From a virus, in the IMG/VR virus record IMGVR_UViG_3300044766_000192, positions 16,420 through 80,419 of that record: a stretch of 64,000 nucleotides of DNA, one strand, 5' to 3'. A program made the position numbers and the translations under genes. Positions 1 to 64,000 of this stretch are shown here, piece after piece; the first letter of the stretch is position 1; each line of letters opens with the position of its first letter. The notes under the pieces were generated by a model. It was not told the origin of the DNA. It did not search any database and was given only the letters and a program-made list of their open reading frames with translations.

Positions 1-537
1 CGCGCCGAGAGGTCTGGGTCAACAGCGTGGGCCGATCGCATCGACGAGCAGGCGAAGATGTTGCTCGCGACAGCAGGCTACACGGCGCCAAAGAAAATAA
101 AGCAGCTATTCCAAGAGATGCTCAAGGCTAGCGGCTCGGGCGTGTTGTTGTCGACGGTGCACAAGGTCAAGGGCCTCGAAGCCGATCGCGTTTTCTTGCT
201 CAAGCAGACGTTCGCGTGTGGTCGAGTAGTCGACGACGACGACGATCGCCCGCCACCGCAAGAAGAGATCAACATCGAATACGTCGCGATCACGCGCGCT
301 CGCGAGCACCTGACTTGGGTCGACATCGATCCGCAGGCTCGCGTCGTGGTCAATGCCGAGGACGAGCTTGACAGGCTGCCCGAATGCACCGACGGCCTAT
401 CGATAGGCGAGATCGGAGATCTCTTCGTCTACGCCGAGCGTCGAGCGCTGGAGCTGATGGAGAGCGATGAAGCGCTCGCCGATCGCTGGATGGCCCGCGC
501 CGAGATGTTGAACAAGGTGATGAAAGAGGCTCGATGA
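1..537 (+). CDS. UvrD/Rep-type superfamily 1 helicase, C-terminal part
   Basis: This is the 3' end of a gene that begins upstream of the window; the frame is open from base 1. The visible part carries the late motifs of superfamily 1A helicases: LLSTVHKVKGLEADRVFLL (motif V region) and EYVAITRAREHLTWVD (motif VI, with the RAR arginine finger). These belong to ATP-driven 3'-5' DNA unwinding in replication or repair. After motif VI a helical tail of about 80 residues follows. The stop overlaps the next gene by four bases (ATGA), so the two are probably co-translated. The N-terminal Walker A domain is outside the window, so completeness cannot be judged. Confidence 0.85.
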   Translation, partial: RAERSGSTAWADRIDEQAKMLLATAGYTAPKKIKQLFQEMLKASGSGVLLSTVHKVKGLEADRVFLLKQTFACGRVVDDDDDRPPPQEEINIEYVAITRAREHLTWVDIDPQARVVVNAEDELDRLPECTDGLSIGEIGDLFVYAERRALELMESDEALADRWMARAEMLNKVMKEAR

Positions 538-794
538 TGCAGGTAGAGATGAAGAACGGCCACTTGAACGGCCACTCGAACGGCCACTCGACGAACGGAT
601 CAAACGGCCATGGCGGTCGTGACGATGGCCTGCACGAGCCTCAGATCGAGCTGTGCTGCAAGCGCTTGGGTCACGGCTCGTGGTGCAATCTGCCCGAGAA
701 ACATCCGGGCGTGTGCGGGGGCGCTGACCCGAGCTATGATGTGATCGAAGAACGCCCACCGCTCTGGCGAAAGCACAAAGGCCAGAAGCCCTAG
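534..794 (+). CDS. small protein with NGH repeats and a Cys-rich core
   Basis: An 86-residue protein of unknown function. Residues 8-26 are a low-complexity run of NGH/SNG triplets. Residues 41-62 hold four Cys and two His (ELCCKRLGHGSWCNLPEK, then HPGVCGG), compatible with a small zinc-binding fold as in many phage accessory proteins. It starts by a four-base overlap with the helicase stop, which supports it as a real, coupled gene. It ends just before a class A promoter box. Confidence 0.6.
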   Translation: MMQVEMKNGHLNGHSNGHSTNGSNGHGGRDDGLHEPQIELCCKRLGHGSWCNLPEKHPGVCGGADPSYDVIEERPPLWRKHKGQKP

Positions 795-816
795 CTGTCA
801 GAGCGGCGTGCTAGAC
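795..816 (+). promoter_or_regulatory. class A promoter box before the Dam-type gene
   Basis: Match to YTGTCAGAGC-N4-TGCTAG. The TAGACG hexamer ends 7 bases before the GTG start at 825, so the mRNA is probably leaderless. Confidence 0.7.
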
Positions 817-824
817 GAGCGTTC

Positions 825-1763
825 GTGGAAGCTGTTGCTACTGAAGTATCGCCGCCGCCGAACATCACACCCTGGCTTCGCTGGGCTGGTGGAAAGCGGC
901 GGCTAGCGGCAAAGCTCGCGACCGAGATCACGGCGATCAAGCCCAAGATGTACGTCGAGCCGTTCCTTGGTGGCGGCGCCGTCGCGCTCGCACTGCCCGT
1001 CGAGCTAAACAAATTCCTCGCCGACGTCAATCCGCACTTGATCGACTGCTGGCTCTGCGTGCAGAAGATCCCAGGCGCGCTGTTCGCTGAGATCCGCCGC
1101 GTCGAGGATCAGTACGGCAACGGCTCGCCTACTGCTCCGCACAGCGAAGAGGGCTACAAGGCCGCGCGCACCGAATTCAACACGATGATCAACAACCCGC
1201 GTCCGATGTGGGCTCGCCGGTCGGCGCTGTTCATCTTCTTGAACGCACGTTGCTTCAATGGTCTTTGGCGCACGAACGCGAGCGGGCGGTTCAACGTGCC
1301 GTGGGGCAAGCTCGCGATGCCGCGCTGGCTCGGCGCCGAGGAGATGGCGCACTACAGCTCTGCGTTGAATCGCTGCTCGCTGTACGCCGAAGGCTACGCG
1401 TCGCTCTTGGGACGGCTGGCAACCGCTGCATCGCGCAAGACGCGCGGAACGATCGACGAGCTTCGGCACATGCTCGATGGATTCGCCGTTTATTGCGACC
1501 CGCCGTACGACACCACGTTCGACGGCTACAGTAAAGACGGCTTCGATGACGCCGATCAGCGCGTGCTCGGCTCGATGCTGTCGTCGTGGGCGAGCTGCGG
1601 CGCTGCCATCTGGGCCACGAACGCCGACACGCCACTGATCCGCGAGATCTACGACTGGGCTCAGATCGAAGCGATCGACGAACAGCACTCGGTTGGAGCT
1701 ACCGGCGATCGTCGAGGCAAGCGAAGCTGTCTGTTGATTAGAGGAGGAGCTGCGATCCGATGA
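825..1763 (+). CDS. D12-class N6-adenine DNA methyltransferase (Dam type)
   Basis: A 312-residue protein that should transfer a methyl group from S-adenosylmethionine to adenine N6 in a short DNA site. The order of motifs is that of the D12/Dam family: RWAGGKRRL near residue 20, the SAM-binding YVEPFLGGGAVALAL near residue 50, and the catalytic DPPY motif in YCDPPYDTTF near residue 225. Length is slightly above Dam (about 280). It starts with GTG, without a Shine-Dalgarno site, 7 bases after a class A -10 hexamer. It may protect virus DNA from restriction or mark it for replication control. The target sequence cannot be read from the gene. Confidence 0.9.
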   Translation: MEAVATEVSPPPNITPWLRWAGGKRRLAAKLATEITAIKPKMYVEPFLGGGAVALALPVELNKFLADVNPHLIDCWLCVQKIPGALFAEIRRVEDQYGNGSPTAPHSEEGYKAARTEFNTMINNPRPMWARRSALFIFLNARCFNGLWRTNASGRFNVPWGKLAMPRWLGAEEMAHYSSALNRCSLYAEGYASLLGRLATAASRKTRGTIDELRHMLDGFAVYCDPPYDTTFDGYSKDGFDDADQRVLGSMLSSWASCGAAIWATNADTPLIREIYDWAQIEAIDEQHSVGATGDRRGKRSCLLIRGGAAIR

Positions 1764-2185
1764 AGTGTGAACTTTGCAACGAGCGTCTTCTCGCCCTGGC
1801 GGATCCATCCCGCATCGAGCTGTTCTACGTCGCGCATCCCGTCGGCATGGACCACGGAAAGCGGCTGCTCAACGTCGCGAACGCCAAGAAGTGGATCGCT
1901 AAGCTCGTCGAGGCCGTTCCTGATATCGGCTTCGTTGCGCCGTGGCTGCCTTACGTCGAAGTTCTCGATGAAGGCAAGTATCGAGCCCGTGGCATCCGCG
2001 ATGATCTCGAAGCACTACGACGTTGCGACGGCATTGTCGCGGTTGGCGGTCAGGGCATGTCCTCGGGCATGAAGGCCGAGTGGAGCAAAGCGAGCGAATG
2101 GGCTTTGCGCCGCGTCGACTATTCGGTGCGCGGACTCGAAGGCGTCGTCGATCCCAGAGACTTCGTATCAGGGTACGTGCTATGA
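1760..2185 (+). CDS. DUF4406 / nucleoside 2-deoxyribosyltransferase-like protein
   Basis: A 141-residue protein. After a short CELC start it has the pattern of the deoxyribosyltransferase-like superfamily: FYVAHPVG (strand plus turn), a helix, FVAPWLPYV, then RDDLEALRRCDGIVAVGG and GMKAEWSKA, whose Glu is at the usual catalytic position. Members cleave N-glycosidic bonds of nucleosides, but the phage DUF4406 branch is uncharacterised. Start overlaps the methylase stop by four bases, pointing to a shared operon. Confidence 0.7.
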   Translation: MKCELCNERLLALADPSRIELFYVAHPVGMDHGKRLLNVANAKKWIAKLVEAVPDIGFVAPWLPYVEVLDEGKYRARGIRDDLEALRRCDGIVAVGGQGMSSGMKAEWSKASEWALRRVDYSVRGLEGVVDPRDFVSGYVL

Positions 2186-2436
2186 AAATCTCACCCGAGC
2201 TTGATCGAATCATCTCGGCCATCGCCGAGGCCAAGATGCACCTGATCATCGCCGTCGCTTGCAAGGCCGGAAGCTCCGAGCGCGCCAAAGAGATCGAAGG
2301 CATCAAATGCTCGACGGCAGCGACGCGCGAGCTGTTGCCGTTGATCGGCGGCTTCGAGCGGCTGCCGAAGAACCTTGCGATCGAGCTGCGGACCTGCGAG
2401 ATGGCCGTCGAGCGGCTCGAAAAGCAAACCGCGTAG
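2182..2436 (+). CDS. small helical protein, unknown function
   Basis: An 84-residue, mostly helical protein (MKISPELDRIISAIAEAKMH...). Start chosen at the ATG that overlaps the previous stop by four bases; a longer in-frame reading would run back through the preceding gene and is unlikely. No recognisable domain. It is the last gene of the operon that begins with the methylase. Confidence 0.6.
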   Translation: MKISPELDRIISAIAEAKMHLIIAVACKAGSSERAKEIEGIKCSTAATRELLPLIGGFERLPKNLAIELRTCEMAVERLEKQTA

Positions 2437-2479
2437 CGACGAGTTGACGACGTGGCCTAGGCTGTGACAGCCTCCTCGC

Positions 2480-2608
2480 ATGGCAAAGCGACGCAGGAAG
2501 CACGGATCTGGCTGTTCCCCGAGTGGCAAGAAGAAGAACGGCAGGCTCAAGAAGGGCTACCGTTGGGCCAAGGGTCGCAAGGGCTGCGCGATTCCGGCGA
2601 AGAAGTAA
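2480..2608 (+). CDS. tiny basic protein, MAK family
   Basis: A 42-residue, very basic protein starting MAKRRRKHGSGC, with about 20 Lys/Arg, two Cys and a Gly-rich middle. It is one of at least nine small proteins in the window that begin MA(K/R) and are rich in Lys/Arg with a few Cys. Such composition fits nucleic-acid neutralisation, as in protamine-like or viral core proteins, but that is inference. A hairpin directly after the stop may end its transcript. Confidence 0.6.
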   Translation: MAKRRRKHGSGCSPSGKKKNGRLKKGYRWAKGRKGCAIPAKK

Positions 2609-2611
2609 ACT

Positions 2612-2629
2612 ACTTCGTTCGCACGAAGT
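2612..2629 (+). terminator. hairpin after the 42-residue basic gene
   Basis: Perfect 7-bp stem ACTTCGT/ACGAAGT with loop TCGC, two bases downstream of the TAA region and followed by only TT. Weak as an intrinsic terminator but well placed. Confidence 0.35.
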
Positions 2630-2665
2630 TTGACGCGCCTTCGTGAATGTGGGATCTTGCTCCAC

Positions 2666-2758
2666 ATGGCAAAGAAGAAAACGTGTCCCTTCGGCAAGGT
2701 CTCTCGCGGCAAGCGCAAGGGACATTGCCGGAAGCACAAGAAGTCCAAGAAGCACTAG
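2666..2758 (+). CDS. tiny basic protein, MAK family
   Basis: A 30-residue protein (MAKKKTCPFGKVSRGKRK...) with 14 Lys/Arg, two Cys and four His. Same style as the 42-residue gene just upstream: MAK start, Gly/Ser spacers, ends in a Lys/His-rich tail. No Shine-Dalgarno site is obvious. Function unknown; a condensing or capsid-internal role is possible. Confidence 0.5.
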   Translation: MAKKKTCPFGKVSRGKRKGHCRKHKKSKKH

Positions 2759-2852
2759 TTCGTCGTCGCTTAGGACGTAGCGCAGCCTCGCTGTGCTCGG
2801 CCAGGCGTTGCTCGGCAAGGTCTGGCAACGCAATCCAAGGAAAGGCGCCGCG

Positions 2853-3167
2853 ATGCTATCGCTTGAAACCTGGGAGCAAACCGCGATCTTCGATCCGGCC
2901 GACCCCACGCAGAAGAAGATCGAGAAGTACGTCGGTATCCCTGGCGGGTACGGCACGTTCTACTTCAACAAGGTCCCGACCACGAGCCAGTTGCAAGGCC
3001 CGTTCACCGACGGAATCTCGACGGGTGCCGGTGTCGGTATCGGCCTCGTGATCGCGAGCGTCGTGCTCGGCGCTGGCGCGTGGGCCGCGCACAAGACCGG
3101 CTTGCTCAAGCGCGGCAGGAAAGCCATCGCCGGACTCGGCGGCTACCGGCGTCGTCGGAGGCGCTAG
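2853..3167 (+). CDS. single-span membrane protein with Arg tail and IAGLG motif
   Basis: A 104-residue protein. Residues 1-50 are soluble (MLSLETWEQTAIF...), about 56-80 form one membrane span rich in Gly/Val/Ala, followed by KRGRK, then IAGLGG and a C-terminal run of six Arg. Start taken at the ATG preceded by GGAAAGG. The (I)AGLG motif recurs in seven other membrane or virion-type proteins of this window. Likely a virion membrane protein; no family recognised. Confidence 0.65.
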   Translation: MLSLETWEQTAIFDPADPTQKKIEKYVGIPGGYGTFYFNKVPTTSQLQGPFTDGISTGAGVGIGLVIASVVLGAGAWAAHKTGLLKRGRKAIAGLGGYRRRRRR

Positions 3168-3170
3168 CTC

Positions 3171-3422
3171 GTGGCGAAGCACGGTCCGATTCACAAGATC
3201 GCTGGCTATCCGAAGGGCGACAAGATCACAGATTGGCACGGCAAGCCGATCGGAACGATCGTCCACAAGAGCTGCAAGCGCGTGCGCCCACATGAGCGCG
3301 GCGCGTGGATTTCCAACGAGCGCTGCTCGTACACGGTCAAGATCGACGGCCGGCTCTACACGGGGCGCGGTCGTGGCGAAGGTATTGTCGTCAATCTTCG
3401 TCAGATGAAGCGAGGTCTCTGA
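3171..3422 (+). CDS. small basic protein, MAK family
   Basis: An 83-residue basic protein starting (GTG) MAKHGPIHKIAGYPKGDK. It contains two Cys and repeated short basic beta-strand-like stretches (CSYTVKIDGRLYTGRGRGEGIVV), suggesting a compact beta fold. Gap to the previous gene is three bases, and its stop overlaps the next start (TGATG). Function unknown. Confidence 0.6.
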   Translation: MAKHGPIHKIAGYPKGDKITDWHGKPIGTIVHKSCKRVRPHERGAWISNERCSYTVKIDGRLYTGRGRGEGIVVNLRQMKRGL

Positions 3423-3640
3423 TGTCGAAGTCGCGTCGTCGTATCTCGACGCAGTATTGCGTTGAAACCGGGCGTGCGAGCTGGCATCAACAGCGCGCCG
3501 GGCACATCTCGTCGGGCTCTACGTGCTTCTGGTCCAAAAAGCAGGCGAAAAAGTACATGCGCGGCTTCAAGAAGCATCATCCCGACGAGCCGGCGTTCAT
3601 CAGGTCGGAGCGCAAGCTGCGCCATTTCGGGGGGCGCTAG
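3422..3640 (+). CDS. small basic protein
   Basis: A 72-residue protein (MSKSRRRISTQYCVETGRAS...) with 19 Lys/Arg, two Cys and several aromatic residues; the tail is ERKLRHFGGR. Start by overlap with the previous stop. It belongs with the other small basic proteins in this operon. No known domain. Confidence 0.6.
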   Translation: MSKSRRRISTQYCVETGRASWHQQRAGHISSGSTCFWSKKQAKKYMRGFKKHHPDEPAFIRSERKLRHFGGR

Positions 3641-3642
3641 TC

Positions 3643-4080
3643 ATGCCAAGCATTCTTACGCTCGAAGGGCCGCGACTGCTCGGGTTCGGCACGCCGAAGC
3701 TCAAACTCCTACGCATGAACGGCGCGATCGGCGATGCGATCGGCTGCGCCGGTTGTCAGCCGCGAGGTTTCGGCGACGCCGCGAGTGACGATCTAGCACA
3801 CTTCAACAACGCGCTCACCGCGTACATGGCGCAGGTCGCCGCGGTTAATAAGTCGTCGACGTGGTTGGGCCTCATCGGCGGCGTTGCGGGCGTGGTCGCG
3901 GGTGTTCTGATCAGCCGCCGCGTAAGCAAGCGCAAATACGCCAAGCTTGGCGGCGCGGTCGCTGGCGGGCTCGGGCTCGGACTCGGGACGTTCTTCGCGA
4001 GCCGATCGATCATGATGCCGGACTTCGTTGCACCGCAGACGACGGCGCAACAGCTGCTCACAAAAGATCTGACGTTCTGA
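3643..4080 (+). CDS. two-span membrane protein, unknown function
   Basis: A 145-residue protein. It starts MPSILTLEGPRLLGFG, which shares the short hydrophobic N-terminal pattern and a near-match to the (L)xGLG motif seen in other membrane proteins here. Two Gly/Val-rich spans lie at about 75-92 (WLGLIGGVAGVVAGVLI) and 103-122, separated by a very basic SRRVSKRKY loop. Such a hairpin with a basic turn fits a virion membrane or holin-like protein; I favour virion because of the neighbours. Confidence 0.6.
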   Translation: MPSILTLEGPRLLGFGTPKLKLLRMNGAIGDAIGCAGCQPRGFGDAASDDLAHFNNALTAYMAQVAAVNKSSTWLGLIGGVAGVVAGVLISRRVSKRKYAKLGGAVAGGLGLGLGTFFASRSIMMPDFVAPQTTAQQLLTKDLTF

Positions 4081-4577
4081 TGGCGAAGCGTCGACTACCG
4101 ATCGAGCCGTATGAAGGCCGTGACAAGCCCTATCACGGTCCATCAGAAGACTACCCGCGCGATCGAAGACCGAGTGGTGATGAGGGTCGTGACAAGCCCT
4201 ATCACGGCCCATCTGAGGACAATCCCCGCAAGGGCCTTCGCGGGCTCGGTATGGAGCGGCTAGTTTGCACGTCCGAACCGACGTCGCTCTCGCGTGTGCG
4301 CCTCAACCGAGGTGGCTACGTCGCTCCTATGGCCGGTATTCGACGTTGCACCGATCCATCGGGGAAGCCTGGCGGCTCATCTAGCTACTTCGGCCAGTTC
4401 TGCGCGAGCCCGGCGGCGGCCCAGACCTGCGCGTCGGCGAGCGATGGGCTTAGGTCGGGTGGCGTCGGCGGGATCGGCGTCGGTATGGGGGCCATTCCGC
4501 CCATCGCGTTGAAGTCGGCGACGAGCGTCGCCCAGTCGATGCCGTTCGGCGCTTTATCTGCACCTTTGGCGAGCTGA
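4080..4577 (+). CDS. MAK-family protein with 13-residue repeat
   Basis: A 165-residue reading starting MAKRRLPIEPYEGRDK. The 13-residue unit EGRDKPYHGPSED occurs twice (DNA units 4113-4151 and 4182-4220). LRGLGM follows at about residue 57, a strict (L)xGLG motif. The last 190 bases overlap the protease gene on the other strand, so the true product may end earlier or this tail may be a recent extension; the Ala/Gly-rich composition after residue 100 looks like non-selected antisense sequence. Start overlaps the previous stop. Confidence 0.5.
   Translation: MAKRRLPIEPYEGRDKPYHGPSEDYPRDRRPSGDEGRDKPYHGPSEDNPRKGLRGLGMERLVCTSEPTSLSRVRLNRGGYVAPMAGIRRCTDPSGKPGGSSSYFGQFCASPAAAQTCASASDGLRSGGVGGIGVGMGAIPPIALKSATSVAQSMPFGALSAPLAS
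4113..4220 (+). repeat. two 39-bp direct repeats inside the MAK-family gene
   Basis: Units at 4113-4151 and 4182-4220 differ by a few mostly silent changes and encode EGRDKPYHGPSED twice, so the protein repeat is selected. Confidence 0.7.
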
Positions 4578-5296
4578 TCGGGCGTGAGGATCACGAACAG
4601 CTGGCCTCCGACTCCGCGCGCGGCATACTGCGCGACGGCAGGCCACGTGATCGTACCGAATAGGCCCCACGAATCGATCTGCACGCCGCTCGGATCGTAG
4701 CCGAGGCCGATGACGGCGTGCCCGTTGTTTGGATCTGGCTGCCCGGCAACGTCCCACACGAAGCCGTCGGTTGATGGAAATGGGTTGATCCACTCATCGG
4801 GCAGCTCGATGCCGAACATCAGATTCTCGAACAGGAACATCGCGGCCTGGACTTCAGATTGATCCGTCGCGTCGACGGCGAGCCAGCCGCAAATCTTCGT
4901 ACCATCCACGAAGCCTTGGTTCTGCCAGAAGTTCAGCGCGGTTTCTTCGTCGCAGCCCTGATCCGTGTTCGGATCGTTGGGATCGTAGCCGCCGATCGCG
5001 CTGTAGTCCCCGACGATCTGGTTGTCCGCTGCGGTGAACAGTACGCCGGCATTTCCGGTCTCGACGCCGACGATGTGGTAGCCGCCTGCGATCACGCAAT
5101 CGCCGAGGCGATCGTTGCCGTAGATGTTCCGCAGCACCGGCAATGCTTTCGCGCTGTAGTCGCATGAGGCTGGCATGGCCGGCAGCTTCAGATAGTGCTT
5201 CAGACGAAGGCGCATCCCGAGCGCGCGAGGACGCCGACGTCCCATCTTGACGGTGCGGCCGAGGTGCGGAGCGGCGATCTCTTTGAGGGCTGTCAT
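4385..5296 (-). CDS. papain-like cysteine protease
   Basis: A 303-residue protein with a basic N-terminus (RTVKMGRRRPRALGMRLRL) and a papain-like (C1-type) core: NDRLGDCVIAGGYH with Cys67, NGHAVIGLGYD with His193, and QIDSWG at 207-211 where the third catalytic residue and the conserved SWG lie. After residue 260 a Pro-rich tail PIPTPIPPTPPDLSPS follows. It could process virion precursors, host envelope proteins or its own tail. Cysteine proteases drive capsid maturation in several tailless virus groups. The transcript start is probably leaderless from a TAGGCT element six bases before ATG. Its 3' end overlaps the convergent MAK gene by 193 bases. Confidence 0.8.
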   Translation of the reverse strand: MTALKEIAAPHLGRTVKMGRRRPRALGMRLRLKHYLKLPAMPASCDYSAKALPVLRNIYGNDRLGDCVIAGGYHIVGVETGNAGVLFTAADNQIVGDYSAIGGYDPNDPNTDQGCDEETALNFWQNQGFVDGTKICGWLAVDATDQSEVQAAMFLFENLMFGIELPDEWINPFPSTDGFVWDVAGQPDPNNGHAVIGLGYDPSGVQIDSWGLFGTITWPAVAQYAARGVGGQLFVILTPDQLAKGADKAPNGIDWATLVADFNAMGGMAPIPTPIPPTPPDLSPSLADAQVWAAAGLAQNWPK

Positions 5297-5312
5297 GGGC
5301 GCAGCCTACAAG
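5294..5312 (-). promoter_or_regulatory. class B leaderless promoter, protease gene
   Basis: TAGGCT, then six bases, then the ATG at 5296, reading leftwards. It is back to back with the promoter at 5321. Confidence 0.6.
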
Positions 5313-5320
5313 AATCTCCT

Positions 5321-5340
5321 CGTGATAGGCTAGCCCCATG
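5321..5340 (+). promoter_or_regulatory. class B leaderless promoter
   Basis: GTGATAGGCT, then six bases, then ATG at 5338. Extended -10 form TGATAGGCT; no Shine-Dalgarno site. Confidence 0.65.
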
Positions 5341-5607
5341 GCTAAGCGGTGCCCGATCTCGACCGTCGCACAGACCGTGATCTTTCCTCGGGCCTACGGC
5401 GTCGCGCGGGCCAAGAAATGGTTGCGCAAGCACAAGCTCAAGGCCAACAAGGTCGACTACGAGGCGAACACAATCCGGTTTCGGCAGATTTCGCCCAAGA
5501 GCTGTCGGCATGGCGACTTCGCGTCGATCCCGATGGGCAAGACGAGCATCCGCAAGATCATCTGTTGTCCCAAGACGAAACGTCGGCGCAAGAAAGCGAA
5601 GCGCTAG
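5338..5607 (+). CDS. small basic protein, MAK family
   Basis: An 89-residue protein starting MAKRCPISTVAQTVIFPR and ending in a Lys/Arg run (KTKRRRKKAKR) after a CC pair. It has four Cys in all. The middle alternates hydrophobic and basic residues as in a small alpha/beta fold. It heads a three-gene plus-strand operon of basic proteins and starts six bases after a class B -10 element. Function unknown; nucleic-acid or membrane-surface binding is likely from the charge. Confidence 0.65.
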   Translation: MAKRCPISTVAQTVIFPRAYGVARAKKWLRKHKLKANKVDYEANTIRFRQISPKSCRHGDFASIPMGKTSIRKIICCPKTKRRRKKAKR

Positions 5608-5868
5608 ATGGCGAAGCGTTCAAAGAAGCGTGCGAAGCCTCGCGTGAAGCGGGGCAAGAGCACCACGCGCGTCGTGCGTACGATGACACGGACCACGACG
5701 ACGCTGCGGGGCTCGCCGTCGGATCATGCGCACGAATACATGAACTACGTCGAGCGCGCCGAAGACGCGGTTCGACAAGGCGAAAAGGCGTCGGCCTGTG
5801 ACGCGATGTACACCGCCGCGCTTCAGTCGAGCGGAGCCGGGGCAGTTGCAGTCCGCGAGAGCACTTAG
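5608..5868 (+). CDS. small basic protein, MAK family, with possible amber-interrupted tail
   Basis: An 86-residue protein: residues 1-35 are extremely basic (MAKRSKKRAKPRVKRGKS), then a helical region HAHEYMNYVERAEDAVRQG and CDAMYTAAL. It starts one base after the previous stop. After its TAG stop the same frame continues without interruption for 36 more codons (to 5979) with good coding character, ending in a four-base overlap with the next start. The gene may therefore have been longer and be cut by one amber codon, or be read through. Confidence 0.6.
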   Translation: MAKRSKKRAKPRVKRGKSTTRVVRTMTRTTTTLRGSPSDHAHEYMNYVERAEDAVRQGEKASACDAMYTAALQSSGAGAVAVREST

Positions 5869-5979
5869 GCGTTCAGCCAAGGATCGTTCGAGCGCAAGCA
5901 AGCTGATGCCCGCCACGACAAGCTACTCAAGCGCTCGATCAGGCTCGACGACAAAATTCGCGCAAAGTGCCTCCGATGA
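5869..5979 (+). pseudogene. in-frame continuation behind an amber codon
   Basis: Thirty-six codons in the same frame as the gene ending at 5868, starting AFSQGSFERKQADARHDK and ending DDKIRAKCLR. There is no ATG, GTG or TTG inside to start it alone. Its TGA overlaps the ATG of the next gene (ATGA), the usual joint in this genome. This suggests the original stop was here. Confidence 0.45.
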
Positions 5980-6317
5980 CCACCGCGAAGCAAACATATC
6001 GGCTGCGCATCGGGAAGCATAAAGAGAAAGAGATCATCGCAACGCCTCACCAAGCCGCGCGGCAAGCTGCCCGGTTCGCAGCGCGCGGCACGCTCGTCCG
6101 TACCAAAGGAATGTGGGATCAGCCCGAGGACATGCAGCTACCCGAGAAAACCACGCTCGTCGACGATCACGGCGCCGTGCTCATGACTTGTGCGCCGTCA
6201 GTTGTATCGACAGGCGCAGCGCGTGCTGGGCGGCGGGTCAAGTACAGCTTTGCGCGTTGTACGATCAAGCCGGCGTTCAAGAAACTGATCCACAAGACCA
6301 AGCGCAAGAAGCGCTAG
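5976..6317 (+). CDS. small basic protein, unknown function
   Basis: A 113-residue protein (MTTAKQTYRLRIGKHKEKE...) with a helical AARQAARFAARG segment, two Cys and a basic C-terminus KLIHKTKRKKR. I start it at the ATG that overlaps the preceding TGA, not at the GTG nine bases upstream. It converges on, and overlaps by four bases, the gene on the other strand. Confidence 0.55.
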   Translation: MTTAKQTYRLRIGKHKEKEIIATPHQAARQAARFAARGTLVRTKGMWDQPEDMQLPEKTTLVDDHGAVLMTCAPSVVSTGAARAGRRVKYSFARCTIKPAFKKLIHKTKRKKR

Positions 6318-6613
6318 CCGATCTTTTCGATCTTCCACTTGCGGCCGATGCCACCGTCGTACAACGCCTCTTCGCATGTAGAACGAATCACGTCGCCGAT
6401 CGGGCCGTCGTCGTCGAACGTCGTGAGCTGCATCTTGCCGCGCTCTTTGGTGCTCGGGTGTAGGATCGCGTACCAGTCTTTGCGCCAGCGAGCCCTGAAC
6501 TGCACGGTCATGCCGACTTTGCTCGGGCACTTCCACTTGCAGATCTTCATGTCGTCGCCGACGTCGAGCCACGGGCGCGTACAGACGAGCTTGATGGGAG
6601 ATTTCTTGGCCAT
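6314..6613 (-). CDS. small MAK-family protein with Cys pairs
   Basis: A 99-residue protein (MAKKSPIKLVCTRPWLDVGDD...) with Cys at 11, about 25 and 29 (CKWKCPS) and near 80, and a Trp-rich basic core (RARWRKDWYAIL). Possibly a small Zn-binding or SH3-like beta fold. It lies directly downstream of the SGNH hydrolase on the same strand, with three bases between them, so probably in one operon. Confidence 0.55.
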   Translation of the reverse strand: MAKKSPIKLVCTRPWLDVGDDMKICKWKCPSKVGMTVQFRARWRKDWYAILHPSTKERGKMQLTTFDDDGPIGDVIRSTCEEALYDGGIGRKWKIEKIG

Positions 6614-6616
6614 TGG

Positions 6617-7675
6617 CTAGCTGGTTGGTTTGGTCAACAACGCATGTACGTCATCCCGGCGCGCGTCATCGATGAATCTACCCGGACGCACGGCCCCTTT
6701 CACCGGCACGTGCTTGCCGGTCATTGTTTCGATCCAAGTCGTCTCACTGCGCCCCCACTTCCGCCGCCACGCTTCTGCCTCGGCTATCGTGAGCGGTCGC
6801 GGGGCATCTACGATTGCGCGAACCGGGACAATTTTACCGTTACGCCGCGTGACGAGCATATACGCGACACGGTAACCCTCAGTGCTCGGCCGCGATTCGA
6901 GGTTGCGTCGTGCGTCGTACGCCATCAATGCCGGACCTGCGAACTTCGGCGAGATCAGCATCCCGATCGGCCCGAGTAGCTGGCGCTTCTTGAGCGCGCT
7001 CAGCGCGTAGCCGACGACCACGATCCCGACGACGCCGATCCCGGCGATGATCAGGCCCTTCTTGATCTTGCTGCTCGTGCTCGATGTCGAGGTCAGAGCT
7101 TGTGCAAGCGCTTGCGCAGTTGGCAACGCAGCGGCGTACGTGAAATGAACGCCGTCACCGGTTCGGCCTTCGAGCACGGACAGTGGCCGAGCATCGATCG
7201 TCTTGTCGGCGCCGAAGACGTTCTGCATGACGCTGAAGACGTCGGGCGCGAGCGCGTTCATGCTCTCGCTCCTGCCGACGTAGGTCATCGGGCCGATTGC
7301 CCAGACCTCGGCGCCCATGCCGGCGTACGCGTCGCGGATCTGCGTCATCGCTTGCTGGGTGTTACCGAGATCTCGGCCAAGATCGTTGGTCCCGAGCATG
7401 ACAATGACTTTGGTTGGCTGAAAAGCTGCGTCAGCAGCGACGAGATCATTGACAGGCTCGTTGTAGACGAACGAGATCGCCGAGCGGCCGATCTTAGCGT
7501 CGATCTGAGCCGCGCTGGCACCTTGTTCGAGCAACATGCTCGCGAGCAGGTCACCGGGTACGGAGCTAGCTCGATTCGATCCTTGTGTGACGATTTGGAT
7601 TGTCGGCGCAGAATCGGGATCGGGATGGCTGAGGCTATCTCCAATCACAAGTATTCGTTCGCCTTGGACGTCCAC
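6617..7675 (-). CDS. SGNH/GDSL hydrolase with internal membrane span
   Basis: A 352-residue protein. The N-terminal half is an SGNH hydrolase: block I ILVIGDSLS with nucleophile Ser14, block III VMLGTNDLG, and block V DGVHFT with Asp and His. Such enzymes deacylate lipids or cell-wall sugars. A Ser/Thr linker leads to one span at about 208-230 (GLIIAGIGVVGIVVVGYAL), followed by a basic 120-residue domain with RRNLESRPSTEGYRVAYMLV. The enzyme would therefore sit on one side of a membrane and the basic domain on the other, as expected for a virion-membrane enzyme acting on the host envelope. GTG start. Confidence 0.8.
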   Translation of the reverse strand: MDVQGERILVIGDSLSHPDPDSAPTIQIVTQGSNRASSVPGDLLASMLLEQGASAAQIDAKIGRSAISFVYNEPVNDLVAADAAFQPTKVIVMLGTNDLGRDLGNTQQAMTQIRDAYAGMGAEVWAIGPMTYVGRSESMNALAPDVFSVMQNVFGADKTIDARPLSVLEGRTGDGVHFTYAAALPTAQALAQALTSTSSTSSKIKKGLIIAGIGVVGIVVVGYALSALKKRQLLGPIGMLISPKFAGPALMAYDARRNLESRPSTEGYRVAYMLVTRRNGKIVPVRAIVDAPRPLTIAEAEAWRRKWGRSETTWIETMTGKHVPVKGAVRPGRFIDDARRDDVHALLTKPTS

Positions 7676-7682
7676 AAGCTAC

Positions 7683-8015
7683 CTACGCGCGAGCCTTGCG
7701 CTTGCTGATTGCATAACCGATACCCCCGATCAAACCCAACGCGCCGACAAGAATCGCAAGCGGCTTCCAGCCGATGCTTTCGAGTGACGTCGCCATGCCG
7801 GCTTGAGCCGGCCCTACAGCCAGCGCTGGGTAGCAGGCGCCGTTTTGAAGGACATAGCCCGGTGCGCAAGTCCGCGTAACAGGATCTGGGTCAAATGCGA
7901 TTTCGCCACCTGTGGCGGTCAGTGCACAGATCGGATCGTTCGGGTCGTAGCTCGGGCTGCCTGGCGTACACGGATCATTCTCGTCGATGATGTCAGCCAG
8001 GCCGATCGTGATCAT
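7683..8015 (-). CDS. small protein with C-terminal membrane anchor
   Basis: A 110-residue protein: MITIGLADIIDENDP start, a Pro/Cys-rich outer part with four Cys (DPCTPGSP, DPICALT, TCAPGYVL, GACYPA), then one span at about 85-103 and the tail SKRKARA. The layout, Cys-bonded head plus C-terminal anchor plus basic tail, recurs in this window. Starts leaderless from a class B element. Precedes the SGNH hydrolase in the same operon. Confidence 0.65.
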   Translation of the reverse strand: MITIGLADIIDENDPCTPGSPSYDPNDPICALTATGGEIAFDPDPVTRTCAPGYVLQNGACYPALAVGPAQAGMATSLESIGWKPLAILVGALGLIGGIGYAISKRKARA

Positions 8016-8033
8016 GGGCCCCAGGCTATCACA
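8013..8033 (-). promoter_or_regulatory. class B leaderless promoter
   Basis: TGTGATAGCCT, then seven bases, then ATG at 8015, reading leftwards. Confidence 0.6.
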
Positions 8034-8056
8034 GGCGGGCTGTCAAGAATGCCAAC

Positions 8057-8272
8057 TCACGCGCGATGAGGGCTTGTCGACAAGCTCGCCGGGAATCGAC
8101 CCAGTGCGCGAAGGATCAGCGCAGCATGATCGGTGTCGTTGTCGCAGCAACCGCACGCGGTGCTGTTCACGATCATGTCGAGGAGCGTGTCCGTGATGCG
8201 ATCAAGATTCGCGCGTAGCTTGGCTAGTTCGCCATCAAGGCGTGCAATTTCGGCTTGGTCTGGATTGTTCAT
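8057..8272 (-). CDS. small coiled-coil protein with Cys cluster
   Basis: A 71-residue protein. Residues 5-35 form a heptad-like helix (EIARLDGELAKLRANLDRITD), then CGCC near residue 45 and a short helix. Start at the ATG that overlaps the hydroxylase stop by four bases; a GTG 12 bases upstream is less likely. Function unknown. Confidence 0.55.
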   Translation of the reverse strand: MNNPDQAEIARLDGELAKLRANLDRITDTLLDMIVNSTACGCCDNDTDHAALILRALGRFPASLSTSPHRA

Positions 8273-8925
8273 CACTCGCTCCACATGCGTAGAAGGTTCA
8301 TCGCGGTCTTCGCGAGCATGTCTGTTTCGGGTGTCTTGCCGTGCCTATGAAACAGGGCGCCACGAGCGGCATCGAGATCGAGTAACAACTCGCGTTTGTC
8401 TGCATCTCGGACGTAGCTCTGAGCCCAGCCGACAGCCGCGAGCCGAGTGCCACGTGTGACCGCATTGACGCGATGGATCGCCGTCGCAGCGTAGACAAAC
8501 ATGCAACCAGCTTCGAGCTTGATGGTTGTCTCCATGCCAGGTCTCTCGATGACTAGCTCGCCGCCTTCGTAGCTTTCGGGCTCTGACAAGAACAGCGTGA
8601 ACGCAACGTCTCGGCGTTGGTCGCCGCCGTTCATCATCGCGTTGTCGACGTGGGGGCCGTAGTAATCCCCGGGTTCGTACTTCGAGAATAGAACCTGGAA
8701 TAGTTTTGGGCGAACCGCCGCCTCGAAGATTTTGTTAGCCCTGCAGCTAGAAACTATCGTGTTCCAGTAGTCGAGCACGTCGGATTGATGTGCTTGCTTG
8801 TTGTGTTTGATGGGCGCCGCCGTGACTCCAGCGGTTTGCTTGCCGTCGACGAATCGAGCTTTATCCAGGCCCCTGCGAACCCCGGCGATCTCGGACGCCG
8901 GCAAGATGTCTTTGATTTCGATCAT
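8272..8925 (-). CDS. PKHD-type 2-oxoglutarate/Fe(II) hydroxylase
   Basis: A 217-residue protein with the prolyl/lysyl-hydroxylase fold of the YbiX/PiuC type. The iron ligands are visible as HVD (His92, Asp94) and His151, and Arg161 in RGTRLAAVGW binds 2-oxoglutarate. FTLFLSEPESYEGGELVI is the family's hallmark strand-loop. It should couple decarboxylation of 2-oxoglutarate to hydroxylation of a protein side chain. Because the same genome encodes two collagen-like proteins rich in Pro, these are candidate substrates. It overlaps the genes on both sides by four bases. Confidence 0.85.
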   Translation of the reverse strand: MIEIKDILPASEIAGVRRGLDKARFVDGKQTAGVTAAPIKHNKQAHQSDVLDYWNTIVSSCRANKIFEAAVRPKLFQVLFSKYEPGDYYGPHVDNAMMNGGDQRRDVAFTLFLSEPESYEGGELVIERPGMETTIKLEAGCMFVYAATAIHRVNAVTRGTRLAAVGWAQSYVRDADKRELLLDLDAARGALFHRHGKTPETDMLAKTAMNLLRMWSE

Positions 8926-9152
8926 TGGATCACGGTGGTCACTGGTAGCGGCACGGGAGTTTCCTGGACCTCTTTGGCCTCTGCAAGTTGGGGTGCTTCA
9001 CCCGGAGCCTGCAAGCGCAGTTGATCTTTCAGCTGTTCGATCTCTAGCTGAAGCCGATATTCAAGTGCGTCCGTACGCCGTCGCGTCCATTCGACCGCGA
9101 ACAACACAGCAAAAAACACCGTCAGAGTTTGAAACAAAGTTGTTACGAGCAT
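8922..9152 (-). CDS. small protein with N-terminal membrane span and coiled coil
   Basis: A 76-residue protein: residues 1-20 form one span (MLVTTLFQTLTVFFAVLFAV), then a charged helix RLQLEIEQLKDQLRL and a Pro/Glu tail. The topology (N-in anchor plus periplasmic helix) is that of inner-membrane spanin or holin-accessory proteins, but no family match is claimed. An alternative GTG start lies at 9158. Confidence 0.55.
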   Translation of the reverse strand: MLVTTLFQTLTVFFAVLFAVEWTRRRTDALEYRLQLEIEQLKDQLRLQAPGEAPQLAEAKEVQETPVPLPVTTVIQ

Positions 9153-9154
9153 GG

Positions 9155-9301
9155 TCACTCCACGAGATAGACTTCAAGCAAGATGACGTAGCCGAGCAGG
9201 ATGAGCGGAAACAGCACGGCTTCGCCGATGAGCGCAGCGCCGAACAGCCCGGCACGTGTGCCGTCGTTCAGACAGTTCAGCCACCAGCTCATCGGGTTCA
9301 T
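9155..9301 (-). CDS. small hydrophobic membrane protein
   Basis: A 48-residue protein (MNPMSWWLNCLNDG, then a long hydrophobic stretch FGAALIGEAVLFPLILLGYV and ILLEVYLVE). The span is long enough for one or two passes. Its ATG overlaps the following gene's stop by four bases and its own stop overlaps the next start region, so it fits perfectly in the operon. With the next gene it could form a holin or lysis pair; this is speculative. Confidence 0.55.
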   Translation of the reverse strand: MNPMSWWLNCLNDGTRAGLFGAALIGEAVLFPLILLGYVILLEVYLVE

Positions 9302-9570
9302 GGCGCCGCCCACCCACTCGGTAGTTCGCGATCATCGACGAGCGCGCAATGTCGTGCGAGCGCACGTTTGATCTCGATCGGTGCGTCGTCACCGAGCAGT
9401 CGCGCGGCATCGAGCACGACCCGAGCCGCATCAAGCTCCATCATCATGGACGCGATAGCGTTGAACGCTTCGTGCTGAACGTGCCAGGGCTCGCTGTGCC
9501 GCAAGATTTCGATCTGCATGCCACTGCTCTTGTTGAACGTGTACTTTCCGTTGTCGACGCGAACGCTCAT
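9298..9570 (-). CDS. small helical protein
   Basis: A 90-residue protein (MSVRVDNGKYTFNKSSGMQIEIL...) with a helical C-terminal half (DAARVVLDAARLLGD, IKRALARHCALVDD). The ATG at 9570 is preceded by AGAGGAG at a good distance, so the longer in-frame reading is rejected. No known domain. Confidence 0.55.
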   Translation of the reverse strand: MSVRVDNGKYTFNKSSGMQIEILRHSEPWHVQHEAFNAIASMMMELDAARVVLDAARLLGDDAPIEIKRALARHCALVDDRELPSGWAAP

Positions 9571-9749
9571 GGCTTTCGACTCCTCTTTATTTCGGTGAGC
9601 AAGATCCACGCGCAGGCCGGACAGAGCCTGATGCGCTGTGCCTGTACGGGATCATTTCCTTGCCCGACCTCGATCGTATTTGTCGGCTCGGCGCTGCAAC
9701 CGTTGCAACCGCCTTGTTGCTTGCCTGTGGGGTACCAGCGGACGCTCAT
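9567..9749 (-). CDS. small zinc-ribbon protein
   Basis: A 60-residue protein with two CxxC knuckles, CNGC at 15-18 and CPAC near 43-46, the spacing of a zinc ribbon. Overlaps both neighbours by four bases. Such proteins in phages are often DNA-binding or structural; no function is assigned. Confidence 0.55.
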   Translation of the reverse strand: MSVRWYPTGKQQGGCNGCSAEPTNTIEVGQGNDPVQAQRIRLCPACAWILLTEIKRSRKP

Positions 9750-10015
9750 CGAATGATTCTCCTGTCTGGCGCCATGGTGATGTGTTCTGGCGGTCCGACA
9801 TCCATTCCATATTGCCGTGTAGGGACGAACGGGATGAATGCGAAGCGTCGCCCGTCCTTTTGCACTGAGCCGTACTCCGCAGATGTCGAATCGACGACGA
9901 CGCCTCGTGCCTGCGTTTCAACGATACGATGTGCGATTAGCTTGAGGCCCCACGTGACTACATCGCCAACCTTGAATTTCTTGGCGAGCTTTTTCTGAAC
10001 GGCTCGACAACTCAC
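9746..10015 (-). CDS. small beta-rich protein with KOW/SH3-like start
   Basis: An 89-residue protein whose KFKVGDVVTWG and HRIVETQARGVVVD strands resemble small SH3/KOW barrels used to bind nucleic acids or peptides. GTG start overlapping the recombinase stop. Downstream end overlaps the zinc-ribbon gene. Assignment to a fold is by eye only. Confidence 0.5.
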   Translation of the reverse strand: MSCRAVQKKLAKKFKVGDVVTWGLKLIAHRIVETQARGVVVDSTSAEYGSVQKDGRRFAFIPFVPTRQYGMDVGPPEHITMAPDRRIIR

Positions 10016-10902
10016 GGTTTCTTCCCCTTCCTGAATTCGGCGAGCTGGCCGGCAACGGCCTTGCCGCGCGAGCCTCGGTCGTATCGACGGGTCGTCTTGG
10101 AGTCACTGTGATGGACCGATGCCTGGATCTCGTACTCTGGGAGCCCGGCGTCGTAGCAAGCCGTGATGAACGCAGCACGGAAGCAGTGCGGATGAACGTT
10201 CTTGGCTCCGACGGCTTTGGCGCGTTCGTTGACGAGCTTGTTGATGGTGAGGGGATTCAGCGGTCGAATACCATCGGCGCCCGGAAACATGAATTCGGAC
10301 GGTGGGGCAAGCCCTAGCCAGCGATCGATCGCTTCGATCGTGCTCTCGGGTAACTTGCTCTCGACTTCGTTGTCACCTTTGACGATGGCTCGCAGAATCC
10401 CATCGAAGTAGTCGGCTCGCTTGAGTGCCGCGATAGATGCACGGCGCAGCCCAGTGTCATAGAGCAGCCGTAGGATCGCCGCATCGCGCGCTCCGCGAGT
10501 CTTGTCGAGATCTGCGACGGCGTTTGCGATCATCGCCTCGGCGTCGTCAGCCGCCACGAGCCGCGTCTTGTTGACTGTGGACTCGGGGGGCCACGCCAGG
10601 ACGCTGGGATGGAACGGGTTCGAGGTGACGACGCGACCCGCTAGCAGCACGCGGTAGATTCCCGATAGCGATGCGAGCGCGCGGCGGGCGCTCCCACGCG
10701 ACAAGCCATCCCGAAACGCCGCTGCTGCGCTGAGCGGTGGCGAAATCGGCTTGCATCCGAATCGCTTGCAGAATTCAACCCAGTGATGCAAATCGGCTTG
10801 ATACGCCTTCCGAGTGTTATCGGATCGTTTCGCGGCGATCAACGAAAGCGCTGCGCTTTCGAATTCGTCGACGGAGATTCGGATGAGAGCTTGGTCGGAC
10901 AT
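10012..10902 (-). CDS. tyrosine recombinase (integrase/Xer type)
   Basis: A 296-residue protein. Residues 1-100 form a SAM-like arm domain (RSDNTRKAYQADLHHWVEFC). The catalytic domain shows Arg I in YDTGLRRASIAAL, a beta-hairpin Lys, the box HPHCFRAAF (HxxR), and VHHSDSKTTRRYD with the final His and the tyrosine nucleophile. It should cut and rejoin DNA at a specific site for integration, excision or multimer resolution. An AGGAG site lies 14 bases before the ATG. A block of words shared with the 19-kb region lies just upstream. Confidence 0.85.
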   Translation of the reverse strand: MSDQALIRISVDEFESAALSLIAAKRSDNTRKAYQADLHHWVEFCKRFGCKPISPPLSAAAAFRDGLSRGSARRALASLSGIYRVLLAGRVVTSNPFHPSVLAWPPESTVNKTRLVAADDAEAMIANAVADLDKTRGARDAAILRLLYDTGLRRASIAALKRADYFDGILRAIVKGDNEVESKLPESTIEAIDRWLGLAPPSEFMFPGADGIRPLNPLTINKLVNERAKAVGAKNVHPHCFRAAFITACYDAGLPEYEIQASVHHSDSKTTRRYDRGSRGKAVAGQLAEFRKGKKP

Positions 10903-10919
10903 GGGGGATCGAAATAACT

Positions 10920-10960
10920 CCTAGTTATGTTAATGGCCCTGATCTACTAGTAAACCATGA
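10920..10960. promoter_or_regulatory. candidate operator or recombination site upstream of the recombinase
   Basis: Contains TTATGTTAATG (10925-10935), CCCTGATCTAC (10937-10947) and TAAACCATG (10951-10959). The first word recurs directly at 19009-19019, and the other two recur inverted at 18997-19007 and 19102-19110. Confidence 0.4.
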
Positions 10961-11397
10961 CGGTTTTTAGACTGCCCGGCCTTCACTGTCACACGGATAA
11001 TCTGAGCGGGATCTCGCTTCAGATATCGGATTGCAGCTTTCAGGCTTTTAACCGAGTCGTGAAAGAAGCCAATTCCTAGGTTGCAGCGCAAACAAAGCAA
11101 GCCTCGAATCCGATTGGTCGCGTGGCAATGATCCAAGCTCAGGCGGCGTGTTTCGGATCTCTTACAGATTGCGCATTGACCCTTCTGCTTTTTGAACAAG
11201 TAGGCGTACAGCCATTTGCTTTTCAGCCCCTTGTTGGTGTGCTTGCGCTGATACGCAGCGGCCCGCAACTTTGCGGCCCCGCGCGCTACACCTGCAGCGA
11301 TCTCACGTTCAATGATTGATTCGTCGCGTTGTTTCGCTAAAGCCCTGAGGCGTGCCTTGAAATCACGTCGAAATCTCTTCAGTTTTGCCTGTTCCAT
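10930..11397 (-). CDS. recombination endonuclease VII-like nuclease
   Basis: A 155-residue protein. After a basic helical N-terminus it carries the endonuclease VII signature: CAICKRSETRRLSLDHCHATNR with a zinc CxxC and the DHCH active-site motif, then RGLLCLRCNLGIGFF with the second CxxC and the conserved Asn. T4 endonuclease VII resolves branched DNA before packaging; homologues also act in homing. An AGGAA site precedes the ATG. Confidence 0.85.
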   Translation of the reverse strand: MEQAKLKRFRRDFKARLRALAKQRDESIIEREIAAGVARGAAKLRAAAYQRKHTNKGLKSKWLYAYLFKKQKGQCAICKRSETRRLSLDHCHATNRIRGLLCLRCNLGIGFFHDSVKSLKAAIRYLKRDPAQIIRVTVKAGQSKNRHGLLVDQGH

Positions 11398-11406
11398 AAA
11401 CAGTTC

Positions 11407-11739
11407 CTAGTTCCGAGCTTTAGCTACTACCGCATCGTGTGTGGCTACCCACTGCTCGCAGAGCTTGTCGATCAGCTTCTTATCGGTCACGAGCTTGCCG
11501 TGAATTGCATCCGGTGGCGGCACGCACAAGTCAACCGTGTTGGCCTGCACTTCGCCACCAGGGTTCACACCGAGTGCGTGCGAGAGCTGAACGGCTGTGA
11601 TCATCCCGCGAGCTTGAATGATCGTGACGCCGAGAAACCCGGTGTCATCAGCAAATGAAAGATGCCACCACAGCGCGGGTTCGCTTGTTTCTTTGGCCAG
11701 ATACTCCGCGATGCGCTTTTGGCGTTCCTTGTCTTTCAT
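11407..11739 (-). CDS. unknown protein, 110 residues
   Basis: Starts MKDKERQKRIAEYLAKETSEPALWWHLSFAD. The WWHLSFAD-GFLGVTIIQARG part is reminiscent of small uncharacterised phage proteins, and the C-terminal half ends in a helix. The ATG overlaps the preceding gene's stop by four bases, so the longer in-frame reading is rejected. Confidence 0.55.
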   Translation of the reverse strand: MKDKERQKRIAEYLAKETSEPALWWHLSFADDTGFLGVTIIQARGMITAVQLSHALGVNPGGEVQANTVDLCVPPPDAIHGKLVTDKKLIDKLCEQWVATHDAVVAKARN

Positions 11740-12560
11740 GATTTGGGCTCTCCTGGGTACTGGCCTTGCTTGATCCGAGCCTTGCGCATAGCTTCCGTGC
11801 CCTTCCGATAGGATCGGATGCGTTCCAAAAGCTCGTAATAGGGCCCAGGAAGCGATACGGCTACCCAAGATGAGATCGCGCCTTCGACTTGAGCGAGTAG
11901 TCCGTCGACTCTGATTCGTTCATCAGCGAGTCCAAGCGAGTAATCCTGTGGTTGAATGTGATTGCGTGATTCGATACACGCACAAAGTACTTTCAGTTCC
12001 TCGGCGAGAGCATCACGTTGTGTCCTAGCCTCATCGCGCTCTTTGCGGAATATTTGTTCGCAAGAATGAGCGGCTTGCATCGATGCGAATGCCCCATCGA
12101 ACTGCGCTCTGGCCTCATCGCGCTGTACCTTGACCGCTTCGCGTTCTTGACGCAGTTGTAGCGCCCGTTCCGAGTTGGCGCGAGAGTCCTTAGAAAGAGT
12201 GCTGACAGCGACGTCGAGCTGCTTCACGCGCACGCGGAGACGATTGATCTCCGCATCGCGCTCGGCAAGCAATTGAGCGTTGATCAACGGTTGATCGAGC
12301 CACGGCATCCGACGCCACTCTTCTTTCGTCTCGGGCTCTTCGCCTTCGGGCAAGAACACGAGCGTGTCGAATATGAGCCCATGGCTGTTGTGCTCGATGA
12401 CCCAAGCGAGCAGCCGAGTATGGGATGGAAAGCTCGATCGCTTCGTGATGCACTCGCCGCCGGGATGTCCGTAGGCACCGCCGAGATCGGTTCCCTGCCA
12501 CGGCATCTGATCGCCACAGCGAGAACAGGTGATCGTTCCCCTTTCAATGGACGAGGGCAT
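11736..12560 (-). CDS. coiled-coil protein with N-terminal zinc knuckle
   Basis: A 274-residue protein. Near the N-terminus CSRCGDQMPW and a later Cys suggest a zinc site. Residues about 95-210 form a long coiled coil (ERDAEINRLRVRVKQL, RQEREAVKVQRDEARAQ). The C-terminal 60 residues are globular. GTG at 12566 is an alternative start. Function unknown; possibly a scaffold. Confidence 0.6.
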   Translation of the reverse strand: MPSSIERGTITCSRCGDQMPWQGTDLGGAYGHPGGECITKRSSFPSHTRLLAWVIEHNSHGLIFDTLVFLPEGEEPETKEEWRRMPWLDQPLINAQLLAERDAEINRLRVRVKQLDVAVSTLSKDSRANSERALQLRQEREAVKVQRDEARAQFDGAFASMQAAHSCEQIFRKERDEARTQRDALAEELKVLCACIESRNHIQPQDYSLGLADERIRVDGLLAQVEGAISSWVAVSLPGPYYELLERIRSYRKGTEAMRKARIKQGQYPGEPKS

Positions 12561-13059
12561 GTTCACTCCAGAACTTGGTTGAAGCTTCGAGATCTTTGCA
12601 GCTCGGATCGCCGGGCTCTTGCGGTGTCAACGGGCCACCAAACGCTGTGAACAGGATGCAAGCGTGCTTGATCTTGCCGTTGTGGTCGCACATCGGGCAG
12701 CCTTCGTGCCCTGACTGGAGCCCGGGAATCGGGCCAGAGAAGATAGGGATCATCGGACAAGGTTCTTCGTGCGGCCCTGCGATCACGGTGACGAGCCGCG
12801 TCGTGCGAACGCCGAGTCGCTGTACGATGCGCGACTTCCACGCACGCGATCCACGCACGCCGTAGCTGACCTCAGACTCGGCGATCGGCTCGTCGCCCAT
12901 GATCGGCCCGTAGAGCCCGCACGGCACCGAGCCCAGCTCTGGGGGCAACTCGATTGTCTCGATGAAGAACGAGTCACGAGTCGCGAATCGCTCGAAGATG
13001 TAAGCGATCTGAGCCTCGGTGAGCCCGTGGTCTAGATGCGATTCGGGATGGCGCTTCAT
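12544..13059 (-). CDS. unknown protein with CPMC motif
   Basis: A 171-residue protein (MKRHPESHLDHGLTEAQIAYIFERF...). It contains a central segment CGLYGPIMGDEPIAESEV with RGSRAWKSR and a late Cys cluster (GCPMCDHNGK, HACILF). The ATG at 13059 overlaps the preceding stop (AAATGA), so it is preferred to a longer reading. Similar host-encoded proteins are unknown to me. Confidence 0.55.
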   Translation of the reverse strand: MKRHPESHLDHGLTEAQIAYIFERFATRDSFFIETIELPPELGSVPCGLYGPIMGDEPIAESEVSYGVRGSRAWKSRIVQRLGVRTTRLVTVIAGPHEEPCPMIPIFSGPIPGLQSGHEGCPMCDHNGKIKHACILFTAFGGPLTPQEPGDPSCKDLEASTKFWSEHALVH

Positions 13060-13367
13060 TTCTTGGTGCTCCGCGATTTGTAGGTTGGGGCTCCGTAGAC
13101 TGGCGGCTCTTGGATGGACCAACGTCGAGGAGACGCTGAATGGCCGAAGACTTCAGGCTTGGCGTCCTTCGCTCGCGCTAGTCCAGCCACTGCGATCAGC
13201 GCGAGCCCGAGCTGTTCGGCTTCGTCTGGGGTAAATGTCCCTTCGAATGAGGGTGTAACGGCATTCATCGTGAACATCGTGACTACGCGCTCGTTATCAA
13301 GCGAAACGGTCTCTTCGACGCCGATCTCAGCGCCATTATCGAGCCTAACGATTCGTTGAGCGCTCAT
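13056..13367 (-). CDS. unknown protein, 103 residues
   Basis: Starts MSAQRIVRLDNGAEIGVEETVSL; two beta hairpins are followed by a helix (DEAEQLGLALIAVAGLARA) and a basic tail. AAGGAGCGCCG lies just before the ATG. Same operon as its neighbours with four-base overlaps. No domain recognised. Confidence 0.55.
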   Translation of the reverse strand: MSAQRIVRLDNGAEIGVEETVSLDNERVVTMFTMNAVTPSFEGTFTPDEAEQLGLALIAVAGLARAKDAKPEVFGHSASPRRWSIQEPPVYGAPTYKSRSTKK

Positions 13368-13588
13368 CGGCGCTCCTTGCGGTAGTCATTGACGAACTTG
13401 TAGCCCTGTGCTGACGCGACGTCTTGATCAGGGGGATGCGCGACGACCTTGCAGCGAATCTCGTGGCCGTATGCATGGGGTAACGCGTGGGTCATGATGC
13501 TGTGCGCGCGATCGTCAGTCAGATCAAAACCGTCTTCGACCCACGTCTCGCTGACTTCGATCTCGACGGTCCACTTGAAGAATTTCAT
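13364..13588 (-). CDS. unknown small acidic protein
   Basis: A 74-residue protein (MKFFKWTVEIEVSETWVEDGFDL...), beta strand-rich at first, then a helix DDRAHSIMTHALPHAYGHE. The layout resembles small phage proteins of unknown role. Start overlaps the preceding stop by four bases. Confidence 0.55.
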   Translation of the reverse strand: MKFFKWTVEIEVSETWVEDGFDLTDDRAHSIMTHALPHAYGHEIRCKVVAHPPDQDVASAQGYKFVNDYRKERR

Positions 13589-13764
13589 TTGCACGCCTCC
13601 TCGCAGCGCTCGCACGGATGGTGCAAGCAATGGATGTGGTGATCGGGCTTCGCGCAGCACGCTGCGCCCGCAGCCATCGGCGGATACTTGAATCCGCACG
13701 TGTGGCAGACGAGCCGCCAGTGCTTGGGCAAGATTCCGCACGTGTGCTCGTTTCTTGTTCTCAC
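13585..13764 (-). CDS. small Cys/His-rich protein
   Basis: A 59-residue protein with CHTCG, AACCAK, HHIHCLHHPCERCEEAC: ten Cys and several His, enough for two zinc sites. I use the GTG at 13764; there is no clear ribosome site, so the exact start is uncertain. The 3' end overlaps the next gene by four bases. Confidence 0.45.
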   Translation of the reverse strand: MRTRNEHTCGILPKHWRLVCHTCGFKYPPMAAGAACCAKPDHHIHCLHHPCERCEEACK

Positions 13765-13843
13765 GTGCGAATCTTGATCATGAGCTGGGTTGATGCCGCG
13801 AGCGGCGCGCTGATGTCGTTGCTCCCCGGCCGTTCGCAGAGCT

Positions 13844-14227
13844 TCACGGAGATACACTTGCGTCGATCTGCCTGCCACAGACGCTGATCTTCGTGAATCC
13901 GCCATCTGGGTTTGGGCAGATGAAGACGCCGCACGTATTGTCGGGGAAGCTTGGTAGCGCGCACGCGCGCAGGGCATCTTCATCGGGCAAGAGCGCGCAG
14001 CACGGATCAATTGCAGTCGCGTCGAGCTTGCTGTCGATCGCAGCGTCGGGCTCTGAGCCAGATAGTACGCACTGCGATCCGTTGCATTCGCAGACGTGTC
14101 GCGACGTGCAAGGCAAAAAACCTGTGCAGCCAAGCTCGGCGCAGGTTTCAAGCTTGTTGTCGCCACATGCTTGCAGCGTGAGCACGATGAAGAACCACAT
14201 CCATCGAATAAGCTTTTTGATGATCAC
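13844..14227 (-). CDS. putative lipoprotein, Cys-rich
   Basis: A 127-residue protein with a signal sequence (KKLIRWMWFFIVLTLQAC) and a lipobox LQAC at residues about 17-20, so it should be lipid-anchored. The mature part has many Cys (CAELGCTGFLPC, CECNGSQC, CCALLP) and an Asp/Ala-rich stretch PDAAIDSKLDATAIDP typical of lipoproteins of Myxococcota. GTG start preceded by AAAGGAG. It could be a virus-encoded surface or superinfection-exclusion lipoprotein. Confidence 0.7.
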   Translation of the reverse strand: MIIKKLIRWMWFFIVLTLQACGDNKLETCAELGCTGFLPCTSRHVCECNGSQCVLSGSEPDAAIDSKLDATAIDPCCALLPDEDALRACALPSFPDNTCGVFICPNPDGGFTKISVCGRQIDASVSP

Positions 14228-14246
14228 GGTTGTCTCCTTTTGGGAT

Positions 14247-14564
14247 CTAAACGCACTCGATGCAGCAGAGACCGCTGACGACGACCCCGAGCGCGCAATG
14301 GTCCATCGATACGCAGCATTCGTTTGGGTTGATCGCGGCGCACTCCGCGTTCGTCGTGCAAGAAATCGGGCTGTCGATCGGCGGCGCGTCTGGTACATGA
14401 CTATCTGTTCGTCCATCCGAGCAGGCATCACATGGCAGCGCGTCGTAGTGGATCTCCTGTAGGTTGAACAGCTGATCGCACGCCGCGAGCGCAAACAGCA
14501 ACCCAGCGTACGCCCAGAATGCGTACAGCCCAGTAACGCGCTTGAATCCGGCACGTGGCTTCAT
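14247..14564 (-). CDS. putative lipoprotein with Cys-rich tail
   Basis: A 105-residue protein: basic start KPRAGFKR, hydrophobic span, lipobox LAAC at about residue 29. The mature part includes CDACSDGRTDSHVPDAPPIDSP and ends in a CCVSMDHC-like Cys cluster. The PDAPPIDS spacer suggests an origin in, or adaptation to, a myxobacterial host. It lies just upstream of the other lipoprotein; the two could be paralogous decoys or outer-membrane lysis proteins. Confidence 0.7.
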   Translation of the reverse strand: MKPRAGFKRVTGLYAFWAYAGLLFALAACDQLFNLQEIHYDALPCDACSDGRTDSHVPDAPPIDSPISCTTNAECAAINPNECCVSMDHCALGVVVSGLCCIECV

Positions 14565-14761
14565 CGGTATTGACCCTTCGAGATCGTCAGGGCCATGTCG
14601 GCGATGTCTTCATAGATTTTGGCGGCGGGATACGCGACATCCTGTTGATGCTGTTGCTCCTCGGCTGTGCCGTGCAGTGGCACGCTGTTGATCAGCTTGG
14701 TTGCTTTGCCGCGCAGCATCCCAGCGAACGCGCGCCAGTCTTCTGATGGATGCCGGCTCAT
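14561..14761 (-). CDS. small helical protein
   Basis: A 66-residue protein (MSRHPSEDWRAFAGMLRGKATKLINS...) with two predicted helices. The ATG at 14761 overlaps the preceding stop. Unknown function. Confidence 0.5.
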   Translation of the reverse strand: MSRHPSEDWRAFAGMLRGKATKLINSVPLHGTAEEQQHQQDVAYPAAKIYEDIADMALTISKGQYR

Positions 14762-14934
14762 CTGAGTCTCCATGAAACATCGACGTTGTTGCGCTTGCCG
14801 AATCGCCGTGCGGCTTGCTCGGCACCTTTTGGTGTCTTACGAATCGCAACCCGCACGCCACTAGCGTTGCAGGGAAAGTACGCAAACACGTGATAGCGGA
14901 ATCCCGCAGCGGCCTGTAGACGTTCGCCTCTCAC
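14758..14934 (-). CDS. small basic protein
   Basis: A 58-residue protein starting (GTG) VRGERLQAAAGFRYHVFAYFP with KTPKGAEQAARRFGKRNN near the C-terminus. GTG overlaps the preceding stop by four bases, hence this start. Unknown function. Confidence 0.5.
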   Translation of the reverse strand: MRGERLQAAAGFRYHVFAYFPCNASGVRVAIRKTPKGAEQAARRFGKRNNVDVSWRLR

Positions 14935-15203
14935 GCGATCTCCCTTCGGCAAGCCTGACAGTAAGTCACGCCGTGCTCGATACACGGTCGCGGTGACTTG
15001 TCGGGAGGCAGGTACCGCGTGTCGCGCTCGAACTTGATTCGCGCTACGTGTGACGCACCGATGACTTTGCGCGTGTTGGCGTGCCGGCACTTCTCACCGG
15101 GGCCAACTTGGCAAGTCGGGCACTCGAGCGCCGCTTCGTGCTCGTTGCCCGCGTTCGCGGCGAGCTTGAGCAGCTTTTGGATCCTGTCGATGATCTTGCT
15201 CAT
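14931..15203 (-). CDS. DUF2786-like N-terminus plus zinc finger
   Basis: A 90-residue protein. Residues 1-25 (MSKIIDRIQKLLKLAANAGNEHEAA) match the first helix of DUF2786. Residues 28-45 hold CPTCQVGPGEKC, followed by HVARIKFERD, a small zinc-binding element common in phage proteins; a further CQAC lies near the end. Overlaps neighbours by four bases. Function unknown. Confidence 0.6.
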   Translation of the reverse strand: MSKIIDRIQKLLKLAANAGNEHEAALECPTCQVGPGEKCRHANTRKVIGASHVARIKFERDTRYLPPDKSPRPCIEHGVTYCQACRREIA

Positions 15204-15889
15204 GACTGCGCCTCGCTTTCGTTCGGCCGGTCCGCCATCTGCTCGGCGACCCACGCGAGCGACTCGACGTCGGCGAGCGCATAGCTCGCCGTGGTGATCT
15301 GGGTGCCGTTGCTGCGATCAGTGCCGCCGTAGTCGACCGTGCGGTAGGTGCCGCAATGCGAGCAGACGCTCGTGCAGCGGACCGAGCCGTGATCGCTGCC
15401 CCACACACCGGGGTTTTCCTTGACGCCGCCGACGACCGAATACGGCGAGCGCCAGTCGTGCTCGCGCTCGTCTGCGCAGTCTGGCTCCGTGGGGTCGATC
15501 GTGATCGTGTCCGTGTCCGTCTCGTCGATCAGGTCGTTGGTGACGCGGATCGTGATCCGAAAGGTCTCCTCGACGTCGCCGTAACAGCTAGCATCGTAGT
15601 CGGCGGTGGCGATTTCAAGTGCCTCAGCGGACGAGGAGGCCCACACGGTACGGTAATCGTTGCCCTCCTCGGACACGTCCCACTCGATTTCCTCATCAGA
15701 GTGCATCAGTATGTTGCGCGCCGCGACAACGGCCTTGTCGGCCGCAAGCGAGGCCAGGTAGGTCGGCGCAGTCTCGTCGTCGGCGTCTGCTGAGTCGTCC
15801 TCCTGCCACGCCTGCTCGGCGAGCTTGGCAGCCGCAACGGCGCACAGTAGAGCCGTCGCGAGCGGGCCGTTCGTGTGGATGGTGCTCAC
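15200..15889 (-). CDS. acidic protein with C-terminal zinc motif
   Basis: A 229-residue, strongly acidic protein (DDSADADDETAP; DLIDETDTDTITIDPTEPD) with a late CTSVCSHCGTYR that looks like a zinc knuckle, followed by a helical end. GTG start overlapping the preceding stop. No domain recognised. Confidence 0.55.
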   Translation of the reverse strand: MSTIHTNGPLATALLCAVAAAKLAEQAWQEDDSADADDETAPTYLASLAADKAVVAARNILMHSDEEIEWDVSEEGNDYRTVWASSSAEALEIATADYDASCYGDVEETFRITIRVTNDLIDETDTDTITIDPTEPDCADEREHDWRSPYSVVGGVKENPGVWGSDHGSVRCTSVCSHCGTYRTVDYGGTDRSNGTQITTASYALADVESLAWVAEQMADRPNESEAQS

Positions 15890-16068
15890 GACTGCCCCCT
15901 ATGGTTGTCGACGAACGAGGTAACGACCTGTCCGCAGTTGTTTGCGATCTCGTCGGCGAGATTCGCGCATTCGATCGGTCCGACGGCGCCGGGGAGTTTG
16001 CGTTCGAGCACGGCGAGCGCTGAGGCTCGCATCGCCTCGGTGATTCGTTTGAGTAGATCGGAATTCAT
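15886..16068 (-). CDS. small helical protein
   Basis: A 60-residue protein (MNSDLLKRITEAMRASALAV...). The chosen ATG is preceded by CGAAGGAACACCCC, a ribosome site whose layout (AAGGA then ACACCCCATG) is repeated before the genes at 16425 and 18904. Unknown function. Confidence 0.55.
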   Translation of the reverse strand: MNSDLLKRITEAMRASALAVLERKLPGAVGPIECANLADEIANNCGQVVTSFVDNHRGQS

Positions 16069-16152
16069 GGGGTGTTCCTTCGTTGGGTTTGACTTCGTCA
16101 GTGCGCCGGGGACCATCCGAACGCAGACCCGGCACGTTGCCGGGTTTCGTCG

Positions 16153-16425
16153 CTAGTTCGTGCCCTCCGCAGAACACCCCTGCACCACGGAGGGTGAAAT
16201 AGCTGACGAAGTAGTAGCGCGAGCCATCGCGTCGATCACTTGCCACGCCTCGGCGAGCGCGAACACGTGACGAGCGACGAGCAGGGCTCGATCAAACGAA
16301 GTCTCGCCGGGCTCGAATGGGGCCGTAGCCAGCTCCGTGATTTCTTGCGCGGCGCGATTAGCTTGATCGACGGCTGCTGAGATCAGCCCGCTCGGCGATA
16401 GGTCTGTGACGATGACGGTAGGCAT
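16153..16425 (-). CDS. small helical protein
   Basis: A 90-residue protein (MPTVIVTDLSPSGLISAAVDQAN...) composed almost entirely of helices (FDRALLVARHVFALAEAWQVIDAMARA). It has both a class A promoter box upstream (16454-16475) and a Shine-Dalgarno-type leader with the ACACCCCATG layout. Unknown function. Confidence 0.55.
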   Translation of the reverse strand: MPTVIVTDLSPSGLISAAVDQANRAAQEITELATAPFEPGETSFDRALLVARHVFALAEAWQVIDAMARATTSSAISPSVVQGCSAEGTN

Positions 16426-16453
16426 GGGGTGTGGTTCCTTGGTTGCTTGACGC

Positions 16454-16475
16454 TTGTAGCTCGCAGATCTGACAA
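16454..16475 (-). promoter_or_regulatory. class A promoter box
   Basis: Gap-free match to the box, with AGCTA in place of TGCTA. Here the start codon is about 28 bases away and has a ribosome site, so this mRNA has a leader. Confidence 0.55.
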
Positions 16476-16730
16476 CTAGCCGAACGTGGCCGTGGTCGAG
16501 TTAGCGTGTGCTCGCCGTGCGCTCGCGCTCATCGGTGTTGCGCGATACGCACCACACGCGTATCCCGTGCGGTTAGTGGTCTGGTACCAATGACCTCCGG
16601 ATCCTGCACGATGTCCGTACGCATCTAGAAACCGGACGTGCTTGATCGCTTCGCGCCATGCTTCACGGGCGCTACGCCGCGTAAAGCTGGCGACAAGTCG
16701 AGACACTCGATACACGTAGATTGTGATCAT
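16476..16730 (-). CDS. small basic protein
   Basis: An 84-residue protein (MITIYVYRVSRLVASFTRRS...). GAAAGGATCT precedes this ATG. An alternative start at 16766 overlaps the stop of the large upstream gene (TGATG) and would add 12 residues. The mix of Arg, Tyr and Ser suggests a nucleic-acid binder, but no domain is recognised. Confidence 0.5.
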   Translation of the reverse strand: MITIYVYRVSRLVASFTRRSAREAWREAIKHVRFLDAYGHRAGSGGHWYQTTNRTGYACGAYRATPMSASARRAHANSTTATFG

Positions 16731-16765
16731 CGTAGAGATCCTTTCATCGAGGTACGGCGTTCTCA

Positions 16766-18904
16766 TCAGTCAAGATCCAGCTCCACAAAGTCACAGAGCG
16801 AGTTGAGCAGTGCACGCAGCTCGTCAACGGCAACCTTGAGCGGCGCGTGCGCCTTTGGGCCGATCAGCTCGCGAAAGCCTTCGACGCGTGCCGCGACCTT
16901 GCTCAAATCCTTCACGCGGTTTGCAGCGGCTTCCGGCGACGCATCGGCGCGACGAGCGGCTAGCTCTTGCTCGGCCGTGCCAAGACAACTTTCGAGCGCT
17001 TTGCGCGCCGCTGCTTTGCCAGCGTCGGCTTTGTTGTTCTCGTACGCCTTGCGCACGGCGGCGATCTCGGCTGACAGCGTGCGAGCGATGCCATCGGCCA
17101 TCCCCGCTTTGCTGGCCAGCTCTCCCACGCCGATACCGCGCCCGAGGAACGGCAATGCCGCGTTGACGAAGTTTCGAATCTTGGTGCAATGCTCATCTGA
17201 CCCGGGGCAGTAGATGAAGCCATCAGACTTGACCGCGTAGAATTCATTGTGCAGCTTGCGCTTGAGCCACCCGAGCAAGTCACTCGCGGTGTAGCGCTCG
17301 CCGTCGATGCGCTCGTCAAACGCGGCAACCACGCGCTCACGTAGCTCCGTGGTCCCACCAACGAAGCGGATCTCGTCGTCGGCCGTCAGCTCGGCGATCA
17401 ACTCCTTATCACCGGCTGAACCCAGCACAGCGGCATCATTCGGGCGATCCACGATCCATCGGCTCGCGACATCCGCCGGCCACGCCGTAGCGTGCTTCTT
17501 TTTGGCGGCACGTGTCCGCAACCCGCCGCCGTTGAGCGTTTGCATCACGGCGCCAAACTGCGCTTTGTTGCTCTTGACGCCTGGCGCTAGGTCGCGGAAA
17601 CCGGCTTCAGTGAGCGCAGCGACGAGCGGCGCGCGTTCTTGCGATACGCCACGATGCGCATCGCCTGGGGCAATCACGATCCCCATGCCATCAGCAACGA
17701 GCCCAGCGATCAACATGCTACGCATCTCGTCGGAGCGCGTCTCGGCCGCACGCGTCTCGGCTCGGGCGATCTCCGTCGCATTTTGAGCCGTAGGCGTAGC
17801 CGTTGTTTTCCACAGCGCACGGCGTTGCGCGGCGGTCATGTCCATCGCGTTGACGCTCGGCGTGTGCGTGATGCCAACCCCGACAGGGAGTGTTGACTCG
17901 GGGATGATCGTCACGGTGAGCGCGTCGATCTGAGCCTGTGTGTAGTGGTAGGCCCTGCGAAGAATGCTCTTGTAGCTCTCGGCAGTCGCTTGCTTGACTC
18001 CATGCGCAAGCGCCGTCACGTAGCCTTGTGCCGTCGAGAAACCAACACCGCGAAGCTGGCCACCGGCCATCGATCCGAGCGTCGTACCCGCCGCGTTGCT
18101 CGCGCCTTCCGTCGCGATGCCGGTCAAGTCGCCGATGAGCGTCGAGCCCGAGCTAGTTGGCTCTTGCGCCGACTCGGCGGCAATCTCGACGGGCGCGGCA
18201 ACATAGCCCGCTGATTGCGCTAGCGCCGCTAGGTAGCCCGACTCGGAGGGCAAGCTCACAGCCGGGGTAGGTGAAACCGGGCTAGCGCTGCCCACGTATT
18301 CCGACTCGGGGACTACAACGCACGCACGCTCACCATTGGCGCGCGTCGTGACGACTGCCGTCACGATCTGGTAGCTCACGCGCCCGCCCTTCGTAGTCAC
18401 GCGTAGCCGTGAGCCTACGGTGGCCGGGCCCGTCGTGAGGGCATGGAATGCACCGCCACCGGCCGGGATCCAACGGGCCGCGAGCGGCGCGGGCTGTGCT
18501 ACGGGCGCGAGTGCAGCGGCGACGGGAGCCGGGGTAGGAGCCGCGACGGCGACGGGCGCAGGGGCCGCGACGGGGCGCCCGAAGAACGCGAGCGCGCCAG
18601 GTTGCCCGAGCGCAGCCCCGAACGAGCCCCACAGGCGAGCCCACACGAGCGCGAGCACGGTGAGCGGCGTGGGCGCTACGGGTGCCGTGCAGCGCGCTTG
18701 CGCGGCGGCAAGTGCAGCGCGTACGGCGGCTTTGCCTGCACCCTCGGACTGTGCACGGATAGGCTCGATGATCTTGGCGATCTCGCTACGCGAGGTAGCG
18801 CCGTCGAGCATATCCACTGCGTTGCGAGCCCACGGGGGAAGCGGTAGGGCGTCCATTTCGAGATCGAGCACGTCGTCGGGAACGGGGGTGTTTGCGGTCG
18901 CCAT
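16766..18904 (-). CDS. large protein of unknown function with Ala/Pro-rich linkers
   Basis: A 712-residue protein. Residues about 1-75 are helical; 75-150 form an Ala/Pro-rich linker (PVAAPAPVAVAAPTPAP); 150-200 a beta-rich domain; 290-420 helical; 480-590 a domain with DLLGWLKRKLHNEFYAVKSDGFIYCPG that reminds me of the phage DUF6744 group; 600-712 a helical end. The start at 18904 is preceded by GAAGGAAAACACCCC, the same layout as two neighbours; starts at 18943 and 18994 are possible. Being the largest gene of the operon next to the repeat region, it may have a replication or partition role. That is inference. Confidence 0.6.
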   Translation of the reverse strand: MATANTPVPDDVLDLEMDALPLPPWARNAVDMLDGATSRSEIAKIIEPIRAQSEGAGKAAVRAALAAAQARCTAPVAPTPLTVLALVWARLWGSFGAALGQPGALAFFGRPVAAPAPVAVAAPTPAPVAAALAPVAQPAPLAARWIPAGGGAFHALTTGPATVGSRLRVTTKGGRVSYQIVTAVVTTRANGERACVVVPESEYVGSASPVSPTPAVSLPSESGYLAALAQSAGYVAAPVEIAAESAQEPTSSGSTLIGDLTGIATEGASNAAGTTLGSMAGGQLRGVGFSTAQGYVTALAHGVKQATAESYKSILRRAYHYTQAQIDALTVTIIPESTLPVGVGITHTPSVNAMDMTAAQRRALWKTTATPTAQNATEIARAETRAAETRSDEMRSMLIAGLVADGMGIVIAPGDAHRGVSQERAPLVAALTEAGFRDLAPGVKSNKAQFGAVMQTLNGGGLRTRAAKKKHATAWPADVASRWIVDRPNDAAVLGSAGDKELIAELTADDEIRFVGGTTELRERVVAAFDERIDGERYTASDLLGWLKRKLHNEFYAVKSDGFIYCPGSDEHCTKIRNFVNAALPFLGRGIGVGELASKAGMADGIARTLSAEIAAVRKAYENNKADAGKAAARKALESCLGTAEQELAARRADASPEAAANRVKDLSKVAARVEGFRELIGPKAHAPLKVAVDELRALLNSLCDFVELDLD

Positions 18905-19049
18905 GGGGTGTTTTCCTTCGTTCGGGGTGTTGTCGTCGGTCATGGGGGGCTGTGCTTTTTCCGTCTCACCAACCAACCCACCAACCGAAGTCAACTGTAG
19001 ATCAGGGGTTATGTTAATGCAATCTTTTTCGACGGTCGGTGTGTAAGTA

Positions 19050-19065
19050 TCGGATATCTATCCGA
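19050..19065. repeat. inverted repeat TCGGATA/TATCCGA
   Basis: Perfect 7-bp arms separated by TC, a typical two-fold operator. Confidence 0.6.
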
Positions 19066-19116
19066 AAATAGTTACTTGCCCAAACCGATCCGATCCCCTA
19101 CCATGGTTTACAGAAT

Positions 19117-19220
19117 CATCCGAAATATCTGTAATAGTTTCCGAAAGTTATGAAATAGTTTCCGAATTCATCCGAGTTGTTTCGGATACTTACGAATCGA
19201 CATCCGAAAGCCATCCGAAA
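19117..19220 (+). repeat. iteron-like CATCCGAAA and AATAGTTTCCGAA repeats
   Basis: CATCCGAAA-type words at 19117, 19201 and 19212 (with CATCCGAG at 19169), TTTCGGAT inverted at 19180, and two exact copies of AATAGTTTCCGAA at 19133-19145 and 19154-19166, exactly 21 bases (two helical turns) apart. Confidence 0.6.
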
Positions 19221-19243
19221 TGTCCAAAAACGCCCCGATCCAG

Positions 19244-19276
19244 GCTCGGATCTGACTCGGATCTGGCTCGGATCCA
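19244..19276 (+). repeat. three tandem 11-bp repeats
   Basis: Units of (G/A)CTCGGATC(T/C)(G/A) at 19244-19254, 19255-19265 and 19266-19276, one helical turn each. A further related unit is near 19319. Confidence 0.65.
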
Positions 19277-19389
19277 GCCCCCTATCTACTGATCCAAAAA
19301 CCCCCAAAATCCCCCATCCGACTCGGATTTCGTAGCTCTCCAGCGAGCCGAATCCTCTCCAGCTAGCAACATCGTTTGAGGTCAAACTA

Positions 19390-19722
19390 ATGCCGCGTTT
19401 CAGAAAAGGCGGGCTCTACTCCAGTCGCGATCCATCCGCCAGAACGATCGCCGTTCGACTCTCCGGGGACCTGTGTTCTGCCGTCGAAGAGGCGTGCTCC
19501 GCGCAGGGGATCACGGTCAGCGAATTCTTGCGCGAGATGATCCACGCGTGGTGCTACGGGCAATCGCAACTCCAGAGCCCGAGCGACGGCTACCGCCAAG
19601 CACGATCGATGGCGACACAACTCGCGAACGCCGCGATCAGCCGCGCGCTCGCGGATCTGCCGGATACGCCCGAGGGCGCGACGCAGATGCTCGGCGAATT
19701 CTACGGGCGGCGCAGTGGTTAG
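19390..19722 (+). CDS. ribbon-helix-helix DNA-binding protein
   Basis: A 110-residue protein. Residues about 18-52 read RTIAVRLSGDLCSAVEEACSAQGITVSEFLREMI, the strand-helix-helix pattern of the MetJ/Arc/CopG fold, which binds short direct or inverted repeats as dimers of dimers. GAGG lies 12 bases before the ATG. It sits beside a dense repeat array with one- and two-turn spacing, so it is the obvious candidate to bind it, as an autorepressor, partition adaptor or replication-control factor. Confidence 0.7.
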   Translation: MPRFRKGGLYSSRDPSARTIAVRLSGDLCSAVEEACSAQGITVSEFLREMIHAWCYGQSQLQSPSDGYRQARSMATQLANAAISRALADLPDTPEGATQMLGEFYGRRSG

Positions 19723-20311
19723 CGCCTGGCCCCAAGTCTTCGGGCTCATGCCGACGATACCGAGCCGCGCAGACTTCGTCACGCGTGCAACGCGGTTCTG
19801 GGCGGCACAAGACTACGAGGGCAAGATGCAGCTCGTGATCGAGGCGTCGAGCGAAACCATCCCAGCCAAACTCGACAGGATGATTGCCGAGCGCGCCGAC
19901 GTCGAAGGCGCGATCTTCTTTCGATGGGACGACGATGACTATCACGGACCATCGCGCGTGCGCCGCCAAATCGCGGCGCTACTCGCCGATCCAATTGCAG
20001 AGGTTTGCGGCTTGCGGCCGGCGCTCTACTACCATCGAGCGCAAGCCAAGGTCCTGAGCTTCGTCACGCGATCATTCGACGCAACGATCGCATTTCGTCG
20101 CGCGTACTGGGCTCGCGGGCCGCGAGATGCCGAGCCCTGGCAAAGACTCGCGCGCCAACCAAAGGACACGATCGTAACGATTGACGGCGCGCTCGACTAC
20201 GTCTGGGTTCGACACGGAATGAACTACTCACCCGATCCAGAGACGAACGATGCACGCTGGCGACCAACGACGGTCACCGCAGATGAGATCGAGCGCTTGC
20301 TAGCTAGCTAG
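19715..20311 (+). CDS. GT2-like glycosyltransferase, small
   Basis: A 198-residue protein with FGLMPTIPSRADFVTRATRFWAAQDYEG, typical of the first strand-helix of family 2 glycosyltransferases, and a DxD-like acidic cluster RWDDDDYHGPSRVRRQI that would bind the metal and nucleotide sugar. It is shorter than usual GT2 enzymes, lacking most of the acceptor domain. GTG start overlapping the RHH gene. It may modify virion proteins or cell surface glycans. Confidence 0.7.
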   Translation: MVSAWPQVFGLMPTIPSRADFVTRATRFWAAQDYEGKMQLVIEASSETIPAKLDRMIAERADVEGAIFFRWDDDDYHGPSRVRRQIAALLADPIAEVCGLRPALYYHRAQAKVLSFVTRSFDATIAFRRAYWARGPRDAEPWQRLARQPKDTIVTIDGALDYVWVRHGMNYSPDPETNDARWRPTTVTADEIERLLAS

Positions 20312-20478
20312 CCAGCCTTGCGTGTGTATTTGATCGCAAGCCGCTCGCACTTCGGGCACTGCCTTGGCTTCAAGACGTAGACGTCAGCAACCGTTCCTGA
20401 TGGGAGCTTGATCGCCCCAACAACAATCTCGATCGTCTCCCATGTGTGCCCGGCCGCGCATGTTGCAACACGCGGCAT
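20308..20478 (-). CDS. small zinc-ribbon protein
   Basis: A 56-residue protein: CAAGHTW near residue 7, then LKPRQCPKCERLAIKYTRKAG, a CxxxH plus CxxC zinc ribbon. GGAG precedes the ATG, and the ATG overlaps the stop of the preceding 29-residue gene (TGATG). Confidence 0.55.
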   Translation of the reverse strand: MPRVATCAAGHTWETIEIVVGAIKLPSGTVADVYVLKPRQCPKCERLAIKYTRKAG

Positions 20479-20567
20479 CAAGCACGCTCCGCGGGTTCGA
20501 TCTCGTCGTGCGCCATCGTCAATACGGGAACGCCCAAGTAGATCCAAACGAGAAACAGCGCCAACAT
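20478..20567 (-). CDS. 29-residue membrane peptide
   Basis: MLALFLVWIYLGVPVLTMAHDE and a short acidic tail: one membrane span, then a charged end. Supported by a class B -10 element exactly six bases before its ATG and by the TGATG joint with the next gene. Too short for family assignment. Confidence 0.5.
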   Translation of the reverse strand: MLALFLVWIYLGVPVLTMAHDEIEPAERA

Positions 20568-20584
20568 GATCGAAGCCTACAGCA
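20565..20584 (-). promoter_or_regulatory. class B leaderless promoter
   Basis: TGTAGGCT, then six bases, then ATG at 20567, reading leftwards. Confidence 0.55.
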
Positions 20585-20600
20585 TCGATCCGACAATGCG

Positions 20601-21029
20601 CTATGTCGTGCCGATTGCGCCGAGATCGATGATGTCGAGGTACGCCACGCTAGAGCTGGCGTTGATCGTCGCCTCGACCGTTGGCTTGCCGTTGACGTCG
20701 ACGTTCGCATCGACCCAGACATCATCGGATCCCGAGCGTGGCGTCGTGATCATCTTCGCGCGCGGTGCGTTCTTGTTGCCGACGCTGGCGCCCGAGTTGT
20801 CTGCGCACAGGATGTCGCGAGCTTGATCCTGCGTGAGCGGCGTGCCGGCCGGTATGGTTCCGATACCGTCATCCTTTGCACGAGCAATCTCTCGAAGCTC
20901 TCCGGCGAGGGCATCGGTCTGGAGCTGGGCGTTCGAGATCGTTACCGTGCCGCCTCCCTCCCCGTCCGATGTGATGAGGTAGCGGAGATGATCGTGGCCC
21001 TGGAAAACGAGTTGCGCGCTGATGCCCAT
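20601..21029 (-). CDS. paralogous small protein, copy 3
   Basis: A 142-residue protein. It shares with the next two genes the order: (Q/A)GH-(D/N)-(H/N)-LR-(Y/F), a mid region ending PLTQ-(x)-R-(D/A)-ILCADNSGASVG, then APRA and a C-terminal D(A/V)NVD with FIDGIGA-like end. Shine-Dalgarno AAGGAG precedes the ATG. All three are probably beta-rich virion components or receptor-binding subunits. Confidence 0.65.
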   Translation of the reverse strand: MGISAQLVFQGHDHLRYLITSDGEGGGTVTISNAQLQTDALAGELREIARAKDDGIGTIPAGTPLTQDQARDILCADNSGASVGNKNAPRAKMITTPRSGSDDVWVDANVDVNGKPTVEATINASSSVAYLDIIDLGAIGTT

Positions 21030-21066
21030 AGTGATCTCCTTGTCTCCTTGAACGCTTGCGAGGTGC

Positions 21067-21501
21067 TTACGCGCCGATCCCGCCGATGAATTCTACGTCG
21101 ACGTAGCCGATCTCGCCGCCGGTTGCCGCGCCTTTGTTGACGACGATCGTCGGATTGCCACCACCGTCGACGTTTGCATCGACGTCCCAATCGCCGGCAC
21201 CGCGGCCCGTGACGATCAACGCAGCTCTTGGAGCCTTGTTGTTGCCGGCATTGGCGCCGAAATCATCGGCGCAGAGAATCGCGCGCGAATCGGCTTGCGT
21301 GAGCGGCGTGGCCGGCGGGAACAGCCCGAGCCCGTCGATCGCCGCGCGAACGATGGCGCGAAGCGGTCCGGCTTGCACGGCAGCGAGGAGCTGCGCGTTG
21401 CTGATGATCGTTTGCGCACCCCCCAAACCGGACCCGCATACGATCTTGAAACGGAGGTTGTTGTGCCCGGCGAACGCGAGTGAGGCGACTCCTGCGGTCA
21501 T
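21067..21501 (-). CDS. paralogous small protein, copy 2
   Basis: A 144-residue protein (MTAGVASLAFAGHNNLRFKI...). Same landmarks as its neighbours: GHNNLRF, LTQADSRAILCADDFGANAG, APRAALIV, DVDANVDGGGNP and EFIGGIGA. Its stop is 37 bases from copy 3 and its start three bases from the end of copy 1, so they form one operon. Confidence 0.65.
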   Translation of the reverse strand: MTAGVASLAFAGHNNLRFKIVCGSGLGGAQTIISNAQLLAAVQAGPLRAIVRAAIDGLGLFPPATPLTQADSRAILCADDFGANAGNNKAPRAALIVTGRGAGDWDVDANVDGGGNPTIVVNKGAATGGEIGYVDVEFIGGIGA

Positions 21502-21503
21502 GA

Positions 21504-21944
21504 CTACGCTCCAATCCCGTCGATGAAGTCGACGTCGAGGTAAGTGACACCATCTTCGGTGCCGGTGATGATGATCTCCGGGTTGGCGCTGCCGTCGACA
21601 TTGACGTCAACCGAGAACCCGGCCGCGCTGCGCGGCGCGAGCTGAAGTCGCGCACGTGGAGCCTGACGACTACCGACGCTGGCGCCGGTATCGTCGGCGA
21701 CGAGGATGTCGCGGCACTCGGCCTGCGTTAGCGCAAGCGGTGCGACCGTTCCGATGCCGTCGACACCTGCACGAGCGATCTCGTGGATCGGTCCGGCGAG
21801 CGCATCGGTCTGAAGATCCGGCGTCGCGCCGCCCGTACTCGGGATGGTCACGGTACCACCGGGGGCTGTTCGACCGCCCTCCGTCGTGATCTTGTAGCGC
21901 AAGTTGTTGTGGCCCTGATAGACGAGCACGGCGGTAGTGGGCAT
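21504..21944 (-). CDS. paralogous small protein, copy 1
   Basis: A 146-residue protein (MPTTAVLVYQGHNNLRYKIT...), with LTQAECRDILVADDTGASVG, APRARLQL, SVDVNVDGSANP and DFIDGIGA. AAGGAGAACC precedes its ATG, the best ribosome site of the three. Tandem duplication with strong divergence suggests three different partners, such as three sites on a capsid or spike complex. Confidence 0.65.
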   Translation of the reverse strand: MPTTAVLVYQGHNNLRYKITTEGGRTAPGGTVTIPSTGGATPDLQTDALAGPIHEIARAGVDGIGTVAPLALTQAECRDILVADDTGASVGSRQAPRARLQLAPRSAAGFSVDVNVDGSANPEIIITGTEDGVTYLDVDFIDGIGA

Positions 21945-22024
21945 AGATTCAGGTTCTCCTTACGCGTTCTTCGCTTGGAGAATACGTTGAAAACCCAAGC
22001 CACGTCAAATGCTTCGACTGGCGT

Positions 22025-22774
22025 TCACTTGTGGATGTTGTTGCGCGTCCAATCGATCGCGGCTTTGCCGCCACCCGCAACGATGACCGCTGTGATGTCA
22101 GCGGGCCCGGGCCCCATCGGGCTCGACGTCGGGTAGCCCTTGAGCAAACCGCCGTCGGGATCTCCGCAGTACTGCCATCCCCACGGCGTCGGCATCGCCG
22201 CCGGATTCTGAAGCCTCCAGCCGATACGCTGATAAATCGTCGACGGGAGATCAGCTGCATAGTGAGCGACTTCGAGCAAGCCGCAGCCCATCGTCGCCTT
22301 CACGCCGCGCTCAGCAAGGTAGATGTTGCCGTAGAGCATTATCGATCGGCCAGTGACCGCACGGATCCTCGCGGCGAACGTCGAGACCGAGTCGATGATC
22401 TGTTGTGCGCTCGCGTTGGGCGGATTCTCCGCGCTCTCGACGTCGATCATCAATTGCAGATCCCCGGGGCCTTCACCGCCAGCCTCGGCGAGTAGCTGAA
22501 GCAGCTTGTTCGCCTGTAACAGCGGATCTTGATCGACGCGATGATAGTGATACGCCTGGCGGAAGAAATCGATGCCGTAGCGGGCTCCGGCAAGAATTCG
22601 TGCCGGCAGCCAGTGCTTGAGGAACCATTCTTTCTCGGACTGCCGCGGGTAGTACGTCCCCTCGGTGGCCTTCATCGAGATGCCGTGCCAGGGCGGGCCA
22701 GCGGCGACGAGCTTCGCGATGTCCACGACGGGCGACTTGGCATACACGTCGACGATCAGGGGATCTACGACCAT
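22025..22774 (-). CDS. GH25-type lysozyme (N-acetylmuramidase)
   Basis: A 249-residue protein that should cleave the beta-1,4 bond of peptidoglycan. Visible GH25 features: VDVYAKSPVVD at residues 8-18, ISMKATEGTYY near residue 32, GARYGIDFFRQAYHYHR near 65, LMIDVES near 112 with the catalytic Asp-x-Glu, and LPSTIYQRIGWRLQNP with GWQYCGD late. It has no signal peptide. The mRNA is probably leaderless from TAGGAT. It may act as lysin or as virion-associated wall enzyme. Confidence 0.85.
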   Translation of the reverse strand: MVVDPLIVDVYAKSPVVDIAKLVAAGPPWHGISMKATEGTYYPRQSEKEWFLKHWLPARILAGARYGIDFFRQAYHYHRVDQDPLLQANKLLQLLAEAGGEGPGDLQLMIDVESAENPPNASAQQIIDSVSTFAARIRAVTGRSIMLYGNIYLAERGVKATMGCGLLEVAHYAADLPSTIYQRIGWRLQNPAAMPTPWGWQYCGDPDGGLLKGYPTSSPMGPGPADITAVIVAGGGKAAIDWTRNNIHK

Positions 22775-22792
22775 GCTTCCATCCTAACACCG
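22772..22792 (-). promoter_or_regulatory. class B leaderless promoter
   Basis: GTGTTAGGAT, then six bases, then ATG at 22774, reading leftwards; divergent from the element at 22797. Confidence 0.6.
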
Positions 22793-22796
22793 GCTC

Positions 22797-22815
22797 GCGC
22801 TATAACGCCGCCATG
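22797..22815 (+). promoter_or_regulatory. leaderless promoter with TATAAC
   Basis: TATAAC (22801-22806), then six bases, then ATG at 22813. Closest to a standard -10 hexamer in the set. Confidence 0.6.
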
Positions 22816-23265
22816 AAAATCGCAGCTCCGATCACCTTGTTCACCCTCATACTTCTGCTCTGCTTCGCCGCCGTTGCGGTCCCATCCTGCGGGAGCATCG
22901 ACTGCAAAGATCCGAAGAACGGCAGCAACGCCAAGTGCGCCATCGAGAACGCAGTCATCGACTGCACGACGAAGACCGCGCAAGACTTCGTCGCGCAGCA
23001 CGTCGGCGACGTCTCCAAGTTCTTTGGGCCCAACGGAATCGACTGGGCTGCAATCGAGCAAGCGCTCGTTAATCTCGTTCTACCCGAAGCGATCTGCGTG
23101 CTCGAAACGGCGTGGGATAGCTACTTTGCGACGATCGCCCCAACACCGACGCTCGCAGATGATCGTGCAGCTTCATGGGCACGCCGGCATGCCTCGGCTG
23201 ACAAGGCAAAGAAGGACGCGCTCAGCGGCAAGCTCTGGCCTGGCAAGAAAGCTAGGCTCCGCTAA
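22813..23265 (+). CDS. secreted, possibly lipid-anchored protein
   Basis: A 150-residue protein with a clear signal sequence (MKIAAPITLFTLILLLCFAAVAV) ending VPSC, a poor lipobox. Mature part has three Cys (IDCKDP, KCAIENAVIDC) and C-terminal basic helix KAKKDALSGKLWPGKK. Leaderless start. Could be a virion surface or lysis accessory protein; unknown family. Confidence 0.6.
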   Translation: MKIAAPITLFTLILLLCFAAVAVPSCGSIDCKDPKNGSNAKCAIENAVIDCTTKTAQDFVAQHVGDVSKFFGPNGIDWAAIEQALVNLVLPEAICVLETAWDSYFATIAPTPTLADDRAASWARRHASADKAKKDALSGKLWPGKKARLR

Positions 23266-23269
23266 CGAA

Positions 23270-23725
23270 TCAACGAATTCGGCAGCTCTTGCCGTAGCGC
23301 GCTCGTTCATCGTCGAAGAATCGTTGCTCTGGCTTGAGCAAGCGAACGCCGCGCATCGCGTGCTCGGTGAGCTGCAACATGACCTCGGCATCGCGACAAG
23401 CCCCACGATCGAGCGCGCGGCGCAGCCCTTTGATACCGTCTCGAATCGACTGGTAGCACCGCGTCTGCGGCCCGATGTCACGCAGCCCGTGAGACATCGA
23501 CGTCCACATGCGCTCGCGATTCTCTGAGCGTTGCTCGTGAGCCTGACGGATTAGCTTTACGATCTGGTTCGGGCTGACCCGCCTGTGGATGCGCGTGTAG
23601 ATCTGCGCTAGCTTCTTGGCCGGCAGTGGTCGCGCCTCGCCCGCGTTCCACGCTTCAGCCCGGCGCGCGAATTCGACAGGCGACCGCGCCTCGCGCGCGA
23701 TCATCATAGGGATCGAAGCAGTCAC
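23270..23725 (-). CDS. helical basic protein, unknown
   Basis: A 151-residue protein, all helical and Arg-rich (IVKLIRQAHEQRSENRERMW; RDGIKGLRRALDRGA). It overlaps the preceding membrane protein gene by four bases and converges on the secreted-protein gene. No recognisable domain. Confidence 0.55.
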   Translation of the reverse strand: MTASIPMMIAREARSPVEFARRAEAWNAGEARPLPAKKLAQIYTRIHRRVSPNQIVKLIRQAHEQRSENRERMWTSMSHGLRDIGPQTRCYQSIRDGIKGLRRALDRGACRDAEVMLQLTEHAMRGVRLLKPEQRFFDDERARYGKSCRIR

Positions 23726-23985
23726 GCTGGCGGAATGGTAACAGTTAGCGGAACCTTGATCACAGCCGACGGGAGCACCGAAGTGATCGGCACAGCGCGC
23801 TTATGAGCCGTCATGAGGTCCGTGACGCTCGTTGCGGTCTTACCGATGACGTAGGACCCAAAAATGATCTGCGCGAAGCTCATCCACTGATCGGTGGCCA
23901 TCTTGCCGAGAGCCGCCAAGATCGTCGCCGCGATGATGAGCGAGATCGCGAAGATCTCGCGAAATAGATCGGTCGCTACACTCAT
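23722..23985 (-). CDS. two-span membrane protein, holin candidate
   Basis: An 87-residue protein with two likely spans at about 10-28 (IFAISLIIAATILAALG) and 36-55 (SFAQIIFGSYVIGKTATSV), a basic short loop, and a C-terminal beta-like tail. Size and topology fit class II holins, and the GH25 and transglycosylase genes are near. Leaderless start. Alternative: virion membrane protein. Confidence 0.55.
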   Translation of the reverse strand: MSVATDLFREIFAISLIIAATILAALGKMATDQWMSFAQIIFGSYVIGKTATSVTDLMTAHKRAVPITSVLPSAVIKVPLTVTIPPA

Positions 23986-24003
23986 GTCGCGAGCGTATCA
24001 CAG
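23983..24003 (-). promoter_or_regulatory. class B leaderless promoter
   Basis: GTGATACGCT, then six bases, then ATG at 23985, reading leftwards. Nearly identical to the element before 56029. Confidence 0.6.
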
Positions 24004-24648
24004 CTCGGGCGGCGGCAGTACGAGGCGCTCGGGCTCGGCTAGAACATCAATGACGTCGTCGTCGGCATCATCGTCCATCTCGTCGGTGCCGTCTGACTCG
24101 GGCAGGAAGCCCGAGCGATCGACGCGCCCGAGCACACGGCTATCTGATGCGCCGGCCACGACTGCGAGCCCGGCAAGGCCCGCGATCGTCACGCCACTCG
24201 CGATTAGCCGTTTCTTGGTGAACACGCGCTTGGCAAATGCGATCGGATCTTCGGGCTGAGGTTGAGTCAGCGGCGGCGGCGAGCGCACGGCGTTCGAATC
24301 GCGCGCGAGAATCTGATCGATGTAGCCCGTGAGCATGTCCGCGTGCTGAGCGATCCCGATGATCGTCTGCTCGGCTGGCGCGTAGATTAACGCGCCCAGA
24401 TCGCGCAGCACGCCCGGATAGCCCTGTGCGATACGCGCGACGATCATCTGCAAGCCGAGCGCGACCGACGGTCCGATGATGCCGTCGATGACGATCGCCG
24501 TTTTGGGCGGCCCGGGAATCTGCGGGAGCAGCCGACTGAGCTGGAGCTGCAAAACTTTGTACGTGCTCACGACTTCAGGCGTGAGCGCCGTGCAGAGCAC
24601 GATCCCAGATCGCAACTCGCAGGCAAAATCTTGATCGCGCGTGAACAT
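23998..24648 (-). CDS. membrane-anchored protein with peptidoglycan-binding-like region
   Basis: A 216-residue protein. Residues 30-70 include VIDGIIGPSVALGLQMI, like the DGxxGPxT repeat of PG_binding_1 domains. One membrane span at about 145-165 (RLIASGVTIAGLAGLAVVAGA) is followed by an acidic C-terminal tail (DGTDEMDDDADDDVIDVL). Start placed at the ATG three bases after the previous stop; the longer in-frame reading overlaps the upstream gene. Probably a virion protein that docks on the cell wall. Confidence 0.6.
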   Translation of the reverse strand: MFTRDQDFACELRSGIVLCTALTPEVVSTYKVLQLQLSRLLPQIPGPPKTAIVIDGIIGPSVALGLQMIVARIAQGYPGVLRDLGALIYAPAEQTIIGIAQHADMLTGYIDQILARDSNAVRSPPPLTQPQPEDPIAFAKRVFTKKRLIASGVTIAGLAGLAVVAGASDSRVLGRVDRSGFLPESDGTDEMDDDADDDVIDVLAEPERLVLPPPEL

Positions 24649-24653
24649 CAATT

Positions 24654-25196
24654 TTAGCGCCAACTGGCGACAGCTGTACGCTGGTGCTTCTTTACGTGCG
24701 ATGCAATGGCTGCGATTACGCCGACGACGAGAACCACGCCGCCCGCGTAGGGCGCCCACGATGGGAGCCCGAGCCCGAGAAAGCTCGTGGCCTTGTCAAT
24801 CTTTGCCTTCGTAGCAGCCAAGATGATCCCGCGGGTTGCCGGGGGTTTCTTCGCAACTATGATCGTCGTCGGTGGTGGCGGCTGAACGGCCCCGAATCCG
24901 AGGGTATCAGCCGCCTGGCTGAGATTCGCCAGAAGCGCGGCGGCGTTCGCCGTCACATCTGCTGGGGTGTTGATCGCGCCCCAAAGCGTGGTGGCGTCTG
25001 CGCTGAGCTGCAACATCGCCGGATTCGGGCAGTTGTCGAATGAGGGGCATCCGGCCTGCACGATGTCGAGCGCCATGATCGCGCCGGCATAGGTATCAGG
25101 GCCGATGACGTCGTCGACGCCGATTCGGTCGAAGCCGATCATGGAGTCACCAGAGAAACGGTTGATCGCGTTCTGTAGATCAGCGGCTACGCCCAT
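24654..25196 (-). CDS. tail-anchored protein with PG-binding-like head and FLGLG motif
   Basis: A 180-residue protein. The head has IGFDRIGVDDVIGPDTYAGAI, again the PG_binding_1-like pattern, then a Pro-rich linker and FLGLGLPSW. One span at about 150-168 (APYAGGVVLVVGVIAAIAS) and a basic end HVKKHQR. Same operon as the previous protein. Leaderless start from TAGTTT. Likely an envelope- or wall-binding virion protein. Confidence 0.65.
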   Translation of the reverse strand: MGVAADLQNAINRFSGDSMIGFDRIGVDDVIGPDTYAGAIMALDIVQAGCPSFDNCPNPAMLQLSADATTLWGAINTPADVTANAAALLANLSQAADTLGFGAVQPPPPTTIIVAKKPPATRGIILAATKAKIDKATSFLGLGLPSWAPYAGGVVLVVGVIAAIASHVKKHQRTAVASWR

Positions 25197-25215
25197 GCCC
25201 TGAAACTATCACAGA
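25194..25215 (-). promoter_or_regulatory. class B leaderless promoter
   Basis: TGTGATAGTTT, then six bases, then ATG at 25196, reading leftwards; divergent from 25225. Confidence 0.6.
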
Positions 25216-25224
25216 GACTCAGGC

Positions 25225-25246
25225 TTGCGGTAACCTACGGGAGATG
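25225..25246 (+). promoter_or_regulatory. class B-like leaderless promoter
   Basis: GCGGTAACCT, then seven bases, then ATG at 25244. Confidence 0.5.
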
Positions 25247-25918
25247 ACCTTCTCTCAGCGAGTCGAGGACTGGCGCCTGATCGCAGAGGCGTTTGCTGCT
25301 GACGCCCCAACTGATTTCTTGCTCGACTGGATAGCCAAGGAATCAGGTGGCAATCGCTGCAACCTGACGACGAGTGCAGGGTTCCCGGAGGTCGGCCTGC
25401 TCCAGCTCGATCCCGGGAACATGGCTCGTGCCGGCACCGACCAAGCTACACTACGCTCTGGCTGCTACGGTCAAACCGACAACGGCACGGCAGACGATCA
25501 GATTACTGCAATGTCAACCGGCGTCGACTACGTGAACGCGTTGAAGGCACTCGCGCATCAGAAGCTCAGCAGTGTCGGCGTCGACTGGGACGAGAGCACC
25601 GCCGACTTCTGGTCACTCGTTCGTTTGCTGCACGCAGCTGGTGAGAGCGCCGCCGACTCGTGGCTTGGGATCGCCGTCGCCAATCTTGGACGAGGCCCTC
25701 AGAGCTGGGACGAATTCATCGCGAATGGTTGCTGCGATGGACGCGGCCAAAACTACTTCAGCCACTGGACCGGCGTTGCCGCCGAGAACGGTACGTGGGG
25801 CGCGGGCTATATGAAGCCGTCTTCAGCGGCCGAAGCGATTTTCATGACGATTTTGGGGCTCGGGCTCGGGGCGCTCGCGGGGCGCTGGGCCGCGAAGCGC
25901 TATCTGCACTCGGTGTGA
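25244..25918 (+). CDS. lytic transglycosylase with C-terminal membrane anchor
   Basis: A 224-residue protein. Residues 29-37 WIAKESGGN carry the catalytic Glu33 of SLT-type lysozymes, and EVGLLQLDPG follows at the right distance. It should cleave peptidoglycan glycan strands. At the end AEAIFMTILGLGLGALAGRWAAKRYLHSV is a membrane span with basic tail. An enzyme fixed by its C-terminus to a membrane is unusual for an endolysin and fits a virion-membrane peptidoglycan hydrolase such as those of PRD1-like viruses. Confidence 0.8.
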   Translation: MTFSQRVEDWRLIAEAFAADAPTDFLLDWIAKESGGNRCNLTTSAGFPEVGLLQLDPGNMARAGTDQATLRSGCYGQTDNGTADDQITAMSTGVDYVNALKALAHQKLSSVGVDWDESTADFWSLVRLLHAAGESAADSWLGIAVANLGRGPQSWDEFIANGCCDGRGQNYFSHWTGVAAENGTWGAGYMKPSSAAEAIFMTILGLGLGALAGRWAAKRYLHSV

Positions 25919-25933
25919 TAGGCTTGGGCCATG
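25914..25933 (+). promoter_or_regulatory. class B leaderless promoter
   Basis: TGTGATAGGCT, then six bases, then ATG at 25931; overlaps the transglycosylase stop. Confidence 0.65.
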
Positions 25934-26035
25934 AGCACCTCGCCCCTACCCAAACCACCACCGCCCGTCAAGCAACCGCTCCAGCCGATTCGATCAGGCA
26001 AGCAGGGCTGTTGCACGCGGCCGATCAAACGTTGA
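25931..26035 (+). CDS. 34-residue Pro-rich peptide
   Basis: MSTSPLPKPPPPVKQPLQP, then a basic end with a CC pair and PIKR. Supported by its own class B promoter at the canonical spacing. Function unknown; maybe a cement or ligand peptide. Confidence 0.45.
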   Translation: MSTSPLPKPPPPVKQPLQPIRSGKQGCCTRPIKR

Positions 26036-26045
26036 TACTCAGCGC

Positions 26046-26231
26046 ATGGCAAAGCGAAAGAAGCGTCGGAAGGGTACGAAGCGGGCTCGCCGTGGTGGTG
26101 GAGGCTCGCAGCGCGCGAAGTTCAAGAGTGCAGCAGCCACATGCCGCCGAAAAGTCGGAGAGAGCGGTGCTGTCGCCTTCTCGCCGAAGTCGTGGAGCAT
26201 GTTCGGCAAGTGCATGAAGTCCGAGCTGTAG
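26046..26231 (+). CDS. small basic protein, MAK family
   Basis: A 61-residue protein starting MAKRKKRRKGTKRARRGGGG, with 22 Lys/Arg, a CRRK and a late CMK. The second half (ESGAVAFSPKSWSMFGKCMK) is less charged. Ten bases after the 34-residue gene, so same transcript. Candidate DNA-condensing or virion core protein. Confidence 0.6.
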   Translation: MAKRKKRRKGTKRARRGGGGSQRAKFKSAAATCRRKVGESGAVAFSPKSWSMFGKCMKSEL

Positions 26232-26238
26232 CAGTTCG

Positions 26239-26511
26239 CTAGAAATCTTCGACGTCGACATTCGGATCGGTGGGCTCATCCTCGGGCTCACCGAACGATT
26301 CGACGCTCGCGCGTTCTAGTGCCTCAGCTTCGATCTTGAGCAGCTCGCCAGTATCGCGCTCGTTGGGGGTAAAGCAGATCGGGCATAGGTGCTCGTCGAG
26401 CTGATGATCGCGGCTCGCAAACGCGCCCGAGATCGGCTTGCCGCACGCAGTCTTCGTGCCCTGGCGGCGATGCCAGAGCCCGTCAGGGCCGATCTTGATC
26501 TGATAGTTCAC
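26239..26511 (-). CDS. small zinc-finger protein with acidic tail
   Basis: A 90-residue protein (MNYQIKIGPDGLWHRRQGTKTACGKPI...). ACGKPI and LCPICFT make a zinc site of the kind seen in small phage proteins with W-H-x-Cys-G patterns. The C-terminal third is acidic (EPEDEPTDPNVDVEDF). GTG start close to the previous stop. Confidence 0.55.
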   Translation of the reverse strand: MNYQIKIGPDGLWHRRQGTKTACGKPISGAFASRDHQLDEHLCPICFTPNERDTGELLKIEAEALERASVESFGEPEDEPTDPNVDVEDF

Positions 26512-26514
26512 GAA

Positions 26515-27126
26515 TCAGCATCGAGCTGCGAGGAGCGTGATCAACGTCGAAATGATCGCGACGATCGAGCTGACAATCGCTGCGAACTTGAGTTTGAGCT
26601 TGCGCTGCGCCTTACGCTCGTCGCTCGTATCGCGGATCTCGCTGATCGCCTTTTCCTTGCCGACGTCAATCTCGCTGATCGCGCGCTCCTTACCGACGTC
26701 GACTTGAGCCGCGAACGTCACGCGCTGGTGGTGTTCGAGTGTCTTGACGAGCGTCGGGAGGATGTCGAGCTTGCCGTTCACCTCAGCGACGGCTTCACGC
26801 ATGTCGCCGACGTGGCCGCTCAACGCTTTTACGTCACCTTTGACGTCGGCGACGTTACCTTTGACCTCCGCAATATCGGTCTTCAATTCCGTGCGAACAG
26901 CGGCGATCTGCCCGCTAGTTTCCCTGCGCAGATCTTCGATGATGACCAACGTCGTGCTCGCGGTCTGCTTGATACCTCGTGCGCGAGCATCGAGATCTTC
27001 GTTGGACACCGTTCCGGGCGGCGCCGGCTTTGGGGTCAGGTCGTCATCCCACGAATCCGCGGCTGACTGCGCGCGTACGCTGGCCGGTGGGGTCTTCTCG
27101 GTACGTACATCTCGCTTGTCGGCCAT
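26515..27126 (-). CDS. coiled-coil protein with C-terminal membrane span
   Basis: A 203-residue protein. Residues 60-130 form a long amphipathic helix with repeats of VKG-x-VADVKGDVKALSGHVGDM, typical of trimeric or tetrameric coiled coils; 150-175 are basic; the last 25 residues (KFAAIVSSIVAIISTLITLLA) are one span. A rod anchored by its C-terminus suits a virion spike stalk or an inner-membrane lysis factor. Confidence 0.6.
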   Translation of the reverse strand: MADKRDVRTEKTPPASVRAQSAADSWDDDLTPKPAPPGTVSNEDLDARARGIKQTASTTLVIIEDLRRETSGQIAAVRTELKTDIAEVKGNVADVKGDVKALSGHVGDMREAVAEVNGKLDILPTLVKTLEHHQRVTFAAQVDVGKERAISEIDVGKEKAISEIRDTSDERKAQRKLKLKFAAIVSSIVAIISTLITLLAARC

Positions 27127-27145
27127 TCGCCGATTCTAGCGCAAG

Positions 27146-27370
27146 TCAGCTGAGGGCTGTGATGCGGCATTGCGGGCACGGCATTCGCTTGACCCCATGA
27201 TGAACATCAGCTCGATTTTGTACGAAGACGGCGTCGGGCACCTGAAGTACAGGCGCGCTCGTCGCGTCGTAGTTTTTGCCGCAGTAGGTACCGATCTCAA
27301 TATGGAGCCGCACGCGGCCCGTTGATCGAATCACGTGGAGTGCACCGTCTCGATCGATTGCAGCAATCAT
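27146..27370 (-). CDS. small zinc-binding protein
   Basis: A 74-residue protein (MIAAIDRDGALHVIRSTG...) with TYCGKNYD and MPCPQCRIT, four Cys/His ligands likely for zinc. The same Cys-Gly-Lys and CPxC plan as the gene at 26239, so perhaps distant paralogues. ATG overlaps the thioredoxin-like stop. Confidence 0.55.
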   Translation of the reverse strand: MIAAIDRDGALHVIRSTGRVRLHIEIGTYCGKNYDATSAPVLQVPDAVFVQNRADVHHGVKRMPCPQCRITALS

Positions 27371-27732
27371 GTTTGGGCTCCGTGGGCCATCATCAAAATC
27401 CACTGAATCTGATTGTTCGCGAGCGAGCCTTCAGCTTTGAACGAGCCGATGCCGCGCGATAGCACGAGCGTCGTCGGCGTCGCCGTGACGCCATACTTGT
27501 CGGCGAATGCCTGCACGTCGACGTTCGGGCTTGCTGCGTCATAAACCAAAACCGGGATCGCTCCTTGCGGGATCGGTTGGCCTTCCACGTAGACGACAAA
27601 CGGGAAGCCCTGTTGCCGGAGCGCTTCGACCTCGACGAGAAACCGCGGCAGATAGCTTTCACACGCCGGACACTCGCCCATCGCGAAGATCGCGATCACC
27701 ACGTGCTGACCGTTCAGCTCGATTTGACTCAC
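27367..27732 (-). CDS. thioredoxin-fold protein with CPAC motif
   Basis: A 121-residue protein. GECPACESYL at residues 19-28 is a CxxC redox site of the thioredoxin family, followed by a helix, strand, and TPTTLVLS with the cis-proline near residue 90. Likely a cytoplasmic disulfide reductant for ribonucleotide reductase or for Cys-rich virion proteins, both plausible. It has a class A promoter and a GTG start seven bases after TAGATC. Confidence 0.8.
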   Translation of the reverse strand: MSQIELNGQHVVIAIFAMGECPACESYLPRFLVEVEALRQQGFPFVVYVEGQPIPQGAIPVLVYDAASPNVDVQAFADKYGVTATPTTLVLSRGIGSFKAEGSLANNQIQWILMMAHGAQT

Positions 27733-27740
27733 GCTCCATG

Positions 27741-27762
27741 ATCTAGCAGATTGCTCTGACAG
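27741..27762 (-). promoter_or_regulatory. class A promoter box
   Basis: Gap-free match. TAGATC ends seven bases before the GTG at 27732, reading leftwards. Confidence 0.7.
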
Positions 27763-27809
27763 CTAGCAGCACGGGGTGTCGGAGAGTTGTGATAGGAGCA
27801 TTCAAGCCG

Positions 27810-30722
27810 ATGAAGCTGACTCTCGTCACAGCCCTCTATGATCTCAGCAAGCGCGGTGCCGACAAGCATCGAACCATCGATTGGATGCTCGCGAATGGTA
27901 GCTTCGTCCTCGGGCAGCCCCATCACCTCGTGATCTTCACCGAGCCCGAGCTAGCCGATGAATTGAAGGCTCGGCGCGGCAATCGGCCGACGACGATCCT
28001 GACGCCGCCGATCGAGGTACTCGTTGATCCAGAGCGAACGGCAGCGATTTTTCGCGGACAAATCCAGCACAACGCAACACGCGACAAGGTCACGCCACAC
28101 TACATCCACTTGATGTGGGCCAAGTACGGGATGCTTGAGCACGCATTCGAGCGCGTAGACGTACCGATGACTCATCTCGGCTGGATCGACTTCGCGATCA
28201 CGCATGTCGCCAAGCTGCCGCCGGCCGACATCGACATTTTCGTGAATCCGCCAGAGCCGCCTCGTGTCCACATGCTTCGCTACTTCGACGCGAGTGATAC
28301 AGCAAAGCCCGAATATCTGCACAACGTTCAAGGGCATCTTGCTGGCGGCCTCGTCGTCGGTCATGCCGGTCAGATGCATCAACTCGTGCGCGAATTCTGG
28401 CAAGCAGCGGACGCTGCAATTCTACATGGGCTCGCGCCGCTCGATGAGGGCTTGCTCTCTGCGATCGTTGCGCAAAGCCCGAAGCGCTACTCGTACAGCT
28501 GCGGCGACTACTGTGACATCTTGCAGAACCACGACACGATCCGAGGGGGGCGCGATCACATCCGGTGGATGTACGACGATGCCGTTCAGCGTGGGGGGCA
28601 AGCCCGAAAATGGGCGGTAGAGCTTGCGCGATCGACGGTCACGAAATCGCCGCCAACGGCAGCCGTAGCAAAGAATTCGCTGCTCGGGCTCGTAATGATC
28701 GTCAAAGACGAAGCTCACGGAATCCGTGAAACGCTTGCCTCGTTCGCGCACTTCATCGATCGGTGGACGATCCTGGACACAGGGAGCACTGACGGCACGC
28801 AAGCCATCATCCGTGAAGCGCTCGTTGGTATCCCCGGCGAGCTTCACGAAGAACCGTTCATCGACTTCGCGACGTCGCGGAACCGCGCGCTTGAGTTGCA
28901 CAACAAGAAAACCACCTACACGATCATGCCGGACAGCGACGATCGCCTCGTCAACGGCTTGGCGCTGCGCGAGTTTCTTATCACCGACGATACATACCAA
29001 GCCCGCACCGACGCAGCGTACATGGTCAACCTGCGCCGCGGTGACCTATCGTATTTCTTGCCGCTCGTGTTGCGAGCTTCGGCCGGTTGGCGCTATCGCG
29101 GCGCCGTTCACGAGTATGTTGGCCCAGTCACGGGTGAGGGCTTTGCGTCGACGAAGATTCCCGAAGTTCAAATCGTCCAGGATCACGTACCACAGAGCCT
29201 CGAAGCTTCGCGCAAGCGCTGGGAGCGTGATCGGGTTCTGCTCATAGCCGAGCTGGCTATCAAGCCTGACGCCCCTCGCGCGTTGTTCTATGCAGGGCAG
29301 ACTCACGAATGCCTCGGCTATCCAAAGACCGCGCTCGGCTTCTACAAGCGGCGCGTCGTCGTCGGTGGCTGGGCTGAAGAGACCTTCGAGAGCTACCTAC
29401 GCATCGCGAAGATCTTGCAGGCACTTGACCAGCCGTGGCCGGAAATCCAGCAAGCATACCTTGATGCGCACGGCTTCGATCCCAAGCGTGCCGAGCCGCT
29501 GTTCAAGATCGCCGAGCACTGGTACGCCAAGCAAGTCCACGCGCTGTCATACCTGTTCGCTTCGCGCGCCGCCGAGCTACCGCGCCCGGCATCGGTGCTG
29601 TTCGTCGACGAGGAGGTCTACGCGTGGAAGGCCGCTGATACCGCGGCGATCAGCGGCTACTACCTCAACGATGCTAACGCGAAGGCTAAAGGCCGCGTGT
29701 TCGCCGAGCAGTGCGTGCGCGCCAAGCCAGGTGACGAGCGGCTTCGCGCTAACCGAGCATTTTATGCGCCGCCGGCTCGCGAGATGTTCGATGGTTACGA
29801 ATCAAGGGTGATCGGCTTCGTCCCAGAGGAGTCATGGAGTGCCACCAACCCATCAATCTTCTACGATGGCGCTAGCTGGCGCTGCATCGTCCGCACGACG
29901 AACTACAAGATCGTCAACGGCCAATACTTGACTCCCAGCGACAATGTCATCTACACGCGCAACTTCATGTTGGAACTTGATGACAACCTCAACACGACGC
30001 GTGCCGTCGAGATGATCGACGCTACCGGCTTTCCGCGATCGAGCTATCCGGTTCACGGCTTCGAGGATTGCCGACTGTTCAAGCACGAGGGCAAGCTCTG
30101 CTTCACGGCGACGGTTTGCGATTTCGATCTCGAACGAGCCACCGAAGGCCCACGTGAGATCGTGCTCGGTGATCTAGATCGCGACTACAAGATCGTCGGC
30201 GCGACACCACTGCGCGGCCCGTGGAGCGATCGAGCACAAAAGAACTGGATGCCTCGAAGCGGCGACGGCGTTGATTGTCGGGCCGATCTCATCTACGCGC
30301 TGTCGCCTAATGGTGGGGTACAGCCGACCGTGTTCAATCTCAGCTTCGATCTCGATGGGGCCGATCTCGATGGGGCCACGATCACGGCAGACGCGACGAA
30401 CTTTGATCACGGGCGGCTACGCGGCGGCTCGCAGCTCGTGCGCGTGCCCGAGGGCTGGCTCTGTATCGTTCATGATGTCTCGTGGCCAGGTACCGGGCGG
30501 ATCTACCTGCATCGCTTCGTATTGCTCTCCGGTCACCACAAGATCCTTGCAATGACCGATCCGTTCTACTTCGATCGCAAGGGCGTCGAATTCTGCGCTG
30601 GGCTCGCCTACGACAGTAAGCGGCTCGTCGCGAGCTTTGGCGTTGAGGATCGTGAGGCACACTTCGGGATCTTCACGCTCGAAGCCGTGCGCGCCGCGCT
30701 TCGCGTTGACTATCAGATCTAA
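27810..30722 (+). CDS. three-domain glycosyltransferase
   Basis: A 970-residue protein. Residues about 1-280 resemble HtrL/YibB-type glycosyltransferases (LTLVTALYDLSKRG; IHLMWAKYGML; HLGWIDFAITHV). About 290-480 are a GT2 domain: GLVMIVKDEAHGIRETL, WTILDTGSTDGTQ, FIDFATSRNRALEL, IMPDSDDRLVNG. A TPR-like linker follows. From about 660 the protein has beta-propeller strands like GH43/GH130 enzymes (WSATNPSIFYDG, GFEDCRLFKHEGKLCFTAT, RADLIYALSPNGG). ATG at 27810 follows GATAGGAG, which serves as either ribosome site or -10. Its stop overlaps the convergent collagen-like gene, a candidate target. Confidence 0.8.
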   Translation: MKLTLVTALYDLSKRGADKHRTIDWMLANGSFVLGQPHHLVIFTEPELADELKARRGNRPTTILTPPIEVLVDPERTAAIFRGQIQHNATRDKVTPHYIHLMWAKYGMLEHAFERVDVPMTHLGWIDFAITHVAKLPPADIDIFVNPPEPPRVHMLRYFDASDTAKPEYLHNVQGHLAGGLVVGHAGQMHQLVREFWQAADAAILHGLAPLDEGLLSAIVAQSPKRYSYSCGDYCDILQNHDTIRGGRDHIRWMYDDAVQRGGQARKWAVELARSTVTKSPPTAAVAKNSLLGLVMIVKDEAHGIRETLASFAHFIDRWTILDTGSTDGTQAIIREALVGIPGELHEEPFIDFATSRNRALELHNKKTTYTIMPDSDDRLVNGLALREFLITDDTYQARTDAAYMVNLRRGDLSYFLPLVLRASAGWRYRGAVHEYVGPVTGEGFASTKIPEVQIVQDHVPQSLEASRKRWERDRVLLIAELAIKPDAPRALFYAGQTHECLGYPKTALGFYKRRVVVGGWAEETFESYLRIAKILQALDQPWPEIQQAYLDAHGFDPKRAEPLFKIAEHWYAKQVHALSYLFASRAAELPRPASVLFVDEEVYAWKAADTAAISGYYLNDANAKAKGRVFAEQCVRAKPGDERLRANRAFYAPPAREMFDGYESRVIGFVPEESWSATNPSIFYDGASWRCIVRTTNYKIVNGQYLTPSDNVIYTRNFMLELDDNLNTTRAVEMIDATGFPRSSYPVHGFEDCRLFKHEGKLCFTATVCDFDLERATEGPREIVLGDLDRDYKIVGATPLRGPWSDRAQKNWMPRSGDGVDCRADLIYALSPNGGVQPTVFNLSFDLDGADLDGATITADATNFDHGRLRGGSQLVRVPEGWLCIVHDVSWPGTGRIYLHRFVLLSGHHKILAMTDPFYFDRKGVEFCAGLAYDSKRLVASFGVEDREAHFGIFTLEAVRAALRVDYQI

Positions 30723-31312
30723 CGCCCGCTTAAGAACTGCCAGCGGTTGAGGCCAACAGCAGGGTCACCGTTGTAGCGCAACCACAACGTCGTCTGCGGC
30801 GGCAGCGTGTAATCGACTATGCTGTCCGTAAGAATCCGATTCGCAGCGTTCGACAGCTCATCGTTACCGAAGCGTGTCGCTAGGCTACCCGGGATCTGGT
30901 TGATCGCGATCGTCTTCCCGTCATCGGCGGGCGTCATGTCGGCGCCGTTGTTCGTGATACCCGTGATGACGCTGCTTCCTGCGACGTCGACCATGTTGAT
31001 CGTGACGAACGTGTTTTGCCCGAGCACACCAAAGTTGACGTTGTTGTAGATCGTGCCAATGCCCGTGTTGAATGTCTTTGTTGGGAGAATCGTGTCGAAC
31101 AGCGGCCCAGCACCACCGCCAGCCGGACCCGTCGGGCCTGTCGAACCAGCACCCGTTGCGCCCGTCGCGCCCGTTGGTCCTGTCGGTCCTGTTGGACCTG
31201 TCGAGCCCGCTCCTGTTGGACCTGTCGGCCCAACAGAACCTGCACCGCCGGGCCCGGTTGGACCCGTGGCACCTGCACTGCAACAGCCTCCAGCTTCTAT
31301 CGGTGATTGCAT
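30719..31312 (-). CDS. collagen-like protein with C-terminal head
   Basis: A 197-residue protein. After MQSPIEAGGCCS it has about 18 Gly-x-y triplets (GPTGP, GATGP, GAGSTGP), the collagen-like triple helix, to about residue 70. A beta-rich 125-residue head follows (PLFDTILPTKTFNTGIG...). Such trimers form phage and spore fibres. The CC pair at the N-terminus may lock the trimer. Hydroxylation and glycosylation by the encoded PKHD enzyme and GT are possible. Confidence 0.8.
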   Translation of the reverse strand: MQSPIEAGGCCSAGATGPTGPGGAGSVGPTGPTGAGSTGPTGPTGPTGATGATGAGSTGPTGPAGGGAGPLFDTILPTKTFNTGIGTIYNNVNFGVLGQNTFVTINMVDVAGSSVITGITNNGADMTPADDGKTIAINQIPGSLATRFGNDELSNAANRILTDSIVDYTLPPQTTLWLRYNGDPAVGLNRWQFLSGR

Positions 31313-31370
31313 TACGCGCTCGGCGGTGTGGTGTCTGCTTGGCTTGGCATGTTCTTAGGAAAGTTATGAA

Positions 31371-33421
<2,051 letters not shown>

Positions 33422-34408
33422 TCAGTCGTAAGCGGTGAGCTGAAAGAGAACGGTTCCCGGAGCCGACATCGTCACGTAGAGGTTCGTGTAGTCGACATCT
33501 TCTAGCTCGGCGCACGGCCCGACGATCACAGGCGTGTTCGGCGAAATTGCTTGCGCCCGATCAACGGGCTGCTCCTGTAGATCGGTGGTCTGACTGATCG
33601 CTCGAATCGCGCCGACACGATAGTCAGCAACCTGCGACGCCATCATCATGATGTGGATGCGCTTGCGGCCGAACGTCGGGATCGCCGCGATGAGTCGCTC
33701 GGCGCCGACTGCTACGGGCGTGTGCGAACCGACTGTGCCTTGAACTTGAAGTGGAAAGCGCTTCTGTGGAGCATAGACGATCGGCGCCTTGAGGTAGAGG
33801 TAGAGGTGCAACCTCGGAAATAGGTTGTTGCCGTCAACATTGGTGCCGAAATTAACCCCAGCGCCGCCGGAAGCCGGGCGATACGTCTGCGGCAAAACTG
33901 TCGTCTCTTGGAGCTTTGGAAACTCGAACTGACTTTGATTCCCGGACCCGAAGTCATCAGCAAATGGGAACACGTACAACGAGCCGTCCACGACCTGTGA
34001 GAAAAGCGGATTGTCGGGTGCTCCCGGAAGATCTTTCTTACCTGGATTCGCGTTCTGCGTGAACATCAGCGGCGTATCGACCGATAGTCGATGCAGACGA
34101 TTGGTGCGCAGCGAAGCCTGTGTCGCGAACGTCGGACTCTTCCCGAGGTTGAAGCTCACCCAGCAGCGATCGACCGTGCTCTGCGGGCCGATCGCGATTC
34201 CGGCGAGTGCTGTTGGAACAGAAACCTCCGTTGGACCATTTGGGGTTGCCGTGTCGACGCTCGTCGGGGGCCACTGCAAATTCTTGTAGTCGCCGGTTGG
34301 ATCTCCGGGATCTCGAAAACCCCACTCGTTGAAGATCACTTCGTATAGATCGTGCCCGCGCGCGATAGCGTCTTTGATGCCAAATTCTGGATTGTTACTC
34401 CACGGCAT
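33422..34408 (-). CDS. beta-rich virion protein candidate
   Basis: A 328-residue protein (MPWSNNPEFGIKDAIARGHDLYEVIF...). The N-terminal 50 residues are mixed; the rest alternates beta strands with Pro/Gly turns (LHLYLYLKAPIVYAPQKRFPLQVQG; GTVLFQLTAYD). No TM, no catalytic motif. Sits in a block with other candidate capsid genes. It could be a minor capsid, penton or spike-base protein; jelly-roll assignment needs structure prediction. Confidence 0.5.
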   Translation of the reverse strand: MPWSNNPEFGIKDAIARGHDLYEVIFNEWGFRDPGDPTGDYKNLQWPPTSVDTATPNGPTEVSVPTALAGIAIGPQSTVDRCWVSFNLGKSPTFATQASLRTNRLHRLSVDTPLMFTQNANPGKKDLPGAPDNPLFSQVVDGSLYVFPFADDFGSGNQSQFEFPKLQETTVLPQTYRPASGGAGVNFGTNVDGNNLFPRLHLYLYLKAPIVYAPQKRFPLQVQGTVGSHTPVAVGAERLIAAIPTFGRKRIHIMMMASQVADYRVGAIRAISQTTDLQEQPVDRAQAISPNTPVIVGPCAELEDVDYTNLYVTMSAPGTVLFQLTAYD

Positions 34409-34729
34409 CTACGCCCTCACCAATGCTTCGGGGAATGCCTCGGAGACAGAGATCGAAACTACTCCATCACCTCCGAGGCTAACAGCATAGATGCCCTGCT
34501 TGGGCGCAAGCACGAAGACTTCCGATCGATCTGACGGCAGCTGAAACTGTCCCGCTAGTCCGGCAGAAGCCTCGACGAGATCCGACGGCGAGAATGCTAG
34601 AAACACGAGTGCGGGCCCCACATTTCGCACGACGATCCGCAGCGGGTTTACCGTCGCGACGTAGAGCGTCGCCGGGTCTTTGAACCCGGAGATCGGTACG
34701 GCAACGGTGTTCATTAGAGACTCGCGCAC
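34409..34729 (-). CDS. small beta-sandwich candidate
   Basis: A 106-residue protein of short strands (LYVATVNPLRIVVRNVGPALVFLAFS; EVFVLAPKQGIYAVSLGGDGVVSISVS). GTG start preceded by GGAGG. It directly precedes the 328-residue gene and could be a capsid-cement or vertex subunit. Confidence 0.5.
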   Translation of the reverse strand: MRESLMNTVAVPISGFKDPATLYVATVNPLRIVVRNVGPALVFLAFSPSDLVEASAGLAGQFQLPSDRSEVFVLAPKQGIYAVSLGGDGVVSISVSEAFPEALVRA

Positions 34730-34750
34730 TGTCAGACCTCCATGCTAGGG
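34729..34750 (+). promoter_or_regulatory. class A-like box reading into an antisense frame
   Basis: Matches the box without gaps but on the strand opposite to the surrounding genes. It may drive an antisense RNA or protein, or be coincidental overlap with the ribosome site of the gene at 34729. Confidence 0.3.
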
Positions 34751-34765
34751 CTAGCGAGCATGCCT

Positions 34766-35263
34766 TTAGCGCGATTCAGAAGGCGGCGCGACGACGATCA
34801 GGAATCCCTGGAACATCCACGCGAGGCGCAGCGTGACGAGGTCGGAGAAGTTCGTGAACGCAAGCGCGTCCACGACGATCTGAAAGCTCTCCGCTCGCAC
34901 GATCGTGTAGGGCTCGGCCCATTCCCACGTCTGCTCGGCCGTGCCTTTGGTCAGCAGCGGAAGCGCGGTCGGAGCCTTGGTCATCAGCTCGTTCTTGCCG
35001 AGGTCGGAGATCCGAACCCGCAAGAGCGATTGAAGGACCACCTGATCCGGCTGGTTGTCCAGCACGTCGCCGTTGGTGTCGAGCGCGATGCAGAATGGCT
35101 TGCAGCGATGGATCTCGAACGGCTTGTCGACGTTGTGCAGGAACGTCGCATCCGGGAACTGTTGGCCCACCTGGGCTGTCGTCATCGGAACTTCCCCGGC
35201 CATCTCGTAGGGAATCCGCATCGTGATCTTGCGACCAGCCCAGGAATCAGGAAGGCGACCCAT
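34766..35263 (-). CDS. beta-rich capsid protein candidate
   Basis: A 165-residue protein (MGRLPDSWAGRKITMRIPYEMAGEV...) rich in strands, with FLIVVAPPSE at the end. A strong ribosome site (TAGGAGAAAGAAAATG) suggests high expression. Size and character suit a single-jelly-roll capsid subunit, as in two-protein capsids of tailless viruses. No homologue is claimed. Confidence 0.5.
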   Translation of the reverse strand: MGRLPDSWAGRKITMRIPYEMAGEVPMTTAQVGQQFPDATFLHNVDKPFEIHRCKPFCIALDTNGDVLDNQPDQVVLQSLLRVRISDLGKNELMTKAPTALPLLTKGTAEQTWEWAEPYTIVRAESFQIVVDALAFTNFSDLVTLRLAWMFQGFLIVVAPPSESR

Positions 35264-35343
35264 TTTCTTTCTCCTAAACGCCGACGTTTACATTTGATGA
35301 AGGCGCGTTGATCCCGACACTATCACAATAGGAAGGACTCCTC

Positions 35344-35688
35344 ATGGATCAGGACGATTACGTCAGTAGCTTCACGCGCCCCACCGTTGGACTCAAGGTC
35401 TACCTATCGCGCGGTCCATCGGGCTTGCCCGAGACCTTCGAGCGCAAGAGTGCCGATCGCGAGCTAGAGGTGTACCTCGGGCGCGTCAAGGTCAAGATCG
35501 CCATCGACAGCTTCATCAGGCGCATGTTGCTCGAACGCCGCCGCGAAGAATGGGGTGACGTGATCGAGCATCTCGCCGGGCTGACCAAGCTCGACGCCGA
35601 GATCGTGCCGCTCGATGCCGCCGTGGCGTTCTGGGCTCAGGTCAACCAGTCACGTGAAGCCGCGAGCCGAGCCAAAGCTCAGGCATAA
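35344..35688 (+). CDS. small protein, unknown
   Basis: A 114-residue protein (MDQDDYVSSFTRPTVGLKVYLSRG...): beta first half, then helix (RRMLLERRREEWGDVIEHLAGL) and a charged end. GGAAGGACTCC lies before ATG. It is on the plus strand inside a minus-strand virion block, and a CACTATCACA word lies upstream. Unknown role. Confidence 0.5.
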   Translation: MDQDDYVSSFTRPTVGLKVYLSRGPSGLPETFERKSADRELEVYLGRVKVKIAIDSFIRRMLLERRREEWGDVIEHLAGLTKLDAEIVPLDAAVAFWAQVNQSREAASRAKAQA

Positions 35689-35693
35689 GGAAA

Positions 35694-35927
35694 TTACGGC
35701 TGCACGTGCGCGAACGGCTGCGCCCAAGTCTTGAGCGCCGCGAACGCCGCTTGCACAGCGATCTCGATGTCTTCTTGGGGCACAGCATAGGCCGCTTTGA
35801 AGAGGGCGATGCCTTCCTGCAAATTCGCGGTGGCCCAACGAGCTGCGACGGCATCAGGCAATCCGCTCTCGATCTTGTACGCCGTGAGCGCACGAAGAAC
35901 GCCAGCTTCGAGATTCAACAGCTCCAC
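35694..35927 (-). CDS. small helical protein
   Basis: A 77-residue all-helical protein starting at a GTG four bases after the spike stop (VELLNLEAGVLRALTAYKIESGLP). The longer reading would overlap the spike gene in another frame. Possibly an assembly chaperone for the spike. Confidence 0.5.
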   Translation of the reverse strand: MELLNLEAGVLRALTAYKIESGLPDAVAARWATANLQEGIALFKAAYAVPQEDIEIAVQAAFAALKTWAQPFAHVQP

Positions 35928-35931
35928 GATC

Positions 35932-37659
35932 TTACTGGTAGAGCCGCGAACCAGTCCCGGTTGCGCCCGTCGCCGCTGCTGCGGTGATGTCGTACTCGTT
36001 GTCGACGGGCCGACCATCGGCTCCCGACAAGAAGTTGGCCCAGGTTCGAGCGGCACCGTCGCCAACCTTCATCTGGCCGGCTGTCCCGTTCGGTGGCGGC
36101 GTTCCCGCTGCCGACGTCACGGCGTCGACCTTGACGAACATACCGTCATCGACGTGAACACCAATACCCGTGTTGGCCGCGCCGGTCGTGCCGCAACTCA
36201 GAAGCTCCAGGACGCCGCTTCCGAGCGTGGCCGCGATCCCGTCGCGACCGCAGCCATAGACGTCGAGCTTGTTGAAGCGACCACGCGAGCCGTGGAAGCG
36301 AATGCCGTCGCCCGTTGCGCCCGGCGTGTTGCGGACGATGCAGTTGAGGAAGCCCATGAACGGCGTCGCCGTTGGGATGCCCGCACCGTAGCCTGGCAAC
36401 GATGACAGGACCTCGATCGGATCACAGGCATCGAAGCATTGCACGCGAAAGCTCGGCAGGCTCGGCGCGATCGAGAAGATGCCTCCAGTGCAGGCGTCCA
36501 TGAGCCCGGCTTGCACGGTGCAGTAGCCGCCGAGAAACGGCGTGCCGATGATCCAATCGCGCACGAGGCGGCTGATCGCTCGCGTCGCCATGTCGACGTT
36601 CGGGCTTTGCAGCTTGCACATCTGCACGGCGATCTCTCCGACGCCAACGCAGGCGAGCCCGGGATTCGCGAGGCCGCCCGTGTTCGTAACTTCGAGCCCA
36701 CTGAACGAGAGCGAGTCGGTGTTGAAGGCTCGAAGCGATCCGGCGCCGCCACCACTCGGTACGATGCCCGGCGTGTTCGATCCCGAGATGTGAGCGCTCG
36801 GTTCCATGACCAGGATCGGCGTGGTGAGCGCCGTGTTCGTCGCGAGCAAGATTGAATTGTTGGTGCTCTCGATGATCACCGCGTTCTCACCACCACCGGT
36901 CGCACCGACGACGAATTTGCCCTTGAGCGCATTCGCGGCCCACGATGCGCGTGCAACGTTGAGCGTAAGTCTGATGAGCCCGGAGACTGCGACTGGAACG
37001 GCGGATAGGATATCGGCGCCGGCAATCGTTGCATCGGCGGGCGAGATCGCCGCCATGAGCTGAGGGATCGCTTGGATCCCGACCGCGGTGGCGAACAGGA
37101 ACCACTGGCTGCCAACGTCGACGGCGATCGTCCGTGGCGTTTTCCAAGCCGGTAGCGTGTAGTCGGCCGGCAGGACTTCCGTGATGCCGGTGACGTCGAC
37201 GATGTAGCGCACGCCCGGCGGCAGAATCTCCGGGACGTCGCGAACAGCACGTTGAAGTGTCAAATACGGCGTCGCGAGCGAGCCGTTGCCGGTCGCGTCC
37301 GAGCCGGTAATGCGCGCGTAGATGATGATGGTTCCCACCGAGAACGGCGGGGTCGGGACGCCACCGGCACCACCGCCGCCATCGGCGATAAACGGGTGCG
37401 GTGTGAGCGCGAGCGTAGCTACGTCGCCGAAGACGCGCTCGATCGAGTGCCAATACTCGACAAGCACGTCGACGTCGCCATCGCCGCTGACCGTGACGTT
37501 CGTAGCATCCGCAGTGATCACGAACCCGGACTTGGAGGCTTCGATGTGGTCGGGGATGACCGCGCGGCCATTCTGCACGATCAAGCCGTGTGGCAGAGAG
37601 ACAGAGCCGCCACCGGGGGTGACGACGAAGTGCAGGATGTTTTTGAGTCTCGTTGCCAT
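35932..37659 (-). CDS. beta-helix-like spike protein
   Basis: A 575-residue protein. Residues 1-110 form an attachment domain (SLPHGLIVQNGRAVIPDHIEAS); a Gly/Pro linker follows; from 115 IYARITGSDATGNGSLATPYLTLQRAV starts a right-handed beta-helix-like region with repeated short strands to about residue 520. This is typical of phage tailspikes or vertex spikes that degrade or bind polysaccharide. No catalytic motif is obvious. Confidence 0.65.
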   Translation of the reverse strand: MATRLKNILHFVVTPGGGSVSLPHGLIVQNGRAVIPDHIEASKSGFVITADATNVTVSGDGDVDVLVEYWHSIERVFGDVATLALTPHPFIADGGGGAGGVPTPPFSVGTIIIYARITGSDATGNGSLATPYLTLQRAVRDVPEILPPGVRYIVDVTGITEVLPADYTLPAWKTPRTIAVDVGSQWFLFATAVGIQAIPQLMAAISPADATIAGADILSAVPVAVSGLIRLTLNVARASWAANALKGKFVVGATGGGENAVIIESTNNSILLATNTALTTPILVMEPSAHISGSNTPGIVPSGGGAGSLRAFNTDSLSFSGLEVTNTGGLANPGLACVGVGEIAVQMCKLQSPNVDMATRAISRLVRDWIIGTPFLGGYCTVQAGLMDACTGGIFSIAPSLPSFRVQCFDACDPIEVLSSLPGYGAGIPTATPFMGFLNCIVRNTPGATGDGIRFHGSRGRFNKLDVYGCGRDGIAATLGSGVLELLSCGTTGAANTGIGVHVDDGMFVKVDAVTSAAGTPPPNGTAGQMKVGDGAARTWANFLSGADGRPVDNEYDITAAAATGATGTGSRLYQ

Positions 37660-37673
37660 GGCCCTAGTAAATA

Positions 37674-37695
37674 CTTGATCGCGCTTGCGATCAAG
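37674..37695. terminator. hairpin in the spike-capsid intergenic region
   Basis: Perfect 9-bp stem CTTGATCGC/GCGATCAAG with loop GCTT, between the capsid candidate's terminator and the spike gene start. Confidence 0.5.
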
Positions 37696-37711
37696 GAACT
37701 AGAAACGACAA

Positions 37712-37733
37712 AGGCGCCCCCGAAGGAGCGCCT
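37712..37733 (-). terminator. Rho-independent terminator after the capsid candidate
   Basis: On the minus strand a stem AGGCGCTCC, TTCG tetraloop and GGGGCGCCT arm is followed by TTTGTCGTTT. It lies 37 bases after the stop of the gene at 37770. Efficient termination here would isolate a highly expressed transcript. Confidence 0.7.
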
Positions 37734-37769
37734 CTTATGATTGCCGAGAGGTCGAATCGCGCGTTGCGA

Positions 37770-38480
37770 TTAGACGACCGAGCGTCGGATCAGGCCGTAG
37801 AAGTAGACCTTCTCGTCGGCGAAGTTCAGGTCGTCACCAGCATCCGATGCGTCCTGGGCGATCTGCAACGCCGCTTCCGGTTGGAAGCTGAACGTGTAGC
37901 CGAGGTTCTCACGCATCCACACCGGCAGCACGAGCGCGTTGCGATCACGCGGGCTCGGGATGCCGTTCTGGGCGATCTCGAAGAACGCGTTGGTCGAGAA
38001 CACCGCGAAGCCGTGACCCTGCGGATAGTCCTGGATCACACCCGACGTGTAGACCTTGCCGTTGTAGTTGTACTCCAGGAACGTCACGCGATCGACCTGG
38101 AACAACGTCACGAGCTGCGGAGGATCCGACAGCGCGCCATTGGTGTCCGGCAGCTGCGGATCGCTCTTGCCTTCGGCGGGCCGCATGACTCGCGTCATCT
38201 TGCAGCCGACGCCGTAGACGTACATCTCCCAGTCCTTCGGGAGACCCGCCGATCCCGCGCGCGGGATGTTCGTGTCGACACGCGTGCTCGTACGCGTGCC
38301 ACCAGGGATCTGCTGCGATCGTCCGGCCGAGAACGCCTCGACGGGGCCGTTCTGCTGGTTGTTGAACTGGACCGTCGAGTAGAGCTTGTCGTCGATCCAA
38401 TCCGAGATCTGGATCGTCTGCCCGTTGTCCATCGTGATCGTGGTTGTGCCTGGTGCTACGCCAACAGTTCCGCCTGCCAT
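37770..38480 (-). CDS. probable major capsid protein candidate
   Basis: A 236-residue protein (MAGGTVGVAPGTTTITMDNGQTIQI...). Beta-rich, one Cys, no TM. It has the strongest ribosome site in the region (AAGGAGAGAGTCATG), an intrinsic terminator close behind, and its own leader hairpin, as expected of a very abundant virion protein. I cannot recognise a fold; HK97-type features are not evident. Single or double jelly-roll capsid protein is a fair guess from context only. Confidence 0.5.
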   Translation of the reverse strand: MAGGTVGVAPGTTTITMDNGQTIQISDWIDDKLYSTVQFNNQQNGPVEAFSAGRSQQIPGGTRTSTRVDTNIPRAGSAGLPKDWEMYVYGVGCKMTRVMRPAEGKSDPQLPDTNGALSDPPQLVTLFQVDRVTFLEYNYNGKVYTSGVIQDYPQGHGFAVFSTNAFFEIAQNGIPSPRDRNALVLPVWMRENLGYTFSFQPEAALQIAQDASDAGDDLNFADEKVYFYGLIRRSVV

Positions 38481-38556
38481 GACTCTCTCCTTGTGAAGAC
38501 TTGGTTTTTGGCTCGCGTGGGAGTCGTCCCCCGCACGAGCAGTGAGCTTTGTCGAT

Positions 38557-38573
38557 CTCGTTCAGTGAACGAG
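38557..38573 (-). promoter_or_regulatory. leader hairpin of the capsid candidate
   Basis: CTCGTTC/GAACGAG stem with a three-base loop in the 100-base leader upstream of the gene at 38480; could stabilise the mRNA. Confidence 0.4.
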
Positions 38574-38583
38574 AGTGATCGGC

Positions 38584-39207
38584 CTAGTGATGCTGGCCGT
38601 AGAGCGTCGCGCCGTAGCGCGCCGAGAGCCCCGAGATGTTCGGGCCGCCCGCCGCGAGCTGCTGACCGAGCAGATTCACCGGAGGCCGAGCACCGCCACC
38701 GCGCGCTGCGCCGAAGCCCGAGACTTGCGGACCGGCAACGCCAGGGATCGTGCCTTGCGGATGGCTGGTTGCCGAAACCGACGGCAGTCCGAACTGGCCA
38801 CCGTTGAGAGCACTGATCTGTGGCAGGCCCATCTGACCGTTGAGGGCGTTGATCATCGGCATGCCCATGCCCTTGACCGGCTGAGCTGGCGCCGATGGCG
38901 CGAACAGCACGCCTTCGAGCCACTTCAGGCCGCTCGCGAGGAACGCACCCGCGAACGCGCCCCACGATGCGTGACGTGTGGACTTCATCGCCCACAGCGC
39001 ACCGCCACTCGCGAGCCCGACGAGGAAGCCGATCAGATCGGCATTCTGTTGCGCAGCGCTGCCCGGTGTGCCGCGTGACAGAGCCATCGAGGTGACGCTT
39101 GAGACGCCGCCGCCGATGAGCATGCCGTAGAGCGGGTTCATGCCGGGGTTCTCACCGAATTCGTTGAGGCCGAGCAGGTCGACGTTTCCGAGCAGCTTGG
39201 TGGTCAT
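38584..39207 (-). CDS. virion membrane protein candidate
   Basis: A 207-residue protein. Residues 20-110 include Gly/Ala-rich hydrophobic segments (YGMLIGGGVSSVTSMAL; LIGFLVGLASGGALWAM; WGAFAGAFLASGLKWL), probably three spans; the rest is a Gly/Pro/Met-rich, disordered end. AAGGAGCGATAG precedes the ATG. The next gene downstream is the capsid candidate, so this may be the main membrane protein of the virion. Confidence 0.6.
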   Translation of the reverse strand: MTTKLLGNVDLLGLNEFGENPGMNPLYGMLIGGGVSSVTSMALSRGTPGSAAQQNADLIGFLVGLASGGALWAMKSTRHASWGAFAGAFLASGLKWLEGVLFAPSAPAQPVKGMGMPMINALNGQMGLPQISALNGGQFGLPSVSATSHPQGTIPGVAGPQVSGFGAARGGGARPPVNLLGQQLAAGGPNISGLSARYGATLYGQHH

Positions 39208-39223
39208 GAGATCTATCGCTCCT

Positions 39224-39412
39224 TCAGGGTTTTTTCGGGGCTGGGCAGCTGCCCTTGAACAGCCAGCCACTTCTTGTCTTCGCGCTCTTGCCGACGAAAC
39301 AAAGGCGGGCCCCTCGTTTCGTCCTCGTATTGAAAACGCACTTGCACTCGCCGATGCCGAGCTGCTTTCGGCCGGATTCGCCCGAGCCCGAGAGCGTCAT
39401 GATGCTCGGCAT
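39224..39412 (-). CDS. small Cys-containing basic protein
   Basis: A 62-residue protein (MPSIMTLSGSGESGRKQLGIGEC...) with four Cys and a basic second half. A clear ribosome site (TGAGGAG) precedes ATG, 11 bases after the previous stop. MPSIMTL resembles the MPSILTL start of the protein at 3643. Confidence 0.6.
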   Translation of the reverse strand: MPSIMTLSGSGESGRKQLGIGECKCVFNTRTKRGARLCFVGKSAKTRSGWLFKGSCPAPKKP

Positions 39413-39422
39413 CGTGATCTCC

Positions 39423-39968
39423 TCAGTGCCAAGGCCAGCGCAGGCCCCGCCACATCATCATCGTGGTCTTGTCGATTCCCTCCTGCATGTTCGGCGGAAG
39501 GTTCGATGATCGGCCGTACGCCTGCGCGACCATCTGATGGATCTGCCGTTGCGGCCCGCCCCACGGACCGATGCCGGCAGCCGGGCCGTACGCACTTTGC
39601 TGTACAGCGACACCACCGCCCGGAACCGAAGAGTCGGCGAACCCCACCGGAGCGCTCGCTTGCATCTTGCGCATCCACGCGCGAGCCCGAACACCCGCCC
39701 ACCAATTCCGCAGCCGCGGAAATAGTGGAGCACCGAGCCCGCGCAGCACCGGGCGATAGACGCCGGGGCCTGACAACGTCATGCCGCTCTGCGGGCCGGT
39801 CGTGAACGCATTCGCGACCATCTGAACGTCTTGTCCGGGGTTGTAGCCAACCATCGGCGAGAGAACGCTCGTGCGCATCACGCGATCGGGCCGCATGAAG
39901 TGCGAGCCGCCGCCGTGCCGAGGAACTGCGTCACCGAGAAGTGAAATCTGGTGCATGAACGCGAGCAT
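39423..39968 (-). CDS. virion-type protein with LRGLG motif
   Basis: A 181-residue protein (MLAFMHQISLLGDAVPRHGG...). Residues about 75-80 read VLRGLGAPLF, a strict match to the shared motif. A basic, Trp-rich region (RNWWAGVRARAWMRKMQ) and a Gly/Gln/Met-rich end follow. The start is uncertain: an in-frame TTG lies 24 bases upstream. First gene of the virion block. Confidence 0.55.
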   Translation of the reverse strand: MLAFMHQISLLGDAVPRHGGGSHFMRPDRVMRTSVLSPMVGYNPGQDVQMVANAFTTGPQSGMTLSGPGVYRPVLRGLGAPLFPRLRNWWAGVRARAWMRKMQASAPVGFADSSVPGGGVAVQQSAYGPAAGIGPWGGPQRQIHQMVAQAYGRSSNLPPNMQEGIDKTTMMMWRGLRWPWH

Positions 39969-40084
39969 GCAGATCTGGATCTCGCCGGGCAACTAAGTTG
40001 TTTAGTGATTCTCGCCAGTTAAATAGACGCTGTGCTAACAACTGCGATGACGATTAAAACTAAATCAGTGAAGTTACGTGCTGA

Positions 40085-40106
40085 GTGTCAGAGCAATCTG
40101 ATAACG
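40085..40106 (+). promoter_or_regulatory. class A promoter box
   Basis: Gap-free match with TGATAA. TAACGA ends seven bases before the GTG at 40115; an alternative GTG at 40085 would lie inside the box. Confidence 0.6.
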
Positions 40107-40114
40107 AATCCCCC

Positions 40115-41113
40115 GTGGGAAGACCGAAGATTCACGGTCGAAGTAAGCTACCAGAATATGTAGTTTGGTCGGGAATGCTTCAACGCTGTACAAACCCTAA
40201 CAACTCCGGTTGGAAAAACTATGGTGGGCGAGGCATCAATGTTTGCGAGCGTTGGCGGTCGTTTGAAAACTTCTTTGCCGACATGGGAGTACGACCGAGC
40301 CCCGAATTTACAATTGATCGTTTCCCAAACAACAACGGTGACTACGAGCCCACAAACTGCCGTTGGGCGACGCGATTAGAGCAAGGTCGAAGCACCCGTC
40401 GAGTAAAACTCTCAGTTGAGCGTGTTCAAGAGATCTTTCTGTTATCAAAACAAGGCGCAAGTCTTCGATCAATTGCTCAACGCTTTGGAGTATCAGACTC
40501 TACTGTTAGCTCGGTTCTAAACGGGACAACTTGGTGTCCACCAGGACAACCAAGAAAACAACCAGGCTACAAAAAACTGATGCTAGTAATCGGTTCCAAC
40601 ACCGCACAGGCACTCGCGCCGCATACTATAGAGCATTCATGGGTGATGTTCGTTCAAGTGGCATCACCGGGCGGCGTCATCGGCCCAATCAAGATTGAAG
40701 GTGTGCGCGGGTCTCAAGTAAGCAAACGCTTGTTCGCAATCTCCGAGGACAATCCCTATCCAGCGTACTTGATCGGGCTCGTCGAAACGCCGACGCCCGC
40801 TGAGCATGCGCAAGCAATCTGCGAGCAGTACAGCACAAGTCATTTACATGACGGTTGGTTCGAACCGACGCCGGTCTTGCTGCAATTCATTCAGCATGTC
40901 GGGCAAAGCGCGCTCGCGAGCTTGATCGCAGCGACGCGGCCTGGCGGCGTGCCTGATGCTGTTGTCGGCATCGAAGAAATTGCTACTGTGCTTGATGTTT
41001 CAGTGCCGACGATTCGCAGACTTGTCACAGCCGGTGCGATCCCCCACTTTCGTGTCGGTCGTCAGCTGCGATTCGTCGTCGAAGATGTGCTTGCATCTAT
41101 GAACCGCGGCTAG
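40115..41113 (+). CDS. HNH endonuclease fused to a protein with excisionase-type helix-turn-helix
   Basis: A 332-residue protein (GTG, VGRPKIHGRSKLPEYVVW...). Residues about 20-85 carry an HNH core: MLQRCTNPNN, YGGRGINVCERW, PEFTIDRFPNNNGDYEPTNCRWAT. A helix-turn-helix (LRSIAQRFGVSDSTVSSVLNG) follows near 105-125. From about 150 the sequence is unlike homing enzymes (AQALAPHTIEHSWVMFVQVAS) and ends in a MerR/excisionase-like domain, GIEEIATVLDVSVPTIRRLVTAGAIPHFRVGRQLRFVVEDVL. The 5' half is AT-rich and the 3' half has local composition, so a homing endonuclease has probably fused in frame to an existing regulator. Confidence 0.75.
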   Translation: MGRPKIHGRSKLPEYVVWSGMLQRCTNPNNSGWKNYGGRGINVCERWRSFENFFADMGVRPSPEFTIDRFPNNNGDYEPTNCRWATRLEQGRSTRRVKLSVERVQEIFLLSKQGASLRSIAQRFGVSDSTVSSVLNGTTWCPPGQPRKQPGYKKLMLVIGSNTAQALAPHTIEHSWVMFVQVASPGGVIGPIKIEGVRGSQVSKRLFAISEDNPYPAYLIGLVETPTPAEHAQAICEQYSTSHLHDGWFEPTPVLLQFIQHVGQSALASLIAATRPGGVPDAVVGIEEIATVLDVSVPTIRRLVTAGAIPHFRVGRQLRFVVEDVLASMNRG

Positions 41114-41135
41114 CTGTCAGAGCTGCGTGGTAGCC
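41114..41135 (+). promoter_or_regulatory. class A promoter box
   Basis: Gap-free match. TAGCCC ends six bases before the GTG at 41143. Confidence 0.7.
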
Positions 41136-41142
41136 CTTAGAT

Positions 41143-41436
41143 GTGGGGCCAACCCTCGTCGTCAATTGCCGTCGCGAGCCCTTTGACGTCTACATCGGAC
41201 GAGGATCGATTTGGGGTAATAGGTTCGTGCACCTTGTAACAGGACGCCACCAAGGTGTGATCGGCGTTGCGACACGCGATGAAGCGATCGATCGCTACGC
41301 TGAGTGGATCCAAACACAGCCGCAGCTTCTCGCGTTGATTCACACGCTCCGTGGAAAGCGTCTCGGTTGCTACTGTCTGTACAACCAACGCTGTCACGGC
41401 GAAATCCTCGCGGATCTCGCTGACGGCCTTCGCTAG
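41143..41436 (+). CDS. DUF4326 protein
   Basis: A 97-residue protein with VVNCRREPFDVYIGRGSIWGNRF and IQTQPQLLALIHTLRGKRLGCYCLYNQRCHGEILADL, the conserved blocks of DUF4326, common in phages and often near nucleotide genes. Cys/His in GCYCxxxxCHG may bind metal. GTG start, leaderless from a class A box. Function of the family is not established. Confidence 0.75.
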   Translation: MGPTLVVNCRREPFDVYIGRGSIWGNRFVHLVTGRHQGVIGVATRDEAIDRYAEWIQTQPQLLALIHTLRGKRLGCYCLYNQRCHGEILADLADGLR

Positions 41437-41458
41437 CTGCCAGACCTCGATGCTACGC
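41437..41458 (+). promoter_or_regulatory. class A promoter box
   Basis: Gap-free match with CTGCCAGACC. TACGCC ends six bases before the ATG at 41466. Confidence 0.6.
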
Positions 41459-41465
41459 CTCGAAA

Positions 41466-41597
41466 ATGCGAATCAACGTCTACAGCCAAGAACTGACTAG
41501 CGAGGTCATCCGGATGCCGCATTCGCAGAGTCGTCGTGAGGAAATGGCAAAGGCGTTCGAGCAGATCGCTAAGCTGTTCCGCACTGAAGGGAGGTAG
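41466..41597 (+). CDS. 43-residue helical protein
   Basis: MRINVYSQELTSEVIRMPHSQ and a C-terminal helix (EEMAKAFEQIAKLFRTEGR). Leaderless start from a class A box and two bases before the thyX ATG, whose ribosome site GGGAGG lies in its 3' end. Unknown function. Confidence 0.55.
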   Translation: MRINVYSQELTSEVIRMPHSQSRREEMAKAFEQIAKLFRTEGR

Positions 41598-41599
41598 GG

Positions 41600-42289
41600 A
41601 TGGGCCACATCGTCATCAATGGTAACGAGATCCCCTGCCTCGACCACGGATACGTGGCTCTCGTCGACGTGATGGGCGACGACCGCACGCCGGCTCAGAC
41701 CGCGCGCACGAGCTTCCGCAATCGCAAGGAGCGAACGGCCGAAGAGGACGCCAAGCTCACAGACTACTTGATCCGCAATCGCCACAACACGCCGCTCGAA
41801 TTTGTGAACCTGCGTTTCTATATGAAGATGCCGATCTTCGTCGCGCGTCAGCTCGTGCGCCACCGGATGGCGAGCATCAACGAGATCAGTTATCGCTACG
41901 TGCAAGCTGCGCGCGAATTCTACGTACCAACGTCCGATCGCATGCAGCGAAAGGCCGAGACGAACAAGCAGGGCTCATCAGAGGAGATCGTCGACGATCC
42001 GCTCATGTGTAACCGGTTGATGGTCGCCGTCGGGCACCAAGCGTTCGACGCGTACGAGAAGCTCCTCGCACACGGGCTTGCCCCAGAGATCGCGCGTAGC
42101 GTATTGCCGCTCGGCACGTACACCGAGTGGTACTGGGCCGCTGATCTCCACAACACGCTCCACATGCTGAGCTTGCGGCTCGACCCACACGCGCAGTACG
42201 AGATCCGCGTCTACGCCGAGGCGATGTTGAATCTCCTCAAGCCGATCTTTCCGACGATCATCAGCTCTTGGGGGAAAATCCGTGGCTAA
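41600..42289 (+). CDS. thyX: flavin-dependent thymidylate synthase
   Basis: A 229-residue protein that makes dTMP from dUMP with methylenetetrahydrofolate, NADPH and FAD. The ThyX signature RHRMASINEIS (RHRx7S) is intact, with NTPLEFVNLRFYMKMPIFVARQLV before it and DLHNTLHMLSLRLDPHAQYEIR after it. GGGAGGTAGGG precedes the ATG. It is followed by overlapping DUF3310 genes; together they form the nucleotide-related cluster. Confidence 0.95.
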   Translation: MGHIVINGNEIPCLDHGYVALVDVMGDDRTPAQTARTSFRNRKERTAEEDAKLTDYLIRNRHNTPLEFVNLRFYMKMPIFVARQLVRHRMASINEISYRYVQAAREFYVPTSDRMQRKAETNKQGSSEEIVDDPLMCNRLMVAVGHQAFDAYEKLLAHGLAPEIARSVLPLGTYTEWYWAADLHNTLHMLSLRLDPHAQYEIRVYAEAMLNLLKPIFPTIISSWGKIRG

Positions 42290-42410
42290 GGATCGTTCGG
42301 CGATCGTTGAGCTTCAACCGGCAGACAAGCAGGTTGAGCGCACGCGAACTTGGTACCGCCGCCGAAAGAAGTTGGCGATTCCTGAAAACCTACGATGGCT
42401 AGAAGAATGA
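42282..42410 (+). CDS. 42-residue basic protein
   Basis: GTG start overlapping the thyX end by eight bases: MAKDRSAIVELQPADKQVE, then RTRTWYRRRKK and a short acidic end. Also overlaps the next gene. MAK-type start again. Confidence 0.5.
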   Translation: MAKDRSAIVELQPADKQVERTRTWYRRRKKLAIPENLRWLEE

Positions 42411-42691
42411 TCATTCACAAGAATCGACCAAAATCAGAGCCCGACACGTTTCGCATCAGTGGCAAGCCTCCAACAGAAGAGGCGGTTGATCATCCCGCGC
42501 ACTACGGCGGCGAGAACAATCCGTACGAAGCGATCAAGGTGATCGAGGCGCTCGGTCTCGGATTCAATCTCGGAAACGCTTTCAAGTACATCGCGCGAGC
42601 GGGCAAGAAAGATCCCGCGAAAGCCCTCGAAGACTTGAAAAAGGGGGCGTGGTATTTGAATCGAGAAATAGAGAACAGATCGAAAAAATGA
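42395..42691 (+). CDS. DUF3310 (SaV-like) protein
   Basis: A 98-residue protein. VDHPAHYGGENNPYEAIKVIEALGLGFNLGNAFKYIARAGKKD is the DUF3310 core, found in many phages and sometimes annotated as nucleotide kinase. Close to thyX, consistent with a role in nucleotide metabolism. Ends in a four-base overlap with the next gene. Confidence 0.8.
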   Translation: MARRMIIHKNRPKSEPDTFRISGKPPTEEAVDHPAHYGGENNPYEAIKVIEALGLGFNLGNAFKYIARAGKKDPAKALEDLKKGAWYLNREIENRSKK

Positions 42692-42894
42692 GCGAGCGCT
42701 ACAAGCCGAAGGATCTCCTCCGAGCACGCGGCACGAGCCCCGTGAAGACTCAACCCAAGCCAACGGCGATCGACTATCACCAACAGCTACTACGAAAACG
42801 AACAGCTGAGCGGATCGGTGGAAGCCCCGTCGAGTGCAGTCACGGCGTGCCGTGGGTCGACTGCACGATCTGCTCGAAACCGATCAAGCGCTAG
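42688..42894 (+). CDS. small protein with Cys motif
   Basis: A 68-residue protein (MSERYKPKDLLRARGTSPVK...) ending VECSHGVPWVDCTICSKPIKR, a Cys/His cluster for one zinc. ATG overlaps the DUF3310 stop. The 3' end overlaps the convergent gene by four bases. Confidence 0.55.
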   Translation: MSERYKPKDLLRARGTSPVKTQPKPTAIDYHQQLLRKRTAERIGGSPVECSHGVPWVDCTICSKPIKR

Positions 42895-43319
42895 CGACGG
42901 CGCTTTTTCTTGCCGCCGAGATGCTTCGCGAGGAACCAAGCACCCGTGCCGAGCGCCGCGACGATGCCGAGCTTGGGAACCCAGCCCCATGTATCTGGGA
43001 ACACGCCCGCGAGAGCTGGATATGGACGGAGACCTGGAGGATGCTTCCAACCGATCTTCCTATCAGACCCCCAGACGGTTCCCCCGCCGAGCGAGCTGAC
43101 GAAGCGCTTGAGCGGCGGATCGACCATCGTGATCCCGAGACCTGCAAGCCCGCGACGGTCGCTCGTTCCGGGGCCGAACGTCCCGAACACCGTCGGGTTG
43201 AGGGGCTGAACAGTCGTCTGCATCACGCCCTCGGGCATCACGAGATTCCGGTTGAGGTTGTAGTTGACGGTGGGATCTGGCGAGAACTGCCAGTCAGGAA
43301 TGATGCCGAGCGAGATCAT
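42891..43319 (-). CDS. tail-anchored protein with LAGLG motif
   Basis: A 142-residue protein (MISLGIIPDWQFSPDPTVNYNL...). RRGLAGLGITM lies at about residues 55-65. One span at about 117-133 (KLGIVAALGTGAWFLAKHL) and a final GGKKKRRR. Ribosome site AAGGA before ATG. The head is hydrophilic and Pro-rich. Virion membrane protein candidate. Confidence 0.6.
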   Translation of the reverse strand: MISLGIIPDWQFSPDPTVNYNLNRNLVMPEGVMQTTVQPLNPTVFGTFGPGTSDRRGLAGLGITMVDPPLKRFVSSLGGGTVWGSDRKIGWKHPPGLRPYPALAGVFPDTWGWVPKLGIVAALGTGAWFLAKHLGGKKKRRR

Positions 43320-43321
43320 GG

Positions 43322-43636
43322 TTAGCCCTTCCTTTTCTTGCGGCGCGGTGGGCGTACGATCACGCCAGTCATTCGACGATTGTACTCAGCGTATTCGCTG
43401 ATATCGGGTCGTGCAAAAGAGATAGCCGCCGACGCCGCATCCCGCATTGCACGAGGATCATCAACGGCGATTCGCCGATCGTGAGCACTGCGTGCACCTC
43501 CGCTGGGATTTCGAACGTAGACAATCTCGCAACGCTCGCCCTTCACAGTCGGGCAGATCTTCACCCTGTACTGATCCGTTCGATCGTTCCACGCGACGTC
43601 CATCTTAAGCCGCCCGCTGATAAAACGTTTCGCCAT
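43322..43636 (-). CDS. small basic protein, MAK family
   Basis: A 104-residue protein starting MAKRFISGRLKMDVAWNDRTD, with two Cys (KICPTVKGERCEIVYV) and a basic tail PPRRKKRKG. GGGCTTGAG precedes the ATG. Placed between membrane proteins, as are other MAK proteins. Confidence 0.55.
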   Translation of the reverse strand: MAKRFISGRLKMDVAWNDRTDQYRVKICPTVKGERCEIVYVRNPSGGARSAHDRRIAVDDPRAMRDAASAAISFARPDISEYAEYNRRMTGVIVRPPRRKKRKG

Positions 43637-43639
43637 AGC

Positions 43640-43897
43640 TCAAGCCCTCTTCGGTTTGCCGTAGCCTTCAGCCAGGGCGATGGTTGGAACGATCACCGGG
43701 AACAACCCACCGAGGATGAACCACAAAATCCCCCACCCGATCGACTTGTTGCGACGGTAGCCGTGGAAGCCGCTGACCGCCGCTGACGCCGTTGCGAGGT
43801 AGGCGAGCCACGGAATCTTTGGCGGCATCGGAACAGGCGGCATCGCAGCCGGATCGATCAACGAAGGATCGTCGCTGAGCCCGATGAGAGTGATCAC
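43640..43897 (-). CDS. two-span membrane protein
   Basis: An 85-residue protein (MITLIGLSDDPSLIDPAAM...), with likely spans at about 28-43 (PWLAYLATASAAVSGF) and 52-72 (GWGILWFILGGLFPVIVPTIA), then EGYGKPKRA. GTG start, leaderless from TAGGAT. Resembles small phage membrane proteins; holin or virion protein. Confidence 0.6.
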   Translation of the reverse strand: MITLIGLSDDPSLIDPAAMPPVPMPPKIPWLAYLATASAAVSGFHGYRRNKSIGWGILWFILGGLFPVIVPTIALAEGYGKPKRA

Positions 43898-43913
43898 AGC
43901 GTCATCCTACACC
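43895..43913 (-). promoter_or_regulatory. class B leaderless promoter
   Basis: GGTGTAGGAT, then six bases, then GTG at 43897, reading leftwards. Confidence 0.55.
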
Positions 43914-43919
43914 AAAACG

Positions 43920-44636
43920 CTATGCGTCAAAATCTGTGATCCGGCCGACCGGCATCTCGACGCCGAAGTTGTTCTTACCGGGCAAGGTCGAATCGAGCGC
44001 GAGCCATTTCGTCGGCGCGACCTTGGGCAAGCCCGCCACCGCGTAGATGTGCGAATCTTCCCCGCGCCGTGTCTCGGCGACCACGCGCAAGCGCGGCGTG
44101 ATGCCGTTGAGTGCGAGCAGCGTCGCCGAAAGCGCAGAGTGATCGTCGCAGTCGCCACCACGAAATTCGTTGGTGCGCTTGGGGCTCTGGAACAGATCGA
44201 TACCTTCGACGGGACCGTTGCGGCCAAACTTCACCGGAGCGATGTCGCCCGTGTAGCGCACACGACCCTTGACGTAGTCATAGACGGCCTTGGCTTCGCA
44301 CGTCCCATCACGCTCGGGACAGTGCTGCGTGATCCCGAGCGCGAGCTTACGCATCTGCGGATCCTGCACGCCTTTGTAGACGAGATCTTGGATCGACGCG
44401 ACGCGCTCCTCGATCGGCATCAGGGCCGAGCGCCGATGCTCCGTCCGCATGCCGCCTGATTCAGTAGACCCAACGAGCGGCGCGGGCGAGTAGCGCTTGG
44501 TGACGAGCCGATACTTCGGCTTGAACAGCCCCAAGCCCGCGAGCTGCCGCTGGCGCCGGCCAAAATAGACCAAACCGCCGATGATCGCGATGGCGCCGAC
44601 CGCGATGCCGAGGCGCTTCTTGTTCCGAGACGTCAT
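43920..44636 (-). CDS. membrane-anchored transglutaminase-like cysteine protease
   Basis: A 238-residue protein. Residues 9-26 are an N-terminal span (LGIAVGAIAIIGGLVYFG), followed by RRQRQLAGLGLFKPK with the shared motif. The transglutaminase-like core shows FRGGDCDDHSALSATLLALNG (Cys163), RGEDSHIYAVAG (His196) and KWLALDST (Asp215), a full Cys-His-Asp triad. Such folds act as proteases or amidases. It could cross-link, mature or degrade proteins at the virion membrane or host wall. Confidence 0.8.
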   Translation of the reverse strand: MTSRNKKRLGIAVGAIAIIGGLVYFGRRQRQLAGLGLFKPKYRLVTKRYSPAPLVGSTESGGMRTEHRRSALMPIEERVASIQDLVYKGVQDPQMRKLALGITQHCPERDGTCEAKAVYDYVKGRVRYTGDIAPVKFGRNGPVEGIDLFQSPKRTNEFRGGDCDDHSALSATLLALNGITPRLRVVAETRRGEDSHIYAVAGLPKVAPTKWLALDSTLPGKNNFGVEMPVGRITDFDA

Positions 44637-44656
44637 CGTGGCTCTAGCCTATCACG
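44634..44656 (-). promoter_or_regulatory. class B promoter
   Basis: GTGATAGGCT, then nine bases, then ATG at 44636, reading leftwards; spacing is longer than usual. Confidence 0.5.
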
Positions 44657-45470
44657 CGCGCTTGTGGTGGCTGAAGATGAGAGCGAGCGTACCGAGTAAC
44701 GCGAGGCCAGTCGGGACGTACCAATAACGAGCCGCTACTTCTGGAAGGGAAACACCCATACCGGATTTGCACTCGTTCGACCAGCACCACCACGGTCGCG
44801 GCGCCATGCAGCCGTCGCCTGTGGGCGTAGGGATCATTCCAGAAGGACACGTCATCGTCGACGGCGGTGTCATCGTCGACTGAGCGCCAGCGGTCGGTGG
44901 CGGGCACAGGCTGATGTCCTGCGCTGAGCTTCCATCTGGACACAAAACGAAAGACGCCGGTTGTTGATCCTGTGGCAACGGCGGTGGTGGTGGCTGATAG
45001 ATCGGCACTACGAGCGGCGGCGGCGTGGCAATCAGTGTCGAGGGATCAACGCCGAGATACGACGCGTAGCTCTGTACGAGCGCCTCTACGTTCGCTGCGA
45101 TCCAATCAGCATTGACGCTGACGTCGAACAGCGCGAACTGCGGGATCCCGGTGTTCGCCATAAACAGGATCGCGTTGATGGTCGTCTGTCCGATGTTGCC
45201 GTCGACACTGATCGACGGAAAGCTCTGACCTGCTGGAAGATTTGCAGCAACTGCCAGGTTGAGCAGCACTTGAAGCTGCTGGACGCAGTAGCCTGGCGTG
45301 CACGCGTAGCTCGGTGGCGGGGCGTAGCTCGTCGACGGTACGAGCGCGCTCGTACTTTGTGAAGCAGCCGCACGCGTTGGAAATGATCTCGTCGGCAATA
45401 GCGCTGTAGCCGGATCTGATGGATCTGCTGTGCCGCCTGGTGCCATCCCGAGGCTCGTAATCGAGAGCAT
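44652..45470 (-). CDS. tail-anchored protein with peptidoglycan-binding domain
   Basis: A 272-residue protein. Residues about 60-115 (CVQQLQVLLNLAVAANLPAGQSF, SVDGNIGQTTINAILFM) match PG_binding_1. Then a Pro-rich linker with VVPIYQPPPPPLPQ, a Cys-bonded segment (CPDGSSAQDISLCPPP; CMAPRPWWCWSNECKSG) and a final span (WYVPTGLALLGTLALIFS) with HHKRA. The plan is wall-binding head, stalk, anchor. Leaderless start. Confidence 0.7.
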   Translation of the reverse strand: MLSITSLGMAPGGTADPSDPATALLPTRSFPTRAAASQSTSALVPSTSYAPPPSYACTPGYCVQQLQVLLNLAVAANLPAGQSFPSISVDGNIGQTTINAILFMANTGIPQFALFDVSVNADWIAANVEALVQSYASYLGVDPSTLIATPPPLVVPIYQPPPPPLPQDQQPASFVLCPDGSSAQDISLCPPPTAGAQSTMTPPSTMTCPSGMIPTPTGDGCMAPRPWWCWSNECKSGMGVSLPEVAARYWYVPTGLALLGTLALIFSHHKRA

Positions 45471-45488
45471 GTTGCGAGCCTATCACGA
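45468..45488 (-). promoter_or_regulatory. class B leaderless promoter
   Basis: GTGATAGGCT, then six bases, then ATG at 45470, reading leftwards. Confidence 0.6.
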
Positions 45489-45518
45489 GCACCGTGAAGC
45501 TCGCAGGCGTCTCGTACT

Positions 45519-45538
45519 TGGGATAGGGTAGGCTCATG
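45519..45538 (+). promoter_or_regulatory. class B leaderless promoter
   Basis: GGGATAGGGT, then six bases, then ATG at 45536. Confidence 0.6.
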
Positions 45539-46645
45539 CTCTCGTTCTCGCTCTTGGGGGCGCTACCTACCGATGCGATCTCGCTCATCGCCCATCAGGC
45601 GACGTTTCTTCCGGCACGGCAGCCACTGACACCCGGCATGTGCTCGGCAGACGGGCAATTCATTTGGAACGGTCCTGACCCCGGCGGCTACTGGTCGCGG
45701 CTCGTAGCAGGTCAGCAATGCACGAGCCTCTCGACAGTTGGCCCAACGGTTCAGACGGAGCCCCAAGGCGGTATCGGTCCGACGTTGTGTTATGCGCGCG
45801 GGACCCACGACATCGTCGAGTGCCCACCTACGGATCCCAACGCCCCCGCGAACGTGCCAAAGCCCGTCGATTCAAAACCGATGAAGATGATCCAGGTCGG
45901 GCCGTTCACGATTCCCTATCAGGCGCAGCAATTCACGATCCACTGGAGCACTGCTCTGCCGTCGGACTGGCAGACCTTCATCAACAAAGAGCTAGCGCAC
46001 GACTGCGACAACTGCGTCGTCAGCTCGATGAAGGACGCGAGCGACATCCCCTACCTGAAAGATTTTCTCGGCGGGGGCATGCCGGCACAGTTCAACCAAG
46101 ATTTCGTCGTCGGTGCGAAGGGCACGATCCACGGACAGTTCACCGGTCAGATCACTGTCACCCCGGACACGGATCTGTCGAGCTACAACCCGATCGTCCT
46201 GACTCAGCACCCGGATACTGGCGAAGACTTCGGCATCTACATGGCGCTCGGTGTTCAAGATCTATCGCGCCCCTACGACGCAAAGACCAACCCTGCGGTC
46301 CTACAACTCCTGTGGCGAAAAGTTGAGCGGACCTGGTACGCCGCAGCGTGGAATTGGATCAAGCACATTGTCGCCAAGATCATTGAGATCGGCGGCGAGC
46401 TGATCTGCGGCTACGTCTGTACGCCAGATGCCGTCGACAAAGCCGTCAAAGCGGCGATGGCCAGCAAGAATCCGTACGCCGTGGCTGGAGCTGTGATCGG
46501 TTCTGCCATCGCCGTCGGAAACTGCACGTGTCCGCTTCCGCCGTTGGTGCCCGTCGTGCCGCCGCCGGCAAGCTACACGGGGTGGATCATCGCCGGGCTC
46601 GTTGCAGTAGGCGTCATCGGCGCAGTCGTATACCGGCAGTCATGA
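45536..46645 (+). CDS. large tail-anchored protein, unknown function
   Basis: A 369-residue protein (MLSFSLLGALPTDAISLIAH...). Head of about 300 residues, beta-rich and Trp/Pro-containing, with Cys pairs (CDNCVVSS; CGYVCTPD); then a Pro-rich link and one span at about 345-363 (GWIIAGLVAVGVIGAVV) ending YRQS. No catalytic motif seen. Largest of the anchored series, so a candidate receptor-binding or fusion-type protein of the virion. Confidence 0.6.
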   Translation: MLSFSLLGALPTDAISLIAHQATFLPARQPLTPGMCSADGQFIWNGPDPGGYWSRLVAGQQCTSLSTVGPTVQTEPQGGIGPTLCYARGTHDIVECPPTDPNAPANVPKPVDSKPMKMIQVGPFTIPYQAQQFTIHWSTALPSDWQTFINKELAHDCDNCVVSSMKDASDIPYLKDFLGGGMPAQFNQDFVVGAKGTIHGQFTGQITVTPDTDLSSYNPIVLTQHPDTGEDFGIYMALGVQDLSRPYDAKTNPAVLQLLWRKVERTWYAAAWNWIKHIVAKIIEIGGELICGYVCTPDAVDKAVKAAMASKNPYAVAGAVIGSAIAVGNCTCPLPPLVPVVPPPASYTGWIIAGLVAVGVIGAVVYRQS

Positions 46646-46660
46646 TAGGGTAGCCCCATG
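46641..46660 (+). promoter_or_regulatory. class B leaderless promoter
   Basis: ATGATAGGGT, then six bases, then ATG at 46658. Confidence 0.6.
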
Positions 46661-47152
46661 CTCGCTTTCTCGTTGCTCAGCGGCCCGCTCACTGTTCGCC
46701 TGCTTGGGAACGCGTCCATCGGGTTTCGTGGTGTTCTCGGTAGCCTCGGCGCCGATGTCGATCAGAATGCCGGAGATGGGAGTAGCTGTCCCACAGAAGA
46801 ACCCGTGTGGAGCGACTTCTATGGATCATGCGTCGTCGCCTGCCCCGCGGGGCAGACATACGACAACAGCGGCAACTGTGTCGGCGGCGGCGGTGGTGGA
46901 GCACAGCCATCACAACCATCCAGCGGCGGATCATGGTGGTCACAGGCGATCACGGCGTTCACGAAGGGCGCGGCGCAGGGCGCACTCGCACCCAAGACGC
47001 CCACGCCGACGTACCCGAAGCCGATCGCCGTCGCGCCCTGGTACACGCAGTGGTGGGGCATCGGTGCGATTGCCGTCGGTGTACTCGGCGCCGGAGCGCT
47101 AATCTTGAGCCCAAAGAAGTCGACTGCTGTTGCGGGGCATCGTCGCAGGTAG
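46658..47152 (+). CDS. tail-anchored Cys-containing protein
   Basis: A 164-residue protein (MLAFSLLSGPLTVRLLGNAS...). The head has CPTEEPVWSDFYGSCVVACP and NCVGGGGGG; then a helix, and one span at about 137-155 (WGIGAIAVGVLGAGALIL) with KKSTAVAGHRRR. Shares the ML-x-FSLL start with the gene before it. Probably co-expressed virion membrane protein. Confidence 0.6.
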   Translation: MLAFSLLSGPLTVRLLGNASIGFRGVLGSLGADVDQNAGDGSSCPTEEPVWSDFYGSCVVACPAGQTYDNSGNCVGGGGGGAQPSQPSSGGSWWSQAITAFTKGAAQGALAPKTPTPTYPKPIAVAPWYTQWWGIGAIAVGVLGAGALILSPKKSTAVAGHRRR

Positions 47153-47158
47153 GAAGCC

Positions 47159-47578
47159 ATGGGACTTTCACATCCCTACAACTATGAGCCGCTCTGGCAG
47201 GCACGCCGTGCAGAGCTTCGCGAAGCGCGCGAGCTTCACAACCGGACGCTCGGCGACGCCGCCAGCACCATCAGTCAGGCGATCAACGTCATCAACGATT
47301 CGGGTGAGTATCTGGGAACGATCCAGCACATCCTTGAAGATCCAGATCTGCCGGGGTTGATCCAACGTGTCGAGACGCTTCGCTCGTTCGAGCCTCCCGC
47401 GGATCCGTACGCGCCTGATTCGGGGCCGGGACCGGGCATCGGGCTGCACCAATTTCTCGGGCCGTTCGATCTCTATCTCAAGATGAAGCAGTATCCGATT
47501 CTCCCGTGGCTCGCTGTCGCTGGGATCCTGACGCTGATCGGCGGTGTCGGTTATGCCATCGGAAAGCGTCGAGGATAG
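47159..47578 (+). CDS. tail-anchored helical protein
   Basis: A 139-residue protein: long helical head (ARRAELREAREL; STISQAINVINDSGEYLGTIQHILED), Pro/Gly segment, then one span at about 116-134 (LPWLAVAGILTLIGGVGYAIG) and KRRG. A TAGGAAG ribosome site precedes the ATG. The helical head could be a stalk. Confidence 0.6.
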   Translation: MGLSHPYNYEPLWQARRAELREARELHNRTLGDAASTISQAINVINDSGEYLGTIQHILEDPDLPGLIQRVETLRSFEPPADPYAPDSGPGPGIGLHQFLGPFDLYLKMKQYPILPWLAVAGILTLIGGVGYAIGKRRG

Positions 47579-47803
47579 ATGCTAGCAATTTCTCTAACAC
47601 CCTACGTCGGCGTGGCCCCGAGCACGACGACGATGGCACTCGGTGCCGCAGAACGCCGCAAAATGTGGTGGAACCCGTACGTAGATCTTCCGACCCTTCG
47701 CGGGCTAGGTCAGACGAAGACTCGTTGGGATCTGTTCGCGCTCGCGTTCGGTGCCTCGCTTGCGAGCGCCGTCGGTTACGCGTACTGGCGCGGTCGCAAG
47801 TAG
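47579..47803 (+). CDS. small tail-anchored protein with LRGLG motif
   Basis: A 74-residue protein (MLAISLTPYVGVAPSTTTM...). TLRGLGQTKTRW at about residues 39-50 precedes one span (LFALAFGASLASAVGYAY) and WRGRK. Starts directly after the previous stop. If cut at LRGL/G, the released anchor piece would be about 30 residues. Confidence 0.6.
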   Translation: MLAISLTPYVGVAPSTTTMALGAAERRKMWWNPYVDLPTLRGLGQTKTRWDLFALAFGASLASAVGYAYWRGRK

Positions 47804-47809
47804 TTCGCG

Positions 47810-47872
47810 ATGCGGATCGTTCAAGCTGATCTCGATCACAAGCAGCTCCAGCGTCTCAAAGCTCGAACCTGA
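47810..47872 (+). CDS. possible 20-residue peptide
   Basis: Start ATG, MRIVQADLDHKQLQRLKART, stop. It fills part of the 100-base gap between two anchored proteins. Only its helical look supports it. Confidence 0.2.
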   Translation: MRIVQADLDHKQLQRLKART

Positions 47873-47887
47873 CATGAAGCCGGACAA

Positions 47888-47907
47888 TCTAGTAGTCTGG
47901 ACACGTG
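47888..47907 (+). promoter_or_regulatory. class B-like leaderless promoter
   Basis: TAGTCT, then six bases, then GTG at 47905. Confidence 0.5.
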
Positions 47908-48405
47908 ATCGCAACCCCGAGCCTCGTTTTCACGACTGGGGTTGATCCGTTCCAGCTGCTGATCAACGTCGGTACGTGCTCGGTAGCCGGGCATGCTGCG
48001 CTCGGACTCGGCGATCAGCTGCTCCATGCTTACGAAGACGGCGTCAAGCTCGAACCGCGCAGCACGTGGTTGGGCCGAGACCGCCAGCGGCTCATCGCCG
48101 AATTCTTGATCCTGCCCGACGTCGGCGACGGAATCGACTTCGCGTTGTCACAAGTCGGCAAAGGCTACGACGCGAGCGGTGTGGTTCGAGCAGCGATCTC
48201 GCGCCTCTTGCGATTGACGCTGTCACCGATCCAATATCTCGGGCCCGCATCGATGAAGAAGCACACGTGCGCGGCGTTTGTCATGCTGATCGACCCCTAT
48301 GGCCGGCGAATTCCCGAGTGGAGCGGCTTCGATCGCGCGACAATCGTACCAGGCGACCTGTTAGCCGCAGCGGCTATCGGGCCGAGCTTTCAGCGAGTCG
48401 CTTAG
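47905..48405 (+). CDS. NlpC/P60-type (permuted, YiiX-like) amidase or peptidase
   Basis: A 166-residue protein. The order is His first and Cys later: SVAGHAALGLGDQLLHAY (His30) and SMKKHTCAAFVMLID (Cys122), as in circularly permuted papain-like YiiX/LRAT enzymes. LSQVGKGYDASGVVRAA in between fits the family. Substrates may be peptidoglycan peptides or acyl lipids. It has no anchor. GTG start, leaderless. Confidence 0.65.
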   Translation: MIATPSLVFTTGVDPFQLLINVGTCSVAGHAALGLGDQLLHAYEDGVKLEPRSTWLGRDRQRLIAEFLILPDVGDGIDFALSQVGKGYDASGVVRAAISRLLRLTLSPIQYLGPASMKKHTCAAFVMLIDPYGRRIPEWSGFDRATIVPGDLLAAAAIGPSFQRVA

Positions 48406-48408
48406 CTC

Positions 48409-48430
48409 TTGTGATAGGCTCAGCTCGATG
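48409..48430 (+). promoter_or_regulatory. class B leaderless promoter
   Basis: TTGTGATAGGCT, then seven bases, then ATG at 48428. Confidence 0.65.
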
Positions 48431-49213
48431 CTTGGAGTGATCCTCACGCCCTACCCCGAGATCGCCCAGGCGCGCGGCGGCCAAGGCAACTATCTCGAAC
48501 CCTACGATCCGTACTACAACCAGCGCGGCGAGCGCGGTTGGTACCACGATACGCAGCTCGGGGACATCCCGACCGATGCTGAGCTAGCTACGGCCTACGG
48601 CTATACGCCGGTCAACTCGGGCTGGATCAACGCACGCGAAGGCTACATTACCGGCCCGTGGCGCGGCGGTTGGGATCCGGCTGGCGCGTACGGCCCGCCG
48701 ACGAGCCTCTCTGGTCTCGGTCAGGCACCACTTGATCCTGCAAATGCCGCTGCTGCTGCCGTCGTCGCGCTCCAAGATCAGCAGAGCCGGGCGTTCAAGT
48801 TGATGATCATCTCGACGTCGGCCATCGCGATCTCCGCGTTGCTCGCAGCGTGGCGAACGGCGCGCGAGATCCGCAAAGACGCTAAAAGGATTCATCGAGA
48901 TGCGGCGAAGATCGAACACGAAGTCGAGAAGCCGCTTCGCCAGGCGCCAATCCCTACCTATCGAACGAGCGCCGACGTGCTCTCGCGCAAGAACGGATCG
49001 GGATGGCGGCTCGTGGGCTGGACCGTCGCGCGCACGCTGCTCATCGCGCCGCCGATGCTCGTTGTCGGTGTGCCGGGCAAGCAGGCGTGGCTCGGTGCGG
49101 GTCTGGCTTCGGGACTGATCTCGACGCTCGCGCTGCTCAGAATCTTCGATGCCGGAAAGAGTGGGCTCGGCGGGCGATCGACGCGAAGCCTGAAGCGTCG
49201 CTACGCACGTTGA
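48428..49213 (+). CDS. multi-span membrane protein with LSGLG motif
   Basis: A 261-residue protein (MLGVILTPYPEIAQARGGQG...). The first 90 residues are a Gly/Tyr/Trp-rich head; SLSGLGQAPLD at about 92-102; span at about 125-143 (LMIISTSAIAISALLAAW); a basic coiled helix; two more hydrophobic stretches at about 205-245; KSGLGGRSTRSLKRRYAR at the end. Virion membrane protein candidate. Confidence 0.6.
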   Translation: MLGVILTPYPEIAQARGGQGNYLEPYDPYYNQRGERGWYHDTQLGDIPTDAELATAYGYTPVNSGWINAREGYITGPWRGGWDPAGAYGPPTSLSGLGQAPLDPANAAAAAVVALQDQQSRAFKLMIISTSAIAISALLAAWRTAREIRKDAKRIHRDAAKIEHEVEKPLRQAPIPTYRTSADVLSRKNGSGWRLVGWTVARTLLIAPPMLVVGVPGKQAWLGAGLASGLISTLALLRIFDAGKSGLGGRSTRSLKRRYAR

Positions 49214-49470
49214 TCGCGCGAGCCGTGTTTCAGCAGGTGAACGCCAAACGCGAGCATCAGAATCGGCCAAACGAGTGCAAGCGCGGCTGCCGCAACGAGA
49301 TCGCGCGATAGCCACCAACCCCAGTAAACGTGCCACAAGGTCGCGAGTACGCCGATGAAGGCGAACCCGGAGACGATAAGGTAGGCCGTGAGTCCCAGGG
49401 CGATTTCGCCAACCCAGTAACAGATCGCACACGCGATAGCTAACTGAACAACGTATCGAGCAATCTGCAT
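49201..49470 (-). CDS. three-span membrane protein
   Basis: An 89-residue, very hydrophobic protein (VVQLAIACAICYWVGEIALG; AYLIVSGFAFIGVLATLWHV; LVAAAALALVWPILMLAFG). Class A promoter, unlike other membrane proteins here, so it may be made earlier, for example for host membrane take-over or superinfection exclusion. Confidence 0.6.
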   Translation of the reverse strand: MQIARYVVQLAIACAICYWVGEIALGLTAYLIVSGFAFIGVLATLWHVYWGWWLSRDLVAAAALALVWPILMLAFGVHLLKHGSRDQRA

Positions 49471-49477
49471 GCTCGTC

Positions 49478-49499
49478 TTTTAGCAGGCTGCTCTGTCAG
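49478..49499 (-). promoter_or_regulatory. class A promoter box
   Basis: Gap-free match with CTGACAGAGC. TAAAAG ends six bases before the ATG at 49470. Confidence 0.7.
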
Positions 49500-49535
49500 T
49501 TCGTAGAGATCTCGCTTCGTCGCCAATCCGGTAGA

Positions 49536-51605
49536 TCACGCGGGCTCGGCGGTCGTGATTTGCGGTTTGGCCTCGTCCTCGTCTTCGTCTTCGTCGTCTT
49601 CGTCGTCTTCACCATCCTCTTCGGTACCTATGCTCATCAGCAGCTTGGTGACGTCATCACGATACGCCTGCGGCGCGTCAGGCAACAGCACGTCGATGAA
49701 GTCCGGGACCATGCCCTGAATCAGAAGATCGATCATCGCTGGAATCGGGATCTGGTTCTCCATGATGTAGAGCGCGGCCTGATGGACTGCCATCGCTGTT
49801 TGCTCGGGCACGACGCCATCGGGCATTTTTGAATTCTTTGGATCCATTCGTGGCGGATCCATCGACAGCGATTCGATCAATCGATCGACGCCACTACGCA
49901 GCTCGATGACCTTGGGCAAGAGCACACCGAACCATTCGACATCGGTACGGCCTTTGATTTTGCGCTGCGGATCATAGCCCGTTGCGACTACAGCAACCGG
50001 TATTGGTGCGACCGCTGCGATCGGTGCTCCATTGAGGCCGCCGCTCGGCGCGACCGGCGCAGAAGTTCGTGGCTGCTTCGGCGTGGCCCACGGTGGACGC
50101 GATGAAGCTGCGTGCCCCGCACCGTTGCCGTTGACCGGAACTGGCGCAGCTTGAATCGACGGCTGCGCGCCCGGCGGCGTTGCGCCGACGAACGTTCCGT
50201 CTTGGCGCTGCGCGACAGCGCCGCTCTGTTTGATCGTCGCTTCAACGCGTGCCATCTCAGCGAGGCGATCGTTCTGCGACTTGATCACGTCGGCTTGTGC
50301 GCGAGCCATCTCGGCTTGCGTGTGGAACCCAGCAACGGCTTCCTTGGTCTTGCCGCCCGTGTACTTCTCGACCATCTCCTTGACGCCGCCGCCGATGTCA
50401 CGCACGAGACCGATCACTTCGTTGCCGCCGCCCTGGTTGAGCTGCGCCGCGGTCTCGATCAGCGTGCGCTGGATCTGAAACATGTCCTGCCACGCGCGAT
50501 TCATCTGGCTCTGAACTTGATCGGCGCCATTCGAGCTGTCCTTCACGATCTGAAGCAGATCCTGTGGGCGCATGATGTTGGCCTGCACGCGCTCCATCTG
50601 CGCTTGGTTGCTGCGACCCATCTCCTTCATCGCCTCGACCTGTGCGCGCATTTGTTCTTGGAACATCATCACGACAGGATCGGGGCCGGCTTTGGCCGTC
50701 TCGCGCATGAGCAGCTCGTAGCGCGCGTTCGCGGCTTCGATTTGTCGACGCGTTTCTTCTTGGTTCGTGCGGATCAACTCGCGAAGCTCTTGCTCGCGCC
50801 GCTGGCGCTCGGAGTCAGCAAGCGCGTTTCGCATCTGCTCTTGGAGCATGCGATTCTGTTCACGGAGCTGTTCGATCGCGGGATCGTGCGTCGGCTGAGC
50901 CTTCACCAAATTCTGGCCCATCTGCTGGATGAGCTGTTGCAGCTCGGCGAACCGGCGATCGGACTCGGCCTTCATCTCGGCCGCGCGGCGCTCGAATTCG
51001 CGCTGTGCCGTTTGCTCGCGAGCTTGCGCGAGCTGCGCTTGCGTCTGTTCGAGCATGGCTTCGAGCCGTCGACGATCAGCATCAACCGCTGGGTTGTAGG
51101 ACTGGAAAGAGGGCTGTGCTTGAGGCATGTAACCCGGCTGCGGCTGCGGCATCGGTGGGAAGTAGCCGCCTTGTGGTTGCTGCTGCTGGTAGTACGACGC
51201 TGGAGGCAAAATCGCACCCCCGTTGAACTGTGCCATGGGCCTTGCCTGTTGCTGAGTTGTGATCGGAGCAGGGATAGCCGAGCTTGACGCGAGCAGCGGC
51301 GGGATGCGCTCGGGGAAGTCATGCGGGTTGTAGAATGCCGGCCACTCCATCATCTGGGAAGGTACCGACGAATCGACGATCGTGATCGCGTACTGGCCGC
51401 CACCCGACCACTCGTTGACGAGCCACTTCTCGGCGTCGCGGACCTGCTCTTTTGACCACCCCGTGCCCGGTGGATCGCCGTTCTCGGAGGGCGGGAGCGG
51501 GATCTCGTGGCGCATGTTGCCGCGAATCTTCTCGATTCGGATGGTGAACGGCTCGGCCATGGCTTCGAGCTTCGAGAGATCGAACTTCGGGGGCGGCTTG
51601 ATCAT
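49536..51605 (-). CDS. large coiled-coil protein with Pro/Gln linker and acidic tail
   Basis: A 689-residue protein. Residues 1-90 form a domain (FTIRIEKIRGNMRHEIPLP...WLVNEW); 110-170 a Pro/Gln/Tyr-rich linker; 175-330 and 340-470 long coiled coils (LEAMLEQTQAQLAQAREQ; REQNRMLQEQMRNALADSERQRR); then Pro/Ala linker, a helical domain near 580-660 and a very acidic C-terminus (EEDGEDDEDDEDED). Could be a scaffolding or packaging-organising protein. Start uncertain: an in-frame TTG lies 45 bases upstream. Confidence 0.55.
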   Translation of the reverse strand: MIKPPPKFDLSKLEAMAEPFTIRIEKIRGNMRHEIPLPPSENGDPPGTGWSKEQVRDAEKWLVNEWSGGGQYAITIVDSSVPSQMMEWPAFYNPHDFPERIPPLLASSSAIPAPITTQQQARPMAQFNGGAILPPASYYQQQQPQGGYFPPMPQPQPGYMPQAQPSFQSYNPAVDADRRRLEAMLEQTQAQLAQAREQTAQREFERRAAEMKAESDRRFAELQQLIQQMGQNLVKAQPTHDPAIEQLREQNRMLQEQMRNALADSERQRREQELRELIRTNQEETRRQIEAANARYELLMRETAKAGPDPVVMMFQEQMRAQVEAMKEMGRSNQAQMERVQANIMRPQDLLQIVKDSSNGADQVQSQMNRAWQDMFQIQRTLIETAAQLNQGGGNEVIGLVRDIGGGVKEMVEKYTGGKTKEAVAGFHTQAEMARAQADVIKSQNDRLAEMARVEATIKQSGAVAQRQDGTFVGATPPGAQPSIQAAPVPVNGNGAGHAASSRPPWATPKQPRTSAPVAPSGGLNGAPIAAVAPIPVAVVATGYDPQRKIKGRTDVEWFGVLLPKVIELRSGVDRLIESLSMDPPRMDPKNSKMPDGVVPEQTAMAVHQAALYIMENQIPIPAMIDLLIQGMVPDFIDVLLPDAPQAYRDDVTKLLMSIGTEEDGEDDEDDEDEDEDEAKPQITTAEPA

Positions 51606-51704
51606 CTTGGACACGTGCGCCAACGTAGACGACTCAGATTTGATGGGCAAGAATCCCGGTTTTTTATTTGCCCAAGGTAACTGACCGCCTTACAAGCGTT
51701 ATCG

Positions 51705-52142
51705 ATGCCAAAGAAGATCCTTCCAACCGTCGGGCCAGTCCTCACCGACTTCCCGGATCGTACTTTCGAACGTAAGCAGGGGTGCTGGAACTGCAAGGGG
51801 TGGTCTCACGAGCTTGGCAAAAAGCACTGGTCCGACCGACGCCAGAAAGATCTGGAAGTCGGCTTATCCCTTGCGCTTTCCAGTCCTCTCGGCGAAGACG
51901 ACCCGAAGGTGAAGGGCATTCGGAGAATGATAAACCATGTCGATCACGGAGTCGCCTCCAAGAGCCTCGGGATGTGCCTCGGGCACGGTGTCGACCGAAA
52001 CGGAGATCCAGTAGGCGATCTTGTAATGTCCACGTATCTTTGCGAAAAGTGGAACGGCGCCCAAGGCGCGTCGGTCGCGCGTGGCGGCGAAGCGCCGGAT
52101 CTGCTCCCAGCCGAGCTTGAAGACAAGCTCGAACAAAGCTGA
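51705..52142 (+). CDS. unknown protein with zinc-like Cys
   Basis: A 145-residue protein (MPKKILPTVGPVLTDFPDRTF...) with KQGCWNCKGWSHEL near residue 27 and further Cys/His (MINHVDHG, MCLGHG, LCEKW). Probably one zinc site. Stop overlaps the next start. Unknown function. Confidence 0.55.
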   Translation: MPKKILPTVGPVLTDFPDRTFERKQGCWNCKGWSHELGKKHWSDRRQKDLEVGLSLALSSPLGEDDPKVKGIRRMINHVDHGVASKSLGMCLGHGVDRNGDPVGDLVMSTYLCEKWNGAQGASVARGGEAPDLLPAELEDKLEQS

Positions 52143-52618
52143 TGTCGATCTTCATCTACATGCTTGTAACTCCAGCCCTTTACTACCTGGGCTCGCGAGC
52201 GATGATCACGAGCTGGCTCTGGCTGAGGTATCCAGCCCGGCTCTCGCTGTTCATGGATTGCTCTGCGTGTTCAGGTACTTGGTATGGCGCGATCGTCGGC
52301 GTGATCGGAGGCTACGTCTTGGGGCTACCGTTCCTCGGGCTCGACGGCAACTCGTGGCCGACCATCATCATCATTGCGCTGTGCTCGATGACCTGGACGC
52401 CGATCATCGCGGCCCTCATGCAATGGGCCTTCGAGACGCTCGGTTCAGCGGTACCTATCGATGACGCAGCGCAGGGAATCCCAATCGCCGAGCGCGAGGT
52501 TAAGATCCTGCCGACCGTCTTCGCCGAGAACCCTGAGGCCGCCAAAGAATTCGAGAAGGTCATCCGCGAGCAGCTCATCAAGGAACGGGCTCACCTGAGC
52601 GTCGTCCCTGAGAAGTAG
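52142..52618 (+). CDS. membrane protein with soluble C-terminal helix
   Basis: A 158-residue protein with four likely spans between residues 1 and 100 (IFIYMLVTPALYYLGS; GAIVGVIGGYVLGLPFLGL; TIIIIALCSMTWTPIIAALM), a CSAC motif in a loop, and a charged helix (EFEKVIREQLIKERAH) at the end. Similar to DUF1360-like small membrane proteins. Overlaps the previous gene. Confidence 0.6.
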   Translation: MSIFIYMLVTPALYYLGSRAMITSWLWLRYPARLSLFMDCSACSGTWYGAIVGVIGGYVLGLPFLGLDGNSWPTIIIIALCSMTWTPIIAALMQWAFETLGSAVPIDDAAQGIPIAEREVKILPTVFAENPEAAKEFEKVIREQLIKERAHLSVVPEK

Positions 52619-52619
52619 C

Positions 52620-52949
52620 GTGGGTCGCGGCGCGAGCAATTCCAGCGCGCCCTACTTCATCGCGATGCGTGAGTACGAGCGCCGGATGCTGATCGCCGCG
52701 ATCGATTCGTGCGGTTCGATCTCTATCGCAGCGAGCGCGCTCGGCGTGACCAAAGAGTACGTTCGGCTCCGAGCCCTGCACCTTGGCGGCGTACTCGCCG
52801 GCCAGGACAAACGAGAACCGCCAGGACCGATCGCGGGAACGCGGCCCAAAGTCAGAGCAGAAGGCTATGGTCTCAAGCGAAATCCGAAGCGCAAGCCACG
52901 CTTGACGCTTGTACCCGATCCACTCGAACAGAAAGATCCCGAACGATGA
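52620..52949 (+). CDS. helix-turn-helix protein
   Basis: A 109-residue protein. Residues about 22-50 (MLIAAIDSCGSISIAASALGVTKEYVRLRAL) form a Fis/Xre-like helix-turn-helix. The C-terminal half is basic and Pro-rich. The GTG start lies two bases after the upstream stop; an ATG at 52664 is possible. Could regulate local transcription. Confidence 0.6.
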   Translation: MGRGASNSSAPYFIAMREYERRMLIAAIDSCGSISIAASALGVTKEYVRLRALHLGGVLAGQDKREPPGPIAGTRPKVRAEGYGLKRNPKRKPRLTLVPDPLEQKDPER

Positions 52950-53452
52950 GCGGTTCAGCTAGCGTGACGATCCCCTACACCGACTTCGAGGCAATCCAAA
53001 CCGCGAGGAAAGCGGCCGAGCGTGAAGTCGCCGAGCTGCGCGAGCGAATCCGAGAGAACAAGATCGAGGCGAGTGACCCGACAGTACTCCTCGTCGCGCG
53101 CGAAGCACTCGAAGTCGCGCGCTACGCTGTTGCAAGCCTGCCTCCCGAATCGAACAAGGGCTGGCCTGCTCGCGCATTACGCGTGATTGCCGAGCACCTC
53201 CCATCACTGCCTGATGCGACGCAGGACGATCACGAGCTAGCCTCGACGTTCATCTACTTCGCGAACGAGATCGATCTCTACGAGAAACGTCGTCGAGGAT
53301 TCGATGATAGAATCAAAGAATTCGAAAAGACCGTCAAGAGCATGGTCAAGTGGCCAATAGACAAGCCGCTGCGCTACTACGGCAGTAGCGAGCCGTGTGA
53401 CATGTGGACGGGGCCTTGTTCTTGCGGCGCAACTCATACAGAAGGCGTCTAA
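52946..53452 (+). CDS. unknown coiled-coil protein
   Basis: A 168-residue protein (MSGSASVTIPYTDFEAIQTARK...) with an early coiled coil (AAEREVAELRERIRENKIEA) and a C-terminal Cys cluster (CDMWTGPCSCGATH). ATG overlaps the previous stop, so longer in-frame starts are rejected. Confidence 0.55.
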   Translation: MSGSASVTIPYTDFEAIQTARKAAEREVAELRERIRENKIEASDPTVLLVAREALEVARYAVASLPPESNKGWPARALRVIAEHLPSLPDATQDDHELASTFIYFANEIDLYEKRRRGFDDRIKEFEKTVKSMVKWPIDKPLRYYGSSEPCDMWTGPCSCGATHTEGV

Positions 53453-53535
53453 CGAAATAGTTGCCCAACGCGATCAAGATCAGTAGAGTCTTCTCCAAGG
53501 TTGCACCTCGTTCCCACCTTTCCGAGTCAGCCCCA

Positions 53536-53602
53536 GGCGCCCATCGTCGAGACAAGCCTGCACCGTTTGTCAGAGCCCGCCCCCGGGTTCACGATGGGCG
53601 CC
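53536..53602. ncRNA. candidate three-way-junction RNA between convergent genes
   Basis: Perfect 12-bp outer stem GGCGCCCATCGT (53536-53547) with ACGATGGGCGCC (53591-53602). Inside are two hairpins, GACAA...TTGTC and GCCCG-CCCC-CGGGT. Both flanking genes end here, so it may be a bidirectional terminator; there is no U run. Confidence 0.45.
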
Positions 53603-53615
53603 CCCATCATCTTGT

Positions 53616-54338
53616 TTAGGATGTGCCGTCGTCGTCATCGCCGAATAGCTCGGCCGATTTGCGAAGCGCCTCGGCAGCACGAGCTTTAGCCTCCGGGTCC
53701 TCATCAGGTTCCTCGTTGGAACCCTCGGCGAGCCCGCGTGCCTTCCGAAATGCGGTGAGTGTGTTAGCGGCCTGATCGAAAGTGAACGGCCACTTCATGT
53801 CCTTTAGGAGCGTGTCGCGCGCAAACGAAGCAGCACGATCCAAGCACTGTTCGATCGATAGATCTGGGTGCCGTTTCCTGAGATCGTCGATGTGCTGCGC
53901 GAGGTGACCGTAAGGCAGGCCGTGTTCCTTGTACCAGTGATAGCGATCGATCGCAGCGTCGAGTGCCTGCGGCCGGCTTCCTAGGAAGCACGTTCCACCC
54001 TTTGGGTTCGGCACGATCGCGCGAAACTTGCTGCCGTTCACGAGGTAGACGCCCGCGTAGCCGCCTTTGCATTTCGCGCTCGTTTCGAGCAGCGCGACAT
54101 CAAAGTCGATCGTCTCCTGCATGCTATACGCAGCGGCGCCCGGCGCCGACGTGCGCCCGCTGAGCTTGAGCATCGCTTCGGTCCACTCGAAGCCGAGGTC
54201 TAATTTTCCGTTGCGAGCATACAGCTCGACCTGAACGAGCAGCCGTTCGAGCGCTGCCTTCGGAGTCGTGTATATCAGCTTCGCGACCTCGCCGAGCAGG
54301 TTTTGCAGGTACTCCGAGAGCTGGACTTTAACTAGCAC
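53616..54338 (-). CDS. AP2-like DNA-binding protein
   Basis: A 240-residue protein. Residues about 90-145 read GGYAGVYLVNGSKFRAIVPNPKGGTCFLGSRPQALDAAIDRYHWYKEHG, the three-strand plus helix plan of AP2 domains found in homing endonucleases and integrases. N-terminal part is helical, C-terminal part acidic (EGSNEEPDEDPEAK). No HNH core seen. GTG start, leaderless from TAGGGT. Confidence 0.6.
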   Translation of the reverse strand: MLVKVQLSEYLQNLLGEVAKLIYTTPKAALERLLVQVELYARNGKLDLGFEWTEAMLKLSGRTSAPGAAAYSMQETIDFDVALLETSAKCKGGYAGVYLVNGSKFRAIVPNPKGGTCFLGSRPQALDAAIDRYHWYKEHGLPYGHLAQHIDDLRKRHPDLSIEQCLDRAASFARDTLLKDMKWPFTFDQAANTLTAFRKARGLAEGSNEEPDEDPEAKARAAEALRKSAELFGDDDDGTS

Positions 54339-54355
54339 GGGATCACCCTATCAGT
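54336..54355 (-). promoter_or_regulatory. class B leaderless promoter
   Basis: CTGATAGGGT, then six bases, then GTG at 54338, reading leftwards. Confidence 0.6.
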
Positions 54356-54646
54356 TTGAACGGGAGCGAACCAGAAACGGTATTGAGTAAAATCAATGCT
54401 TGACGATCTAACCTGCAAGACCACCCTGATTTCTGTGCTACTAGTCACGGGGATCTCGTCCCGAGCCTTTCTTGGCCTAGGGCGCTTCAAGCAAAATCGG
54501 CTAGTTTTAAGGGCGATAACACTTAATACAAGTACCTAAATCTCTATGGAAAGGTAATTTATATCAGTAGAGATGATAAAAAACATGATTTCTATAGCTT
54601 TCTGGTACTTGTATTAAGTGTTACCCCTTATCTAAGATGTTGAAAC
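54339..54646. other. AT-rich gene-free stretch with long inverted repeat
   Basis: About 300 bases, much more AT-rich than the surroundings. Its first 20 bases hold the promoter of the AP2-like gene and its second half a long inverted repeat. I see no gene in it. Confidence 0.55.
54517..54623. repeat. 20-bp perfect inverted repeat, 67-base spacer
   Basis: Arms TAACACTTAATACAAGTACC (54517-54536) and its complement (54604-54623); TAAGGG extends both arms imperfectly. Within the spacer, ATCTCTA and TAGAGAT form a second inverted pair. Confidence 0.8.
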
Positions 54647-55243
54647 ATGGTTCAGAGCATCATTCGGGCTAGGGCAGCCAAGGCTCTCCGAGCTGAAGCC
54701 TCCAAGCACGGGATCACGCTTAACGTTTTGATCTGCTTACTTGAACGACAGAGCTACAGCTGCGCGATCTGCACCCGAGAGCTGATCAGTGCTGTGTTCG
54801 GTGCCGATCAAGCGAATGCGATCGAGCTGAAACCCGTTGCGGTAAAGCGCCCGGCGCGACCGCGCGTCGACTACTGCCCGGAGACGGGCATCGTGCGCGG
54901 GATACTTTGTAGTTGGTGCCTCAGGCTCCTAGCCGATGAAATCAATCCGCTGGATCTGCTGAAAAAACAGATCCGCGTTGTTCCACGAACGCCGTGGGTG
55001 AATCCGAAACCGAACCGTCGACATCGCAAACGGAAGCACCGGAATTTCGTCATCCAGAAGACCCTAGCTCACGGGCGCTTCACTCCGCGAGACAATAGGA
55101 AGCGCCTTATAGATTACCTAGGGCAAGATCTCGACGAGAAGCTGATCTCAGCCCGGTGGCAAGAGCGACGGGAATCGCCGCGTGCGTTTGTTCCAACGAT
55201 AGAATCCGTAGCCGACTCCACCGACGACGATGCTTCCGAATAG
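54647..55243 (+). CDS. endonuclease VII-like protein with altered active site
   Basis: A 198-residue protein. The endonuclease VII zinc frame is present: CAICTREL, then CPETGIVRGILCSWCLRLL. But the key DHCH is replaced by VDYCPETG (His to Tyr) and the conserved Asn after the second CxxC is Leu. DNA cleavage is therefore doubtful; DNA binding may remain. The C-terminal 90 residues are basic (RRHRKRKHRNF). The 3' end overlaps the opposite gene by 96 bases. It lies right next to the long inverted repeat. Confidence 0.65.
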   Translation: MVQSIIRARAAKALRAEASKHGITLNVLICLLERQSYSCAICTRELISAVFGADQANAIELKPVAVKRPARPRVDYCPETGIVRGILCSWCLRLLADEINPLDLLKKQIRVVPRTPWVNPKPNRRHRKRKHRNFVIQKTLAHGRFTPRDNRKRLIDYLGQDLDEKLISARWQERRESPRAFVPTIESVADSTDDDASE

Positions 55244-56029
55244 CAGTGGCGCCCACTTCGCGAGCCACGCCGCGAAGCCGAAGGCTTGCTCGATGACGAT
55301 CAACGCGTCTTTGGCAAGCTCGATCGCGACGCCGCCGATCGCTTTGGCAACGCCCCACACGTCGGCGATGGCCGAGTCGTAGGCTCCGAGTGCGTCGAGC
55401 CAGAACGGTTTGCCGCACGCGGCGACGCCGAGCGCCTTCATCCCGTCGACGATCGTTTCCATCGCGGTGATGACCCAGACCCGAAGGCCCGGTGCCTTTA
55501 CCGCTACGCCGCGGGCTCGCGCGTCGCGCGTCGCGGCGAGATAGTCGATCGCTTGCTTGCCGAAGTCGATGAGCTGATCTCTGACGCTGTCAAGGTAACT
55601 CGTGTCGTACGTCGTCTGAAATTGCAGCGCTGTATTTTGCTGCACGTTGATCATGCCCATGACCTTGCCGACGATCGAGTCCAGGTCATCGGGCGTGTAG
55701 ATCCCCGTCGGGCGCCAGTTCTGTTTGAGGTCGTCGATCTTGGCTTGGTACGACGACGTATTCGGCACGCAGTTGGTCCCGGCGGCGGCTCCTGCTTCGT
55801 CCCAGCCGCCTGGAAACAAAGCCTGACAGTCGGACGAGCCGCCCCAGTATTGAGGGTCGGCGCACTTCTGAGCCAACGCCTGCGTGAAGAAATCGCTCTG
55901 GCCGAGCCCGCGCTTGATGAACTGAAAGCGCTTTGATTGCTTAAGGTAGATGCAACCTTGTGAGGTCGAGATGAAGTCTGGGGGGCATAGCGGGTTTACG
56001 CTACGCGCCGGTTTGGTTGAACGGGCCAT
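55148..56029 (-). CDS. large tail-anchored protein
   Basis: A 293-residue protein (MARSTKPARSVNPLCPPDFIST...). Head of about 230 residues with several Cys (CADPQYWGGSSDCQALFP; TNCVPNT), FIKRGLGQSDF near residue 45, and helices; an amphipathic segment; then a span at about 262-280 (WAPLLFGSIVVGGVGYGF) and YRWNKRTRRFP. Leaderless start. Virion membrane protein candidate. Confidence 0.6.
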   Translation of the reverse strand: MARSTKPARSVNPLCPPDFISTSQGCIYLKQSKRFQFIKRGLGQSDFFTQALAQKCADPQYWGGSSDCQALFPGGWDEAGAAAGTNCVPNTSSYQAKIDDLKQNWRPTGIYTPDDLDSIVGKVMGMINVQQNTALQFQTTYDTSYLDSVRDQLIDFGKQAIDYLAATRDARARGVAVKAPGLRVWVITAMETIVDGMKALGVAACGKPFWLDALGAYDSAIADVWGVAKAIGGVAIELAKDALIVIEQAFGFAAWLAKWAPLLFGSIVVGGVGYGFYRWNKRTRRFPSLLPPG

Positions 56030-56047
56030 GCCGCGAGCGTATCACCT
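56027..56047 (-). promoter_or_regulatory. class B leaderless promoter
   Basis: GTGATACGCT, then six bases, then ATG at 56029, reading leftwards. Confidence 0.6.
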
Positions 56048-56091
56048 AGCTCAGCGGAATTGAACGCCGGCACAATTCTCGTCAATGGCGG

Positions 56092-56661
56092 CTAGCTCGA
56101 TCGGCCGGCAATTCTCCGCGACCACGCGAGCACGCGGTCCGGGTACGGGATGTCACCCGGCTTGTGAACACCGCAGCTGTCGGGATCAGCGGCGCCGAGC
56201 GAGCCACATCCGTAGCCGCCGAGCGCTGATCGGAGATCACCGTGCGTGACGCGAAGCCACGCGCGCAGCTCGACGGCGCCAAGCCAGTAGCCGATCACCG
56301 GCACGCGCATCACGAGGCAGGCGAGCCACGAATTGCCGGCCATTGTCTGCAACGGGCCGCAGAAGCGCGGGCCATCCCCAGCGGGTTCGAGGCTCGGCCA
56401 GCTACCCGTCACGCGCTTGCCATCGACCACGCGGCTTGTGGCCATGGGATCAAATCGGCTCTCGACGTAGGCCCATCCGATCATCAGCTCCGGGGCGAGG
56501 CCGTGCGCGTGAGCCGCGTTCGTTGCGGCCATCACGTGCGTACGGACCCTGTCCAGGTCGAGGCTTGGTGCGAATATTCGCACTTTCTCAACGAGGCGTT
56601 GATCTATCGCAGATGGTGAGTCACCGTTTAGCATAAGGGAAACCCAGACAGCAAGAATCAC
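56092..56661 (-). CDS. lytic transglycosylase-like protein
   Basis: A 189-residue protein. After a short hydrophobic start (MILAVWVSLML) it has LMIGWAYVESRFDPMATS with the SLT-type catalytic Glu, FCGPLQTMAG (GPLQ as in GLMQ), and HGDLRSALGGYGCGS (the late ALxxYN-like block). Hence a second peptidoglycan glycan-strand cleaving enzyme, soluble or weakly anchored. GTG start overlapping the HNH stop. Confidence 0.75.
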   Translation of the reverse strand: MILAVWVSLMLNGDSPSAIDQRLVEKVRIFAPSLDLDRVRTHVMAATNAAHAHGLAPELMIGWAYVESRFDPMATSRVVDGKRVTGSWPSLEPAGDGPRFCGPLQTMAGNSWLACLVMRVPVIGYWLGAVELRAWLRVTHGDLRSALGGYGCGSLGAADPDSCGVHKPGDIPYPDRVLAWSRRIAGRSS

Positions 56662-57218
56662 GGCCGGTTTCCAGCCGCCACAAGGCGCTCTAGATCAGCG
56701 AGCACTAGACGCATCTCGGCTAGAGAGGCGTTGCTCTTTAGGGAATTGGCTCGATGAGAAACTACGCGGATGTTTTCGACGACGTAGCCGCGCTCGGGGA
56801 TGATGCGATCAAGAGATGGACTGTTCTTAACAGGGCCCGCGATTCCACGACGCTCGTACAACAGCTCAACGCCGAGGATCGGGCAATGGCTAGGAAGCTC
56901 GATTTTTAACGACGTGGTATCAACATCGAACCGAATTCCTTTGCGCTTCGCTCGACTCTTGGTGCTCCTAAGTGATTCGACGAGCCAAGCTTCGCGAGGA
57001 CTCATCGCATAGATTTTTGCCTTGTGCCGTAGTCGCCCGTAGCCCAAACGCTCCTTGTTGTTCTTCCAGTAACGAGTGGAGTATCTGCGAACTTTGTCCC
57101 GATTTGCGAGCTTCCACGCAACTACAGCAGCCTTGGCTTTGGCTTTATTACGCTGATAGGATTTTCGATTTCGCGCACGTCTTCGTTCTATCTGTGCTGT
57201 TTCAATATTAGGCTGCAT
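56658..57218 (-). CDS. HNH endonuclease
   Basis: A 186-residue protein. A basic helical N-terminus (RRRARNRKSYQRNKAKAKA) precedes an HNH-type core: CPILGVELLYERR, SPSLDRIIPERGYVVENIRVVSHRANSLKSN. This is the architecture of small free-standing homing endonucleases. Composition is AT-richer than neighbours, consistent with mobility. Its stop overlaps the transglycosylase start. Confidence 0.8.
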   Translation of the reverse strand: MQPNIETAQIERRRARNRKSYQRNKAKAKAAVVAWKLANRDKVRRYSTRYWKNNKERLGYGRLRHKAKIYAMSPREAWLVESLRSTKSRAKRKGIRFDVDTTSLKIELPSHCPILGVELLYERRGIAGPVKNSPSLDRIIPERGYVVENIRVVSHRANSLKSNASLAEMRLVLADLERLVAAGNRP

Positions 57219-57221
57219 TGG

Positions 57222-57452
57222 CTAGCTTGTCGCCGAGTCGGAATTGATCGCAAGCCTCACGAGATCGTAGATCCGGCGCATCTCTTCTAGTGAGGCCGGG
57301 CGCCCGAGATCTCGCACAACCCAACCTGCGATGAAGTCTACGATCCCGGGCCAACTACTGTGGACCTGGCGCACGCGATCGATTCCGCCTTGAGCTTCGA
57401 TCGCCGCTGCGAGGCGTGGCTTGATGTCTTTCTTGAAGGCTTCGGTATCCAT
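57222..57452 (-). CDS. small helical protein
   Basis: A 76-residue protein (MDTEAFKKDIKPRLAAAIEAQG...) with helices and a tail ending SATS. ATG overlaps the ATPase stop (GTGATGG). Unknown function. Confidence 0.5.
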   Translation of the reverse strand: MDTEAFKKDIKPRLAAAIEAQGGIDRVRQVHSSWPGIVDFIAGWVVRDLGRPASLEEMRRIYDLVRLAINSDSATS

Positions 57453-59128
57453 CACCTCTCCTCAAACAACGTGTCGTTTGCTTTTACGGTCGCGCTTCCG
57501 GCATCGACGACAAGCTCCTTCGCCGCGAGCCGCGCCAGGTACGCATTGCGCGTCGAGACCTTGAATCCGGTGTTGTCATCGATATCGGGCTTCTCGATGC
57601 TGTTCGGGTAAGCGTTGATGAGCAGCTCGAACACGGCGCGCTCACCGGATGGAAGGCGTTCTATCCAGTAGTCGCGCAGCGCTTCACCGACGGGCAACGG
57701 CTCAGCATCCGGCATCGCGGCGATGCCTTCAGCGGTGGCTCGAATTCTGGCGCCCTCGTCAATCAGGTAGCCGCGATCTCGAAGCCGAGCGATGTAGGCA
57801 TTGCGCGTTGAGAGCTTGTAGCCCGCGAGCGTCGTTAGCTGCTTCTTGAACAGGCCATCAGCAAACTGAATTGCTGCGCGAAGCACGATGGCTTCACCGG
57901 GTGGTAATGGCTTGCTGTTGTCGATGATCTTCGGCTCGCGCTCGCGAAGGGCCTTGGCCGTTCCGGCAATCAACAGATCGATCGGCCGAACACCGTTCGT
58001 CGGCTTGTCCTCGTAGATCGGGCCCCGTGCAGCAATTCTGTGGAAATTCGTCACGCGATTGGTGATCTCTTTGATCGTCGTAACCTCGACACCGAGCATC
58101 GACGCGCGAGTCTCTAGTCGATTGGCAATCGATTCGAGCCGCTTGAGATCGGCGGGCTTGATCAGCTGCTTCTCGACGATCTGGATCTTCTCGGCCTTGT
58201 CGATGACGACAGGCTTCTTGCGAAGCTCCGTTTCGAGCTGCCTGACCTTGAGCTTCAGCTCGCCGACCGTTCGTAGCTCCTCTTCGGCTTCGCGGGGCAG
58301 GTTGTCAAGCTGGCCCAAGATCTTGCGGATGCGATCACTCGGTGGCGTCGGTGCAAGCGCGCGGGCGCCCGACTTCGGATGCGTCGTCTTCACCGGGCCG
58401 ATCTTGATCTTGTTGACGCCATTGGTGAGCGCGGGCCCGAACGCCCAGAATTCACCCGGTTCGAGGTTTCGCAGGTTCTGCGCGTCGGCGCGCGACGTAA
58501 AACCCAGCTCCTTGGCCGCGCGAACGATGTCGATGTCCTGCACGCAGCGCCCGACGAGCTTGTTGTTGCACTCGGCGGCAAGATCTTTGTGGACCTTCGA
58601 GATCCGTTGGGTCGCGCCGATCCCGCAGAACCCGCGCTTGCGGCCGAGCGTGAATAGATCGATCACGGCACTCGTGCTCTCACACTTCTCGCCTTCGGGC
58701 GCGAATTTGTGAACTTCGTCGACCACTACGATCAGCGACCGCCAGAGATCGCGCGGCGAGTTGACGAGCGCTTCGAGCGCTCGCTTGATGAACAGCCCGC
58801 GCTGCGTGCCCAGCTCGTAGATGTCGATGATCACCGACACGCCAAGCTCCAGGACCTTGCGCATGAGCAGAGCCGCGCTCTTGATGTCGGCGACGCAATC
58901 GCCGCCTTTGGGCGCCGCGAGGATGTAGTCGTACTTCTCGCGCAGCGTGTGAAACTCGCCCTCGACATCGAAGATGATCTGCGGTGCGAAGCTGTACGTT
59001 TGCTCGCAGATTCGGCGCACGCAGTAGCTCTTGCCGCCGCCAGAGTTGGCTTGGATGAGCATCCGCGATTCGATCAACTTCTCGACGTCGAGCGGGGCTC
59101 CGGTTCCTAAAGTCGGCTGTTTGGTCAT
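57452..59128 (-). CDS. HerA/FtsK-superfamily ATPase, candidate genome-packaging ATPase
   Basis: A 558-residue protein. Walker A LIQANSGGGKSYCVRR with Lys33, Walker B RSLIVVVDEVHKFAPEG, and a sensor-type GIGATQRISKVHKD identify the HerA branch of the FtsK-HerA superfamily. The C-terminal 300 residues contain a coiled coil and two repeats of a winged-helix-like unit around LSTRNAYIARL and VSTRNAYLARL. HerA-type ATPases pump DNA in tailless, membrane-containing viruses, where they replace terminases; bacterial HerA also works in repair. With no terminase visible here, packaging is the more interesting option. Confidence 0.75.
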   Translation of the reverse strand: MTKQPTLGTGAPLDVEKLIESRMLIQANSGGGKSYCVRRICEQTYSFAPQIIFDVEGEFHTLREKYDYILAAPKGGDCVADIKSAALLMRKVLELGVSVIIDIYELGTQRGLFIKRALEALVNSPRDLWRSLIVVVDEVHKFAPEGEKCESTSAVIDLFTLGRKRGFCGIGATQRISKVHKDLAAECNNKLVGRCVQDIDIVRAAKELGFTSRADAQNLRNLEPGEFWAFGPALTNGVNKIKIGPVKTTHPKSGARALAPTPPSDRIRKILGQLDNLPREAEEELRTVGELKLKVRQLETELRKKPVVIDKAEKIQIVEKQLIKPADLKRLESIANRLETRASMLGVEVTTIKEITNRVTNFHRIAARGPIYEDKPTNGVRPIDLLIAGTAKALREREPKIIDNSKPLPPGEAIVLRAAIQFADGLFKKQLTTLAGYKLSTRNAYIARLRDRGYLIDEGARIRATAEGIAAMPDAEPLPVGEALRDYWIERLPSGERAVFELLINAYPNSIEKPDIDDNTGFKVSTRNAYLARLAAKELVVDAGSATVKANDTLFEER

Positions 59129-59367
59129 GTCGCTTTACCTAGCTCAATTGGGGCGCGCACTCGCACCGAGTGAAGATCGGCGCTACCACAAGTACGGCAT
59201 GGTCGACGAGCGTAGTGCTCGCTTGAATGTGACAGAAACATGTGGGGGCAGACTGCACACGACCCGGATGGCTGAGCACTGTTGCAGGCGTTGCAAACAT
59301 CCTCAAAGAAGTGATCGCCTTCGCAACGTGGTGAATGAATCAAGGCAGTCGGCGCGGCTGTCTTCAT
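59125..59367 (-). CDS. Cys-rich zinc-binding protein
   Basis: An 80-residue protein (MKTAAPTALIHSPRCEGDHFFED...) with CNAC, CAVC and CRTCGS motifs and several His, enough for two zinc sites. Start at the ATG right after the previous stop; a longer reading overlaps that gene. The ATPase ATG overlaps its end. Unknown role. Confidence 0.55.
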   Translation of the reverse strand: MKTAAPTALIHSPRCEGDHFFEDVCNACNSAQPSGSCAVCPHMFLSHSSEHYARRPCRTCGSADLHSVRVRAPIELGKAT

Positions 59368-59369
59368 CA

Positions 59370-59708
59370 CTAGCCCCGCCGCGTGTAAAAACGATCGAAT
59401 GCCGCACTCGTCGTGATGCCCTTCAACGCCTCGAATTCGGCGTCGGTGACGTCGCTGGCGATGTACGGGCTCTTTTCCAGCCACGATGCTCGAATCGAGC
59501 TCTGTTGGCGAATCTCCGTCGCGGTGACCTCGGTCAGCTCGATGTCACCCGAGGCGATGGCCGAGATCAATGACTCGCGCGCGATGTTGCCGTCTCGCGA
59601 CACCATGTAGACATCGAAAATTGCAATCACGTTGTAGAGCTTGAGGTCGACGCGATCTTTCTTGGGCTTGGTCTTGTCTTTGTCGGGGATCAGACTTGGT
59701 GCGCTCAT
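59370..59708 (-). CDS. unknown protein, 112 residues
   Basis: Starts MSAPSLIPDKDKTKPKKDRVDLK; beta-alpha with LISAIASGDIELTEVTATEI, helix, and a basic end RFYTRRG. Overlaps the previous gene by four bases. No domain recognised. Confidence 0.55.
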   Translation of the reverse strand: MSAPSLIPDKDKTKPKKDRVDLKLYNVIAIFDVYMVSRDGNIARESLISAIASGDIELTEVTATEIRQQSSIRASWLEKSPYIASDVTDAEFEALKGITTSAAFDRFYTRRG

Positions 59709-60334
59709 TTGATCTCACTTCCTGGCGGTCGAATCGAGTACGCGGCGAAGTAGAGGCCACGCTTCCACGCGATCGAGAACGCGCTGCGTTCGCGATCGTG
59801 CTTGTCGCCCTGGAGATGGCTCGTGGTTCCGATCGCGTCGCGACAGCGGTATTCGAGCACGAGCCTTTCGACGAGAGCCGGTTCGATCGGCAAGAACGCT
59901 GCGATCAGGATCTCGTTGTAGGCGATGCCGCCACCGTGCGAGTTGGCGATCTTGAGTTGGAAACAGCGCAGCGCAGTGGCGAGAAAGCGGATCGGATCGG
60001 TGTTGATCTTGGGTTGGATCAGCCCGTTGTAGAGCCTGCCAGCTTGCTCGTATGCGAGTGAGCTGTTCATGTGTGTGGTCGAGCTGGTCAGCGAGAGAAC
60101 CTCACGCGCATTTGCCATGTCGGGGTACGCGCTCGCTGATGACAGCGTCATCGCAGCGGAGCACGCGAGATCAACCGCGTGAGCACCATCGCGCCACGGT
60201 GGCCGGAACCAACCGTACGCTGTGTTGTCGAGCGCGTACTCGGAGAGCACACCGGCAAGCTCGGCAAGGTCATCGTCGATCGGCGTGGGCCGTCGCGCGC
60301 GTCGCGGAGCTTTTCGACTCAGATCCTTCGCCAT
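59705..60334 (-). CDS. unknown helical protein
   Basis: A 209-residue protein (MAKDLSRKAPRRARRPTPID...) with a basic start and then helices (DDLAELAGVLSEYALDN; SLAYEQAGRLYNGLIQPKIN). Class A promoter and leaderless ATG. First gene of an operon that runs into the zinc protein and the HerA-type ATPase. Confidence 0.55.
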   Translation of the reverse strand: MAKDLSRKAPRRARRPTPIDDDLAELAGVLSEYALDNTAYGWFRPPWRDGAHAVDLACSAAMTLSSASAYPDMANAREVLSLTSSTTHMNSSLAYEQAGRLYNGLIQPKINTDPIRFLATALRCFQLKIANSHGGGIAYNEILIAAFLPIEPALVERLVLEYRCRDAIGTTSHLQGDKHDRERSAFSIAWKRGLYFAAYSIRPPGSEIK

Positions 60335-60342
60335 GGATCAAG

Positions 60343-60364
60343 CTGTAGCAGCTCGCTCTGACAG
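60343..60364 (-). promoter_or_regulatory. class A promoter box
   Basis: Gap-free match. TACAGC ends seven bases before the ATG at 60334. Confidence 0.7.
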
Positions 60365-60369
60365 CTGGC

Positions 60370-60780
60370 CTAGTTCGGTAGCTGCGCTTCGTCGATGACG
60401 CGGGTGATCTTCTCGGCCTCGCCCTCGCCGTAGGTGTGCGCGTAGATGTCGCGAGCGATCGTCGGCACGTCCTGATTGGCCCTCAGCACCGCGACGAATC
60501 GATACATGTCGGGCAGGTCGAGGTAGTCGACGACGTTTCCGTTGCTGAGCATGATCGACGGGCGCAAGCGCCACTCGTCGAAGTCGGCATCCTCGCGCGG
60601 AATGTTGACTTGCGCCCAGCCGATGATCGGGACGATGAACAGCTGCCGGTGATTCTCCTCGCACTCGGGATCTTCACACGCTGCCGCGTAGACCGAGACC
60701 CACGACAGATTGGGATCTGGTGTGAATCCTTGGACATCAGCGCCGGGTGGCAGAGGCTCGGGGTGGGCGTTACACGACAC
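60370..60780 (-). CDS. unknown protein, 136 residues
   Basis: Starts (GTG) MSCNAHPEPLPPGADVQGF; CEDPECEENHRQLFIVP may bind zinc; then beta strands, helix DLPDMYRFVAVLRAN, and a charged end. Leaderless from a class A box (TAGATT six bases before GTG). No domain recognised. Confidence 0.55.
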   Translation of the reverse strand: MSCNAHPEPLPPGADVQGFTPDPNLSWVSVYAAACEDPECEENHRQLFIVPIIGWAQVNIPREDADFDEWRLRPSIMLSNGNVVDYLDLPDMYRFVAVLRANQDVPTIARDIYAHTYGEGEAEKITRVIDEAQLPN

Positions 60781-60787
60781 GCCGAGA

Positions 60788-60809
60788 ATCTACCATGCTG
60801 CTCTGTCAA
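60788..60809 (-). promoter_or_regulatory. class A promoter box
   Basis: Gap-free match with TTGACAGAGC. TAGATT ends six bases before the GTG at 60780. The TGA of the upstream reading lies inside the box. Confidence 0.7.
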
Positions 60810-60986
60810 CGCGCTTCGTCGATCTTGTTCAGGTGCATGATGCCGTCAGTCAGGCCGACCGACTCGATCGCGTCGTCGAAGGTGAATTCCTCCGAGTTGC
60901 TCGACAGCTCGGCGCATTGTCGACGCCGTTGGTGATCTCGGAGATCACGAAGCTCTCAGGTCTGTCAAATCGTTCTTGGGTTTCAT
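60806..60986 (-). pseudogene. small gene interrupted by a frameshift, possibly programmed +1
   Basis: The ATG at 60986 follows the helicase stop by two bases and gives MKPKNDLTDLRAS before TGA. Skipping one base at UCG-UGA-U puts the ribosome into a frame that stays open to 60806 and reads DLRDHQRRRQCAELSSNSEE, FTFDDAIESVGLTDG and IMHLNKIDEAR, with good coding character. No start codon exists in that second frame. Either a +1 shift is used or the gene is broken. Confidence 0.4.
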
Positions 60987-60988
60987 GA

Positions 60989-62644
60989 TCATTCGTCGTC
61001 ACTGCCGGTTGGATCTTCTGGATCACTAAAAGCGATCGTGTCGGCCGGATCCACCGGTTCCCACGCTGGGATGCTTGTGAGCCGAGCGTCGGTCTTGCGC
61101 CAGATTCGATAGCTCTTGTGGCCATCGGGAGCGAGCAGTTGGACGATGAAGTCGCGTTCGACGTGCTGTGAGCGCAGCTTCTGCGAGAGTAAACGTGCGT
61201 TCTTGTAGAACTGGATTCCGCTGGCATTGGCTAGCATCTCCATTTCCTGAAACAGCTGGAATAGGCCGATCTCGCGGCCTACGCTCGATCGGCCGCCTGG
61301 GCGGTATTCGATCCACTTGTGGAGCAGCTCGACGAGAGGATCTTCCTCATTGATGAAGGCGATCTGCTCGCCTTGGATTGCGCTGAGCAAGTCGACGACG
61401 GCTTCAGGCTCCCAGCCGACGACGCGCCCGACGACACGAGCGAGTGCGGCGAAGTCAGCCATGCGATGGACTTCGGTGGTCTGCTCGTCGAGGGCACCGT
61501 GTCGAATCTCGGCGACGATCTGATTCACGTACCAGAAGTATTCGCCGACGATCTGCGAGCGGTCAGCGCGAATCTGCGCTTCGAGTGATTCAAGCCGTGC
61601 AAAGCCGTCTCGACGATCGAGCCTCAAGATGATGCAACGATCGGCCGTGTCCTCACGTCGGAAGCTTGCCGGGTTCTTGCTAGCCACGGCGATGAACGCG
61701 TGGGGCTTGATCGTCGCCTCTTCGCTGTCGGTGAACAACTTGCGCTTGGTCCACGTACCCTTGGTCGTGTACGAGCAGATCGCATCGGGCAACCAATCGA
61801 TGTACGCGTCGAGGTTGTCGAACACCGCGATCGGGCTCCTCAACAGGAGCACGCCGAAATCGCTCTCTGCATTCTTCGAGAGGATCATCGGCTTGGAGTC
61901 ACCGAGTAGCGCGAGCTGAAGTAGCTGGCATGCCGCAGACTTTCCGCTACCCGGCGCTCCTTCGAGGATCATGAGCGGCTTGGTCGGCATCAGATCGGGG
62001 AATGCGAGCGCGAAGATCCAAACGATGAGGGCCATCCGCATCTGCTCGGCAGTGATCCCGCCCATACCAGTAGGCGAGTAAGACAGGCCGTCGACGAGTC
62101 GGCTGAACAAGATTCCGTGCTCACCGACCTCGGGCTCGACGGTCTTTCCACCATCATCATCGAGGAAGAACACATCGTCTTCGCCGTTGGGGACCTGCAT
62201 GATGTTCTCACCGTCGAGGCGCCACATCTTGCCGTCGTAGCTCGAAAAATAGGCCGTCTGGTTGCGGTAGGCGGCGTATCGACGGATCGCGACGCGAGCG
62301 CCGTTCTGATTCGCGTAGCTCCTGAATCGATCGAGGATGTCCTTTGCGGCGATTTCGCGCTCGGTGATCCCGTAGCGGCTCTCCATATACGTCCAGAACC
62401 TGTCACCACCCCTGCCGGGTCGCGGCATCGCAATGATCTCTTGCGTGATCCCGACGCAGAGATACGGCACGTTCTCGGGCACGGCGACGAGGAATGTCGA
62501 GCCCGTCGTGATCTCGATGTTCAGGATCTCGTTCCAAATGTTGACGCGTTTGGCTCGGGCGTTGGTGTAGGTCGTGTCGAGCTTGATGGCCATTCTTGTC
62601 CTATCGCGCGCCATGCGTGCTGAAAGCTCGGCTGGGGTAGGCAT
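60989..62644 (-). CDS. helicase/primase-like P-loop ATPase
   Basis: A 551-residue protein. Walker A LEGAPGSGKSAACQ (residues 227-240, Lys235), Walker B PIAVFDNLDA (271-280), and a sensor plus arginine region FIAVASKNPASFRREDTADRCIILRLDR fit viral superfamily 3-like or D5-like replicative helicases. The N-terminal 200 residues resemble the pre-helicase linker of such proteins; a primase active site is not evident. The C-terminal part holds a winged-helix-like FYKNARLLSQKLRSQ. Probable replicative helicase. Class A promoter; 15 bases separate its hexamer from the ATG. Confidence 0.75.
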   Translation of the reverse strand: MPTPAELSARMARDRTRMAIKLDTTYTNARAKRVNIWNEILNIEITTGSTFLVAVPENVPYLCVGITQEIIAMPRPGRGGDRFWTYMESRYGITEREIAAKDILDRFRSYANQNGARVAIRRYAAYRNQTAYFSSYDGKMWRLDGENIMQVPNGEDDVFFLDDDGGKTVEPEVGEHGILFSRLVDGLSYSPTGMGGITAEQMRMALIVWIFALAFPDLMPTKPLMILEGAPGSGKSAACQLLQLALLGDSKPMILSKNAESDFGVLLLRSPIAVFDNLDAYIDWLPDAICSYTTKGTWTKRKLFTDSEEATIKPHAFIAVASKNPASFRREDTADRCIILRLDRRDGFARLESLEAQIRADRSQIVGEYFWYVNQIVAEIRHGALDEQTTEVHRMADFAALARVVGRVVGWEPEAVVDLLSAIQGEQIAFINEEDPLVELLHKWIEYRPGGRSSVGREIGLFQLFQEMEMLANASGIQFYKNARLLSQKLRSQHVERDFIVQLLAPDGHKSYRIWRKTDARLTSIPAWEPVDPADTIAFSDPEDPTGSDDE

Positions 62645-62660
62645 GGAGCGAGGCGAATGG

Positions 62661-62682
62661 TGCTAGCACGTTGATCTGACAG
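62661..62682 (-). promoter_or_regulatory. class A promoter box
   Basis: Gap-free match with CTGTCAGATC. TAGCAC ends 15 bases before the ATG at 62644; a divergent partner lies at 62691. Confidence 0.65.
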
Positions 62683-62690
62683 CCCGCGCA

Positions 62691-62712
62691 TTGTCAGGCT
62701 CACGTGGTAGTC
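62691..62712 (+). promoter_or_regulatory. class A promoter box
   Basis: Gap-free match with TTGTCAGGCT. TAGTCC ends 12 bases before the ATG at 62726. Confidence 0.6.
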
Positions 62713-62725
62713 CAATCGACACGGG

Positions 62726-64000
62726 ATGCTCAAACCGGCAGCAAAACTCGATTGGTTCATCGTGGACCAAGAAACTATCCGGCCGATCGCTGCAGCTCCC
62801 GGCATTCGTGTGATCGCCGATCACATAGAGATCCACCGATCGCACCTACCGCTGCTTGACAATGACGACGCGGCGAGGGCCTTGAGCCGTTGGCATGGAG
62901 GCACGAACAAAGAAAAAGATCGCTCGTTGATCTGGGCTGGCCGAGATCGCTTGACCGAGCCGCTCGGCTTCACGTTGCGCCGTGTGCAGCACACTGCCGT
63001 CGATTTTATTCGTCGTCGACGTGGAACGTTACTCGGTGACGATCCCCGCGTCGGCAAAGGGCACCCGCATGGGACGAAGATACTTGGACCCGCAGGGTGG
63101 CGCAGCATCGAGGATGTATGCGTAGGTGATCAAGTATTTGGCTCGAATGGGCAACCGAGCAAAATCACTGGCGTGTTTCCACGTGGAGTGCTCCCAGTGT
63201 TTCGTGTCAGCTTTTCAGATGGATCTTCAGTTCGAGTTGATGGAGATCACCTATGGGCGGTGTGGCATCACAATGCCTGGCATCGAGGTGGCGCACCACG
63301 CGTGCTGGCGACAACCGCACTATCGCCTGACCTTCACGAGTCAGACGGCAAGCTCCATTGGCGGATTCCGTTAGTTGCGCCGCTTGTGTTTCCCGAGCGT
63401 GAGTTGCCGATCGATCCATATTTGCTTGGTGTGCTGCTTGGTGATGGATCGCTTTCTCAGAGTTCGATTAGCTTCTGTTGTGGCGACGAGGAAGTGCCGC
63501 GTGAAGTTGAGCGCGTGCTTCCACCTGACGTCAAGCTGACTTGTACGCGCTCAGAAAATCGTGCTCCAACTTGGCGAATCGTCGAGCGCGAGCATCCCCA
63601 TAACTCGGTGTTCTCTGCACTACGTGAGCTGAAGCTATGGGGCACGTTATCGAACACCAAATTTGTGCCACTGGCATTTCTTCATAGTTCACCGAAACAA
63701 CGCTTGGCGTTACTCCAAGGGCTGCTCGATACCGATGGTGAGTGGAGTGGGGGGCGACTCTTGCAGTTCTCTTCAGCATCTGAGGAGCTGCGCGATGCTG
63801 TTCGTTTCCTTGTCGAGAGTTTGGGTGGGATCGCGCGAATCGGTTTGAAGCTAGCCCCGAAGTACACACACAATGGGGAAGAGTGCATCGGTCAACCTTC
63901 GTATCGGCTCACGATCGCGCTACCGCCCGGTATCGAGCCGTTTCGAGCACGTGCGGGCTACTTATCGCGCAAGAAGTATCAACCGACACGACACATCAAG
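62726..64000 (+). CDS. SF2/SNF2-type helicase interrupted by an intein (5' part)
   Basis: 425 codons, open to the window end. Residues 1-111 are the helicase N-extein: LRRVQHTAVDFIRRRRGTLL (Q-motif-like) then GDDPRVGK, the Walker A, which stops before its Thr/Ser. From residue 112 an intein begins: GHPHGTKILGPAGW, IEDVCVGDQVFGSNG, DGDHLWAVW (block B), then LAGLIDADG homing blocks LLGVLLGDGS and LLQGLLDTDGEW. It starts with Gly, not Cys/Ser, and has Trp two residues after the block B His, as in class 3 inteins. Blocks F and G and the rest of the helicase lie outside. Confidence 0.8.
   Translation, partial: MLKPAAKLDWFIVDQETIRPIAAAPGIRVIADHIEIHRSHLPLLDNDDAARALSRWHGGTNKEKDRSLIWAGRDRLTEPLGFTLRRVQHTAVDFIRRRRGTLLGDDPRVGKGHPHGTKILGPAGWRSIEDVCVGDQVFGSNGQPSKITGVFPRGVLPVFRVSFSDGSSVRVDGDHLWAVWHHNAWHRGGAPRVLATTALSPDLHESDGKLHWRIPLVAPLVFPERELPIDPYLLGVLLGDGSLSQSSISFCCGDEEVPREVERVLPPDVKLTCTRSENRAPTWRIVEREHPHNSVFSALRELKLWGTLSNTKFVPLAFLHSSPKQRLALLQGLLDTDGEWSGGRLLQFSSASEELRDAVRFLVESLGGIARIGLKLAPKYTHNGEECIGQPSYRLTIALPPGIEPFRARAGYLSRKKYQPTRHIK

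Follow-up and report, generated by a model that had tools for sequence, protein, structure and literature searches.

The repeated box and its genes

The 64,000-nt stretch analysed here (the window) is part of the genome of an ~80-kb phage. It carries twelve copies of a box, mostly placed shortly before start codons, and one weak candidate, as follows (distances are counted from the end of the hexamer).

795..814, plus strand: box CTGTCAGAGCGGCGTGCTAG; GTG 825, D12 methylase, 7 nt
16456..16475, minus strand: box TTGTCAGATCTGCGAGCTAC; ATG 16425 (90 aa), 27 nt; SD-like AAGGA, not leaderless
27743..27762, minus strand: box CTGTCAGAGCAATCTGCTAG; GTG 27732, thioredoxin-like, 121 aa, 7 nt
34729..34748, plus strand: box CTGTCAGACCTCCATGCTAG; ATG 34760, 183 aa, 8 nt
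40085..40104, plus strand: box GTGTCAGAGCAATCTGATAA; GTG 40115, HNH-HTH protein, 332 aa, 7 nt
41114..41133, plus strand: box CTGTCAGAGCTGCGTGGTAG; GTG 41143, DUF4326, 97 aa, 6 nt
41437..41456, plus strand: box CTGCCAGACCTCGATGCTAC; ATG 41466, 43-aa ORF, 6 nt; then the ThyX gene at 41600
49480..49499, minus strand: box CTGACAGAGCAGCCTGCTAA; ATG 49470, 89 aa, 6 nt
60345..60364, minus strand: box CTGTCAGAGCGAGCTGCTAC; ATG 60334, 209 aa, 7 nt
60790..60809, minus strand: box TTGACAGAGCAGCATGGTAG; GTG 60780, 136 aa, 6 nt
62663..62682, minus strand: box CTGTCAGATCAACGTGCTAG; ATG 62644, 551-aa primase-like ATPase, 15 nt
62691..62710, plus strand: box TTGTCAGGCTCACGTGGTAG; ATG 62726, intein-split SNF2 helicase spanning the record ends; divergent from the 62663..62682 box
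27776..27795, plus strand: weak candidate box GTGTCGGAGAGTTGTGATAG, TGTCGG form, low score, not counted among the 15 below; divergent from the minus-strand box at 27762, precedes a 970-aa gene at 27810

All twelve gap-free instances of the original prediction were found in the sequence, each between genes, and the targets it named (D12 methylase, DUF4326, thioredoxin-like, HNH-HTH, primase-like ATPase, and intein-split SNF2 helicase) were all confirmed. A genome-wide scan located three further copies in the 16 kb that lie outside the window (L001:1645, 5495, and 14261, +), giving 15 in total, so the box does recur elsewhere in the genome. All 15 are intergenic, with a gene call that covers 76% of the genome. 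For minus-strand boxes, the coordinate first given was approximately the left end; the true 5′ ends are at 16475, 27762, 49499, 60364, 60809, and 62682.

A matrix built from the twelve window boxes scores its members at 18.5–29.5 and the best other window position at 12.5; leave-one-out scores of the 15 boxes range from 13.5 to 27.8. The pattern TGTC[AG]G-N10-TA occurs 16 times genome-wide, against a first-order Markov expectation of 1.8 (maximum 6 in 100), while spacings of 4–9 and 11–18 give 1–4 matches each. The distance from TGTCRG to TA is 10 bases in 15/15 boxes, and the genome-wide peak is at that spacing only. The upstream core, at −26, is TGTCAG in 12 boxes, TGACAG in two, and TGCCAG in one, and in the 15-site alignment its 3′ part reads A-[G/C/T]-C, with the mycobacterial gtg absent. 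TGn precedes the −10 in 14/15 boxes, the TA of the −10 is present in every box, and the final T of TAnnnT is found in just one. Two features had been missed: G-C-[TG]-A-[GA] precedes the box, with C at −3 in 15/15, and the sixth −10 base shows no conservation across the 15 boxes.

A start codon opening an ORF of at least 40 aa lies 6–8 nt past the box in ten of the 15 cases, against a random rate of 5% (binomial P = 4e-10). The earlier count of eight window boxes in which TAnnnn ends 6–7 nt before the start codon was exact, and a ninth (34729) ends at 8 nt. SD sites precede 1 of 13 box genes, versus 42% of all phage genes. Since the genes that start 6–8 nt after a box lack SD sites, their transcripts look leaderless, and the same two features would place the transcription start 6–7 nt after the −10. 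The distance of 6–7 nt, the import of which had been overlooked, is that of predicted leaderless transcripts. Judging from the sequence, the repeated box is a true promoter element of the phage.

A distance scan of the phage genes also revealed a second leaderless promoter class, which lacks the box. The final −10 T is present in 15/21 of these other leaderless promoters, versus 1/15 at boxes (P = 1e-4). A dyad search for a further common motif ahead of genes without a box yielded no signal beyond that of shuffled sequences.

Likeness to RecA-NDp/PafBC promoters

In mycobacteria, and probably in many other actinobacteria, the main activator of the DNA-damage response is PafBC. The published motif of its promoters, the RecA-NDp class, is tTGTCRgtg-8 nt-TAnnnT (PMC5656591), in equivalent form TGTC[AG]G-10N-TA-3N-T (PMC8151990). 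PafBC requires ssDNA and sits between domain 4 of sigma-A and the −26 motif (PMC11804915), an insertion that accounts for the missing −35.

The phage boxes share with these promoters the TGTCRG core, the 10 bases to the TA of the −10, the absence of a −35, the association with DNA-metabolism genes, and, by prediction, a TGTC centred at about −26 and an often leaderless start. They differ in lying in a phage genome, in having A-[G/C/T]-C in place of gtg, in the almost full conservation of TGn, in the missing final −10 T, and in that activator and inducer are putative. The original prediction of a regulon-wide promoter element, distinct from a sigma-70 −35 and placed ahead of replication and nucleotide genes, thus agrees with the −26 plus extended −10 geometry of RecA-NDp/PafBC promoters; that its spacing and −26 element are those of this known actinobacterial class had gone unrecognized. 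The suggested likeness to sigma-54 (−24/−12) promoters extends to two short blocks without a −35/−10 layout, but the GG at −24 and the GC at −12 are absent from the 15-site alignment, the spacing is another, and the start is predicted to be leaderless.

The same class in viruses and Actinomycetota

A search of IMG/VR with the related bait TGTCAGACCCC retrieved 119 contigs of very different GC content, which contain 464 boxes at N10 versus 0–8 at other spacings, with 26 boxes within 9 kb in the densest contig. The final −10 T is kept in 461/464 boxes of these low-GC ACCCC-bait contigs. Among 309 non-bait boxes from both viral scans, A is enriched at the predicted +1, which places the TGTC centre near −26. 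Across 27 records, including the present phage, there are 232 matches versus 4 for a reversed-pattern control. For the primase-like protein, close relatives turned up in just two IMG/VR contigs, both of which bear boxes.

Several observations bear on the hosts of these viruses. One protein encoded 3′ of boxes has phage homologues that come almost exclusively from actinophages (51/52 records), and for a relative of it the figure is 87/93. WhiB is encoded by 14/46 box-bearing virus records and by 7/45 control (scan-1) contigs, an enrichment that is not significant alone (P = 0.14). The WYL domain (PF13280) is found in 0/46 box-bearing records. Mycobacterium phage DroogsArmy has two single sites of the mycobacterial form. 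For the present phage, homology of the packaging ATPase, primase-like protein, ThyX, and GH25 lysin indicated no clear host.

When 397 Actinomycetota genomes were searched strictly, 12 matches were obtained versus 3 for the reversed pattern; the matches include two radA genes (leaderless, 6–7 nt), two rpsF genes (ssb operon), and one DUF222-HNH gene; the promoter class was also found at two recA genes. At 19 radA loci, TGTC[AG][GC]-N10-TAnnnT occurs five times versus once over 15 other spacings, and six relaxed matches end 6–7 nt before the ATG. The non-mycobacterial radA boxes likewise end their −26 element in something other than gtg. In genome_contigs, matches to the exact phage box are mostly chance and are informative only through the start-codon test, in which 4/12 matches from actinobacterial genomes, priA among them, have a start at 6–7 nt versus 2/104 from other genomes (Fisher P = 0.0009). 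By this sequence comparison, like boxes head the DNA-repair genes radA, recA, priA, rpsF-ssb, and DUF222-HNH in Actinomycetota.

A proposed host activator for the phage promoters

Given that the box resembles an actinobacterial, ssDNA-responsive switch of repair genes, this phage and dozens of others probably borrow the damage sensor of the host. We propose, as follows, that every box forms the core of a RecA-NDp/PafBC-type promoter read by sigma-A. TGTCAGA-C would be the −26 element, exactly 10 bases ahead of the TA in an extended −10 (TGnTAG), and the transcript would begin 6–7 nt past the −10, usually on the start codon, so that the mRNA would be leaderless. PafBC of the host itself, or a close WYL-family relative, is the most likely activator. 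Single-stranded DNA, arising from the phage’s own replication or from attack on the host chromosome, would switch PafBC on, and RNA polymerase–sigma-A would then use promoters without a −35 (“sigma adaptation”). Replication, nucleotide, and modification genes would thereby be tied to ssDNA, and the phage would need no activator gene. It is thus probable that the phage places its early and replication genes under the ssDNA-sensing PafBC of its host; the actinobacterial host, PafBC as activator, and ssDNA as trigger are here inferred rather than observed.

Several points speak against the PafBC proposal. The final T of TAnnnT is nearly lost at the boxes yet common in the phage’s other leaderless promoters, and the −26 element does not finish in the mycobacterial gtg. 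WhiB was not found in the phage genome, and phages of Thermus, Pseudomonas, and Roseobacter encode the closest homologues of its ThyX. No box arrays were present in four cultured actinophage regions examined. RecA-NDp promoters are reported for S. coelicolor (PMC5087735), but the M. smegmatis PafBC motif was reportedly not conserved in S. venezuelae in a 2022 Streptomyces study (PMC9380542).

The deviant −10 and −26 sequences could also mean that the same geometry serves another activator, with a non-WYL phage protein or a different sigma-adapting factor of the host having converged on the −26 element. Many phage genes are of unknown function, including that of the box-driven HNH-HTH protein, whose HTH resembles sigma-70 region 4. 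This is unlikely: N10 and the TGTCRG core are common to the cellular radA, recA, and priA promoters, and to 119 contigs of very different GC, so that an actinobacteria-wide host factor is the simpler explanation; WYL, moreover, is in none of 46 records.

The near-constant TGn and the leaderless starts would also suit a constitutive, activator-free extended −10 sigma-A promoter, with the upstream part as a UP-like or DNA-shape element. We consider this improbable, as the constancy of C, A, and G in TGTCAG, together with its fixed spacing, implies that a protein makes specific contacts there, an unaided promoter without the final −10 T would be weak, and the box-free leaderless class retains that T.

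An alternative sigma factor, of host or phage, that reads both blocks directly would explain two conserved blocks and a −10 unlike TAnnnT, and is very improbable. The phage genome has no match to sigma-70 region 2 (PF04542) at E up to 0.1, the sigma-54 GG and GC at −24/−12 spacing are absent, and a 10-base spacing leaves too little room for the sigma-4 and sigma-2 contacts that the known sigma-70 and ECF families make. An ECF-sigma reading was dropped, since spacing and blocks do not fit. The WYL domain (PF13280) likewise has no match in the phage record. Of the original suggestion of a virus-encoded or hijacked factor, the hijacked activator therefore stands as probable, while the virus-encoded sigma or activator was abandoned.

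Cluster A mycobacteriophage stoperators have a TGTCAAG core, and the many oriented copies of a partly similar core recall such repressor operators, but the GGTGG half is absent and the strict link to TGnTA and to starts at 6–8 nt is a promoter property, so this reading, scarcely credible, was rejected.

Implications

Returning to host PafBC as the activator, a wider proposal, to which we give an even chance, is that in a large, mostly uncultured set of actinophages (up to 26 boxes per record) it activates early and replication genes, with the ssDNA of infection as inducer. The −10 of the present lineage would have lost its last T, making the promoters silent without the activator. Among the listed titles and abstracts on PafBC with phage or prophage, none concerned PafBC-driven phage promoters.

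A precedent is offered by alphaproteobacterial phages regulated by CtrA, for which cell-cycle sites were described and binding and expression tested (PMC9437464). In both cases, sites of a host master regulator are concentrated in phage promoters (here, 15/15 boxes are intergenic and 10/15 are at starts), and the regulator is, here putatively, host-supplied. Unlike CtrA, the regulator here is a putative ssDNA-sensing activator of the damage response. DriD of Caulobacter and other WYL-domain activators also sense ssDNA in a RecA-independent response, as in the proposed use of PafBC; DriD belongs to a different phylum.

PafBC has so far been known only as a repair switch of the host. Should phages drive their replication genes through it, the damage response would be a viral resource too; ssDNA would serve viruses as an induction signal, and such phages should be restricted in pafBC mutants. 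For phages with a metagenomic record alone, the sequence of the box may also indicate an actinobacterial host, and the viral boxes amount to hundreds of naturally varied promoters with which sigma adaptation can be dissected.

Anatomy and Spacing of the Box

All 12 boxes of the original prediction were found in the window, and the expectation that the box should recur elsewhere was borne out by three more in the other 16.4 kb of the record. When the 15 sites are aligned, C at −3 (upstream of the columns first aligned), TG, CAG, and the TA of the −10 are invariant. Near-invariant are the T of TGTC (12/15), the A following TGTCAG, the C two bases beyond that A, and the TG of the extended −10 (14/15 each). 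TGTC[AG]G is separated from TA by 10 bases in every box; genome-wide, such pairs number 16 at this spacing versus 1–4 at each other spacing, with 1.8 expected. By gene call, all 15 boxes are intergenic. Immediately 5′ of the boxes at 795, 41114, and 41437, and of 27762 and 16475 on the minus strand, lies a copy of the −10 CTAG, a possible second contact or overlapping promoter.

Leaderless Layout and a Second Promoter Class

As claimed originally, the −10 ends 6–7 nt before a start codon in eight of the 12 window boxes, with one further box at 8 nt. Overall, 10 of 15 boxes have a start codon at 6–8 nt, versus a random rate of 5%, and an SD-like (Shine–Dalgarno) sequence accompanies 1 of 13 box-driven starts tested versus 42% of all called genes. 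Judged from sequence, the layout of the box genes is therefore that of leaderless transcription.

The phage has another leaderless promoter class, without the box and often of the form TGTGATAGGCT-6 nt-ATG, to which the GH25 lysin gene belongs. In a distance scan, TAnnnT ends 6–7 nt before 15 starts versus 0–2 at other distances. The final −10 T is missing in 14/15 boxes but retained in 15/21 box-less leaderless promoters.

Box-less leaderless starts (window coordinates)
5338, 25244, 45536, 46658, 47905, 48428; plus strand
5296, 8015, 22774, 23985, 25196, 27126, 43897, 54338, 56029; minus strand

Chromosomal Counterparts

In 397 Actinomycetota genomes, the strict pattern gave 12 matches versus 3 for the reversed pattern. 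The 12 include two radA genes in leaderless geometry (TGTCAGACCCCCCTGGTAGCGT-7-GTG and TGTCAGACCCCCTTGGTAGCGT-6-ATG), two rpsF genes, presumably heading the usual ssb operon, and one DUF222-HNH protein gene. In the genome_contigs scan, whose matches are mostly chance, a start codon lies at 6–7 nt in 4/12 actinobacterial versus 2/104 other genomes. The radA loci gave five matches at N10 versus one over all other spacings combined, and the recA loci four versus three. The box also stands 7 nt from the start of a Streptomyces priA and of two AspBHI/Mrr-type restriction endonuclease genes, possibly placing a Streptomyces defence gene under the damage response.

Streptomyces AspBHI-type enzymes, box 7 nt 5′ of start
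L041:3005-4236, plus strand
L066:601-1832, minus strand

Boxes in Other Phages

In each of the two virus contigs that encode a relative of the primase-like protein, 5–6 sites score at least 13. The TGTCAGACCCCNNTGNTAG scan retrieved 119 virus contigs, mostly of 34–52% GC, with 464 TGTCAG-N7-TGnTA boxes versus 0–8 at other spacings; 47 of the 119 have at least five TAnnnT boxes, and 80/116 AGC-scan contigs have none. The 309 non-bait boxes of both scans combined have TAnnnT as their −10 (T 99–100% in the sets of low and mid GC) and show an excess of A at the predicted start. One record has 26 boxes on a single strand within 9 kb. Because the virus records were selected by bait, these counts apply to box-bearing records, not to phages at large.

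WhiB is encoded in 14/46 box-bearing records versus 7/45 control contigs, an enrichment that is not significant. The family is not known outside actinobacteria and their phages; among 14 control genomes, Corynebacterium alone was positive. No WYL domain was found in the 46 records. Of the 52 phage records with homologues of a 177-aa protein whose gene follows a box, 51 are actinophages; a DUF932-like protein, likewise encoded after a box, is most frequent in actinophages. No box arrays were seen in four cultured actinophage regions. Mycobacterium phage DroogsArmy (L435) has two mycobacterial-form RecA-NDp sites, at 27880 and 22498 on the minus strand, one directly 5′ of the repressor gene.

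Genome Form and Other Genes

The record is 80,419 bases long, the window being its bases 16420–80419. A terminal repeat of 148 bases with one mismatch (window 63853–64000 and L001:1–148, L001 being the whole record) falls within a single uninterrupted reading frame, that of an intein-bearing SNF2 helicase. The genome is therefore probably complete, circular or terminally redundant, at ~80.3 kb, although IMG/VR classes the record as linear. At least three genes bear inteins. None of the proteins scanned was recognized as an ordinary terminase; the HerA/DUF87-type ATPase has plasmid-borne relatives in many bacteria and archaea. With a tyrosine-type integrase and a collagen-repeat protein among its genes, the phage may be temperate.

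Other genes of the phage
window 57452-59128, minus strand, HerA/DUF87-type ATPase, weakly similar to PHROG 'terminase large subunit'
L001:9616-14247, plus strand, DNA polymerase A with intein/LAGLIDADG/HNH insertions
L001:2649-5021, plus strand, intein-bearing 791-aa protein
window 10012-10902, minus strand, tyrosine-type integrase
window 32891-33415, minus strand, collagen-repeat protein

Likeness to the RecA-NDp/PafBC Promoter and Proposed Mechanism

The RecA-NDp/PafBC motif of the actinobacterial damage response is tTGTCRgtg-8 nt-TAnnnT (PMC5656591), in M. tuberculosis TGTC[AG]G-10N-TA-3N-T (PMC8151990), and such promoters also occur outside mycobacteria (PMC8223512; PMC5087735). The phage box has the same core and spacing but lacks the gtg and the final T of the −10. 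PafBC, a host activator, sits between σA domain 4 and the −26 element and needs ssDNA (PMC11804915).

The missing T may keep the core weak and the promoter thus dependent on its activator, but could equally be the sign of a different activator. In the proposed mechanism, host σA holoenzyme would encounter a promoter having TGnTAG and no −35; PafBC activated by ssDNA would bridge the −26 element and σA region 4; and the replication, nucleotide, methylase, and helicase genes would turn on. Phage replication would yield further ssDNA, and thus positive feedback.
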